Source: Cucumis sativus
Taxonomy: Eukaryota > Streptophyta > Magnoliopsida > Cucurbitales > Cucurbitaceae
Reading direction: 5' to 3'
Length of the DNA: 64,000 bases
Assembly (NCBI RefSeq): GCF_000004075.3
Contig: NC_026658.2
Coordinates: 2,356,001-2,420,000, forward strand
In this document: piece by piece, positions 1 through 64,000 of the stretch
Position numbering within the stretch: the first letter of the stretch is position 1
How the letters are laid out: each line of letters opens with the position of its first letter
Program-made: the position numbers and the translations under genes
Notes under the pieces: generated by a model
What the model saw: only the letters and a program-made list of their open reading frames with translations
What the model was told of the DNA's origin: nothing
Database searches by the model: none

Positions 1-1534
1 ATAAATTAACTCTAACCTAAATAAATAAAGTGAAATAAAATAGCTAGAATTGAAGAATGATATTTGAATTTGATAATATGTGTGATTTCTATTTTTTAGG
101 TTTACAATATAGTTTGATAGTGAAAGTCCTTAAAGATCAAAAGTCATGTGAATATGTTATGTCATTTCATATCCATATAATAATATAAGAGAAAAGAAGA
201 AGAAGAAGAAGATTCTCAATAAATTGACAACCCAATTGCCAGCATGATTTCATCTTTACCTCATCCTTTTTTCTATTTTCCCTTTTGTTTCTTTATTAAT
301 AATATGATAAATATAAGTAAATCTAATTTAAAAACTTACAAACGTTCGTTATTATTATAGATTCTTACGAGCTTGATCGTCGGTTTGCTTCTCTTGGCAT
401 TGAGGCTATAAGACATCAAATCAAGCATGATTAAGTTATTTTTAATTGATGTATATTATTTGGTTTAGTTGATGAGTTCAAAACTCGAGACTTTGACTTT
501 TTTCTTTTGATATATATCTTCTTTTCTGTCATCTCTTCTGGGTTCGTCTAGACTTTGCGCCTATGACAACATTCATCAAATATCACTTTTCTTAAAAAAA
601 AAAACTAAAGTATTTAATAATATGACTTAATTAAATAGTTTCTTATAGTAATCATCCTAAATAAACTAGTAATATGTCAAACCAAGTAGTGTACCACATA
701 GAGAAGATGTCACATCAAGTTTGATTATTTTTACCATATGAATAAGAAAATATTTAGTGTCACATTTTTATTATTCATTAAAGTTTTACAATAAGAAATT
801 TAACCTTACTTAAAAGGTTCAAAGAACCAAAGCTATACAATCTAATAATTTAATATCTATTCATTCAAGTAGCCTTCTATTTTTTAATAGGGCAGGGGGG
901 GGGGGGGTGATCATATAGAAGTGGCTTTATTATAGAAGTCAAGTCAAAATTAACTATTCAAAATTTATTAAATTTGCTTTTACCATGTGATCTAAGAGCC
1001 ATAATAATAAAAAATACTTTTCCAAAAGACTCATTATTTTGCCATATTTAGAATTAATTATTTGGGTTAATATTTAACTTTTTAAATTTTAGTTGATGAA
1101 AGTTTTAGTTAAAGATTTAAAAAACAAATGTTAAGAAATAGTTTTGAAAATGAGAGAGGGAAAAGAAAAGGTATGAAAAGGAAGAACGTTTATTTCATGA
1201 ATAAAGAGGGAAAAAAAGGTGTTGTTGAGAAATCATCATGATGATCCAATGTTGACATCATATTCATGATTGGTTCAAACCAAAATAAAAAGAAGTTTAG
1301 AATTAAAGAAAGAGAGGAGCCCACCTCTCTCTTAATTTCCCCACAATTTGTTTTGAATCTTCATGCGTTGTCCAAACCCAAAAAATCCCCAAATCCGTTT
1401 CATATATAAATCCCCTAAATCCTCTCTTCCCAATTCACTTCATGAGATTTTCACTTTCTCCCATTTTCAAATCCCCCGCCATTACCATACCTCCCAAATT
1501 CTCCTTCTCCTTCTCCTTCTCCGTCGCAGCCGCC
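1..1534. other. AT-rich flank and pirin upstream region
   Basis: I see no gene up to the pirin gene. The stretch holds a short GAA microsatellite near 194-213, a G-run of about 13 bases near 895-907, and purine-rich sequence (1140-1320) ahead of a pyrimidine-rich leader (1320-1530) that fits a plant 5' UTR. The leader also holds an in-frame ATG at 1442, discussed under the pirin gene. Confidence 0.6.
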
Positions 1535-3345
1535 ATGTCCTCTTCCGATCACTCTCCCCCTGCCTTCGACCGTCCTCGCTCCGTCATCAAAAAGATTCTC
1601 GCTAAACTCCAACACGAAGGTGACGGCGCCGTCGTTCGTCGCGGCATCGGAAGGTCTCTCTTTCTTTCTTCTTCTTCTTCTTCTTCTTCTTCTTCTTCTT
1701 CTTCTTCTCCGATCCGTCTCTGATTTTATAATCTAATCTCTAATTCAGGAATGATTTGAAGAATCTAGATCCGTTTCTTATGCTCGATGATTTCTCCGGT
1801 AATTTCAATTCGGAATCTGACTGGTTGTTGTTTCTGAATTCGTTTTCTCCGTTTCTTCTTTTACTCAATAATTTTGTTTTCCGATTGTTTCTTTCCTTCA
1901 TTGCAGTCAGTCCGCCTGCTGGATTTCCCGATCATCCTCACCGAGGTTTTTTTTCCTTCTTCCGTTCCATTGAATTTTCGTTGTTCATTAACAGAATTGG
2001 TCTACGAACTCAACTACTACTACTATTAATTATTATTTAATTCGTGTTCTAACTTTAACTATTTTCACATTTTTAATTTATTTATAACATAAGCTCCTGT
2101 TTTATAAAATCAATATGTTTATACACGTTAGAAATGATGAATATTCTAATTTTATTTTATTTCCCTCCTTCAAATTCTAATATCAATTCTCTTCTTCTTC
2201 TTCTTTTTCCCTTTCAGGTTTTGAGACTGTGACATATATGTTACAGGTAATTTTTCTAATTTCTTTCCTGAAATGAAAATAAACTGCATTTATTTGTTTT
2301 ATTAAAAAAAAAAACCCCATATATTTATTTGTTTGTTCATGTTCTTTTCAAAGAATTTATTAATTTATTTGTGGATTTATTTATCTTAGGGAGGGATTAC
2401 CCATCAAGATTTTGCTGGCCACAAGGGTACAATCAGAACAGGGGATGTCCAGGTAACAGTTCAAAATACATGACGCAATAAATACTTGTGTATTTGAAAT
2501 GCCTTAATCATTATAAGAATTTTCAAATATCAACTTTTAGCGTTCTATTTTCAATATTTTTTTTGTAAGGCTGCATAAGATAATTGCAGTATTTAAACGA
2601 TGAAGTTGAATGTTTGATTTTTTTAAAATAACATTATTGAGATGAGATTTGATTTGATTTGATTTTGGGGGTGACAGTGGATGACAGCAGGAAGAGGTAT
2701 AATTCATTCAGAAATGCCTGCTGGTGAAGGATCTCAAAAGGGTTTGCAACTTTGGATCAATCTAGCATCCCATGACAAAATGTAATTCCACACACTGTTT
2801 TCCATTAAATTCCTGATCAAAATTAAATGAGAAAGACTGTGATGATTTGATCTCATTTCAGGATGGAGCCAAGGTATCAGGAGATCTCAAGCGACAACAT
2901 TCCAAGAGCGGAGAAAGACGGTGTGGAAGTTCGTGTGATAGCAGGAGAATCCATGGGAGTCCATTCTCCAATCTACACAAGAACTCCAACTATGTACCTT
3001 GACTTCAGTTTGAGACCAAGAGCTCAAGTGCATCAAAGCATCCCAGACACATGGACATCTTTCGTGTACATAATAGAGGGGGAAGGTGTGTTCGGGTCAT
3101 CGAACTCGTCGCGGGTAGCAGCACACCATGTTCTAGTATTGGGAGGTGGAGATGGGCTAAGTGTGTGGAACAGATCTTCAAAGCCATTGAGGTTTGTATT
3201 GGTTGCAGGGAAGCCATTGAACGAACCGATAGTTCAATATGGACCATTTGTTATGAACTCACAATCTGAAATCGACCAAGCAATTGAAGACTACCATTAT
3301 GCTAAAAATGGGTTTGAAATGGCAAAGTATTGGAGATCTCAGTGA
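1535..3345 (+). CDS. Pirin-like protein (cupin, nuclear iron-binding family)
   Basis: Seven exons give a 295-residue protein: 1535-1653, 1749-1798, 1907-1945, 2218-2246, 2390-2452, 2678-2781 and 2862-3345, all with GT-AG introns and a continuous frame. The length and sequence match the pirin family (about 290 residues) along the whole protein. The iron ligands of the N-terminal cupin barrel are present: His66 and His68 in DHPHRGFETV, then His110 and Glu112 in GRGIIHSEMP. The C-terminal barrel follows, with TRTPTMYLDF and YGPFVMN. Animal pirin is a redox-sensing nuclear cofactor and some pirins act as quercetinases; in Arabidopsis PRN1 interacts with the G-protein alpha subunit. Which role applies here cannot be read from sequence. 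An in-frame ATG at 1442 would add 31 Ser/Phe-rich residues. I prefer 1535 because that start gives the usual family N-terminus. A (TTC)n run sits just inside intron 1. Confidence 0.93.
1669..1709. repeat. (TTC)n microsatellite in pirin intron 1
   Basis: About thirteen TTC units lie 15 bases inside the first intron. The tract is pyrimidine-rich and reads as a Ser run if translated from the upstream exon. It is a likely length polymorphism. Confidence 0.8.
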
Positions 3346-6300
3346 TGATTAATATTATTGGAAAAAGAGAGGAACAAAAGTGGTAGCTGAAAAGGAAAGG
3401 TTTCTAGAAGATACAAAAATGGTTATATCATTAAAGTTATGATGACGATGGAGTTTGGGGTCAGCTTATAATGTTAAGTCAAAATTTATGTTTTTCATTT
3501 TTTTATTTTTATTTTTCTTGCTCCTAAATTACTGTATTTCTTTTCTTTTTCATTATAATATTTTACCATTTCTTTTGTTCGCTAAATATATAAATTAATG
3601 TTAAGTGTTAACTTTTCCTTTTTCTTCTTTAAATAATTTACTCATTTTGTATGCACAATTTGGAATATACTTTTAAATGTTTAATTTTGAATATTAGAAT
3701 TGTGTTTTGTTGGAAAGAGAGAGCAAGTGAGGGATTTTGTATGTTGTTGTGATAGGGTTTGTATATCATAGTTGGTTTTAGTTGAAGATGAGAAATTGAA
3801 GTGTTTTGTTGGTGGGATTGGGAGTGTTATGTGGTAGGGTTGGGGGCTTTATATATATTTCTTTGTAAGTTTGAGTTTCTCAATCATATCCAAAACATCC
3901 ATTTCTGACCTTCCAACCCATAAACAAAAAGAATGTTATTGCTACAACCACTTAATTAGTGTAGAAAAGAAAAGAGAGATAAGTTGTTTTTCATTTTGGG
4001 CAAACGATTTCAAAACCCACCTCTTCCCTTTCTCACCCAAAACCCCCCTATATATATTTTCAAAATGGTGGATATAACTCCCAATAATATGGGTCACATT
4101 CCAATGCCACTTTTCTACATTTTATTTCATTTTCTTTGCTAATACCTTAACCCATTCCTTTATGTCTTTCTTCAATTCAATTCACAATATATAGTACGAA
4201 CTAAAGGCTAATTGTCTAGCAAGTATTATATAATGGATTTATTCTCCCTTTCAACCTATTATATAATGTATATTTAATTTAATTTATAAGTGTGTAGTTT
4301 GACCTAGGCCTTTTTTCATACGGTTTTAAACTTGTATTAGGTTATTCTTCGACTCATATTAAGTTGGGATCGTGCAAGGGGTGTGTCTCGTTTGAAACTT
4401 TTAGCTATATGAACAAGAGATTTGCAATTATTCTTTATCATACTTTCATTGTTATTACATAAAAAACAATTTCGTGAATGTGACCAAAGTCTCACGTATT
4501 GAGTAACCAAAGAAAAAAGATAGTAATTAAGATAAATAATAAACGAGAATAATTGAGCTCCATTTCACTAATTACTTTGGAGTTGAATGTTAATTATATG
4601 AAATCTTAATATAATTCATCTTATAATTTTCTTCCAAAGCTTTTTTAATATATATTCATTCTAATTAATTGATAGGACTTCTCTTACTGATTTTTATGGT
4701 ATGGTGTGAAATCAAAGAAATTGTAAGGTTTTTTCTTGCTTTCTTCTCTAATTTTAAGATCAACTTGAGACCTCAATTCAATCAATCAGAAAGCAGAAGT
4801 GATCACAGCTCATATTCATTGAGAAATATATATCTTAGATTTGAGTTTGGTGAAGTTTCACTTGAAAGCATATATAAATACTAATGATTTTCCCATCCCT
4901 TTGTTTAGGTCTTTGAGTTAATTATTGAGTATAAATCGTGTATTGGGAAATTATTGGATTGAAAATCATATGAAACACAAAAAATGTCAAAATCAGAATC
5001 TTTATTTCTTTTCCCATTTCAAATTGTCCACATTGCTCCAATTTATAAACCATCTAATTTCTTCTCTATTCATCTTTTAACCTATAGTTTCTAACTAATA
5101 TTATTAACTTACTTAATATATAATATAGTGGTTTAAATCATACTCTAGTCTGTATGAATCTTTTTCATAAGATGTTGTTTTCGTGTTTCGAAGATACATA
5201 GTTAAATATATGAAATTATAAATGTTCGAAATTGTAGATATTTTGACATTATTCTTGAATAATTAGGTATGTTTTTATAATTATTGAATAAAAGTTGAAC
5301 TTACCTAATATATTTGTTTTTATTTTTAATTAAATCGATATATGAATTATTTTATTTGTTTGTTTTCTAAACCTAATAATATATAATAACTTAAATTTAA
5401 TTTTGGGTATTTCTAAAAAATAGAAATAATCATGACGTGATTAAAGAAAGTGAAATACATGGTAGATAATATTTATTTTGATTATAAATTAAAATAAAGA
5501 AAGGTGAAATTATATTCACGAGACAAAGAGGTTAAAAGAATAAAAAGTTGATGTCCGATCTCTTCAACACAGGAATCCAAAAAATCGGTGTTTTAAGGAC
5601 ATCCAAAATTTTGAAAATACCTTTCGTAATTAGGACATCATAAGATGTCCGAGAATCTCCAAATACTCAAACATCTTACATTGCCACAAAACAAATACGT
5701 AATCAAGATGATCATGTACAGTCCATAGAAATCTTAGATTCATTCCCACCAAACAAACGAACCCTAAGATAATTCTCTTTTGAAAATAGGGGAAACTCGT
5801 AGGCATATAGTTATTATACATGAATAAGGGTGTGAAAAGAGGTACACATCAATCAATTATATGGAAGACTATATGTGAGTTTAACTTTGTTTGCTTATAT
5901 TCATTTTGCTAGAATACCTAACAATATTTTTGTAAATGTGTCTTCTTCTTCCATATTTTCAATCCAATAATTAATTTATATAGTTAAGTTATGTTTAGTT
6001 TCGTAATAATTTAAGCGTTGTTAGATAACTTATTTTTGTTTTTGTTTTTGAAAATTAAGCCTATAATTAATACTTTCATCAATTAGATCAAATTTTGAAA
6101 GCTAAAAAAAGTGACTTTCAAATTGTTATATATATATATAGAATTAAGGTAAGAATTCAACCAATAAATATGAATTGTAAGACAGAAAAAAAAATGAACT
6201 TAATTTTTAATGGTTGAATTTATTTTTCCTCTAATTTTTTTGATTTATTATTTAAATTTCTTAATTGATTATATCTACTTTTGACCAAAGTTTTAAAAAA

Positions 6301-6579
6301 ATAAAGAAAAAACAGCTTTCTAGAGATACAAATGATACAAGAAATTGAGAGTATTGTGAATGTTGTCATCTTTTCCATATGAATTTCTTTTCTTATCATC
6401 TAAAAGGAAAATAATTAGGTGCACCTCAAACAACACAACTTCCAATTATAATTATTTACCATATATGGAATTCTTCTTACACTTTTTTTTTTTTTTTAAT
6501 TTTTAATTTTGAAATATTTATTTCATTTTTTGTGTGTATAATAGTTGGAATACATGATGATAAAGATGCATTACTCTAT

Positions 6580-6657
<78 letters not shown>

Positions 6658-8142
6658 TATATATATATATTATATATGATAACAAAGGTTTCATAAATTC
6701 CAAAATGGTAGGTAGAGATGTGGTTAATAAAATCTTATGAGCTGAATATCCAATTAGCTCGACAACAATAATGTAATTAACCATAATAATAATTCCATTT
6801 AGGCCATATATTTATTATCTCATAGGTTGTGATAGAGCTTTCAATGTTTTCATCCATGGTTAATTTTTTTTAATTAAAAAAATAGTGATTTCTTGATTTG
6901 TCACATTGTAGTTAGGCCACAATTTTTGACAAAGTAAAATGAGTAACTCCAAGCTAATACATATATCTATATATTTATGGATAGGTAACTTTGATTTCTT
7001 AGGATTCATCCAATAATTTGATGAAACAATCCATGAGATAAATTTAATTTTTCAAGAGATCATTCGTTAGTGAACGGAGGTGTATTATATTCCTATATTC
7101 AACCACCTCAAATGGGAAAGTAAGTAATCTTTGTAGGTTTAACCAAGGAGATGTGGGTTAGCTATAAAGCCCACGAGAGGCCTCCAATGAAGCCCAATGC
7201 AGACGAGCTTCGAGCCCATTTTTATACACAGTAATTCCTTTTTATAATCTATAAAATAATCAATAATTTGAAGTCTGTTTAGTCATTGGTGTTGAGACAA
7301 ATCATCCAAAAATATCATTTAGATTATCATTTTTGTTTTAAAACAAACGTGATGGCCTAAAACTATTCAACAACTCATACTATTAAGTTATTGATTTAAT
7401 TTTCTTAAAGCTACTTTTTATGTAACATCGAATCAAATAACTCAATTAGTATTATTATAGACTTCAATGTGAATAAGTCCCAAAATCTACAAACCAAAAT
7501 AATATTTATTTTAACTCTTCATATTATTTTTGCCACCACAGTATTACTTATTTCAACTAACCTATTTAGGTTACTCAAAAAAGAAATATATATTTACACA
7601 TAAGATATTCTTAAATGAAAAAAAAAAAGAAGGAAAAACAAGACTGAAAAATCTGCAGAAAGTTGAAAAGATGAACAGAAAAAAATAGTGAAAAAGAGAG
7701 AAGCAATCAATCATTGGAATTATTAGATCCTTTTCATCATATTATGATTTATCTAAGGATCTATCTATCTGTCTATCTATCTCTCACACAACAAAACCCC
7801 AACTTTACAAACTAAAAAGATATTCAAAAATTAAATAAAATAATGTTCAAATTTGCTTGCTCTTACAATTTGCTTCAAATAAATAATTAATACAAAAAGT
7901 GTTTTCTTTTTCACTGTCTCTTCTTAATTAAATTGAAAGAAATGATTTCTTTTCTATATTTGGAAATGGTCTTACATATTGCATGCATATGTGGAGCGCT
8001 TTTGAGTGAAATTTATGAAACAAACAAACACATAAATTTGATTGATTCACCACACCAACCAAAAACAGGAGACTTTAGGAAGCCAACATGGTGAAAATAA
8101 CAACACTAATTTTGTGGAGCTAAGAGATGAAAAGATAATCAA
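3346..8142. other. Intergenic spacer with 3' ends of two convergent genes
   Basis: The pirin 3' UTR lies at the left and the Rab 3' UTR at the right (the genes converge). Between them I find no ORF with recognisable protein sequence. Short open frames near 3871-4077 and 4669-4884 have AT-driven composition and no recognisable domain. The long (AT)n tract is listed separately. A TATC-type microsatellite lies near 7755-7785. Confidence 0.6.
6583..6676. repeat. (AT)n microsatellite
   Basis: Nearly perfect AT alternation runs for about 70 bases, then continues as an interrupted TA-rich stretch. An open frame across it on - is an artefact of the TA repeat (alternating Tyr and Ile). Confidence 0.95.
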
Positions 8143-10590
8143 TCACCTGGAACAGCAAGACAAGTATCCTTCTGATTGCTTCGATCCACCGTTGTTCACA
8201 AGGCTCACCCGGTTCACCGATAATTCTGCTTTGTATGTATCTGAATTCAGGACCTTCCTGCTCACATTGTTGTATATTTCTCGGATCACAATTTCAAATG
8301 CCCTTTTCACATTTGTTGAGTCTAGAGCAGATGTCTCCATGAAGAACAACCCTTCGGCTTCTGCAAGACTCGTGCCATCCTCGACACTTACATCCCTAAT
8401 GTTCTCCAAATCGCATTTGTTCCCGACTAGCATCATTGCTACAGTTGTATCGGAATGAGCTGCAAACGATTTGAATGAAAAATTGATCACTTAATCAACT
8501 TTATAGAATAAATTCAACATTAGAAGTGGAAAAGAGCACAATAATACAAGACATTAACAGTGGAACAGAGATATCAAGCAATCAAGCATGTAGTAGCTAA
8601 TGATGACTACTTATCAAACCGATTAATTTGGACTCATTAATCACAAAACACCAATTTCCATTGCAAAGGTTGATGATTTGCTCCAATTGATTAAGTAAGA
8701 ATTACAGGAAGGCCGCTCGATTTTTACAGACAATTTTCCCAGCTCCAACCCGAAACTATTTTTGAAACCAACTCAACTAAGCAAGATCACTGTTGTTGAA
8801 AATAATGATTGAAAGATCAGAAAAAGAAAGTAACTGCCATTGTATATAGTAAGATCACTAGTCACAGATCCATCATCTTAGAAGAAATAGCTCTGTTGTT
8901 TCTTTGGAAAATAGATTATTTGTGTGAACGTACTAAAAGAAATACAGAACACACCTTTTAAAATAAGAACAGTTACCCAAACTACTATAATTAGAAGAAT
9001 GTACAAGTAAACTAAAAAAAAAAGAGCCCATATCTCTTTTCACAATATGTTACTTTCATGCAATTCACAATGGGAGACAGTAATTTCCATTCTTAGCATC
9101 ATACTACAAGAAATACAGAACACAAATTATTTATTTATTTATTTAAGAAAAAAAAGTTATCAAAACTACTAAGTTCTCCCTAAAATTGGAACAAGTGTTA
9201 TTAAGTATGGTATCCGCTATCCGGAATTCCAAGACAGTGACAAAACCTAAGCAATAGAACAAATGACAGGGAGAGTTTCTTGATGCTAGCTCGGATGTAA
9301 ATTTGCATCAAATTCATATCTACACAAGGTTTACATCAATTACTATTCACCCAAACAATGAACCAAGAATTACGCTAAATACAATATAAAGATTCACAGC
9401 AAGACCCAAACGAACAGAAATGCAAAACCTTAGTGAGCAAATCCAAATAATTCAAAAGTATAAAGACCAAAGTTAAGGGATTCAAATAGGATTTACCCCA
9501 ACAACTTTTCAAGTGCAAGGTAAGGCTATGAGGTTAGCATCATCAAGGTAATCTCACTCCCATGAAAGGCGACCGAACTTTCGATCTAAATGGATACTCC
9601 AAACCAGAAATTATCTTTTCTTTCTTTCTTTTCATTTTTTTTGGAATAATCAGTCATGTAGGAATTGACCACATCTAAATTATGAGCAATTACTCAACTC
9701 AAAGCAGTGCCTAAACCAGAAATTTTGTAAGAACAAGTGACACAGGAGAGATTTGTTGATCCAAATGTAAGGCCAAAACATGAGCCGGTAATTAAGTTCT
9801 ACAAATTGAACTTAATTAAGCCATTCTAAAAAGTAACTAGAAGTTTTCAAGAACAAGTGCATTTAGGTTGGCCAACACCTAACATTTGAAGCTTGAAGTC
9901 TGAGAATGAAATTTTCTTGTTCAGAACGGAGGACAGAAGCACCGAATTAGATGCTAATAAGACAAGCAAAATCCAAGAAACAGAATTTCTCATCACCCGA
10001 AATTGTACAGAACAAAGACAAAACCGAACCAGATCTGAATTATTTGAAAGATGAAAGAAAACTTAAAGTTCAAGAATCAAGAGTAAGCCATCTCAATCAT
10101 CAGGATTGAGTTAGTTAAAGTAACTAAACAAAATCTTAAAAGCTTATCAATCCAGATCTAGACATCTCAACCAAAAGACCACAACAAGAACAAGATCAAA
10201 AGAAGAGAGAGAGTTGATTGAGTGAGAGAGAATAGAAAAAGACAGGAACTCACTCTTGAGCTCGTCGAGCCATCGGCCGACACTATCAAAAGTGGAGCGA
10301 CGGCTGATATCATAAACGATAAGAGCACCAACAGCACCGCGGTAATAGGCAGAGGTAACAGCACGGAACCTTTCCTGGCCAGCAGTATCCCAAATCTGAG
10401 CCTTAACCTCTTTGCCGTCAATATCCATAACCTGAGTTTGAAATTCGACGCCGATGGTGGCTTTGGAGTGGAGATTAAACTCGTTTCTAGCATAACGAGA
10501 GAGCAAATTGGACTTACCGACGGCAGAATCTCCGATGATGACGATCTTGAAGAGATACTCCTCACCGCCTTCGTCGTCGGAGGATGACAT
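8143..10590 (-). CDS. RABA5C: RABA5-type Rab small GTPase
   Basis: Two exons (10254-10590 and 8143-8459) separated by a 1.8-kb phase-1 intron give 217 residues, the normal length for RABA. All nucleotide-binding motifs are present: P-loop GDSAVGKS (20-27), switch I with TIGVEF (45-50), WDTAGQE (67-73), NKCD (126-129) and ETSA (154-157). The Gln72 needed for GTP hydrolysis is intact. The tail ends CCSR, with two cysteines for geranylgeranylation. The sequence agrees closely with my memory of Arabidopsis RABA5c/ARA4, including the acidic N-terminus and DSTNVK after the ETSA motif. RABA proteins act in trafficking from the trans-Golgi and recycling endosome to the plasma membrane or cell plate. 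The exact RABA5 paralogue (c, d or e) needs a tree. The start chosen is MSSSDDEGG; an in-frame ATG five codons upstream does not look like family sequence. Confidence 0.95.
8930..9180. repeat. Small direct duplication inside the Rab intron
   Basis: A segment beginning with AAGAAATACAGAACACA occurs near 8937 and again near 9109, each followed by similar A-rich sequence including a partial match to a CAAACTACT/CAAAACTACT stretch. It looks like a local duplication of about 170 bases in the intron. Confidence 0.45.
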
Positions 10591-12079
10591 TTGCGAAAAA
10601 TTCAAATGAATAAAAGCAAGAATGTGGACGAAAGCTGGTTAGAGAGAGAAAGTGAAGAAGAAGAAGAAGAAGAAGCAATAATGGAGAAATGGAGGAATGG
10701 ATGAAGATAGAAGAAGCAAAGCTGGCAGAGAGACAAGCTGCGCATGTAGTGCTACTGCTCTCCTTTCATCATCCTCTCTTTCCCAATTCCCTTTTTCTCT
10801 ATATAATATATATTCTTACATTTTTCCATCCATATTTCTACCATTTTCTTTTAAATCCATTTTTCTATTATATCCTAATAATCCAATAACTCTCTCCATC
10901 ATACCTAAATATTTTTACTCATACACAAAAGAGTATAATTAACATATCCATTTATTTACAACTAAAGAGTTTAATCTTCCAATCTTCTTGTTCTATATTG
11001 TAATGATATTCAAAGATATATTTTACCTCACCCCATAAATATTTTTGTATTTAAATAACTAATTAAAGATATCATATATCCTAAACTAATAGTGTATAGA
11101 TTAGAAGAAGAAATTAGAGTTTGTTTGAGAGATTATAATTGGGAACAAGTATAGTGATGCCCCAAAAAGGAGAAAGTAGGGCCAATAATAATGCTATGTT
11201 TTGCTCCCCATGTTTGCAATAATCTCATTGCATTATCATAACATTGTTCCCACATTTGGTGTCAAACTATCCCCTAAATCCTAAATATATTTTTCAACCT
11301 TTATTATTCTTTAACTTTTTCTTTTTCATTTTAATTTGTAATGTAATCTATCCACATTAATCCCCTTCAAATTCAATTAGTTTCAAAACAAAAGAAAATT
11401 ATATTTCCCCTCTTATTACCCCATTAAACATTAAACATATATATCAAACTAACAATGCATAGTATCTTTCAAATGACAATAGAAAAGATATATCGAACAC
11501 CGATATTTTGTGTATCCTTACGAAGATATAGAATATCAAACTAAAAATGAAAGGATCACTTTGGTTTTAGTTACTATTATTCAACCATATATATACACAC
11601 ACATGGTAATCTAAAGCTAGCCAAAGAAATTGTCTAGAAATAATAAATAATTGAATATGAATAATGAAATTAAAAAGGGAATCAAATTTATATGTTTCTC
11701 TAATAATATTAGAAAGACAAATCAACAAAATGGACAACCCAAAAGAAGAATTCAAAATTATTTTACATGAGAAAAAAAAAAAAAAAGAAGAAGAAGAAGA
11801 ATCAAAATAAACTTGAAATATTTTAGGTTACTTTGCATTATGTAACCTAAAAAATTGTGATTAAAATTTGGGAAATAATTAGAGCTGGAGAGCTGCTTCC
11901 AATATTATTATGTACAAACCAAAATGCCCTTTTACTCATTCTTGTTTTCTTTCGTCCCACCTTTTATTGTTTCTTTTAATTTTTTGGGTTAGTGAAAAGA
12001 ACAATTTCTTTTGAAAAAAAAAGGCAAAATTTGAGGTAGAATAATTCATATTTCCAACTCTAATAAATTATTCCAAATG
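10591..12079. other. Spacer: Rab promoter side and bHLH 3' flank
   Basis: The Rab 5' leader on - includes a (TTC)n run near 10653-10675. The rest is AT-rich. I see no gene. A short A-rich plus GAA tract lies near 11771-11801. Confidence 0.6.
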
Positions 12080-15000
12080 TTATAAGCATTCTTTGCTTCC
12101 ACAGGTGCAATTCTCAACCTCTTTGTTAAGCTTCTGAAAATGAATAAAAAAATAAGAAGAAAAACAACAAAGTGTTAAATCTCAATAATGAAAGAGTTTT
12201 GATTGAATGTGATAATATATAATCAATCACAAGAAGTAAATTTTAGGTTTCTTTGTTAACGGAATGCATGAAGATATGGGTACAATCAAATATTACTCAT
12301 ATGAATAAAGAAAATATACGATATTATAATATTATAATTTTAATTTTAGTTTCTCTAGCTGAAAATATTGGATTTTACATTTCACCAAGTTTAGATTAGA
12401 TTTGGACCGAGAATTAACTCGATTTTTGAACTTCATGTCCATTGAAAAAATTGATATGTAATATATGTTCTTAAATCACTACTAAACACAATTTATCTTT
12501 AGGTTGAATTAAATTATAAGAGTATATGATATTGTAAGTTTGTGTTAATAACGAAGTTATTCAACTTTTTAAAAAGATATATATATTAGATATAAGTTTG
12601 ATATCGATCTTATATATTTTGTGTATATAAGATCTTTTAGTTGGTTTATTTGTGAACTCTAACGTGACTTTTGATCGAATCTCATAATGGGTATGGTTTG
12701 ACAATTTTTTTTAGGGTTTAAAAATTGTAGAGTTGTTGAAAACTTTGAGATTGGGATAATCTTAGTTAACAAATTTGAAACTTTGATCTGTAATTAAACA
12801 TTTGCTTCTCACATGGAAGCAACAATAATATTTATTTTAATTAACCAGACTCAACAATTGAAAAAAAAGAAGAAAATAATTTATGAGAATAAGTTGGATA
12901 TTAAAATTTTAATAATGAATTAATTGGTGTAAATGTAAAAGATTGTTTAAATTAATACCTGAATTTGATTTTGAAGACCTTTGATATGCTGCACTGCTAA
13001 GTCCAACATGTCTGAATAACTTGTTTGCTGTATAAAAAACAAAGTATAAGAACATAAACAATTTATTTACTTACCATATCAATCTTTCATGTTAAAGGTT
13101 TGAATTCTCAGTAAACGATAGAAGATGATTGATTGAATAATGCATGGTATACCTTATCCATGTTGGGAACAAGCTCTTGAAGCTTTTTCAATTTTCCACT
13201 GATTCTAGTTCTCCTCTCCTGATTATAATTCAATTTTTTTTTTTTTTTTGTTAAAGTAATAAACAAAACAGAATCGTTATCAAAATATGTACTAAAATAC
13301 ACATGCAATGGACGTAAGATTTACCCGTTCGGCGATACTCCGAGGATGAGTAGCACAACCACGCTTGGCTCGAATCTTACAAGGAACGGAGTCTTCAGGA
13401 ATTTGTAGCAGCCTCTCCACAGCTGCCATTTCTAGAGTTGTTTGTGGCAAGCTAAACTGATAAATTAAGAAAGTTTAACACCGGCTAGAGACTATATGTT
13501 CAGTACACTCAAAACACATAACATATATTATTATACGTACTTGAGATTCGAGGCCGGTGAAGAAGTCAGCATCGGAATGGTGCTTGGATCTTTTAGCATG
13601 AGGAGCAGCAAAGACAATGGAGTTACTAGAAGTGTCCCAAGAAGAATCCATAGCAAAGGCAGAAGAAGGAGCAAAGGAATGCGTTGAATTGGTGTTGCTT
13701 TGAAGGCCATTGCTACAAGAATTGGCTGCCTCTACAAAACTTTCACTAATTTCTGAGATTTGAGAAAGTGAGTTATCTTGCCCATTGAAACTCATTTGAC
13801 TCTTTAATCTTCCCCCTCCATTTCCACCTCCACCTCCCCCCATTGTCAATGAAAACCCACCTGCTATATATAATGATTTGGTTAACTAGTTTGACGTAAA
13901 AGTATATGTAACAAACCATCAACTAGTGTACTAACTTATTCGAATTTAGTCACTCTCACTAAATTTAAAAATTGAACAGTAACTTTGTAAGTCAACTAAA
14001 ATGAAAAAAGCAATAATTTAAATGATGGAATGGTCCAGTGGGAATGTAATCCTGTGGAGCATATGTCTTTGTATATATAATAAATATCTATACATAGTTC
14101 ATCCATTTGTGGACCATAATACTTGTAGTACTACAATGATATAAAAGTAATAGTTTTTTTTTCTTCTTTTTTATTATTTAAAATATTCCATCTAATAATG
14201 TAAGGCTACAAATTTTAGAATAATTTGGTTCACCATTCACTCAAAACTTTATCACCTTTGTTTCATAACTTTATAATCATTTGTATTTTTCTTAAGAAAA
14301 AATTGTTGAATTTTTTCTAAATAATTTTTTTATAAAAAAAACTGTTTATTAGTGGGGGAGTGTTTACAAACTTATTTTAAGAAAAAGAAAAAAAAAGTTG
14401 TCAAACAGAATCTAAACTATTTAGCAATTTTCATGTAATATAATGTTATATTTGCCAAAATAAGCAGAACCTAAGTGGCCAAATACTTACCCAAATTTTC
14501 AAAAAGAAAAACAAGGTTATATTTATAATAACAAAAAGGTTTAAATTTTGTTTTCATCTTACTCACACTTTAGGATTTGTTTTGTTTGCTCAATTTCAAT
14601 TACTCCTAATTTTAATAAACTTTAAATTTAGTTATTTGTTAGATAAGTCTAATCATTTTCATGAAAAACAATATGTTATATTTGATTTTTTTTTAAAAAA
14701 TCTAAAAAAAGGTTAACTTAAACCTTAAATTGTTGGAGTTGTATTAATTTAAACTCTAAACAAATAATTGTATCAATTTAAACCATAAATTTTGGGTTGT
14801 ACTAATTTAAACTTCAAATTAATAAACTAATAATTATATCAAATTAGTTGTTGGACTTTTATAAAATAAACTAATAATTATATCAAATTAGTTGTTGGAC
14901 TTTTATAAGTGTATCAATTTAAACCCTTAACTTACACAATTGTATCAATTTAAACTCTCTAATTATAAGAGAGTGAAAGAAGAAAAAGGAAAAGGAAAAT

Positions 15001-17308
15001 TGTATTAGATGACAACAAAATTTAGAAAAAAGTTGTCAATAACACTTTTTTTTTTCATATTGCAAATATGATAGGTAATTAGATATATCATAGGTCTATC
15101 TAAGAGCTATTAGAAGACTATTCACTTTTAAATTTGTTATTTTTGCAATTTAGAAAATGTAGTGATATGAGTTCTATTATCATAATTTTTTTTGCTATTT
15201 TTGCAATATATATAAAGAAGAAGAGAGAAAAATAAATCCTCAATTTATGTTTTATTTGAATACACTCGTCATAGCTGTGAGTTTAAATTGATATATTTAG
15301 ATTTAAATTGATACAATTCAAAGTCTAATTTGGTATCACTATTAATTTGAGGTTTAAATTAAAATAACGGTAAAGTTAAGTATTTTTTTTATTTTGCATG
15401 ATTTAAAAAAATAGCTGGAACTAAATTTAAATTTTATAAAAAAATTAAAACGCAACGTTTAGAAATGCATGGATGGATTAAAATAGAACCCTTTGAAATT
15501 AAACAAAATTAAAATTAAAGTAAAAACCAAAATAATAACAAACCATGTTGAAGTCAAATAAAAGAGGAAATTATTTCTGAGTTAAATACACATACACACA
15601 TATATATATATATGTAAAGCTATAGGACAATTTTGAAATTAAAATGAGAGTAAAATGAATCCAATATTTGATTCACATTAATTTTTAGTGAAATTCAACA
15701 CAAAAAAGAAAAGAAAAGAAGCTGACTTTATTGATTTAAATGAATGAAAACAAAAAAACAACGTTGGTACCTACTTTTTGAATTCATTCAACCATACACA
15801 TTTTTCACATTAAAAAAACGACAAATTTTTTTTTCACAAAATCAAACCTACTAAATTAAATCAAATCAAATCAAATCGAGATCGACCCATTCAATCTCAT
15901 CTAACTCTACCAAAAATTTTCAAAAATATTTTCAACCATCATCAAACCAAACCCTTTCTCATCATCTTACAATAACCAAAATAAAGCAATCCAAAATTGA
16001 ATTCAGCGTGGAATCATTTTCCTATCTAAAATATATATAAATAAATATATATATAGTGGATTCCATTTCCACCATTATTTAAGATGCTCGAAAACAACGT
16101 AACTCCTTTAACCACATTGCCCACCGAAACTACATGTCGGCTTTCACCCATCCGATCATCGGAAAGTAATAATAATAATAATATTATATATATATATAAA
16201 AAAAACTAATGGACATCATCATGCAATTGCAATGCTGACAGCATCTTGCACGTGACGTATGACCTGGATTAGAAATTTTAAAAAAAATACAATACTTTTA
16301 AATTTAAAATTACATGGAAAAAAATAATTATATCTCAAAGTTAGATTATCAATTTGGTTTTTAAATTAGCCTAATAGACTTATTTTTAATAATTAGTAGA
16401 TGAGATTTAATGGGAAAATAGTTGAAATATATGCAAGTTGTACTGACACTCACCAATATTAAAAATTAAAATTTTAAATAATGGAAATGTATAATGGGTT
16501 TTTTTAATTATTGGAAATACTTGTTTATTTGTCTTAGATGAATATATTGAAATGTGTTAAGACCCAAATTTAATGTGTAATTTAGGATTAGGACAGGATA
16601 TTAAACATTAAACACGCAAAAAAAAGAAAGAAAGAAAGAAAGAAAAATCAAATTTAAAGAGAGGATTGTAAGCAAAGAAGGGAAAAGGGAGGTTAGTTTG
16701 GTAATTTTGAAAAGTCGATGGGTGTATTTTGGTAAATTTCGGTGTATAGTCAACGGCAAACAGAGTTTTGAGAAGAAACGCGGTGAAACCACGCGCCGGT
16801 GAAGCGAGATACAACATTTAGAGAGAGAGAGAGTACCGTTTGGTTCGGCGACGGAGAGATGGCCGAGAAATCCAGCTGGAGAGCTTCTCTGGCGAACCAA
16901 CGGTGAAGAGGAAGAGGATTGACCACCATTACTATTGAAGTTTCTACCCGTCGAGAAATCCCCTAACGCCAAATCATTGAATCCGTACGACCTATTCAAG
17001 GCGGCGGCGGTGGCAGAAGACGATTTTAGATCGTTGGAAGTAGAGGAGGACTGAACAACTTTCCTTGAGGATTCGACGACGGAGGAATCGGCGGAGGAGA
17101 AGTAGTGGGCGCCAAAGGAGGGCGGGGCACGGAGCGTGGCGGCGGAGTCCGGTTGACGAGTTCCAATCACAGAATCGACTGCTGTTGTCAGGAAAGATCC
17201 AGGGGCGGAACCGTAGCGAGTGAGACCACCAGCAGAGGCGGGGGCGCCACCATGGGCGGAGGACATGGATTTTTGAGAGGAAGAAGAGGAAGAAGTTGAT
17301 TGGTACAT
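12080..17308 (-). CDS. BHLH128: bHLH transcription factor, bHLH128/129 type
   Basis: Six exons give 370 residues: 16837-17308, 13541-13860, 13325-13456, 13153-13218, 12959-13027 and 12080-12133. The N-terminus is Ser-rich (MYQSTSSSSSS), followed by RYGSAPGSFL and RQRSSPAGFL, short conserved blocks of this subfamily. Exon 2 carries RLKSQMSF and KRSKHH. The bHLH domain is near residues 291-353: KRGCATHPRSIAERERR as the basic region, then helix 1 ending KLQELVPNMDK, and helix 2 with SYSDMLDLAVQHIKGLQ. The end, NCTCGSKECL, resembles Arabidopsis bHLH128. The ATHPRSIAER block groups it with the bHLH80/81/122/128/129/130 set. These are nuclear E/G-box binders, several linked to stress, ABA or flowering; the function here is not proven. 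A longer open frame upstream of the chosen ATG is the GAAA-repeat leader (Phe/Leu/Ser only). The first intron is about 3 kb. Confidence 0.93.
14711..15390. repeat. MITE-like inverted repeat in bHLH intron 1
   Basis: The motif TATCAATTTAAAC occurs repeatedly in one orientation at 14790-14960 and as its reverse complement at 15279-15320, so the two flanks can pair. A 43-bp unit starting ACTAATAATTATATCAAA is tandemly duplicated at about 14829-14915. No coding sequence is seen. It fits a non-autonomous, hairpin-type DNA element. Exact ends and target-site duplication were not resolved. Confidence 0.45.
16619..16645. repeat. (AAAG)n microsatellite in bHLH intron
   Basis: AAAG units are repeated about five times in intron 1, close to the exon 1 donor. 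Confidence 0.7.
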
Positions 17309-17354
17309 AGGATTTGGATTTTGGATCTGTGAGCTTTGGGTTTGAACAAAATGA

Positions 17355-17365
17355 AATGAAAAGAA

Positions 17366-17397
<32 letters not shown>

Positions 17398-17400
17398 GAT
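17355..17400. repeat. (GAAA)n microsatellite in bHLH 5' leader
   Basis: About nine GAAA units lie within 100 bases upstream of the bHLH start codon (TTTC on the coding strand), probably in the 5' UTR. A pyrimidine-rich leader repeat of this kind is common in plant genes. Confidence 0.75.
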
Positions 17401-18349
17401 TGATTGGGCGAAAGAAAAGCAAATGAAAAAATTAAAAGAAAAAAAAAACACTAATAACAAAGTACTTTATATAGGTATAAAATAAATGGAAATAAATATT
17501 TATTAAAATCGATGCTTTTTTCTTCTTGAGGAAACACCTAAGGCCTTTCATAACATTACTTCAACTTCATTTTTACTCATTCTCAATCATAACACATATA
17601 ACTTCTCCATTTTTTTTTATTAAATCAATTAGGGTTGAGTTAAGTTTACTTTAGTCTATTTTTTCTAATCTACTTTAATGTTTTTTATAATTTTTTTCTA
17701 CTTTTTTTTTTCAATTGTTATATTGTTATTTAAAAGATCAATGTTTATAAGCTATATGTAAAATGGTTTACAAAGGAGAGATTCTTTTATATACATGTTT
17801 TGTTTTATATATGGATGCATAATAAGTATCAATTTTACACTTTCATTCAATGATATATAACCGTTTGAATGTTGTATCTTTTAAGTTATTTGTTATTTAC
17901 TAATTGGACATGATTACAACATCAATTCACATATGAATAAAGTATTTAGAGAGAAAAATACAATTAAAAGAAAGAAAAAAATGAAAAAGAAGTTTACACA
18001 ATATTTTAAATGATTTGATTAGATGCCAACAAAATTATTTTTGAAAATTAAAGACAATTTAGTAAAAAGAATAACTTAACTCTATCGACATTTATATATG
18101 CAAAACATTTAAATCGCCCCAAATCATTTGTACTAAAAAATGTAAACAAAAGAAATTAGGTTGATCGTGAGACCATTTAAGTGTATAGGAACAATTTTTT
18201 AAAAAAAATTCTATTTTGGTTTTTTGGTTTTAACAATTAAGCCTAGCTAGAAAAGTTTCTTTGACCTATGAATTTTATTGCTTAGTTATATAGTTTTTAC
18301 CAACTAATAATTATAATGGATAACAATTTTAGAAAGAATAATCAAGTGT

Positions 18350-18600
18350 ATGTATATCAAAGTTTTTAAAATATTTCAAACTAGCAAAATTTATTAGTGA
18401 TAGAGATTTTTATTACTGACAGACTATCGTTGTCTATTAGTGATATAACAATATTTGCAATATGATTTATCGTTTATAGACTATAACCTATATTGTTATA
18501 TATAGAGATATTTAAATATTGTTATATATGTTAATCATTTGAATCTAATTGTTATATTTTTATTTGTCTCTTTAATATCAATATTTTCAAAAATCAAACT
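18350..18600. repeat. MITE-like repeat (TTAGTGATAGA family)
   Basis: It contains TTATTAGTGATAGA, CTATTAGTGATA and AATATTTGCAATATGAT, the same words that recur at 24.8-25.4 kb. It starts with an AAAATATTTCAAACTAGCAAAATT block and ends with a TTTGAATCTAATTGTTATAT block. It is non-coding and probably a high-copy short element of this genome. Confidence 0.5.
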
Positions 18601-21149
18601 AAAATGTAAAAGGTAAAAATATAATTTAATTTTTTTTAAAAAATGGCTAAGAATTCGACGAAATATGAAAGAAAATATACTTTTTTTCACCTTATAAATT
18701 TATTTATTCTTTTGCTTTTTAGGATTTAGAAAAGAAATTATGTAGTTAGAAAAAGAATAATGGGTAAATAGTTAAGGAGGTTTTGTTAAAAACAATACTA
18801 AAATGCATGAAAAGAGAATGGAGTTTGATTCCTTTTATCTTTTCCATTTCTAGTTCCCACTTGACAAAAAGAAATTATTAATTTATGTCAAATTGCTAAT
18901 TGTTAAATGATATTATATTAGTTATATGTGTATATATTAATATATATGTATGATCTTTAAAATTTGAAGAATAAATTAAGAGGTTTTTCTAAAAATAATT
19001 CAAAAAACAAATGACTTACCCTCAAACTACTAAAAGGTAAAATTAATTACACTTAGATAAATTTTTAAAAGAAAATTTATATTAAATATTTTACATTCTT
19101 AAATAGCTGTATTTGGATTAATTTTTAAAAATAAGTTATTTTAAAAAAAATTAAAGTATTTGACCGCCACATAAAATAACTTTTAAATTATATATATAAA
19201 GTTTAAACTTTATTTTTTTGGGTATTCAATCCAAATAGTCCCTAACTTTGGTATTCTATGCTATTATTCTAAATGATTAAATAAAAATGGATATATATAA
19301 CGTGACAAGAGGTCAATTGAAAAATAAAAACAAATATTCTATTTATTTTTGATAGGGTTATTTTTAAATATAGTAAAATTAATTCAAATATTTACAAAAA
19401 AAATATAATAAAATTTTATATTATATGAATGATGGATCATTAAACATTTATAAAAAAAATTATATTTATTTTTACTTTCGGAAGTATTTCCACCAATCTT
19501 ATAATTATTTTATATACATGCATAGCTGCATGGGTAACTTTTAACTATTTACTCATGAGTAAAAATTGGAATTTGTAAAAACTTTTAATAAAATTAATTA
19601 TCCATTTACGTACATGAGGAGAAGAAGTGTTCAAAGAAAAAGTTTAATTAAAAATTTTAATCTAAAAGATAGCTAAAGTGAAGAGATGGCTATTGATTTT
19701 TCATTTGGTTCACATCAAACTATAATATTTCTCGGGGAAAAGTTCAACCTCTATGCAACTTGGCAATGTTAAACTCAAATTTAACCTAAGATTTTTATTT
19801 TATTTGATCGAAATTTGAATAACATTTTAAAAATATGTAGACTAAAATAAACAACCTCCAAAGTACTTAAATCAATGCAGAAAAAGGAAAAGAAAACTAA
19901 AATCAAATTATTATTTAAACTTTTTATTTATATGTGACGATCACAGCTAAAAAAAAATTAAATGTGAGATTTAGATTTCACGTGTTTGTTTGGTGTTTGA
20001 AATTTAAGAAAAATAAATAAAATATAAATAATCTCAACTTGATGATTAGTTTTAATGAAATTCAAACCCTAACAAAGCAATATCCAAAATACAAATATTA
20101 ATAGCAAACATTAACCGTTTAATAAATCGAAAAGTTCTAATCAATTTCAACGCAAGAATCTAAATTTATTTTCTTGGTATTACTATATTTCCATCCATTT
20201 AGACTCATTTCATCACAATTTCATTGTAAAATTTAGGTTAAAACTAATTTTTAGAAACACATTCAAATTCCTATAAAGAATTGATTTTTCAAAACCCTAC
20301 TATCTATCTTTTATACGTTTCAAAATACTCTTTAGCCTTATTAATTTGCTTCTACTTCTTAGTCCATATAAATGTGACAAAAAGTTTAATTTTAGTTTTA
20401 GAATAAAAAACCAAATTGGAACCTTTTTCAAGTAGGAAAAAAACACATAATCCAAATTTATGTGAAGAATATAGGTAATAATCAATTAGGGTTAATGTTG
20501 ATGGTATGTTAAACAAAAACTATAAACTCATTGTTCATAATTTCTTTTAAAAAAACGATATCTAAAATAGAATTATAAGATTCTTCCTTGATAGTAAAAA
20601 AAAAAAAAAAGAAAATTGTATTTTTGAAATAGATTAATGTAAAAAGAGATTGTCTTACATGGCGTGGGGTGAGATTTAGAAGAAAGAAGCCAACTTGTTT
20701 ATTTTTATTTAATTCATTAGTACATATCGCTATTCCCTATACAAAAATACAAACACTGTCCGTACACTTTTACAATTTTATACCCTTATTTATTTATTAT
20801 TATTGTTTTCATTGGGAGAATCTTGTGAAGAAGATTCAAGATTCAAGATTCAAGATTCAACCATGAAGATATGTATGTAAATTATATGATAATTTAGAAG
20901 AAATTAAAGGAGATTATGAAAAATAATTTTGAAGATAATTAAAGACTATGTAAATATGACCTAACTCAACTCAATGGTACGATCTAGTCTCTACTACTAC
21001 ACATATAATATATAGGTTATTGATTAGAAACTCAATAATTGTGCACCCTTAATTATACTCTTCATGTTTAGGAAGAAAATTAAAACACACTTATAGTTGA
21101 GCTTATTGTTAAAATCATTTATGAATTGTAATATTAATTTCATTAAAAT

Positions 21150-21690
21150 TGAGATTTATAAAAATGGCCAATGTGATTTTAGTGGCACTATTTTAAAATC
21201 ACTTTCAAACATTACTTTAACGGTATGTTTGGAAGTGAATTTGATACGTCGAAAATGACTTTTGCTAATATCAAAATCATTTTTATCGAAAATAATCATG
21301 TTTGGCCATAAATAAAACCGATTCTTACAAATAAAAAATCACTTTAAATTGATTTTTGAAGTGGACGGGGATGAGGAGTGTCCCTCCACTCCGCTCTGAC
21401 ATCGTTACCAACTCCTTGATCAACTTTAGTGACCATGCTAACCTCTAATCATCATTTTCAACTACAAATTTTTCCCCAACTATTTGTGGCCAACTTCGTA
21501 GTGAAATGCTAGCATTTCTTGATGACAAAGGAAAAAATAAATGAATAAAAAATATATTTTATTATAATTATTTGGTTAAATAATTTCTAAATATAAAATA
21601 TAATTTGTTAATTTTAATATAACTTTTGGAACAATACATCATCTTCCAAAATCAATTTTAAAAGTTTGAAACCTAACAAAAGTTGAATGG
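21150..21690. repeat. Possible non-autonomous DNA element
   Basis: Words such as GGTATGTTTGGAAGTGA and AAATCACTTTAAATTGATTTT at the left, and AATCAATTTTAAAAGTTTG at the right, suggest an inverted-repeat element of the abundant AAATCACTT type. Similar words are seen at 26.56-26.86 kb and 63.07-63.29 kb. The ends are approximate and nothing coding is seen. Confidence 0.3.
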
Positions 21691-23824
21691 TATAGAAATC
21701 AATTTTACAAAATTAATTGTACATATTTTTTTTCTTTCTTTCTAATCTAATTATTATTATATATATTTTCCTCAAATAAAAATTTCCAACATAATATTTT
21801 TCTTTCTAAATAATGTTATTTTAATAAGTAAGAGCAAAAATAGGGTGAAGAAAAAAATTAACAAAAATAGAATTCCGAATCAAGTATTAGATATATGTAC
21901 CTCGATCGACGCCTAATAAAATAAATTATGGACTTGATACATAGTTTTAAAATAAAATGAATATTCGGTCCACAACTTTAGTCTCACGTGGCTACTTAAG
22001 TTTCTGTATTTTGTCAAGTATTTCTTTCACGTTTTGGATAAGATTCTTATATTGACTACACGTACAATAGGAAAAAAGTCGTGTACGTACTCGATACACA
22101 ATCATGGACTCTTGCTCGAGGATCACAAAGTTCATGGTCTCCCTCATATCTGTTATTCACCTCCTCTGAACTCCCTTTTCTCTCCAGTTTCTTCCTTCCA
22201 GCAGCTAGCCGTCGTCGTCCACTACTCACCACCTGAAGGGTTTTCTTTTTCATTTACATTGTATGATAGTATGAGTGAAAAGATCTACAGATCTAAAATT
22301 TCTTTTTGCATGGATGAATATCCCTATAGATCTGAAGTGTATATGAATCAAACCCAAAATAATATTTAAACCTCATCCATAGTCTATGAATATTATCAAT
22401 AAGCTTCTAGTGGAGAAGGTGAATCATTTTTTATGTAATTTCAGAATCCGTACTTACTACAATTATTATTATGAAAAAAGAAATAATTCCAATCAATGCT
22501 CTGAATAATGAACATGTCTGTCTCTACCCCCATAAAATAATTTCTATACCTTTCTAAAAAATCAATTAAAAATTTTTAGACCATTGTTTTCTTATGTATT
22601 TTCTCTTTTAAATACTTAATTTCTAATGAAAATATTTTAAATCTCTAACCTATAATGAAATAAACTTTTATCTTAACTTGTATTTAGAATTTGTTTGGTT
22701 GATATTTCAACGTTCCAATCTAGATTCATTGAGTTTAAACATGTGTTTGACAAACAATTTAAATTATGTTATTAAAAGTTGTTTTATGATTCAAACCCTA
22801 CAAATTTGATTAATAATATCATATTTGAATATTAAAAAAAAAGTTTTATCATTAAATTATTAAGATGGTTAGTAATAAATGAAATCTAAAGAAAGTTATG
22901 AAAAAAGAATATGATATTTTGACTAAAATTTGTGTTCCTCGTAAAGCCTCCATAAGTCTTTTTTTTTTTTTTTTTTTGACTAATCTCAATTTCTGAGTAC
23001 CAAATTATATATATAATTACACTCTTTTTGGAAATATATGAAAGTAGAATATATTTGTTTTGAAGATGGTGGCTTTTTTAAACTCTCATAAAATAATAAA
23101 AATTAAGAACGTGATGAAATATAAATGGTCAATTATCACTCACCTGTCGCTGTAGCAATAAAGTAAAAAGCTTAAAATTATATATTTCTCAAAATTAAAT
23201 AATAATAACACTATCCAATCTTCGAACATTATATCGTTAACGTGATAGTCTCTTGAGAATATGATACAATTCGTTGGTTTAGAATTTAGCAAACGTGTTT
23301 CACTTTTTAAAATACTTTTAATATAATCTTAAATTTGTTATTATTTCCAAACTATTCTTTAATAACTTATTTCTTCTTCCATTTTTAATACTCATCTCTT
23401 CTCAACCTATCAAATTCCTTTTCTTACTAGAAAGATGATTTGTTTCTTCGATAACATATGTATTTCTTCTCCCACTTTTAAGATCATAATCATCCTTTCT
23501 TTATATGGGAATGGGAAAAACAACTTGTTCTTCCTGCCTTGATCTTGATTTTAGGATATTAATGATACATTAATTGCAATATGAAGTATAATGGTTGCTG
23601 ATTTGAGTAATTTAACTTCGCTTGTGATTGTTCCCCACTTTCTTCAATGTGTATTTTGAGTTGAATCTAATTTCAAATGATTTTGTTTTATTTTTTATGT
23701 TGGTTTTATTTTTGTTTTACTTTTGTACCAATTTTGTATATTACTGTCGTGAAGTATTTATATTATATGTATTAGTTGGTGATATATATTTACTACACAT
23801 TTTTCATTGTTTCTAATTTTATGC

Positions 23825-24185
23825 AGTTCATTGTAGTATTATTAAGTATACGAACGATATAACTCAGTGTATCTTATCAAGTATATCAACAATATATTAT
23901 TAATAAAAATCAACATATTAGCATGGTAAATCATTATCAAGTACTTTACAAGTGTATATCAATAGTATATCAAGTGTATAAGTAGGATTTTAAGCATTTC
24001 AAATGTATTTAATCTATTGAGTATATCATTAAAGAATACTAAGTGTATCTGCAGTTTATGTATCAAGTATATCACACGCATCAAGCTATCAAATTTGTTC
24101 AATGTACCGATAAAGCATAATCAAGTGTATCAAACTTATCGATAAAACATTATTTAAATGTATCAAGACCTAAAGAATATCAAGT
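23825..24185. repeat. Degenerate minisatellite, ATCAAGTGTAT unit
   Basis: More than ten imperfect copies of a roughly 12-base word (AAGTGTATCA, AAGTATATCA, TCGATAAA variants) run through this stretch, with varying spacing. The unit has diverged strongly. No gene is seen. Confidence 0.6.
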
Positions 24186-24789
24186 AGATAAAAGTATGTA
24201 ATTGTGGATGAATGTTCGGTTTAGGTTGGAGAAAGAGAAGAATAAAAAAGGGGATGAACCAAAGATAGAAAAAGAAAAGAAAAATGTGTGGTTTGAGAAA
24301 GAGACAAAAGAAGGGAAAGGTTTGAGGTTAGTTGAAGAGATTAAATGAACATTTAGAGATTGATGGATATATGGATGTTTGTTAGCTAAAGATTCAATGA
24401 ACGGCTTAGGTTTCACGAGTCCCCTTTCTCTTTTCTGCCTTCATTCTTATCCATCATGATGCCGTCTTTGACCCACCAATTCACCACCCAACTTGTTTTC
24501 ATTCAATACTTTAATATACATATCTACATATTCATTCAATTTAAAACAACTACTTACTACTACGGATGCCCATAGATTCCTTTTTGCAATTAGTTTTTCT
24601 TTAATACTATAACCTTATAACCTCGATGATATATGCATAAACAGATTGATTTTATTTGTTTACAAACACACCAAATAATCTTATATATCAAACTAGCTAA
24701 TACTTAAAACTAAATGTAGCGGAGAGCTCATTATTTGAATATGAAGGACAATATAACATAAGTTTTATAGGTTCATTTTTCGACTCAAT

Positions 24790-25450
24790 TTTAAGTAAAT
24801 AGCAACAAAAGATTACAAATACTTTTGTCGTTGATAGACTTTTATAGCCTATCAGTGATAGATTACTCTTAGAGACATTTTTAAAAATAGTAAAATAAAT
24901 TAAAATATTTACAATTAGATTCAAAATAATTAATTATATAACAACATTTTATAAAAAATTCAAATGTAGCAAAATCTGTAAAGGTCTATTAGTAAAAGAA
25001 TCTATTAATGATAGACTATATTGTAAATAACGACTTATCATTGACAAACAATCATAAAAGTCTATCACTAATAAACTTTGCTATATTTTTAATTTTTTTT
25101 TAAAAAATGTTGTTATATATTTAATTATTATTTTTAAAATTACTATCTATTATAATTACCATCGAATTTAATGGTATAAGGTAATTATAATTAGTGGCAA
25201 TTTTAGGAATAATAATTAACACTATATAATAATATTTTTAAAAAATTCCAAATGTAGCAAAATCTATCACTCGTAAATTCTTATGGTTTATTAGTGATAG
25301 ACCAATATTTGCAACATGATCTATTGGTGATGAATTTCTATCATTGATAGACTTTGACATGTTTTGTTATATTTGTAAATTTTTAAAAATGTTTTGATAT
25401 ACTTAATTATTTTGAATTTAATTGCTATATTTGAATCCGAATGTTATATT
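24790..25450. repeat. Tandem or nested MITE-like repeats (CTATCAGTGATAG family)
   Basis: Two to three diverged units carry the near-palindrome CTATCA(G/T)TGATAG, the words CAAATGTAGCAAAATCT (near 24962 and 25249) and a TTTTTAAAAATRGT edge. The copies appear nested or tandem. The same family appears near 18.4 kb. No coding sequence is seen. Confidence 0.55.
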
Positions 25451-26253
25451 TGGTTATATTTCGGTATGGACAGTACCAAGCTCTAAAAGCTAGCTATCAT
25501 TCTAGGCTTAGTCCTTCGAAAGGTCCAAATTAAAGTTCTTTAACCCATTCATTAATTGGGCTTGGGTCTTCAAAGTATCCAAGGCCCACCATTGGACTTA
25601 AGGGCTAGTGATCTTCAATGAGACTTTATGGCGCTATTGGAACCATAAGCCAACACACACACATGTATACAATCAATTAAAACAAAAATGTTAATAGCTT
25701 TAGTGTTGGGTTGGTGGATGTTTTGGTAACTTAGTTCTTATTTTTGTCTCACTAGATATTCTACCAGATAGTCTCAAACAAAGAGATCAAAATTCTCTTT
25801 ATTACAAAAACTATATGACTTTATGGCTCGGTCTGTTATGATCGACATTGTTATGATTCTTAATTTTCTTTGCATTTGGTTTCACAGGGAATTACTTTTT
25901 TCTTGAATAATAAGCATCATATTACGATACTTCATATGCTTTGCTTCTTAGAGTTTGAAGTCCAAACTCTTTTACTGTTCTCCCAACTTTTCCATATTTT
26001 GTCTATAACTTTGGCCCAATTTCTCCAAATCAACAACATCATCACTTCAAAAATATAATTCTACTACAAAACGTTTCATGGTATATATCATCATGTCAAA
26101 CACTAATTTGAGACAACATTCACAAATAAAAATGCTTACGTTGTTGACTTAAAACCCATGTTTTTATTCATGATACTTCAGCCACAGTGTATTTATATTA
26201 TATATGATCATCATGAAGTACTACACTCTCTCATAACCAGTTTTCCATAGCCG

Positions 26254-27065
26254 TCATGGTTGGTAGCCGGCGCGTCCAACCGCAGCCTTCTCTGCTGCAT
26301 GGGGTTTGTTAATATAGTTGCCACCTCGAGGCAGAGCCGAACTCAGAAAACGACTCCCATCCCTATTCTTCCCATCCATATTCATCGTCTCAACTGTTAC
26401 ACCATAAAACACACAAAACTCAAGAACAACTAAAGCTCTAATTTGATCATCTTTCTTTTCTTATAATGGAAATGTTACTTATATATATAAAATGTTAGTC
26501 ATGTAATTACATTTCTTTAATTTTTGGTTTTTTCCACCATTAATTTTGTGATTGGTTTTGAAATGACTTTGAAACATGTTGATAAACATTTCAAATTAAT
26601 TAATTTAATGATTGATTTTATATTTTTAAATGTCATAGTACCATTCTACATCGCAAAATCTCTATTAATTGAGATGTAAGAAATAGAGAGGGATTGGTCT
26701 TTTTTTTCCTCTCTGTCACCAACTTTCTCATCCTCGATCGTTAACTTATTTAGATTAATATTCCATTAATCTTTTAAAACATGAATGATATTCACATCCA
26801 TCAAAATTGATTTTAAATTTCTAAAACCAAGTTTTCAAAGTGATTTTGAAAATGAAAAAACTCACTCCCGAATCACTCCAAATGTAATGAATATTTGCAA
26901 TGAAGAGGTAATTAAAAATAAAGAGAGGAGAAGTAGAATGGCATATGGGGACTTACAATCTGCATGAAGTGAAGTAGAATGGAAGAGTACTCTCCCTGTT
27001 GCCATATTTGAAAGAAGAAGAAGAAGCATAACACTAAAAAATATGGACTCTCTCTTTAAACCCAT
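26254..27065 (-). CDS. Small secreted peptide precursor with internal RGGNY motif
   Basis: Two exons (26957-27065 and 26254-26393) joined through a phase-1 intron give 82 residues. Residues 1-24 form a signal peptide (MGLKRES, then FFSVMLLLLLSNMATG), followed by RVLFHST. Exon 2 encodes a polar linker, then SALPRGGNY and 19 further residues (INKPHAAEKAAVGRAGYQP). It shares signal peptide, arginine after the cleavage site, intron phase and GNY motif with the + strand genes to the right, and is the only intact member on -. The extension after GNY sets it apart. I recognise no named peptide family. The word GNYINKPH faintly recalls the C-terminal CAPE peptides of PR-1 proteins, but no CAP domain is present. 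The start is the ATG at 27065; the frame is open upstream but has no earlier ATG. Confidence 0.72.
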
Positions 27066-28300
27066 TGACCTCAAACTCTCTTTCTAAAAACCTTTTCTCT
27101 CTTTTCGATGAACTCTATGCCGTAGTTTCAAACTTTCATAGGTATATATATAGATTTAAAAACAATTCACAGTAAAAACACAAAAAGAAGTCGTAAAAGC
27201 ATCTTTTTAAAGATTGTGAAAGTTGTCTTCTTACTGTTTAATCTTTCAACTTCAAAGGAGGCTGTAACATATTAAGATTTTTTTTTTCTTTTGTTCTTTT
27301 TGGATAGATTGATTAGTTTTATTTTACAGTACAACATGTCTTACTAAAAAGTTTCATTCAGTACACTACAACTGTGAAGATGGTAAAAAGACTGAATAAC
27401 TTTCGTTTATTACCTAAAAAATTGTATCAATTATCATAATATTTGGTTAAGAGTTCAAAATGTAACTAAAAGTACTAGTGGATATATATTTTTGTTTTTG
27501 GTGGAGATATATATAAAATAATAATAATTAATGAACTTAGTGGACTTGGGAGTCAACCACTGAGGTTGAAATCAATTGTTCACCAAACCCACAATATGGC
27601 ATAATTTATGGGCAGCAAAGATTGACTGTTTGGGATGCCCATGCCCTACCAATAATATAGGTCATAGGATGATCCACATCTTAGAAAAATTACAATAATG
27701 TTTTGGATTTATGTTTTCTGATCCTACCATTCACATTTCATTTACAATCATTCGAGTTTTTTGTTTCTGTAAAAAGTTGCTAGATTTGAGAAACTGCTAA
27801 CTGCTACCTCTTTTCTCTTCAAATTACTTTTTTCCTTTTCAACATCTATCTCCACATATGTTCTTTCAAGAAAAATTAGGGTGTATATAGTTTGATACAT
27901 TTGGTTTAATGGCTGAAGACATGAAGGTTAAGAACTTTGAGATGAATTGATGGATTGATGACCAATGTTGCAAAACCATGCATAATGCTTCAGTAAATAA
28001 TGTTAAGAACTTCAAATATATAACCGGATAATAAAAACGAAACAAGAAAGAAATTATTAATAGAAATTGTTCACCAAACTCAATGTCTATTTCAAAAACG
28101 TTTCTTAATTTTTAGAAGCGAGTAACAGAATTAGTGGATTAAATAAGTTTGTTTTTCAAAACAATGAAAAGTAAAAAATTATTAATAGTAATATTTTCCC
28201 ATCATTTATTAATAGTAATATTTCCCCACACAACACGATCAATAATACACACACTTTCTTAACACCGAAAACAATTTTCTCTAGGACGGAGGATACTACA
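27066..28300. other. Spacer and promoter side of the - strand peptide gene
   Basis: It probably contains the promoter of the gene at 26.25-27.07 kb, with TATATATA-type sequence at 27144-27151. I see nothing else coding. Confidence 0.45.
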
Positions 28301-28795
28301 TCATGTCAAGTTTTCTAAGGCGTTATGGTTGGTAGCTTTGAGTATCTCAAAATTGCCACCTCGACCAGGTCGAGCTGTGAGTTCATAACTTTACTTTCCA
28401 CCATACTCTTTTCTCACCTATATCGATCTTTCCAAATGTGCAATAAAATATTGTTTTTTTTGTTAAATCATCAATCAACTCAAAACTCTAACATGTACAT
28501 AAATCAAAATAATAAATAAACAACAAACCGTACGCTTATAACTAATACTAATTCGAAAGGTTTTCTTTTTCTAAATTCTTAATATATATAAAATTAGGGC
28601 AAAATTTTGTTTCATATTTGTCCCTAAGAAAAAATTAATGAAAACTTTTTGGGTAGAATAAAGAGATATGTATAGGACTTAATTACAATGTGCATAAGGT
28701 AAAGTTATGCTTTGGGTGAGTCTCCCTTTTGCTGTATGAAATTAAAAGAGAAGAATCATAAAGCTTAAAATGGTGGACTCTTTCGTGAAACCCAT
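28301..28795 (-). pseudogene. Decayed paralogue of the - strand GNY peptide gene
   Basis: From 28795 the frame reads MGFTKESTILSFMILLF, clearly related to MGLKRESIFFSVMLLLL of the neighbour at 27.07 kb. It then meets a stop (TAA) inside the signal peptide; past the stop, the same frame continues with HTAKGRLTQS, matching MATGRVLFHS. Near 28301-28365 an exon-2 relic encodes RPGRGGNF and shares CTACCAACCAT(G/A)ACG with the end of the neighbour's exon 2, but in a shifted frame. The copy therefore looks non-functional: an early stop and a rearranged exon 2. It probably arose by tandem duplication on -. Confidence 0.6.
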
Positions 28796-29964
28796 TGAGT
28801 TAATTTCTCCTTTTTCTCTTTGGCGATGACTATTAATTTCATGATCATTTTATGGGTATATATTATATACAAGATCAAAGCAATTACGTAGATCTACAAT
28901 CAATAAATTAAAGAGACACACTTTTGGAAAAGAGAACGAATTTTTAATTAGTTTCATCTTTGAAACACTATATATATATATATACTAGATTTGAGTTTCA
29001 AATGATATAGTTTTCTTTTTTCTATACATCAATTTTTTTTTTATAATTAATTCTTTCTATATATTGATATAGAAGAATAAAAATATAACTTATTGATTCT
29101 CTTGAGAAATCAATCTTTTAGTTGGACTTTGAATTCATTAGCTTCCATTTGATCCTCTTTATAAATTTAGTAAACTATCAAAGTCATAATTGATATATCA
29201 ATCTATATCATTATATTGTGTCATGGTCTATTGATATATTTGTAAATTAATTTAAAATTATTGGAATGAAAAAAAAGAAATGTGAAAAATAGATAATGAG
29301 AAAACAATATATATATAGTTATATTATACCTAACTTAATTATCATTTAATCTTGTTTTATAATAACTACAAACTCACATGATTTTTTCCCCTCATTTAAG
29401 AAAGCTTAGTGGAAAGTTGTGGTGTATAGAAGAGGAAGTGGAACTTTAATTTGATGGCAAAAGAAAAATGGCCAAACAAATATATAATTAACTTCTTCTA
29501 TTGTCTCTATATCTTTTTATTTTTAGATTTAATTTTTTATATAGGCTACTTAATATAGTTGTAACAAATTAAACACTTCCATTATTTTACTTAATTTCCT
29601 ACCAATTAAGAAAATTATTTATAAATATTATAACACATGTATACGTACATACATACATATAGTTTATTCATTTTTAGTTATAGTGAGAGTGTGGGTTTGA
29701 AGTCAATCACTAGTACTTCTCCAGAAAATATCACTTATACAAAATGCCAAAAGTCCTTTATGCAGCCAACATAGACTTTAGAGAGGATGCCTTTATATAT
29801 ATATTTTGGGTCGAAGAAACAAACGGATATACATTTCATTTAAACATTTTTTTCAATTAAGAAACGAGTGAACTGTAATAGGATAGGTTATATGTATGAA
29901 CATTTAATCGTTGTTCAACATATATATATTTTTTCGACGAGCTCTTCCCATGATTATGCCAACG
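28796..29964. other. AT-rich spacer between the - and + peptide genes
   Basis: No gene is seen. The stretch includes TATATA runs near 28973-28984 and 29312-29319 and a CATACATA-type run near 29644-29660. Confidence 0.5.
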
Positions 29965-30111
29965 ATGAACAAGACATCAAACAGATTAATCATAAAACTT
30001 CTTTTAATCGTTTGCTTAATTTCTTTACTTCCCAAGTCTTCAATTTGTTATAACTTTAATTTATTTAGAACAATAATAGAGAACAATTTTTTTGGGTTAT
30101 CATTATATTAA
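29965..30111 (+). CDS. Possible orphan signal-peptide ORF
   Basis: A 48-residue open frame starts MNKTSNRLIIKLLLIVCLIS and has a hydrophobic core that would serve as a signal peptide, ending near SSICYN. It lies just upstream of the first + strand GNY gene and could be a decayed first exon of another family member. No GNY motif or matching second exon is found after it. It may equally be chance in AT-rich DNA. Confidence 0.22.
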   Translation: MNKTSNRLIIKLLLIVCLISLLPKSSICYNFNLFRTIIENNFFGLSLY

Positions 30112-30480
30112 TTATAGAATACATCATTATTATATTAAATGATGATTAAGTTTGAAATCATATCCCCTATTTTGTGAAGAAAATAGATATTTCTAAAATT
30201 TCAGTCAACTATCTCTGACCATCATTTTGGCAGCTATTATAATTAATGGTCAATTCAAACCCCATTTTCAAGATTTGAACAAGCTCTCAAAAAGTTGAAT
30301 ATTAGACATAAAACCAAAAATAAAATTCTAGAAGACAAAGATTGATAAACCTAATTGGTCAACACCAAAGAAAACTGATATCTAATCATATATATCCTCA
30401 AGTTTTAGGCTATTAATATGATCTTGAAATTGCTTTTTCTAATTACAAATATATATATTGGAGAAGATATCATAATAAAA

Positions 30481-30845
30481 ATGGCTTCAAACAAGGACTC
30501 GATGTTGTTTAAGGCTTTATTTGTTGTCATTCTCATAATTACTTCTTCCCAATATGTAGCCTTTGGAAGATTGCATATTTCTGATGCTATTCCTCATTAT
30601 CGATCTGGTAAGAGTCCCAACATTATTCAACATTTATTTGATCTCAAAAACACCTTCTTATGGAGAAATAAAATTGTTATAATTTTTTAGTGTAGTTCCA
30701 TGTTCTCATAGTTGTAAATATGACTGCAGATCATAAAGATGATAGGGAAAAGGAGAAGACTATTTCAAGAGTTGAACATCTTTCCCAAACTGATACCCCA
30801 AGAAAGGGTAACTATGGAGGACGTGGAGAAGGGCCAACAAGTTAA
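30481..30845 (+). CDS. Small secreted peptide precursor, PRKGNYGG tail
   Basis: Two exons (30481-30607, 30730-30845) with a phase-1 intron give 80 residues. The signal peptide is MASNKDSMLFKALFVVILII to about residue 29, then FGRLHISD. Exon 2 is charged (DHKDDREKEK), followed by DTPRKGNYGGRGEGPTS to the stop, so GNY is followed by a ten-residue Gly-rich extension. The MAS start is chosen by agreement with the other members; an in-frame ATG at 30418 would place residues ahead of the signal peptide. The GGT-AAC codons of the motif form a GTAAC word that could act as a splice donor, and a duplicate of exon 2 lies 1.2 kb downstream (31.9 kb). The function is unknown. Confidence 0.72.
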
Positions 30846-31910
30846 TTAAGACAGCTACTAAATTCATGGTTTATTTTGGGGAAAATTATATATATGTTGT
30901 CCAAAAAGTGTCCATGCTACTGTCATGATCATTATATAATTTATAGATTTTTCTTTGTTGTATTATTGGTTTATTTTGTATTTGTTTTAGGCGTGCTATG
31001 TCATATTGTGCTCACTCTAAGTTTAAACTTTCACTTGTGTACCTTCAATCAAAGTTAGATATTAATTTAAAGTTCATATGATTCAACCAGGCTTCCAAAA
31101 GAAATTAGTTTGTTAGAATGAATCTTTTTTTATTTGTATTGATTATAGTATATAGTAAGAACAGTATATCTTGTATTTGGTCATTTGATACTTTCTCTTG
31201 GAAAGTAAATTTGTCCCGTAGCTTGTTCTTGATTGTAGATTTATCTTGAGAGCTTTTTAATTAGATCGTTGTTGAAGCTATAATTCTTGAGTTTTGGAAG
31301 TCATTTGATCTTTGACGAAGTACTTTTGGTAAAGTGTATTTGATTCATCTCAACAGTTTTGAGAGATGCTTTGCTTTTTGGATTATCTATCCTAGAATAT
31401 CTTGCAAGAACGTTTTTGAGTTTTTAACTTCAAGAGCTTTAGAAGGGTCTACTTAATTACTGGAAACTAAGTCTTATGAGCTAATTTAGTTTTCAAATTT
31501 CTAGAGAACATGTACTTAGAGCTTGAGAACTTTAGAGTTTGAGAGCTTTTGGTTGAAGGCTTTAGAGAAAATTATTACAAATGTTTGATTTTCAGAACAT
31601 GAGAGCTTTAGAGTTCTGAAAAAACTGGAGAGCTCTTTGAGAAATTCAAATTGATATTTTGAAAATTGGAGATCTATCTCATATATGTATGCCTTTCAAA
31701 ATTGGACTTTTGAAGAAATGAAACACTTCAAAATTTATGGCACCAACCTACTTATATATTTTCAATTGGCCACATTATTATATCAAATTAATCACAAAAT
31801 TAACTGTCTTTATTTATAGACTTAAACGAGGAATACACTTAAAAAAATTCAAAATAATATCTCCTAAAAATAATTTAATTACTTTAATAGTTTATAACTT
31901 AAATTTATCC
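30846..31910. other. Spacer with degenerate GAGAGCTTT repeats
   Basis: The 3' flank of the preceding gene is followed by about 400 bases (31240-31650) in which words such as GAGAGCTTTT, GAGCTTGAGAACTTTAGAG and TTGAGAGCTTT recur irregularly. This looks like a decayed tandem repeat. No coding sequence is seen. Confidence 0.45.
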
Positions 31911-31914
31911 GGAG

Positions 31915-32170
31915 ATAATGGCATAGGAAAAAGGAGAAGGATTCAAGAGTTGAATATGATCCCCAAACTGATGTCCCAAGAAGGGGTCATTATATGGAGG
32001 AAGTGGAGGGGGGCCATCAAGTTTAATTAAGGCATGCATGAGCTAGTAAATTTTCAAGTTTTATTTTATTTTGGTGTAAAAATATGTTGCCCAAAATGTG
32101 TGGCTATGCATGCTACTCTGATCTTTTGACAATTCATAGATTTCTTTTATGTGTATTGATAATCAAACAC
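31915..32170 (+). pseudogene. Duplicated exon 2 of the PRKGNY gene
   Basis: The stretch aligns along about 250 bases with 30740-30990: shared words include AAAGGAGAAG, TTCAAGAGTTGAA, CCCAAACTGAT, CCAAGAA(A/G)GGGT and the flank TTTATTTTGG. In the matching frame it reads RVEYDPQTDVPRRGHYMEEVE and stops near 32026, so GNY has become GHY. I found no signal-peptide exon next to it. It is either a stranded pseudo-exon or an alternative last exon of the gene at 30.5 kb. Confidence 0.55.
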
Positions 32171-33490
32171 AAAATAGGTTTTTCTTTTTTAATACTAAGA
32201 TTTAAGAATGGAAGATTTGATGTTATTCTGCACTATATAAACTCCAAAATGATTCAAAGAAACGTTCATAAACCGACCAATTTTTTCTTTTTGCTTTTGT
32301 AAAAAATGAGTGTTGTGAGTAAGTTTTAATTTGTCAATTTGGTTCTGTCATGTTCGTCAAATTGCATGGGTTGCCAGCTTGGGCAACCAACCCCACCACA
32401 CCACTTGCCACATTATTCTTTCTTTCGAACTATTTTCTAATTAAGGAAATGAACTCAAATATTTATATAATTTAACACAATATTATTAGTAATATTATAA
32501 TTAGGGTTTATTAAGATTATTAATAAAACAGAGACAAACTATTTACCTAAAAGAAAAACCTGCTGCACACTTGATTTTGTCAACTTTATCATTTTTGACA
32601 ATTTTCTTATAACACTATAAGAAATTATGGATCTTGAAAGTTCTCCATAATCTTCCGACGCTATATGTTGTGTGTTTAAAGATTCTCTTCTGATGCATTT
32701 TGCTAGACCCTAATCCTAACGGACATTTGTGCATCAAGACATCCTTTCTCGACACATTTTCATATATTTTCCTAAGCTTTTGTGATTCGGAAGAGATCTC
32801 CTTTTCTTGTAGTATCCTCTTATATAAACCTTATTTTTAACAAATATGTATAAAAAAGTTTAAATGTTTGGATGAATTTGATTTGTAAAATCTTTCATTA
32901 CTACTATTTAATTCTAAATAGGATTAATGTGGAAATTCTCTGAGCTGGAGAAAATAATTAAAAAAAATTAGTGTGGAGAAAAAAGATAACCACATAAATC
33001 TCTCACCAACCTTAGTCACAAAAGCACTCTTTCAAACTATTATACCACACAACTAAACTAAGTTAGTATACTAACTTTAAAGTAGTTCAAACTGAAACAA
33101 CTGATAACTTAATTAAAAGTAGAAGATACTTTTATAGCCTTTGTCGTGACTGTATTTCATCGAATTTGAGCCTTCCTCTAGCTTGTTTGTACCTTTTTTT
33201 TTTTTGTCAATGCAACATTATTTTGGAGTGAAGATATGATGAGGACTCAAAAGGTGTGTTAACCAGCTGGTTTGAAGGTGCATGGACATGTGTCTACTGA
33301 TCTCTCTGCTCTTATTTCTTGTTAAAAAATGTTGGGGCAACTACATTTTTTAATAGTTTTCCAAAAAAAAAAAAAGAAAAAAAGCTCAAAAGAATCTTTG
33401 TCTTTCGCTTTCTGATGTCGTGGGGATTGAAGAAAAAGAGTAAAGAAACAAAATCGTGGAAGTTGGCCCTCGTCTCTAATAAAAGTTTAA
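32171..33490. other. Spacer with a small CACTA-type element
   Basis: No gene is seen. A GGGTTGCC...GGCAACCAACCC hairpin lies near 32368-32393. A CACTA-like element is listed separately. A 24-codon frame near 33283 ending WGNYIF is treated as chance. Confidence 0.4.
32613..32814. mobile_element. Short CACTA-like non-autonomous DNA element
   Basis: The left end is CACTATAAGAAATTATGG. The right end CTCCTTTTCTTGTAGTA is nearly its inverted copy, and both resemble the CACTACAAGAAA termini of plant CACTA (DTC) transposons. The 200-base interior is non-coding. A clear 3-base target duplication was not seen. Confidence 0.5.
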
Positions 33491-33541
33491 CACGGCTACA
33501 AGTTTGAATTTTGACTCGTCTCTACTTAACCTATCGTCTTG

Positions 33542-33652
33542 TATATAAATACAAAGCAGCTTAACACACTAACAACAAATAAAGCTCAAAGAGTGATTAC
33601 ATCTTCTTCATTACAAATCATTCAGCTCTTTCTCTCTCATCTCGACTCTCTG
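33542..33652 (+). promoter_or_regulatory. Stranded promoter and leader of the GNY gene at 35.8 kb
   Basis: TATATAAATA at 33542-33551 and the following AACACACTAACAACAAATAA and GATTACATCTTCTT words match the region just upstream of the paralogue at 38.67 kb (TATA at 38554). In that paralogue this leader runs straight into the start codon. Here it is cut by a solo LTR 17 bases or fewer from the ATG. Confidence 0.72.
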
Positions 33653-35755
33653 TGTAACGACCCAACTTTTCTAAGTAAGTCGAGATCGTTAATTTTTAAC
33701 AAAATAAAAGACTTTGATTAATGTAAAACAAAACATAAGCAATTTTAAAAAAAAACATCTTCAAGTCAGGCCTGATTTTTAAACATTCAAGAAAACATAA
33801 AATAATACTGTTTGCAACAAACGTTTGTAAACTAAATTTCAAATCAATCTTAATTAAGCGGAAGCAATTACACGTTTCCTATGGCATCACGCTTCCTTCC
33901 TACCCCTCGCCGGTTTGCTGCCTTTATCACCTTTGCCTGAAAATTAAACATAAGAAGGGTGAGTATTTTAAATACTCAGTAAGAGACCCTCTACTGGTCT
34001 CGTCAGGGGAAAATAAATTGTTAAAGTTCTATTGGGACACCCTGTACAGTCGCAGTCTTGTGATCCCGTAGGATACACATTTCAGTCTAACGCCCCGAAG
34101 TACGTACATATCAGTCTGACGCCCCGAGGGACGTACATATCAGTCTAACGCCCCGAGGGACGTACATATCAGTCTAACGCCCGAGGGACGTTCATATCAG
34201 TCTAGTGTTCTGCAGAAACACATATCAGTCAAATGCTCCCGAAGGTGCAAAATAAATTGGTGATCCCGTGGGACACCTACAAGGTAAACATCCCAATACA
34301 ACCTAACAATTTATCCCCTCATTCCATTCAACCATCTTTCAGTTACTTCAAATCACAAAGTCCTTTCTTTCAACATCCTAACAGTCAACTTATTTTACTA
34401 CAATCATCTGTCTGTCAATAATATGCTAATACATCAGTCAATCCACTATACAGTCAAGTCAATACACCCCTCAGTTCACCAGCACAAACCACAGTTCAGT
34501 ATAATCCACATCCAACCGAAACAAATTCACTAGTTCACATCCAATCTTTATACAGCACAATCTATTAATATCATCATGTACACATAAGCATAATTTCAGT
34601 CATTCACATGTATACTTTCGGCAATCCACATCAATTCACACATCAATGTATATATATATGTTTCCAGTCAAATACAACATACACTAAACATTTAGTCTGC
34701 AATCAAACATATACATCTTAATCATCATCCATACAGTCCAACACAACTCAAAAACTTTAGGTGAGTCCAGTAGAAAACCCCTTACCTTCAAATTTGTTAA
34801 GCTCCTTAACCACGTTGAAGTCTATGAAGAACGAACCTAAACATTAAGACAATTTCTCAATAATTCCCTTCAACGCATCAGTCATTTAAATTCAACCCAA
34901 TGTGAATCTTTTTGCAACTTACCCAAATCTTCGCGAAAGAAATCGAGCAGTGGCTTTGCGAAGAGATGACGTGCGACGGAGAGACCGTATACAGATGGTC
35001 GGAGAGTCGCGCGGCAGTGCAGACAACGGAGGAGAATGAATCGACGGCGGCTGGGCTGAAAACAGAGGAGAAAGGAGAGGGGAGACAGCCGGCGGTTACA
35101 GGTTCACGCGGCGGCCTTGCTTCGCGAACAGAGATGGCGGCCGACGGATGCAGCGACGTCCGGCTGGGTTTGGACGGAACGGAGAGGAAAAGAGAAGATG
35201 GAGATGGCCGACGGCGGTTGCTGTGCGAACGGATGGGGCGGCTGGCTGCGGCGGAAAGAAAATGGAAGTCGCGACGCACGGCGGAAGAAGGAAATAGGGG
35301 TGGCGGTTGCTGGGCTACGACGCAGATCTGGACCGGGCAGCGGCGGAAGAGCAACGACGCGGTCCTGCTTCGCGAACGGAGATGGAGACGGCAGATCGGG
35401 CGTTCGGCTTCAGTAGGGGAGACGCGACGGTGAGGTTGGGTCTGGAAGGAGCGGAGAGGAGAAGAAAAGATGGAGATGATCGGCGGCGGTTGCTGCGCGA
35501 ACGGAGAGAAGAGAGGGATGGGCGTACGGGAGGAAGAAGAAAGTAAATTTTTTTTCATTTTCTTTTCTTTTATTTAATAAAATGTAAAATATATATAATA
35601 ATAAAAATATAATTAAATACATATATATATATTTAATTATATTAATACATTTTCAAATCTTCTTTCTCCCCTTCAACATATTTTAAAAAAAAAAATCTTG
35701 AACAAATCGAAATAATTCTCTCAAAATAATTTTCCTTCAAGTTTGGGGCGTTACA
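33653..35755. mobile_element. Solo LTR (LTR retrotransposon fossil), about 2.1 kb
   Basis: The element starts TGTAACGACCCAAC and ends GTTTGGGGCGTTACA, i.e. TG...CA ends with short inverted termini. It is flanked by a 5-base target duplication CTCTG (33648-33652 and 35756-35760). No internal protein-coding region or second LTR is seen, so it looks like a solo LTR. It contains an array of about six 29-base units (34082-34230) and a GC-rich block (34910-35540) unlike the surrounding DNA. TGTAACGCCC-type ends suggest a Ty3-Gypsy-type element, but the family is not proven. The insertion is inside the 5' leader of a peptide gene. Intact target duplication and intact ends suggest a fairly recent insertion. 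Confidence 0.8.
34082..34232. repeat. 29-base minisatellite inside the LTR
   Basis: The unit CAGTCTAACGCCCCGAGGGA plus CGTACATAT is repeated about four times cleanly, with more diverged copies at both sides. It is part of the LTR fossil. Confidence 0.85.
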
Positions 35756-35768
35756 CTCTGCTTCTGAA

Positions 35769-36330
35769 ATGGCTTCCAAGAGAGTTTCAATGATTTTGAA
35801 TGTGGTGTTCTTCATTATTATGCTTTTAATTTCATCTAATAACAATTATAATGTTTCTGCAAGAAAATTTCTTGATGTTAATACCCCTCTTGATGATGCC
35901 TTCAACCTTCAAATGGATGCATCTTCATTATTCTGTGAGTTTTCTTAACTTTTTTTTTTCTTCTCAATCTTAAGATGTTCTTGTTTTAGTTTGTTTAAAT
36001 GAGTTATTATTTCGTTTTCTATTTTATAATTAGGGTTATAAACACTATTCTTCAATATCTAATTCTGCCTAGTATTGTTTTTATCTAATTTTTAACCTAT
36101 TTTTACGAGTGTGTTTTCAAAATGATCCAAACCAAAGTGCTAGCTAGTAAGTTACGTTATAATTATAATTATAGGGTTTGAAAAATGATGTTAATTTGAA
36201 TCTGTAATTTGATTTACTTTTATGGCTTTAATTTGTTTCAGATAAAATGAAGGGGGAGCTACAAAGGAGATTCGAGGATTTATTAAAAGCAACCACTGAT
36301 AATGATATTCCTCGAGGTGGAAACTACTAA
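35769..36330 (+). CDS. Small secreted peptide precursor ending RGGNY (LTR-disrupted leader)
   Basis: Two exons (35769-35934, 36242-36330), phase-1 intron, 84 residues. Signal peptide MASKRVSMILNVVFFIIMLL to about residue 30, then SARKFLDVN. Exon 2 has a charged, probably helical stretch (MKGELQRRFEDLLKATTD) and ends DNDIPRGGNY at the stop. It is nearly identical to the gene at 38.67 kb, so a recent tandem duplicate. The coding frame, donor (GTGAGT) and acceptor are intact, but a solo LTR of 2.1 kb separates the start codon from the ancestral TATA box and leader. It is therefore either silent, driven from the LTR, or spliced around it. The function is unknown. Confidence 0.78.
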
Positions 36331-38553
36331 TTAAAATGGAAAATACAAAAAGTATATAGCAATTGATCGTTAATATCTTTTCATATCTTTTGTATTTGAA
36401 ATTGCAGCATATTAATGAAATAACTTATGCTACTTTCTTGAGATGAAACTTTTTGAACTTTTTTTTTTTTCTCCTTTAAACATCTCTTTTATGGGTTAAC
36501 GTTTGTTTGGATTGATTTTTCAAATATTTTAAACAATATTTTTTAAGTGATAAAGAGGTGTGTTTAATCACTTAGTTTAGAAGTTTAATCTAAATAAAAA
36601 CCATTTGATTGCTCGAAAAAAAGCTTGAAGAATACACGAGGTAATCCTATGACTAAACTACAACTTTGTTTGGAAAGATATTCATATCATCGTCTTTCAT
36701 TGATCTCCAACTAGAGGATGTCAACTTAGTTGGGATGCTTGAGTGCTCCATTTATTTGTTGGAATATTCGGGTGCTTCTTTTAATCCATCATCGTATCTT
36801 TTTATAAAAATGACATAATTAATGTAAATAAAGTAAAGGTATCATTCTTCTATAGAAAATCGTAACTCTAAAATTTTATAAATAAATTAAAAATGAATAG
36901 GAGGTTTGAATTGATCTTGAAGTGTGAGAGATTGAAGGATCAAACCTCTAATATCAAAGTCGATAGTACATGATTTAATTGGAAATTTTATTTATGAAAA
37001 TATATACAATGAAGAGTTTGATTTATTCAAAGATATTCCATCTCAAAATCAATTAATAATAAATGTTTACCGTGAGTAATTTTTTATTAAACCTTAATTA
37101 AGAATTATCTCAAATTGTGTATCGGATCCATTGGTTAAGAAGGGTACATAGAACCTAATAATTTCATCAAAGAGAGAAAATTAAATGGCTCAACTATTCA
37201 TATATTGTCGGATATGTTTGTCTTTTTAGTCTACATATTCTTTATATATTATAAAGAACTATGTTATTCAAATGCATGTGTAAGTTCATAGGTTTTGTTT
37301 AATCAAACCATTATTTCATATATAAAAGACTACAATAATGTCACTTTAGTTGACATATATATTTTCATTGATTAATTATAGATATAATAATTAGGTTAAT
37401 ACTCAATTCTAATCCGATATACTCTTGACTTCTACGTATCATGATTATTTGTATAGTGATTTAGTCTCTTAACACTTTTCAAATATCATAAAAAACAAAG
37501 AAAATTTTACCTAATTAATTAAACAATCTTGACTATCTAAACCAAAGTTAATAAGGATTGGACCAGAGTTTTATCTTGGAGTTGAGGTGCACATGCAAAT
37601 CAACAAACTATACGTCTAATTATAAGTTTCAATTATAATAGACAATTTTTAAAAATAGCAAACTAAATTAAAATATTTATCAAGCTATAACAATTTTTTT
37701 AGATTGTATCAATAATAACGAGTGATATCCTAGTAATATATTTTAAGTAATTTTTAAAATACAAAGGTAAACTTATAGATCAACATTCTCTTCTACTTTC
37801 AGTTTTCAGGAAGTAAAATTTCTCAAATCATTTTTCACCACCGGCCAATTTCTAACTTTGCTTCTTCTATTTATAAACAACTCAGAAGACAAGATAGATT
37901 TTGATGATGGTTGAGTTCTTCAATAGAATTTTGGCGAGTTAACTATTTTTCTATGTTAATTTTGGTTACAAAGAGTTCGTGTTCTTCCACAAAATTGAGG
38001 CACATTTAAGATTAAAGAGTTTATATAGTAAGACCCGATGTATGGTTCTACAGACAAAAATTTGCTAGTTGCAAAATATTTAATTTTTGGGTAAGTAAGG
38101 ATTACTGGATGGCTCTAATATAATTATCCAAGCTATTTACAACATAGAATTTAGATATATAAATAGAACTTGTGAATAAATTTATCATATTTATTAACTA
38201 GAAAATATTCATCATCTAATGGACTAAAAGTAAAACATGATTACAAAATCGATGGACATACAATGTTTAAATAAAACCGACTAAATCTGTTTAAGATTAT
38301 AACGAAATTAATTATGAATAATCAGAAATTTTGACATGGCTCTGTTTAGTTTTTGTAAATTGCAATATTATTGCATAACAATTAAAAATTAAATGTTTTA
38401 GATGGATTGTTGACTGACCCTTGTCTTTTGTTGTATTTGGGAAAAGAAAATAATTTTAAAAAAGGATGAATTTTAAAGTTGAATAGTCTCACCATTCACA
38501 TAATTATTTATCAAAATGAAGAGCATGCAATAAGATTAATATTTGTTTTTATG
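36331..38553. other. Spacer between the twin RGGNY genes
   Basis: No gene is seen. It contains one copy (about 37185-37375) of a segment that recurs at 40.26-40.48 and 41.97-42.17 kb, and a GATGTCAACTTAGTTGGGATG word near 36717 echoed near 40589. These mark past tandem duplication of the locus. Confidence 0.5.
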
Positions 38554-38563
38554 TATATAAATA
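38554..38563 (+). promoter_or_regulatory. TATA box of the RGGNY gene
   Basis: TATATAAATA lies 111 bases upstream of the start codon, followed by a CT-rich leader (CTCTCTCTCTCTC). It is conserved with the stranded copy at 33542. Confidence 0.65.
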
Positions 38564-38673
38564 CATATTAAGCAACTTTTGACACACTAACAACAAATAA
38601 AGCTCAAAGAGCGATTACATCTTCTTGGTTACAAATCATTAAGCTCTCTCTCTCTCATCTTTCTGCTTCTGAA

Positions 38674-39369
38674 ATGGCTTCCAACAGGGTTTCGATGATT
38701 TTGTATGTGCTGTTCTTCATTATTATGCTTTCAATTTCATCTAATAATAATTATAATGCTTCTGCAAGAAAATTTCTTGACGTTAATTTCCCTCTTCTTG
38801 ACGATGCCTTCGACCTTCAAATGGGTGCATCTTCATTATTTTGTAAGTCGTCTCTCACCTTCTTTCTGCTTCTTTCACTTCTTTTCAAAAACTAAGTTTA
38901 TAAATGAGAAATTTTTAAATATAGCATAGTAAAATTTAGATTCTATTCATGATGATAGACATTAGAATCGAAAAGTTTGACCATGTTTTTTTTTTTTTGT
39001 ATATTTCAATAATTTTTCTTTTCAATACTTGGTTTTGCTTAATATTATTACTTTTTTATCTTCTAATTCTTACAAATGCTTTCAAAATAATCCAGACCAA
39101 GTTTTGCCTAATAGTTCGAGTAAAATAAAGAAAAAGAAGCATAATTATTTAAAGAAAACACGAAACTAAAAAATGAAATCATGAACAGACGAGATGTTAA
39201 TATAGATTGTTTATGATTTTATTATTATTTGTAATCATTGAATGTATAATTTGATTTACTTTTATGGTTTTGTTTTTCAGATAAATTGGAAGGAGAGCTA
39301 CAAAAGAGATTCGAGGATTTATTAAAAACAACCACGGATAATGATATTCCTCGTGGTGGAAACTATTAA
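38674..39369 (+). CDS. Small secreted peptide precursor ending RGGNY
   Basis: Two exons (38674-38842, 39281-39369), phase-1 intron, 85 residues. Signal peptide MASNRVSMILYVLFFIIMLS to about residue 30, then SARKFLDVNFPLLDDAFDLQ. Exon 2 carries KLEGELQKRFEDLLKTTTD and ends DNDIPRGGNY. It pairs with the gene at 35.77 kb (differing at a handful of residues) and keeps an uninterrupted promoter: TATA at 38554 and a CT-rich leader. No cysteines occur in the mature part, so it is not a cysteine-rich defensin-type peptide. A short C-terminal peptide released by proteolysis is the natural guess, by analogy with CLE or CEP precursors, but the motif fits neither. Confidence 0.8.
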
Positions 39370-42300
39370 ATGTAAACACAAAACTATATAGAAATTTATT
39401 AGAAATTATTATATTCTATATGCATATGTATGAACTATATACATATATGTTCCCCTTTAATCTTGTACATGTGAAATTGAGGCAAAATAATGAATACAAG
39501 TTTGTATAAGTTAAAAAAAGGTTTTTCTTTTTCTTTTTTTTATGTGTAACTTATAATAGGTTTGGATTGACTAGTATACTTAAAATATCTTAAAGGTGTG
39601 CGCGATCTACTAGCCCTAACTCGTGCATTTGTATTCCATCCAAATTCCATAGTTAAACATGTTTTGACGAATTAAAAAAGTACTAAGTTTAGGGTGATGA
39701 CTATTTGAAAAATCAAATTTTCTTTCCTTAAATTTTTTAAAAAAGTAATTTAAGCATTTTAAAAAGTCAATCCGCACACGCTTGTTAATTATTAGACGAA
39801 TCATCTATTCTAAATTACTATGTAAATCATACTCAAACTCTCGCTTCACCGTCGTATATTACTTTTAATAGGAATGTTTATTAGGAATGGTTTCTCTAAT
39901 AAGGTTTAATTAAACTCAAACTATATAATTTCTTTAAAAAAATATTATGATACTAATACTAATAAATTTTCTAAATGTATGATAGAAAAATTGAAGAATC
40001 ATTTGAGAAAGAAGTAATTGATATAAGTTTATTCAAATAATTTTGATAAGAATGTTTTATTTTTTTTAAAAAAATCCTTTTAATTAGTATTATCTTTAGA
40101 GTGGTTGAGGAGAGCTTATCGTTGAGTAGCAATTAATTATTTCAAAAGATGTGAGCAAATTAATAATTTTGTGGTTCAACTAAAACCCACCTTTCTTAAA
40201 ATAAAAAAATAATTTGTACTTGTTTAATTTTTCTGAGTAATTACATATTAAAGAAGTTAAGTACCTCAATTATTGTTCATGTATTGTCCGATGTGTTTTG
40301 TCTTTAAAGAATTACATATTGAAAAAGTTGAAGTTTAGTTGATATATAAATAAATGCATGTGTAAATCACAGCTCTTTGTTTGATGGAAGCATTTCATAA
40401 TTTAAAAGCTATACATTGTCAACTCTATCCCTTAAAAAAACCACAATCTCCTTTTAGTTGACTTATATATTCATAAACTAAAATTTTAATTTTGATGCGG
40501 CTAACAATAGGGAAAAAAACTACAATACAATGTTCGAATGAAATCATATACTTGTTAGTTCATATGGCATTGTGATGATGCTAAAGAAGTGTCAACCTAG
40601 TTGAGATTTTCAGGTGTATCCACTAATCCCTCTTCTTTTAGTATCTTGTTTTTAAAAGAAGTTGAAATGAAGATTACCTGTAAATCAATAATTATACAAT
40701 ATGAGCGTTGTATGTTTGTCATAGACGAAACTCTAATACTTAAAGTTAGCTTCTAATAAAGAGTCCAACTTTTAGGAGAAAGATGTCCTTATCTAATATG
40801 AAAGTTATCATTTTCTTTACATTGTAAGATTAAACTTATCCCTTTTAAATAAGAACTCAATTTACTTCCTATATTTCAAAATCTTACAATTTTTTCTTAA
40901 ATTTAAGTTTTGTTTTAATTAGTTGTTTAAGTTTTTTTTTTTAGTATTTACACTTTTAATCTTGATTTTTTTACTAATTAAATAATCAACTTTGTGCGTT
41001 TGGTGTTAATACTGATTTTTTTGTCGCTTTTAAAATTAAATTTGAGTTGTATTCATCAACAAAAGAAATATGAATCATGTCAACTCTAGAAGTTGATAAT
41101 ACAAGGAATGAGGTAGAAAAAAAACCTTCCAATTCAACCATTTAATTTGTAGATTTGTACACCACAGAGCGGTCATTTAATTGATATTTTTTCAAAGATA
41201 GTGAACAAATACAGAAAGTGAGTAGATTTCATTTTGAACAAATATATATTATAATTAACTACTGTTGTTGAACTAGTATGCGTTTTGGATCGTTAGGGTA
41301 TGAAGTTTTTATATTTTAGACATCCTTTTTTTGTTGGAGTTGAGTCTAGGCATCATGTATTTTTTTAATGAGCCTTTTAGTAAGAGGAGAATGTGTTTTC
41401 GTGAGGAAGATCCATAAGGTTCTCACATTGGGATACAAAACTTAGTTGGATATATATGTCACTTTAGTGCAGGTAATATTATTGATTAAGGCGTAAGGTC
41501 TAAAGATTTGTTTAGTGTGTGTTTGTAGATTTTCATGTGTTGTGCAAACATAATACGTGTATCCATAGTGTTCTACTTTGTGCCTCCTATATGATAAGTT
41601 TGGATGTTCGGTTTGAATTTTGTTTATTTGTTGTTTTCAGTGGCTTGGGAACTTCTCATATGAGATTGTCTCAGTCATCGCTTTTTCTTGGGACCTTTTG
41701 GAGGTTGTTCTCACCAAATTTGCCAAAATCTTGAAGTCGACCGTGTAAATATGGTTGATCATCGAAGTTGGTCACTAGAATATGTTGTACTCATAGTATG
41801 ACAGTAGTATAATCGTTGATAGTGACCATTAATAGATGAAACTATTGAAAATGTTGGAGGATGACATATTTGAAGAGACTTAGAAATGAATAGAAAAAAG
41901 TAACTCAACTCCACCGATACTTTAACATACAACGACACAACGATAGAAAGTTCAAAGATAATCTACCTCCCATGTTTGTGTTTTGTCTTTAATTAACTTT
42001 GGCATAATATTTATTCCAAAAAGAAATTGATATGTAAAGGGTTGGTAGTTAATAAATAAATGTGTGCAAGTTCATAGTTTTTTTTTTATTAATTGAAGGA
42101 TTACATAATTAAACAGCTAATTAATTAAAATGTCACTTTAAGTTGACTGCTCTATATATTTTTGTCATTTTGGTGAGAAATTTCATGAATTATTTCCAAG
42201 TCTTCCCAAAAAGTACGATATATAATTAAAATATTCAAATCTTCATTTATTATTAGTTATATCAAGTCCTTTCCTTCTTTCTTTCTCTCTTTTTTATTTT

Positions 42301-43295
42301 TGAATAAAAGCACAGAATTACTATAGGAATGAATAAATAATAGATGTGCACTAGCACGATATATTATGTAAATCACTCCAATAATAGATCTTAATTATGT
42401 TCGACACATTTATAAGAATTCTTTCTCATGACGACATAGAAAACATTTATAAGAATTCTTTCTCACGACGACATAGAATGAGAGCTGGCAATTTGAACTT
42501 GAATTGCTAAATTATTAGGTTGGGTTGGATCCAAGTTACGTTCTTAAAATTCTGAGTTGATTCAATCCAATCTAAATTTCTAATTTTATTTATATATATT
42601 GTAACTCATTCACATGCATACATACAAAACCCAACAACCAAACCAACCTTACCTACGTACATCCTAGTTCACCATTCAAATTTCTATAGTTAAGTTTATT
42701 GATTTATTTATAATGATAGGGTGGAATATCGTAACTCGGACTTCGAGATGAATAATATAAATTTTATGTTTGTCATATTTTTTGAAAGAAAAATATAAAT
42801 TTTATGTTCATTTTTTAGCCGGCTATGGAATATTGACTTCTTCTTCTTTTTTATTTTTTTGGCTTTTAACACGAATATTACCTAAATCGTTATCAAGTAC
42901 TTAACTCTAGACTACCGTGTAACACGCTTCGCCCTAGAATTGTGATGGAATCTAGTGTACTAATATTGGGTATATAGGATGACACCCAACAATCGACATG
43001 TCCTATTGGCCTCTAACCTAGAAGTCTCCTCTTCTTTTAATGGAAAGTTAGTATGATAAGTACTTATGATAATAACACCAAAAGTAAATCACAATCTAAT
43101 GTGGAATATTTTGCAAAATCTTACACCAAAGTCAAGTTAGTGTGGGGCCAAAACCTTCACGACTAAAATTACAAGAGAGAAATATTATCATACATAAATA
43201 AACCAAGTCTTTGTAATATATTTTTCCATGACATTTAATTTTTTTCTTCCAAACATTCATATGGAAAAAGAGAAAAAATACATACCCTTTAGGTG
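39370..43295. other. Spacer with duplicated segments
   Basis: No convincing gene. Two copies of a roughly 200-base segment shared with 37.2 kb lie at 40255-40480 and 41965-42170. A 37-base unit (CATTTATAAGAATTCTTTCT...) is tandemly doubled at 42406-42479. An open frame at 41519-41734 sits in less AT-rich DNA (41270-41760) that may be a transposon relic, but I could not assign it. Confidence 0.45.
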
Positions 43296-43305
43296 TATAA
43301 ATATA
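43296..43305 (+). promoter_or_regulatory. TATA box of the DGNYSYGP peptide gene
   Basis: TATAAATATA lies 103 bases before the start codon at 43399, a normal spacing for a plant promoter. Confidence 0.5.
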
Positions 43306-43398
43306 TGTGATTCATAATTCAAACTTTAGGAATATTTATAAATCTGTATATCCCAAACATGAATCCCACAATTTTTTTTATAGCATAAATATTAATTT

Positions 43399-43912
43399 AT
43401 GGGTTCAATTAAAGTCTTACATATTTTGGTTGCACTTTTACTTATTGCCCTTATATTGGCTTCTAATGTTTCTTGTTCCAGGAAATTGCTTGATGTAGCT
43501 CGTAAGTACTCAATTTAAATCCATTTGTTTTTCTCTTCATTCTATTTTGTGTTGATTTGATCCCTAACTCTCGATATGTATATATATATTGAATCCGTTC
43601 CTTTTTAATGAATGCAATTTTTCCAATCTAATCGAAATATCTTGTATAGGCTATCATGTTTTAATCCCATCTTGACACTGTGTAGTTATATAATTTTGCA
43701 CTTTGTGTGTATGTTTATTTATTACGATCTTACTTGAGCCTGATTTACATTGTGTCCTTATATTCTAAAGTTTTTATTTATTCATTTATTCATCTTATTC
43801 AGAAGCACCAAGTTATGGACCAGCAATGCTGATCCAGCCCGCTGATGCTCCCTTTGATGGGAACTACTCTTATGGACCAACCATGAAGCCAGCAGCGGCT
43901 GCAGCCAGCTGA
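43399..43912 (+). CDS. Small secreted peptide precursor with SYGP repeats and DGNY
   Basis: Two exons (43399-43501, 43803-43912), phase-1 intron, 70 residues. Signal peptide MGSIKVLHILVALLLIALIL to about residue 27, then SRKLLDVA as in its neighbours. Exon 2 reads APSYGPAMLIQPADAPFDGN, then YSYGPTMKPAAAAAS, so the GNY motif is internal and a second SYGP(A/T)M unit follows. The DNA after the stop continues the repeat (CAGCTGATACTTCCTTTGG, GGGAATTACTC), showing that exon 2 is about 1.7 copies of a 60-base unit whose second copy is now out of frame. The function is unknown; it could release one or two Tyr-containing peptides. Confidence 0.72.
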
Positions 43913-45644
43913 TACTTCCTTTGGTGTGGGAATTACTCTTAATAAATGGTCAAGGATGGAACTTAGTAAAGAAATATATATTTGGTCTTACATTTGAAAA
44001 TTTATATTAAGAAGTTTGAAATTGTACGTCGTCAATACTTCAATATGGAATTGTGTGTTGTGTTTGTGTTTTCTTTAAATAGATACTTCAACAATAACGA
44101 AAATGAGAATATATTACAATCTATTCGTGAGAATATATAATATACAGAGAAATTTTACTATATCTTTTAAATGTTTTGATTTATTTTGTTATATTTGAAA
44201 ATAGATCTAATAAAAATGCAAATAAATGAGAAACAATCGTACTAGCTAGAAAAGAGCCTAAAGATATACAATAGACCTAAGGCGCGAACTTCCCAACTTC
44301 CATAATTGTCAATTGTTATGGTTTGAGCTTGAAAAGAAATTGTGACTTATTATTATTAGGTTGAACTAATATTATTATTAATTTTTCTTTTTGTATATTT
44401 AATTTTTTTTAAAAAATTTAAATGACAAAACAATTAAAATATTAATAAATATAAAAAGGTTTTATAGTCGTCTATAAGTTGAAATATTAATAGATATCTA
44501 TTAGTGATGTTGCGTTGTATTAGTAAATATAATTGGAAGCATCCCTTCAATTTTAGTTCATATACTTTCAATCAATCTTAAATTTAATTAGTTTATGAAA
44601 ATTGACTAAACAATTATCGTTATCACTATCAATATCATGGAAATAAACAATATGGAAAAATATATTTTCAAAACTTAGGGTGGAAAAGCCAAAGTTCATA
44701 TGGTATAAGATTTTAGGCTATCTTTTTTTTTTTAAAAAAATTAATTTACAAGACAAGAGGAATCAAATGGTACAACAACACCTCTCAACTAGGTATTCCG
44801 ATTCATTAACTAAATTAAACCTTGCTAATTAGGTATTTAGATCCATCAATTTTGTATTTTTTTGATATTACGTGATCTCGACGTATAATCCTCATACATG
44901 ATTGTGAAATATACTTTCAATTATTTTCGTCCTTTTGTGTTTCATTTTATGGCAACAGCCTTGAAGAAAGTTTCACAATCTGATATTATTAGTGTGAAAA
45001 AGAAGAAAGAAAGAAGGTATGAAAAGCAACCCCCTTTACTTATTAATTTGCTATTATTTTCCTCATTATTATTGTACTTTAATTCAAAATGGCAATAAAT
45101 GGTCAAAGTTGTAGGGATATCATAAGTCAATAACTCATAGTATTTTCCTTTGTTGAACCACTAGTACAACATGGGAAACTGTTTCCTATTTCTTACGTAC
45201 AAATTTGAGATTAGGGTTTATTTCAAATCTTCCCCTCATGTGTCCATACTTAGACCCACTAAAACATTTATATTTCCAATTCTTTTTAAAAAATAATTTC
45301 TTCTCACTCCCAAAAATTAAGCAATTTTCCATATACAAAATTAATTTTAATTTTACACTACTTCTAATAGGATCAAGTTAATTGTATTAGAAGATATATC
45401 ACACAAAAAAAATTACAAATATAACAAAATTTATATACTAACAATATAGTGTATAGTTGATCAATCGTTTAATTAATTAATATCATATTGGAATGATGAT
45501 GTTTGAATAAAATGTTTAAATTGAAAAGCCAACAGATGGGGTCAACGCAGTATATCATGTGAACTAAAACTCTACACTACACCTTTACTTCAGCTTTTTT
45601 TTCCCCTCAATTCTTTCAAAGCACCTAACGCGGTTTAGTACTCA
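43913..45644. other. Spacer, no gene seen
   Basis: AT-rich. Near 44460-44530 is a fragment with the CTATTAGTGATG word of the MITE-like family. Short open frames on both strands at 44898-45130 have no recognisable sequence. Confidence 0.45.
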
Positions 45645-45650
45645 TATAAA
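45645..45650 (+). promoter_or_regulatory. TATA box of the WDGNF peptide gene
   Basis: CATATAAATGG lies about 120 bases before the start codon at 45768. Confidence 0.5.
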
Positions 45651-45767
45651 TGGAGCTTAAAAGAGCTCAAGCAAATGCACTCTGATCAAAACAATATATT
45701 ATATCTTCCAAACTTATATTTCATAGTTTTCTAATCTACCATAAAAAAAAAACAGACAGCTTCTAAA

Positions 45768-46379
45768 ATGGCTTCAATTATTTGGAAACTCTTCTTGATC
45801 ATCACACTCATCTTAGCTTCAAATTATGTTCATGCAAGGAGATCTCCTTCCTTCTATATTCATCGTAAGCTTTTCCCCCTCTTAATTTCGCTTCAATTGT
45901 GCTCGATATCATGCCTTTTAAGTTTACTAGTAACCAACATGATCTTTTTTTGTATCTAGAGATTTAAAGTTTGATTCCAATCTTCATGGTTGTTGTACTA
46001 ATGAGAGATAAAAGAAGAACACGGAATGATAAAATGATTTTGATTATTAGAGAGTTGATTGTGGTTAAAATTTATTATTTCTTATGGTTATTATAATTAC
46101 ATTATCTTTCCAAATGCTGCAGGTATGGAGTATGCTGAGCTAAATGTTGATACAATTGCTCAACCACCTAATACTCAAAATGATGAAGATGGTAGGGTTC
46201 TAAATAATAGGAAACTACTTTTGAAATTAAGAATATTATATATATATATGTGAAAATAATTAACTTTTCATCATTTTCTAACTGTAGGTATGAAGAACAA
46301 TACAGAAACAAACAATACAACTACTGCTGCTCCACCACCAGCCAAACATGAAGATGGTGTGTGGGATGGGAACTTTTGA
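45768..46379 (+). CDS. Small secreted peptide precursor ending WDGNF, three exons
   Basis: Exons 45768-45864, 46123-46191 and 46288-46379, both introns phase 1, give 85 residues. Signal peptide MASIIWKLFLIITLILASNY to about residue 25 (VHA), then RRSPSF. Exon 2 encodes MEYAELNVDTIAQPPNTQND plus ED; exon 3 encodes MKNNTETNNTTTAAPPPAKH, then EDGVWDGNF at the stop. Exons 2 and 3 are duplicates: both start with GTATG(G/A)AG at the acceptor, and both carry a Thr/Pro-rich stretch and an (N/H)-(D)-EDG end. Two N-x-T sequons lie in exon 3. The tail is closest to the gene at 59.9 kb (PWSGNF). The function is unknown. Confidence 0.75.
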
Positions 46380-49084
46380 TACTCAATATCAATGTAATAT
46401 ATACAGTATTCTTATTATCACAATTTGATTCAATTAATGTAACAAATTCATTTACAGCTTATTAATCATTCTTTGTTTTGGAAAGGAAAAAAAAAACTTA
46501 AGGATATGGAGTATTTGCTTCATATATGGTAAAAAGCATTATCTACAAATGATCACTAGTTTGCCGATATATATATATATAATTTCATTAGAACTTGGCT
46601 TATTCAGAGTTTAGTTTTAATAAAATGCTAACCAAACGAGAAAAACAGGAAGAGCACTAGAACAACATCTCACACCTTCGTAGCATCTTCAACCTACCGT
46701 AACCAAAAGCATTATATACATATACATTATATTATATAATTTTAGTTAAATATATAAATAGTATAGTAAAGTTTCATAATTAAAAAAGAACTTGATCCAA
46801 CTACTATTCTATTTGAGTTCAAATGATCATGGCTTCAAATTGAGAATTACTTTAATACCTAATTTTGTGTGTACTCCAATCTGATACACATGTGCATCCA
46901 TCGATACACTGACCAACACTTGCCAAGTGGTGGCATTGTTAATTGCAATTTCCTTCTACTCAAAACAAACATCTTCTTTTAACATTTGGGGTTCATGTTT
47001 TTTTTTTTTTTTTTTCAAATTGAATATCTCAACTAATTTAAGAGGTTTGTAACATTTTCAATGAATGTAAAGCCTAAAATTACGAATTTAGTATTTGAAA
47101 TTGACAACTCATAGTAGAGATATCTTGATACATTGGATAAAGAAAATCAGATTACATAGAATCAAGGGCAGCATAATAAATAGAATCAAATAGAAGTATT
47201 AGCAGGAATTTAAGCTACAACAAATTAAAGGGCACAGTATCATTCAAGTCCAAAAACAGAAAATCCTTCAGTTAAATCACTCTACGGATGGAAAATTAAG
47301 ATTTCTCTCAACTACATTTGTGTGTATATATATATATATATATATTGTTTTTGAACAAGTAAAAAGGAAAGGGAGATCAGCACACACACCCAAATTACCA
47401 TCGGAAAATTAGTACATTGCATATTCACAAAAGGTTGGACTTCAAATTCTTCTAAAGTCCAACCAAAAGTTGATTATTGAATTCATTACGGATTCATTAA
47501 GTTTATTGTGTTTCCTTGTCTCTTAATTTTATCAGAATTAGACAACATTGTTAAAAATTGTAATATATAACACCCTAAAGTAAAGGATTTTCTCATTTAA
47601 TTTTAACACTCAGTCGTTCATACATTTTAGAACTTTGTCCTAAAATTTCCATATCATCCATATTTGGAAAAAGGAAAAAAGAATGAAACAAAGAAACAAA
47701 GTTAATAATATTGACATCAATATTGATGACAAAGCGTGGGGAATCGTGAAGTCTTTATTCCTCAGCTTTGTAATATAATTTTAAAATGCAATCATCAATT
47801 TATTATTAACTATTATTATAATTGAGAAATTGCAACTATCAATTAACTACCAATGGGAAAAGAAGAAAACAAAAAAACACATTTTGTTATTGAGATTTGA
47901 TTTATTTAAATATGAACAGTCCATCGTCAAAATTGTAGGGCTCATGAATGAATATTGATTTTTGTATTCAAGTCAATTCAATTCATATGACCTTTACCAT
48001 TATGAAAGTTGAATAAGCAAACGTTTCTAAACCTTCAAGAAGTCATTATTTCAAACTGATTTTGAATATTTAAAAGTCGTATTAAACAAACTTTTTTCTA
48101 AAAAAAATGGGGCAACAAATAGGATTTCTTGAGTGGTCATTTAATTTAGTAACGTGTAATTACACCCGAGCACAATTAATTGTGAAATCATTTGTATATG
48201 ATTCAGTACATTAGTGCTAGTACGATCGATTGCACTCCATTTCAAACAAAAATTCTCAATCACTAAGAGCAATTTCAAATATTTTTCATTTAAAATAATC
48301 GGTTATATTGAATCTCATGTTAAAAGACTAAAGAATCTCATAATCTTTATACAAATAGGTGAATTATACTTATCTTATTGTCTATTATAATTTTTTTGGA
48401 CGGATATTTTTTTTCTTTCAAAAACAAATAATTAGAATAAGATTAAAAACAGAAGAACCCTAATAGATGCATCATCTTGAGAGATATATGTTCAGACTGC
48501 ACGTTGAAAAAAATTAATGAATTAGAAAATTGCTTTAACTTTTTCGATTCGGTGTGAGAAGAAACATTACATTATCAAAATAAGATATTAAAAGTTAGAA
48601 AAGTTAGAAAACACAAAAATCTGATTCAAGAATGACTCTCATCCACACTCCGTTCTCCTGTTCACATTGTTATTTATAAAGACACATGAACTATATTCCC
48701 ATTGCCAAATAATTTTGAGTATCATCATCTTTATCTACTATATATGCATTGAATGTGCTATTGAAAACAATACAACTAAGACCTTTTTATTATTATTTCT
48801 TGAAAGAATCCTAAGGTCAAGTTGCCAATAGGATGAAGAGAAAAAGTCAATAGATCACGAGGCCATTAAATTAGACCAAAAGCTCTACACTTTCAACTTG
48901 TCCTCATTTTTGTCTTTTATTAATTAATGATTCTTTCAAAATGGCTTGTCATCCATTGTATAAATTAAGATTTGAGAGACCTCAAACAAATGGAACTTCC
49001 TATTACAATAATCTCTTCCATAATATACATATTTCAACAATATCTCTTTCATTTGTCTACCCAAAACCAAAATTTGATTCAAAG
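46380..49084. other. Spacer, no gene seen
   Basis: AT-rich, with a TATATA run near 47327-47345. A CTCTACACTTTCAACTTGTC word near 48882 resembles the CTCTACACTACACCTTTACT word upstream of the 45.77 kb gene (45571) and may be part of a shared promoter. Confidence 0.45.
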
Positions 49085-49573
49085 ATGGCTTCTGTTGTTT
49101 GGAAGAAACTCTTGTCAATTGTTAGACTCATTGTTCCTTCCAAAGCAAATGCAAAGAGATTGAGTTCCACAAACGATATTGATGGTAGGTCGTAATTTCT
49201 TTGAAACTTTGTTTAAATATTATTCATATCATTTTAAATAGGTATGCTTTTGTACCGTTCGTTCATGTTTGTTTCTCACACACTCAATAATAAAAGTGTG
49301 GTTTTTTTTCAAAAGAATATTTTAACTAAAAATATTGAAATAACAAACATTCATGTATATATTTAGTATATATTAAAGTTGGAGAGTTTAAACTTGAATC
49401 CTTTTGTTCTTAAGTATATAGAGGTGCATGCTAGTATATATGGAGCATTTAATTTATTTTGATTTTGGCTTTCTTTCATTTTCTAAATGTGTATAGGTAT
49501 GAAGAAAAAGAAGTTTCCTCCTCGTCCATTTGATGAAGAAAGTTCTGCTGCTCCTCGCAATGGGAACTATTGA
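49085..49573 (+). CDS. Small peptide precursor ending RNGNY, weak signal peptide
   Basis: Two exons (49085-49184, 49497-49573), phase-1 intron, 58 residues: the shortest member. The N-terminus MASVVWKKLLSIVRLIVPSK aligns with the 45.77 kb protein (MASIIWKLFLIITLILASNY), but Lys and Arg now break the hydrophobic core, so secretion is doubtful. Then NAKRLSSTND. Exon 2 starts GMKKKKFPPRPFDEE and ends SSAAPRNGNY. Exon 2 begins at the same GTATGAAG acceptor word as exon 3 of the 45.77 kb gene. It could be a sublineage losing the signal peptide, or one tolerating a weak one. An in-frame ATG upstream (48941) adds unlike sequence. Confidence 0.66.
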
Positions 49574-51270
49574 TTCTTAAATTGTATATACAATTTTCCG
49601 TTATCATTTTTATTATCATGAAATAATTATACCTGTTGTTTTTTAATTTTCAATCTTTTATACCAAAGAATATATATATATCAATTCTAGCTCTAATCCG
49701 ATTATTTCCTTAATTCAAAAAAGTAAAATTTAACACTTTATTAAGACATAATTATTAGTGAAAAGAACTTACAGAAACCGCATAAATATAGGAATGGCAG
49801 AGGGAGAGTTATGTAAAATTATTTTGATCTAGGTACGATATATGTCATGAAATCAACAACCAAACATAAAGCAAAAAAGTGCAGAAGGAACGAAGTTGAC
49901 ACAGATTTTTGTGGTTCATATTAAAACTGTATTTGCTATTTCTACGAGCAGAGTGATATATAAGAATATATTACATAGAGGCACCTCTATGTCAAGAGCT
50001 TAACTATTTTTGTAACCAACAAGCAAGAGCAACAAATAAGAAATAAAAATAATAAAAAAAGTGAAACAATTCTCCTTTGACAATCTCATTAAGAATGAGG
50101 GGAAGTAAAGTGTCTAGAAAACTTCTTCCTAGATCAGAAAAACAATTAAAAGAGGATGGAAAAAACCCACAGTATCAAGGGCTGGTCCATGGTTTTATTG
50201 TAGTCGCTTTGAGGAATATGACAAAAAGTGCTTAACATTTAAAGGTTGTTTTAAGCTAGTAAGTTGAGTTATGAAGTATGACTTCCTAAACATGTTGGGT
50301 TAGAAAATTTGTATTTGGTGTGTAAATTTTGTTTAGTATGGAGTTAGAAAGAAAATCTGTGTTTGAGGTTGCAAGTCTGAGTTATTAGTAATAATTTGTG
50401 CAGTTTTTGGTAACCTAAAAATATATGATTTGTTGTTATTGTTTGCTTGAATTTATCTTGTTTAACCCTTAAATTTCACATGTATATATATAGTTTCCAA
50501 AAAATATTTAAAATTCATTTGAAACGTCAACTTAAAACCTTCACACATATTTTACAATTTTTGCACTAAATCAGAGAACACAATGCAAAATAAGATATAC
50601 AATAGTTGATCAATTTGGTCACCATCCACTTTCAGAGATTTTTTAATGACAGAAATCAACAGGTAATCAACAATCTGTAATTTATCATTCCGAACGACTA
50701 TACCTTCAACGAAAACACCAAGAAACTGATGAGAAACCGATGCCTCTAAAACCAAGATCCAAAACCCACCGAAAACCACCTCCTCTGACTGGAAATCAAC
50801 ATGTGGAACAACCACCTCCTCTTAGTTTGGAAAAGAAAAATAAGTCCAATTTCTTAAAGGTATCCTCCATTTAGTAACTATATATATATATATATTCTCC
50901 ACTGCATATAGACAACACTAGTTTTACTTTCAAATGTCTTCATTTATTATGTACATTTTAATTTTTTTTTGTTTTTTGAATTTGGTTAAAAAATCAACAA
51001 TACACCTGACAAAATGTAAATTGTAGTAAAAGATAAGATTAAATAATAGAAAACTAAAAAATTGTTATCAAATGGGAAGAAAATATTTATTAAATGGGAC
51101 TACAAAATATGAATACAAATAATTTCTAATAGATCTTTCAATCAAAATTTCCTCAAAACCCGGAAACACAACGAAAAGTCTTCAATTTTGGATGAAAAAA
51201 TACAGTATAAAAAGTATGGAAGAGAAATATAAGTATTGCAAATTAAAATGTTAGTTTTAATTAGAAAAAA
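49574..51270. other. Spacer with a possible retroelement scrap and an unassigned frame
   Basis: The stretch near 49780-50170 includes ACACAGATTTTTGTGGTTCA, a word typical of small LTR or TRIM-like sequences, but no ends are defined. A - strand frame at 50552-50815 (87 codons, MVVPHVDFQSEEVVFGGFWI...) is open in AT-rich DNA yet resembles no family I know. I leave both unassigned. Confidence 0.35.
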
Positions 51271-52119
51271 ATGGTGCAGAAGAAGATTGCATTTTATTGG
51301 GAAATAGTTATGTTGATTATTGTTATGCTTTTATTGGCTTCTTCAACTGCATCAAGAGATCTAACAAATCCCAAACTTTGTAAGATATCATATTACTCTT
51401 CTAACTTATATTTATCACTTTATTTCTTCATTCTTTCTTCTTTTTTTTTCCCTCAAAGTTTGACAGTGTTAAATGATGATAATTTAAGCTCCCTTTGATA
51501 TGTATCAGACAACAAAGTTAGGAGACTGTCATTTGATGATTCTCATGATGGTAATTACGGTATACAAAAGAGGATGATTATATAATAATTATGTACCCAT
51601 ATTATGTATATGTTCATGTATTTTCATTTTCTTGTTTCTTGTTTTTCATATGTTTATGTTTTTCACATGTGCTTAAAACAATGATATATTATGTGTAATA
51701 ATCTTCTTTTCAATGCAATATTATATTGTAAAAATACTTGTGATCATTTTCATCAATGAAGCATCATCGAAGTTTCTCATAAAAAATAAAATTGAATTAG
51801 ATCATTAGGGTTAAAGTCTAGAATCGTGCAACGTAATATTTAATATATAAAATAATTAAAGTAGATTTAGTGATCACAAGTATATAGTTTTTTCTTTATC
51901 ATCTCTACACATTACATTAAACAGTATGGTTTATGCCTTTTTATTGTTTGGTTAGTCAGTAACGTAAGTTAATATTGTTAATTTTCATTAACAGAGACGA
52001 TCAAGAATGAGAAAACGAGTACTACAAATAATGTTCATGTTGAAAGTCCTCCACAACCATGCAATGGCCAACGTAGCAGACGACCCAAACGGGACACCCC
52101 TTGGTGTGGCAACTATTGA
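51271..52119 (+). CDS. Small secreted peptide precursor with two possible GNY ends
   Basis: Exon 1 (51271-51379) gives MVQKKIAFYWEIVMLIIVML and LLASSTA as signal peptide, then SRDLTNPKL. Exon 2 starts 51509 (YNKVRRLSFDDSHDG). If exon 2 is read through, it ends at 51586 as SHDGNYGIQKRMII (61 residues). If the GGTAATTAC that encodes GNY is instead used as a donor (51551), exon 3 at 51995-52119 is joined in frame and the protein is 91 residues ending KRDTPWCGNY. The exon-3 tail (HVESPPQPCN...) resembles the 59.9 kb protein. Two gene products, or an exon 3 left from a neighbouring dead gene, are both possible. Coordinates cover the longer form. Function unknown. Confidence 0.65.
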
Positions 52120-53853
52120 AAGAAACTTATTTTTATACAAAGAGTGAAAACTGAAGAAGTACTGCATTTACATATTTCTTTTAGATATTTTTAAGTTGAA
52201 AGAGATCTGCTCAATTTAAAATAAATTGATAAATTCAGTTTAAAGATAGGAACCCATTTGAATTAATATTAATATGCTTTAAATGTGTTTACAATTATTT
52301 TTGTATATGCAGAAATGAGAAACAGAATGGTATTTCTGATCTTTTGAATTTATTGTTCTTAAGTCAATTTCTTGTTTGTTAAAAGAAAATTGTTTTAAAT
52401 AATAAAACTTTTTAAAAATATTCACAGAGATATAGCAAAATATTAATTAAAAAAAAAAAAAAGATGCTTCATTCCCTTAAATCATTCTAAATAGTTTAGA
52501 CATTAATGTTATGACATTACTTTTACTAAACTATATCGTTTCTTAATGATCTTTATTTTGACTTCAAGTAAACATTAATTACTTTCGAATATTGTTTTCT
52601 TTTTTCCAATTCCTATCAGGAATAATCAATCAACTTCTAATTCTTCACTAACCCACATAAAATTATTATTATTATTATTTCTATAATAATAGAATATCTT
52701 CTATTTATTTAATATATAAAATTTTTACAACTTTCCTTCTCGAATCACCTAAAATATCTCAAATCAATACATTAGATAACTATGTCTCTAACGTATATGT
52801 GTTACGATTCTCTTTCTATCTTAACCAATTTGAAACTTTGTTTGTACATCCAGTTCACTGTTTCTAAAAAAACTTAACCTACTACTAGGTTACCTAAAAT
52901 TTAATTATTATATCAATACTATGATACATTTTGTTTGTTTATGAATTTAAAATTATCGACGAGTGAAAAAATATTAATAAAAGAAAGAAACGAGGTTACA
53001 CAAAATTGAAATACAAACATCCTTCGTTTCCACATACCATATATTACTAAATCATAAAGTAAGATTTGTATAAGAGTGGATAAACCTCACTTAGGAAACC
53101 TACCTAAATAATTCCATTAAAAAAAAAATTGAGACTCACATTTTTTCCCATATAGTATATTAATATCATTTTAATTAAATTTTCTTTCAAAAATTAAATA
53201 TAGCTAAATATTTATTTATTTATTTTTGGTAAAAGATGAAATTTTGTTATATTTTGTAAATATTATTTATTATAATAAATATAACTAAAATTACGCTAAA
53301 TATAATAAAGAACAACCATCAAAATTAAAAGATAGCCTATAATTAAAAACTTGTTTGGAAGATCCCTTTTGATGCCTAAAAATATAACGTATTGTGTTAG
53401 TACAAAAAAACAAGTTTTATGTAGAATGATTTGTAAACTCTCTAGCAGCGAATGACGCAGTTCTGTATTTTATAAAACATTTTCTTTAATAAAATTGTTT
53501 TTTCTCTACTATATAGCTGTAACTAATTATATTATTCGTCAACCACGTATATGTATGAGTCGATTTTTGATTTTTAAGCTTTAAAGAAAAAGAAAAAGAA
53601 TGAAAAATATGGATGATATGGGTGTTAGTGGTGGGTGGTGGGTATATCATTTTGGAAATTTCAATATTCAACTTCCACTCTAGTCAACTCTTGAGTGGCC
53701 AAACTTTTTTTACTTAAAATCAAACACACTGCACAACTATGATAACATTTTAATATATATCCTTACAAAACACAACAACCAAAAGCAACAACAAATTCTT
53801 CTACAAAATAATATGTAATTCTTTGTCCTCCCTTGTTTTGCTTTCTCCAAAAA
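52120..53853. other. Spacer: left copy of a tandem segmental duplication
   Basis: No gene is seen. From about 52460 the sequence is repeated, with gaps, from about 54440: shared words include ATCATTCTAAATAGTTTAGA, CTTAATGATCTTTATTTTGA and CAACTTCTAATTCTTCAC. The match resumes at 53340-53840 versus 55570-56220. Confidence 0.6.
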
Positions 53854-54149
53854 AGGCTTCTAATTAAGATATCTATCATTTAGCAATTGGTTGTGGTTTT
53901 GATGGGTATTTTAAGTTATAGTATTGAAGGCAAGGAATTGGGTTTATACTCCTAAAACTGGTTGTACTATCATCCACTTTAAATATGTTTCTATCTACTT
54001 GTTTGTATAATCTGTTTGTTTTTTCTTACATTTTTCAGACTAGGATGTCATGTGAATCAAAAGCATATATAAAAAAGGTTGCTAATAAACCCATTCCAAG
54101 GAGTGATAATAACCTAAGGATATATAAACTTGGGGATGGAAATCACTAA
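53854..54149 (+). pseudogene. Dead copy of the 56.2 kb GNY peptide gene
   Basis: It aligns across leader, exon 1 and exon 2 with the gene at 56242-57029. The start ATG is lost (AAAAAAGGCTTCT versus AAAATGGCTTCT), TAA and TAG stops interrupt the signal peptide, the intron donor GT is altered and the intron is only about 75 bases. Exon 2 keeps SIYKK-like and GDGNH codons before a stop at 54147-54149, followed by the same AATCAAGTTGGAAAAATAAT flank. It is a tandem duplicate that has decayed. Confidence 0.82.
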
Positions 54150-56241
54150 TCAAGTTGGAAAAATAATTAAAATACATTGGACGACTATGTCAAATTTTCA
54201 TAACATTTTACTTTATATAATACAATAAACAAGCTTTATTAACCAAAATGGCATGTAGTTTCAATCTATTATTCTATAGATTCAAAATCATTGTGTCATT
54301 TAATATATATATATATATGATTATTTTCTGTCCGATTAATATATTTTCACTTGTTCATAGTATATAGATTATAATCGAATTTTATTATATTTATAAATAT
54401 TTTAAATAATTTTAATGAGTATCTATAAGAAAAATAATAATAAAGATGGATGCTTCTTTCTTTGGATCATTCTAAATAGTTTAGAGATGACATTACTTTC
54501 ATCATCGCTAATTGCATATATAATAATAAACTATATGTTGTTTCTTAATGATCTTTATTTTGACTTCAAGTAAACGTACTTAGTTTATTTTCCTATATTG
54601 TTTTCATTTTTCAATCCCTTTAAGGAATCAATCAACTTCTAATTCTTCACCAACCCACGTAGAATTATTATTATTTTAAATATGAGGATTTCTTTGACCC
54701 GCTATATTTTATAAATATTTTGCTAATTAATAAGCTAAAAAAATTATGTTAAATAAAAAATACAGCCAAACACAAACTCCAAACATAATATACAATGTCA
54801 TATAATAATAAATATACATATAACTATATATTGAAGAAAAGAGAGTACATATATAGGAAACACAAACATACGACATAATATACAATGTCATGATAATAAA
54901 TATACATATTTCAAAATTACTTATCATCATAACAATACACACAGAAAATACGTCATACTGAAATAAAAAAGTTATCTCCAATATTGCACAATAGTTAATT
55001 ACAAGATAATGAATTAAACAGTTTATCTCATCTCCAAATTTTGCAACATAATATGATAGAAAACAAAAGCATCGAGTATTTTGAAAATTAAGTAATTTTT
55101 AGAAAGTAATATATGACAAAAAGAAAATAACTTTACAAAAGAACTTTGAATATCCAAAATTGAAGGTACATACGACCTATAACAATTGAAATAGTAAAAT
55201 CTCAAATGAAAACAAATAAAAAGTAGAAGAAAAATTGGAAAGGGAAATCGGTGGAATATGAAATAAAGAACCGAAAAGAAATGGAAGAATACAATTGTAT
55301 ATTGAAAACGTAAACAAAATGGGAGATGAACGTAATTAGTTATCTAATAATATTCCCACAAATATGTGTTTATCTTTTTCAAGAAGATGCACAACACAAC
55401 TTTGGATGTGATAATCCAATTTAAGACTATTGTATGTGTTTTTTTATATCATATGATAGAATATATAGTAGTATATCAACCATTAATAAATAGATTATGA
55501 TAATTTAGTCATTTAGAATGATATTAAAAAATTGTAAAGTTTTTTTTCTTGGTTAAGCTCCTCTTAGATAGAATAAAAGTGATAATTAAAAACGTGTTTG
55601 AACAAGGTCGTTTTGGATGCTTAAAAATCCATTGTGCTTTTAGTACAATAAAAGTGATTTTTTAAATACTCATGGCTTTAATACCTTAAATTTGCTATTT
55701 AGTTACAAACAAAACCAATTACAAATATTTTTAAACTTTGTAATCCTAGTGGTGCAACTTTGTGTTTTGAAAACATTTTTCTAATAAAATTATTTTTCAT
55801 ACATAGTTTATAGACGTAGTTAACATACTATCTTTGTCAATTTAGTAACACTCACCCTGCTACAAATAACTTTAAGTTTTTTTAAAAATATACCACAGAT
55901 GTTTAGCTCTAGAAAAAAAAATATGTTTTTGTAAAGGAATATGGTATTGGTCTTAGTGGTGGGTGGTGGGTGCCATTTTGGACATTTCTAGTCAAACTCC
56001 ACTAGGAGTTTTCATTTTTGAGTAGCCAAACTTTTTTCTTTCAAATCATACACTACACAACTATGGCTATATTTTATTATGTAATAAGAAGCTGCTGAGA
56101 AATAATCTCTTCAAATTTTTGAAAGGGAAAAATATATCAAATCCCTATTTATATCCTTACAAAACACAGCAAGAAATGCAATAAAAAAAACTTCTTGCTC
56201 TACAAAAATTATAATAAGGTTTTTTTCTTTGTCCAAAAAAA
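54150..56241. other. Right copy of the duplicated spacer and promoter
   Basis: It carries the second copy of the 52.46-53.84 kb spacer (54440-54680 and 55570-56220) with about 900 extra bases between (54690-55560). In that extra part, short words such as ACACAAAC and ACAATGTCAT repeat near 54773-54890. TGGTGGGTGGTGGG near 55958 matches 53629. No gene. Confidence 0.55.
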
Positions 56242-57029
56242 ATGGCTTCTAAGATATCTCTCATTTGGCAACTGGTTGTGGTTTTAATGGCTATTTTAAG
56301 TTGTAGTGTTGCAGCAAGGCATCGGGTTTCTACACCTCAAACTGCTTGTAAGTGAATCCTAAACCCATTTCTTTTGGATAAATATGGATAGTATAAAGTT
56401 TTTGCATTCTTAAACATACTTAGTTTAATTTTGTTTTCTATTATGTATATACATGTGTCTGTGTAGTTCCTTCCAAAACATGATGATGAAACTGCAACGA
56501 TATGAAAATGATTAACATGATGAAATTACAAACACATCATATAAAAAAAGATATCTTGTCTTTGCTTATTCTTGGGTGGGGAATGTTTTTTCAGATTATG
56601 TATATGTAATCTAACAATTCGATATAGAACTCAGATGCTCATATACAAAGGTTGGTCCTGGTCGTAGCTAGGTTTAGGTTATTGGTCGCTCTATTTGATC
56701 CTTTCAAGTTGATCATATAGTTAATCAATTCAAATTCTTTGTTCAGTCCAACAAATTAATATCATTTCACAGTCTTTTCTTTTTATATGATTCATCTGAA
56801 TTGCAGCTAAACATAAACAATAGAGTTTATATAATCATTTGCAACCATTTTAGACTATTTTTCTACAAAGTAATGGATCATACTATCTACTTTATTATGT
56901 TGCAATCTAATTATCTGTTTTATTTTTTTCTTATCTTTTACAGACAAGGACGCAGTGGGAATCAAAAGCATAAAGAAGGTTTTTAAGCCCGTTCCAAAGA
57001 AAGATAAACCTAGGGGTGGAAATTACTAA
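56242..57029 (+). CDS. Small secreted peptide precursor ending RGGNY, Lys-rich tail
   Basis: Two exons (56242-56347, 56944-57029), phase-1 intron, 63 residues. Signal peptide MASKISLIWQLVVVLMAILS and CSVA, then ARHRVSTPQTA. Exon 2 reads YKDAVGIKSIKKVFKPVPKK and ends DKPRGGNY. The mature peptide is strongly basic, unlike the acidic tails of the 45.77 and 59.9 kb genes. Intact frame, donor GTAAGT and acceptor. It is the living twin of the pseudogene at 53.85 kb. The function is unknown; a Pro-rich basic tail with an invariant end would suit a processed signalling peptide or an antimicrobial peptide. Confidence 0.78.
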
Positions 57030-59846
57030 TCAAGTTGGAAAAATAATTAAATACATTGGAGGATGTTAAGTTTTCATAACATTTTTACTTCATAATAAAT
57101 TATCTTTTCGGTCAAAATGACATGTAGTTCAATTCACATAGCACTTGTCCTAAAAAAAAGTACTCTTGCCACACATATTACTCCAATGAATTCACTTGAA
57201 AAAATAATTCCTGCAATCTCCCTTTTAGCTTTTTGTCGAATTCTTAATTGAATATGCTAATCTTTTGTAACCCTAAACAAAATCAATTGTAAAAACTCGA
57301 GCAAGATGAACAATTATTAGAGGTATAGTTCACTCTTTTTCACATCCTAAATTGTCATTTAAGATGTAAAGGATTGAGAGAGATTTAAGGGAGGAAAATT
57401 TTATTCCCTTTTGTGTTCTTAAAAAAAAATAGGATTACCACTAAATCAAGTTTAATCCATATGTCAATTTAGGAGTTTAAAAGTTATCCTCTACTCTACA
57501 GTTACTAAAATAGAGATTCAAATAAGGTGACAGTTGCTAACAAGGCTACTTTATTTTGTTGTAAAACGCTAATAATTAAGGCTACTTTATAATTTATTCA
57601 CACATTTGGTCCAATGGTTTGTTTGAAGGTTTTCAAGTACAACAACAATGGTAGGGATGTAGATCCAATATCCCCAATATCCCATCTCTAAAATGAGAAG
57701 TCAGATCAATTAGGTTTGACGATTTTTTTGGTTCCTGCATAAAAGTTGTTTGATATACTGTGGTTTATTATTATTATTATTATTATTATCAGTTATTGAT
57801 ATTTTCAAATGAAGCAAAAGTGTCATGAGGTTCCAATCATATATTTGAGAATCGATTTTTAAAAATTGTTCTCACTTTTATCATATACAACTGTGCCACA
57901 ATTTCAAGAACAAAAAATCAGATTTATTGTAACTCTTTTTGCAGAAAATGAGGTATACTTTCAGTATCTTGTAAAAAAAATGCCTATATTTAGTTTTGGT
58001 TTTTATATATAAAATTGGTGTATATATATATATATATATATAATTTCATATATTTGATACATTTGAATTTCTTATCTTTAAAATCCATATCCATAAAATA
58101 ATTATATATACCATCAAACAGTCTCTAAATGAAACAAGAAATAAATCTTGAAGTATGAAAAACCTTTTGTTTTCTGACTTTATTTCAAAATGAAAACAAA
58201 CCGTCAAAGTTGTAGTGCTCATGATATAAGAAAAAAGGTCGTAATCCATATGGTTTTCTAATTAAATGCTTATGGTATACGATGGAATTGCTTATTTTTC
58301 AACATTTTATTATGCAATTTTATACATATGGTTTTCTAATTAAATGCTCTTGAAATATATATTTTGTATGTACTTCAAAATTCATTTTACGATATATTTT
58401 TTCTCGATTTGGAAGCTTTCTTCTAACCTCTATTTTCCAATTTGAACATAAATTTTGGTTGTGGTTTGTGCATCACAAGAATAACTTAACTAAAGCGATT
58501 AGTGATGCAAACAAGGTCTCATATTTGTTCAAGAAGAATTTTTAATTTTAAAAATTTAACTAACGTTTCTTTGAAAGATGTGAACCACATCATGAAAATT
58601 GAAAAAGGATATGTTTGTCAAATATAAGTCATACCAATTCAAATTATTTTACATTGACATGTCCTAAAATTTCACAAATAGTAATAATAAAATGTCAGAT
58701 TTTATGCCTCTCTATTTAAAATTTTGCTATATTAATTTATTTTTTTATATTTGAAATTTGAAAATCCCTCAATAATTAACCAATTTGGTTGTATGTACAA
58801 CGAAGGGAGAATCGTTCTAATCATATTAATCATTTTAATAAATGCCACCATCATCAATTTTATACTAATGAGAAACGACGAAAAGTGGGAAACCTTATAA
58901 TTATTGGATTTTTAGTTCATTTAATATGAACAATGAATATCACAATAATTGTCAAAACTGAAGAAATCATGAACTGAGAAATAAAGTCATAGTTAAGCAA
59001 ATAATTTAATTAGTAGTTTCTACAACACTTTTTCTACAATGGTAAGTGTCATCAAATTTCTCCCACTTATCTATATCAATACTTATATCTTTAATCTTTT
59101 ATTGAACTTTTTATTGAGTGTGTCAATTTAAAATTTCTTTTGGATTTTGTTGAATCATCCTGCCTTAAACTTATAATTTGAATTAACTAAATGTTTAAAC
59201 TTCTAAACTTTTAGAAACGAATTAATTAATTTAGAGATTACTTATTAAAATCATCCATCCATTCATTTTTATTCAGATCCAAACTTCTTCCAAAGGAAAT
59301 TCTTACTCAGGGTATATGTGATTAGTAGAATTTGATTGTTACTATTTTAAATTAATTCATAGACATCAATGCTAATAATTAAAATTGAATCTTTATTTTA
59401 AAAATCAAGGTTAAAAGTATAAAATCTTGAAATCTAAGAATCTGAAATAAAACTCAAATATATCAAGTGATTAAACTATAACTACATCATTTTGAGAAAC
59501 TAAGGTTTGAATCGAAACCAAATTCACAATTTAAAGATTATTTTTATAAAATCTAAGGTCCCAATTATGCAAACTAGACCTCCAAATTTAGGGCAAAAAA
59601 TATTCCCTATAAAATATAGGGTTATTGGTAAAGGAATAGCGTTCCCACTCCGTGTTGGCTGGGCTCCAAAGAGAATAGGTTTGAAAGCAGCCAAAATTGA
59701 AAGGCAGTGTTCTTGTGTAAAGGTAACACATGTGCTTTGACTTAACAATATTCTGACCTCTAAAACTTTGATTTACAATTTTGAGTCAAGTCAATTATTG
59801 AAGGAGGAAGCTAAGATAAGTTACAATTACAAGCCTTATTTCTTCT
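57030..59846. other. Spacer, no convincing gene
   Basis: It holds an ATT microsatellite near 57763-57790, a (TA)n run near 58021-58042, and a direct repeat of CATATGGTTTTCTAATTAAA near 58248 and 58325. Overlapping frames on both strands at 59507-59748 resemble nothing I know. Confidence 0.45.
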
Positions 59847-59856
59847 TATATATAAG
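59847..59856 (+). promoter_or_regulatory. TATA box of the PWSGNF gene
   Basis: TATATATAAG lies only 36-45 bases before the start codon, implying a very short 5' leader if it is the TATA box used. Confidence 0.5.
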
Positions 59857-59891
59857 CCATTGAAATCAAGCTTGGTGCTCCAAACACAACT

Positions 59892-60756
59892 ATGGCTTCC
59901 AATAATGTTCTATGCAAACTAATAATGCTCATCTTAGTTACCATCATCTTTGCCTCCAATAATGTTGCCACAAGGAACTTGCTTTCTACGCCTCATCTTG
60001 CTCGTATGTTACTCTCTTGTATTACATTATATTGATTGAATCTTGATGTTTAAATTGGATATCTTTTAAGTCACTTTTAAAGTGTAATTAAAAGTCATTC
60101 TAAATATATAGGGTTTTTTCTTTTTATATATATATATATATATATTGGTGGTTGTATTATGGTTTTTTATCTTTGAATTTTGCACCTCATTTAAAAATAT
60201 AAATATACGTTAGACCACATTGAATGTTTATATAAGCACTACACAAAATTTGGAATATAATGCACATTTACGTATATAGAATCTAGTAATCAATTCATAT
60301 TGAAAATGAGAACAAAATACTTTAAAAGATGATAACTATTTTCATTTTTTTTTAGTTTTTCATATATTGTATGGAAACATTTGAATACTTAATTAAACTT
60401 CAAAAGAAAAAAACAACTATCATTTTAAGTTAATTTTTCTTGTTTATGGCTTTTAAAAGGTTGTTTTCTCCATTTAGAATTTGGCTTAAAATGCAAAAAT
60501 GTACCCTTTTACTTAAGATCTAATACAAATTATAATAAGAAAACGAAATAACAATAGACTTAATTTTTGAAAAGTAAAATCTAAAGATAAAAGGGTTACT
60601 AAACAAAACCACAATAATTAAATAAGAAATTGTGGTTGATTTTGAACAGATGTGAAGCATGAGGAGATGAACAGTACAAGTGTTCCTGCACCCAATCCTC
60701 CACAATCACCACTAGACAATGGACCATGGGATGACCCTTGGAGTGGAAACTTTTGA
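59892..60756 (+). CDS. Small secreted peptide precursor ending PWSGNF
   Basis: Two exons (59892-60003, 60650-60756), phase-1 intron of 646 bases, 72 residues. Signal peptide MASNNVLCKLIMLILVTIIF to about residue 28 (NNVA), then TRNLLSTPHLA. Exon 2 reads HVKHEEMNSTSVPAPNPPQS and ends PLDNGPWDDPWSGNF. The tail is Pro/Trp-rich and acidic, with one N-S-T sequon. The two PW(D/S) units (GPWD, DPWSGNF) look like a short internal repeat. Its closest relatives here are the 45.77 kb gene and exon 3 of the 51.3 kb gene. It is the last family member on the right. Confidence 0.78.
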
Positions 60757-62159
60757 GGATATAACACTGACTTTCTTTCTTTTCGTTTCTTTTAGGTGTA
60801 GTCTGGGTGCTTTCATCTTTTGTGCATCCCAAAATATTTCTTCTTTTGCAAAATTTGTATGCGTATAATCAAAAGGTGAAAAGTATAGTGGACAAGTGCA
60901 GGTTAGGTTGGTTGTACTTAATCAACGTTCATTGAATGAAAATTTAAACTTTTAATCTTAAGGATAAATATAAATTAATATACTTTTAAATGTTGGTGTA
61001 GCTCATGCATCATATAAAGTAGGTCGTATTTGAAATTCTTAACAGTTTTTTTTAGTCATTGTATCGTCCGTCAAGGAATGACTATCTCAAATTGTCATAA
61101 TATGTGTTTTCATAACAAAATATAAATATCATATATCCAGTACTATTGATAAATAATAAATGTCATTATTTTATATTTTATCACAATATAACTAATTATC
61201 ATCAGCTCACACATATTAGAGTAATTATCTGTCATTCTTTACGTATTGACGATAGTTATAAAATGTCACGTATTTATATAATTTGACATTTTTTTTCCTG
61301 TCAAGAACCTGTCAATCTTGACAATTTTTTTTTAGAAAATCAAATTTCAGATACTCTTCTATTACTACATTTTTTTTACAAGAAAATACATTAAATGACA
61401 GTCCCTATTTCTTTTGTCGTCCTATCATTACACAGTTCAATTACAACGTACTTCTAATACAACACGTCCATGTGACAAAACAAACAAATAACACTTTAAT
61501 ATATATACATTATCATACATTTTGTAATATTTGTACAAAAAGATTGACTAATTAATAACCATTTTTGGTAGAGGGTTTACAATAAAAGAATAAACAAAGA
61601 CAACTTTACTACGAACAAGTTTAAAATCAGTACATTGCAACCAAAATTTTGCTATCAACCCTATAAAAAGTCTTATAAATAAATAAGTTATTCCAATACG
61701 CCTTCACCCATCCAACAGATTCTTGCAAAACCTAATTAAGAAGACAAAACCTAATTTTAGAATATGACTCTACGTATCACTGAAAGAATATATAATAAGG
61801 TTTTACCCTTTGTAATGCCAACACAGATACCACCCTAGTTAAAAGGATAGAAAAATCAAATCTACTTCACCCAATTATTAGTTAATTGCAATTTAAACTA
61901 ATACCAAAAAAAACTTATAAGAGTAACATTAAACATAAAAGGGAAATGTATACTAGACAGGTTACGTATATAAAAAAATAAGAAGAAAAACTAGGAGGGA
62001 GAAAACAGAAGTCACGATTTCCAAAGACTAAATATTAAGTATGAAGTTCATGCAGTAAAACTGGCAAGGAATATTTACATGAATCTTTTATAATAGATTC
62101 ATAATTGCATTTACCTTGTAAGAAAGTGATTTACAAGAATCTAAGATAATTAGATTTAC
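60757..62159. other. Spacer, no gene seen
   Basis: AT-rich. Between 61240 and 61420, TGACGATAG, TTGACATTTT, CTGTCAATCTTGACA and AATGACAG form several short inverted repeats, suggesting a decayed DNA element, but ends are not clear. Confidence 0.4.
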
Positions 62160-62195
62160 CTTTTCATCATCAAAATCCTTCAATTCAGCATGCAG
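62160..62195 (-). CDS. Possible 12-codon internal exon
   Basis: Between an acceptor (CACGCACAG) and a donor (GTAAAT) on - lies an open mini-exon reading LHAELKDFDDEK. It may belong to the partial gene to its right, but the link is not shown. Confidence 0.25.
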
Positions 62196-62549
62196 CTGTG
62201 CGTGAAAATCATATTAACTAAAAACTTGGTTGTCAATCATAGCTGTTTTGCCCTAAGTAGGATGAGTTATGAACAAAATGCAAGAAATGGGGCCTTTAGA
62301 TACCTCAATTATATATTTATTTTTTCAAAAGATCATGATTCAACTCATATCTTGATTCATGTTTTGTAAAACCCCTCTGCCCAGGTTAAACATCAGAAAA
62401 TACCATCAGCTAATAATATTGAACTTGTTTGATTTTTTCAACCCTCTAGCAGAGAGAATTAAGACTGTGTTTTGGAAAGTATCGTTTTCATTAGAGCTTG
62501 CATTCTTGACTGAAGCCTCTTGGTTCCAAGAGATGGTGTTTCATTCAAG

Positions 62550-62683
62550 TCAACCTTCAGCAAGTAGCCAGATGGACCCCTTGGCTGGTACAAGGCCAGT
62601 ATATGCTATTGCGGAACCTGCATTATCTTCAATCTCCATCGCCACCTTCACCTCGGCAGGGAAAAAAAGGCGAGCTAAGGCCA
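62550..62683 (-). CDS. Coding-like terminal exon of an unidentified - strand gene
   Basis: Behind a good acceptor (TTCGTTTCAG) the frame reads ALARLFFPAEVKVAMEIEDN, then AGSAIAYTGLVPAKGSIWLL and AEG, ending at a TGA (62550). The sequence has balanced residue use and looks like real protein rather than AT-driven frame. I do not recognise the family. Another frame across the same DNA (KVDLNETPSLGTKRLQSRMQ...) is also open, so the true frame is not certain. The + strand frame across it is judged a shadow. Confidence 0.4.
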
Positions 62684-63858
62684 CTGAAACGAAGGAAATA
62701 AATTTTGAGTTCTTGATGTGTCATAAAACTACACAAACAGTTGCATTTTATAAGAAATTGTTAGGATCATAAAACCAAAAGAAAATTACAATGCTAAGAA
62801 GATAAAATGATGCCATATGTTTCCCATATAAGTAGGCAAAGGAATTAAAACAGGCTAAGTTTGAAATATGAACTTGGCCTAATAAATATTAAACTTGATC
62901 AACTGAAATCAATTTGTAGGACTTCCTAAAGTAATATATTGGTCCAGAACCAACCATAGTATCATAATTCACTTTCATGACAGAAAAACCAAAATTTCGA
63001 TGTAGAGCCCAATAATACACGTAGTTCAACTTGAATCATCAAATTTATGGGTAAACTAAACTTATGGCATGTTTGAGAGTGATTATTAAATTAGTACAGT
63101 TACGTTTACTTTTGTTTTTTTTTTGTCTTTAAATTCCACTCTCATACAATAAAATTTGATTTTAAAATTTAAATTATTTAACGCATGCTTCTCACTGATT
63201 TTGAAGTATATGAGAGTTGTGATTTTAGCCTTTTAAAAATTACTCCTAAAATGTATTTCTAAAATGAATCCTAATAACTTAAAATGTTTTGTTAACTTTA
63301 CAAATCACACAAATTGAAAACTAAGTTCATGGATTACAAATTTTTCACCAACAGCAATCAAATACAACAGAATCAATTTTTAACGTTACACAAGGCCATA
63401 ATCAATATCACGATATTACTAGCAAATTAAATAAAAAAAATATAAATGGTGTAAAAAAAAAAAAAAACTTCTAAAAACCAACCTTAACTACTGATTGTAT
63501 TGAAGCTATTTGTTATATATATGTTCACAAAAATTATCTTCATGTTAACACATGGTCTCCAAATCCATGCCAGAACAGACACTTCCTCATATTCCTTTCT
63601 CCAGGAAGTTCAGCATATAATCTTTCCACTCTTTTCCAAAAGCCCATAACCTTGTGACATCTTAGGAAAAGATAAACAAGAAAAACAACGAACTACATGT
63701 TTCAGAGGCCATATGCATTCTTGACGACCTAGACTCTAGAAGCTTAAACACATTGTAGAATTTTCCTTCCTAGAATAGTAATGGCAAAGCAAGACTCGTA
63801 TTAGCTATCTTATGAGGGAAAAATAGGTAAAGATAAATAAATAGGAAGAGAATATCAC
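62684..63858. other. Probable intron or spacer
   Basis: No exon recognised. A region with GTTTGAGAGTGATTATTAAATT near 63070 and matching inverted words near 63190-63290 may be a MITE-like element. Confidence 0.35.
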
Positions 63859-64000
63859 CTGTATTTTCTAGATAGTCTAGCATTGGAAATCTGAGTTTCC
63901 ATTTCCATGCCACTAGAAAAAGAATTTCTACGCATCTCTCTCTCCAGCACATCAATGCATAGATTCCTGTTCTTTTTGAGTCGTCTCATTATAATCCCTA
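63859..64000 (-). CDS. Candidate exon running off the right edge
   Basis: On - the frame is open from the window edge to a donor (TACAG/GTGATA): IIMRRLKKNRNLCIDVLERE, then MRRNSFSSGMEMETQISNAR and LSRKYR. It is charged and helix-prone. The phase does not fit directly with the exon at 62.6 kb, so at least one further exon would lie between if they belong together. The product is not identified. Confidence 0.33.

Follow-up and report, generated by a model that had tools for sequence, protein, structure and literature searches.

Soybean produces two short defence peptides, GmPep914 (DHPRGGNY) and GmPep890 (DLPRGGNY) (PMC7730307). As described in reviews, both are cut from the C-terminus of their precursors, alkalinise the cell medium, and induce defence genes along with their own precursors (PMC6547358; PMC4621407). 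Reviews describe two homologous peptides, with precursors of 52 amino acids (PMC4621407); GmPROPEP914 and GmPROPEP890 show no obvious signal sequence, their release route is called unclear, and the receptor is given as unknown in reviews (one being PMC6547358). Arabidopsis was not protected against a fungus by GmPep914/890 in the data cited (PMC7225342), and a 2026 review calls the soybean peptides lineage-specific. A second system for comparison is the Arabidopsis PROSCOOP family, described as 14 genes of two or three exons, all with a signal peptide and a short conserved C-terminal motif, which occupy two tandem clusters, the largest spanning 37 kb and containing transposon remains (PMC6382344).

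We analysed a 64,000-nucleotide stretch of the Cucumis sativus genome (C4:2356001-2420000; hereafter the window), with genome-wide counts covering 226.6 Mb in 88 contigs. The 26.2-60.8 kb part of the window contains ten intact-looking genes for small precursors, together with three dead copies (Table 1). Three further intact-looking genes (g65, g69 and g73) were found 1.4-9.4 kb past its right end, at 65.4, 69.3 and 73.1 kb in window coordinates, extending the cluster to about 73.4 kb. Among the window genes nine of ten are on the plus strand, with g26 alone on the minus strand. An initial annotation made from the letters had listed ten loci while speaking of nine intact ones; all ten are present, and each could be modelled with GT-AG, phase-1 introns. 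This holds for all 12 introns of the ten window genes and the 3 introns of the three right-flank genes, but since the models were picked by hand for open frames, intron phase is consistent with the gene structures rather than independent evidence for them. Precursor lengths range from 58 to 91 amino acids, and two genes, g45 and g51, have three exons. For g51 the tail had been read as either DGNY or WCGNY. Both are readable: the DGNY in exon 2 coincides in part with a candidate splice donor (GATG/GTAATTAC), whose use joins on a third exon that ends in DTPWCGNY.

Table 1. Genes, dead copies and insertion at the cluster, in window coordinates.
Feature	Position	Strand	Exons	Length (aa)	Tail and remarks
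g26	26254..27065	-	27065-26957, 26393-26254	82	ALPRGGNY then 19 residues; GT-AG, phase 1
Dead copy, g26-related	28301..28795	-			In-frame stop inside leader exon; PGRGGNF in last exon
g30	30481..30845	+	30481-30607, 30730-30845	80	DTPRKGNY then GGRGEGPTS (9 residues)
Dead copy of g30 exon 2 and 3' part	31923..32157	+			DNA 71% identical
2103-bp insertion	33653..35755				TG...CA ends; direct repeat CTCTG on both sides
g35	35769..36330	+	35769-35934, 36242-36330	84	C-terminus DIPRGGNY
g38	38674..39369	+	38674-38842, 39281-39369	85	C-terminus DIPRGGNY
g43	43399..43912	+	43399-43501, 43803-43912	70	DAPFDGNY then 14 residues
g45	45768..46379	+	45768-45864, 46123-46191, 46288-46379	85	C-terminus DGVWDGNF
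g49	49085..49573	+	49085-49184, 49497-49573	58	C-terminus AAPRNGNY; weak leader core
g51, three-exon form	51271..52119	+	51271-51379, 51509-51550, 51995-52119	91	Ends DTPWCGNY
g51, two-exon form	stop at 51585	+		61	DDSHDGNY then 8 residues
Dead copy of g56	53753..54265	+			Leader frame broken
g56	56242..57029	+	56242-56347, 56944-57029	63	C-terminus DKPRGGNY
g59	59892..60756	+	59892-60003, 60650-60756	72	C-terminus DDPWSGNF
g65, near copy of g59	65412-66055, outside window				DGPWGGNV
g69, near copy of g59	69262-69997, outside window				DEPWDGNI then RV

The dead copies, put at 'at least two' by the initial annotation, are indeed present and number three; for the one at 31.9 kb the leader profile described below found no leader exon. 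The 2103-bp insertion, probably a solo LTR, sits between the 5' leader of g35 and its start codon, and the copy of the leader that it displaced (33540-33642) is a match for 38552-38660. Some 5.2 Mb from the cluster, at C4:7561096, there is a further copy of g30 that is truncated at its 5' end.

A leader-like first exon encoding a hydrophobic stretch was found in all 13 gene models, the weakest being that of g49. By a loose rule of our own, 12 of the 13 genes have small residues at -3 and -1 and then Arg or Lys, with g65 failing. A profile built from the ten window leader exons and run over 224 kb recovered all 13 genes, with no other match up to an E value of 0.5, and in the reversed 224 kb its best E value was 0.017. 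Because 10 of the 13 matches are the profile's own training rows, leaving out one exon at a time gives a fairer picture: of the 10 leader exons, 8 then outranked every non-family segment among 7083, while g49 ranked 183rd and g26 was not found. The precursors would be secreted by way of the predicted leader.

At the other end of the precursors, a GN(Y/F) tail had been described as fixed, and it is present in all ten window genes; the conserved unit is larger, an octapeptide of the form D-x-P-[R/W/H/F]-x-G-N-[Y/F]. In an alignment of 14 tails anchored on GN (13 genes, g51 counted twice), D occupied position -5 in 12 tails, P position -3 in 12, and R or W position -2 in 11, and in the ten columns preceding D the commonest residue occurred in at most 4 of 14. 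The D and P counts were reached by none of 5000 shuffles, and again by 0/5000 when recent duplicates were left out (10 tails; D 8, P 8). Deviant tails are those of g45, with V for P, and of g26 and g49, with A for D. Seven of the 10 window genes (g51 taken in its three-exon form) have GN[Y/F] as their last residues; adding the right flank, where g65 ends in GNV, makes it 7 of 13. Between 6 and 19 residues follow GNY in g26, g30, g43, g73 and the two-exon form of g51, and trimming would therefore be needed in these cases.

The octapeptide has a close counterpart in soybean. The C-termini of g35, g38 and g56 read DxPRGGNY, identical to GmPep914 and GmPep890 at 7 of 8 residues and in the same C-terminal position, and the block conserved among the cucumber paralogues starts and ends exactly where the soybean peptide does; in both systems the precursor is small and carries the peptide C-terminally. 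The initial annotation had called the family undescribed and its tail unlike named ones, and had held that a tail clearly matching some named family of peptides would speak against it. The tail is of the GmPep914/GmPep890 type, going by the published soybean sequences (PMC7730307), and does match in this way. The GmPep914/890 family is absent from that annotation's list of compared families. Its broader picture of a leader, a free spacer and a fixed tail in lineage-expanded, phytocytokine-like precursors fits the sequence well; overall, its observation is confirmed and its interpretation partly supported.

We read the locus, with a probability of roughly 0.85, as a putative tandem cluster of secreted GmPep914-type phytocytokine precursors comprising an R-type close to the soybean ligand and a W-type that has diverged. 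The open gene structures, homology within the cluster, octapeptide register and concentration at a single locus were computed here. DxPRGGNY at the C-terminus, a criterion of the GmPep914 family, is found in 3 of the 13 genes (g35, g38 and g56); the other ten retain parts of it, and we class them as paralogues rather than proven members. Points that weigh against the GmPep914-type reading are the leave-one-out failures of g49 and g26, loss of Y/F in g65 and g69, the deviant tails, the residues after GNY, the soybean precursors' description as leaderless and the 2026 'lineage-specific' label.

The difference in precursors bears on whether these genes form a family of their own, unrelated to GmPep914, in which a PRGGNY tail arose by chance convergence. 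Reviews give the soybean precursor 52 amino acids and no leader, against 58-91 amino acids with a leader here, no Pfam family connects the two, and our comparison with soybean is by octapeptide rather than by full precursor. Chance is nonetheless hard to reconcile with identity at all but one residue in three genes and with a C-terminal position and paralogue register equal to those of soybean, and we consider convergence improbable.

Comparison of the copies addressed how much of the cluster may be functional. Between g35 and g38 the octapeptide differs by 2 synonymous and 0 nonsynonymous changes, with a whole-gene dN/dS of 0.28. Relative to the octapeptide of g59, its near copies carry, in small counts, 3.5 nonsynonymous and 1.5 synonymous changes (g65) and 4 nonsynonymous and 1 synonymous change (g69), and both have lost the terminal Y/F, so the tail is not constrained everywhere. 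These copies, and the three dead copies in the window, raise the possibility that only g35, g38 and g56 encode working GmPep914 ligands and that the remainder are copies in decay or divergence that persist by chance. Exon 2 dN/dS, estimated from few sites, is 2.1 for g59/g69 and 0.9 for g65/g69, but 0.34 for g59/g65; the weak leader core of g49 and the residues beyond GNY in several genes likewise agree with decay. Decay sits poorly, however, with the retention of D and P in 12 of 14 tails despite unrelated spacers, with open frames in 13 genes, and with the exon-2 DGNY of g51 and g73, which has been kept through synonymous change while the following residues diverged. We regard a cluster with only three working ligands as unlikely, though it is the rival to which we give most weight.

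To return to the cluster as a whole, we examined how specific its features are to this locus with a finder, written after the genes had been seen, that requires a leader-like exon, a phase-1 donor, an acceptor, and GN[Y/F] at most 25 codons before a stop. Over 224 kb it returned 10 loci, namely 9 of the 10 window genes and g73, with 0 in the 80 kb left of the window, 0 in the reversed 224 kb, and 1 in total across ten shuffled windows. It missed g49 because its leader hydrophobicity (1.92) is below the threshold of 2.0, and g65 and g69 because they are without Y/F. Requiring GN[Y/F] at the very end gave 5 loci, and a first version with other settings gave 6, one of them with a stop at the junction; the controls gave 0 in both cases.

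Across the 226.6 Mb, P-[R/S]-G-G-N-Y followed by TRR (stop or Trp) has 3 matches, all in the window (control, 0). The looser DxPxxGN[Y/F] has 53 matches versus 60 in the control and is therefore at chance level genome-wide; 8 of the 53 fall within 43 kb at the cluster on one strand, 7 of them inside the window (Poisson 6e-22, for a region picked afterwards). Three of the 45 matches outside the cluster were inspected: C4:7561096, in the truncated g30 copy noted above; C7:2217720, in a glycine- and Cys-rich protein and taken as chance; and C1:1571461, with stops directly upstream. Placing TRR after P-[R/S]-x-GN[Y/F] gives 15 matches (control, 49), 4 in the cluster, and the finder detected no gene at the 11 loci outside it; placing it after W-x-GN[Y/F] gives 65 (control, 42), of which 3 belong to the cluster. 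Used as protein queries against the genome, g35, g59, g56, g45, g43, g30 and g26 (g38, g49 and g51 were not among the queries) returned cluster copies, the g30 fragment and one match at E = 0.99, counts that are lower bounds. At curated Pfam cut-offs there was no match for the ten window proteins (g51 in its three-exon form) or for two right-flank proteins (g65 and g73); weak matches to SLATT_5, GRP, conotoxin and others were far below the cut-offs and taken as chance. An LRR receptor kinase is located at 110.7-115.4 kb in window coordinates; since it resembles TDR/PXY by our reading, its pairing with the cluster as a receptor was rejected.

Small, leader-bearing, clustered and fast-diverging proteins, here with a rough net charge from residue 23 onward of -5 to +9, could also be precursors of peptides that are directly antimicrobial rather than signals. 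The conserved part is instead a short, fixed C-terminal block, and the precursors have no conserved cysteines. Moreover, in the in vitro result cited for soybean, Pep914 did not inhibit the fungus and, if anything, promoted it (PMC7225342). An antimicrobial role appears the least probable of the alternatives.

For GmPep914-type precursors, we infer secretion, the processing site, the receptor and function as follows. Exon 1 would encode a signal peptide cut directly before the conserved Arg or Lys, followed by an unconstrained spacer. An extracellular protease would then cut before the Asp of the octapeptide motif, freeing the octapeptide, and a surface receptor would read it and trigger defence responses and the precursors' own expression, as reported for soybean. 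Genes g35, g38 and g56 would supply ligands one residue off the soybean ones, and the W-type genes g45, g51 and g59, with the flank copies g65 and g69, diverged ligands. A defence-signal role for the cluster peptides is suggested by analogy with soybean GmPep914/890.

In the portions of the literature searched we found no paper linking Pep914 to cucurbits, the co-mentions being in unrelated places; likewise, cluster expansion, W-type tails and a leader exon did not appear in the portions searched on Pep914. A 2011 Plant Physiology paper reportedly describes homologues that are confined to Fabales and Cucurbitales. It is therefore probable that PRGGNY genes from a cucurbit are already on record. 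The signal itself is known; its multiplication and diversification and the secretion leaders go beyond the literature searched.

Compared with PROSCOOP, the cluster is alike in layout, exons, (here predicted) signal peptide and short C-terminal motif. SCOOP peptides carry Ser-x-Ser in their C-terminal conserved motif, whereas no octapeptide column among the 14 cucumber tails has a conserved Ser. We found no evidence of common descent in these sequences, and the likeness appears to be one of layout only. Unlike soybean as the reviews describe it, cucumber has the leader on its own exon, 13 intact-looking genes, and W-, H- and F-type tails. We treat the missing signal sequence as a description of the soybean gene models rather than a defining feature of the family, and since the cucumber leader lies on a separate exon, whether a leader exon was overlooked in soybean can be tested. 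As a speculative and rather unlikely combination, to which we give slightly less credence than to a cluster with three working ligands, the W-type DxPWxGN[Y/F] of g51 and g59 (and g45, with V for P) may form another class of ligand, which branched off from the GmPep914 type within the cluster and has its own or an altered receptor, and a soybean leader exon with a phase-1 intron may have been missed. Thirteen leader-bearing genes in a cucurbit crop would offer a natural set of ligand variants for receptor finding, along with a plain release route and a case of SCOOP-like local ligand diversification.

Within the tandem cluster of probable GmPep914-type precursor genes, the start codon of g35 (the gene at 35769-36330) lies only 13 bp past the end of an insertion that is probably a solo LTR, and the former 5' leader of the gene is stranded on the other side, at 33540-33642. 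In g43 (43399-43912), a second copy of the peptide repeat gives WCGNYS when read in another frame.

Further afield, a truncated copy of g30 (30481-30845) was found, separated from the cluster by 5.2 Mb. The octapeptide-like string in a protein on C7 is probably a match by chance.

Features within and beyond the cluster (window coordinates unless otherwise indicated)
Feature	Position	Strand	Details
Insertion	33653-35755		2103 bp; TG...CA ends; CTCTG flanking both sides
Second g43 peptide repeat	43859-43945		frame-shifted; past stop of g43 exon 2
Ankyrin-repeat gene pieces	62553-64251, extending to ~64349	minus	
LRR receptor kinase	110728-115401 (L020/L021)	minus	
g30 copy	L049 ~1125-1460; C4:7.561 Mb		5'-truncated; tail DTPENGNY
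Small glycine- and Cys-rich protein	L048; C7:2217600-2219200		leader present; DTPGCGNY internal

The ankyrin-repeat pieces, whose frames are apparently broken, appear to us similar to plant NPR proteins, and Pfam returned ankyrin alone for the one piece searched. Approximately 37 kb beyond the last gene of the cluster is an LRR receptor kinase that, by eye, looks TDR/PXY-like.
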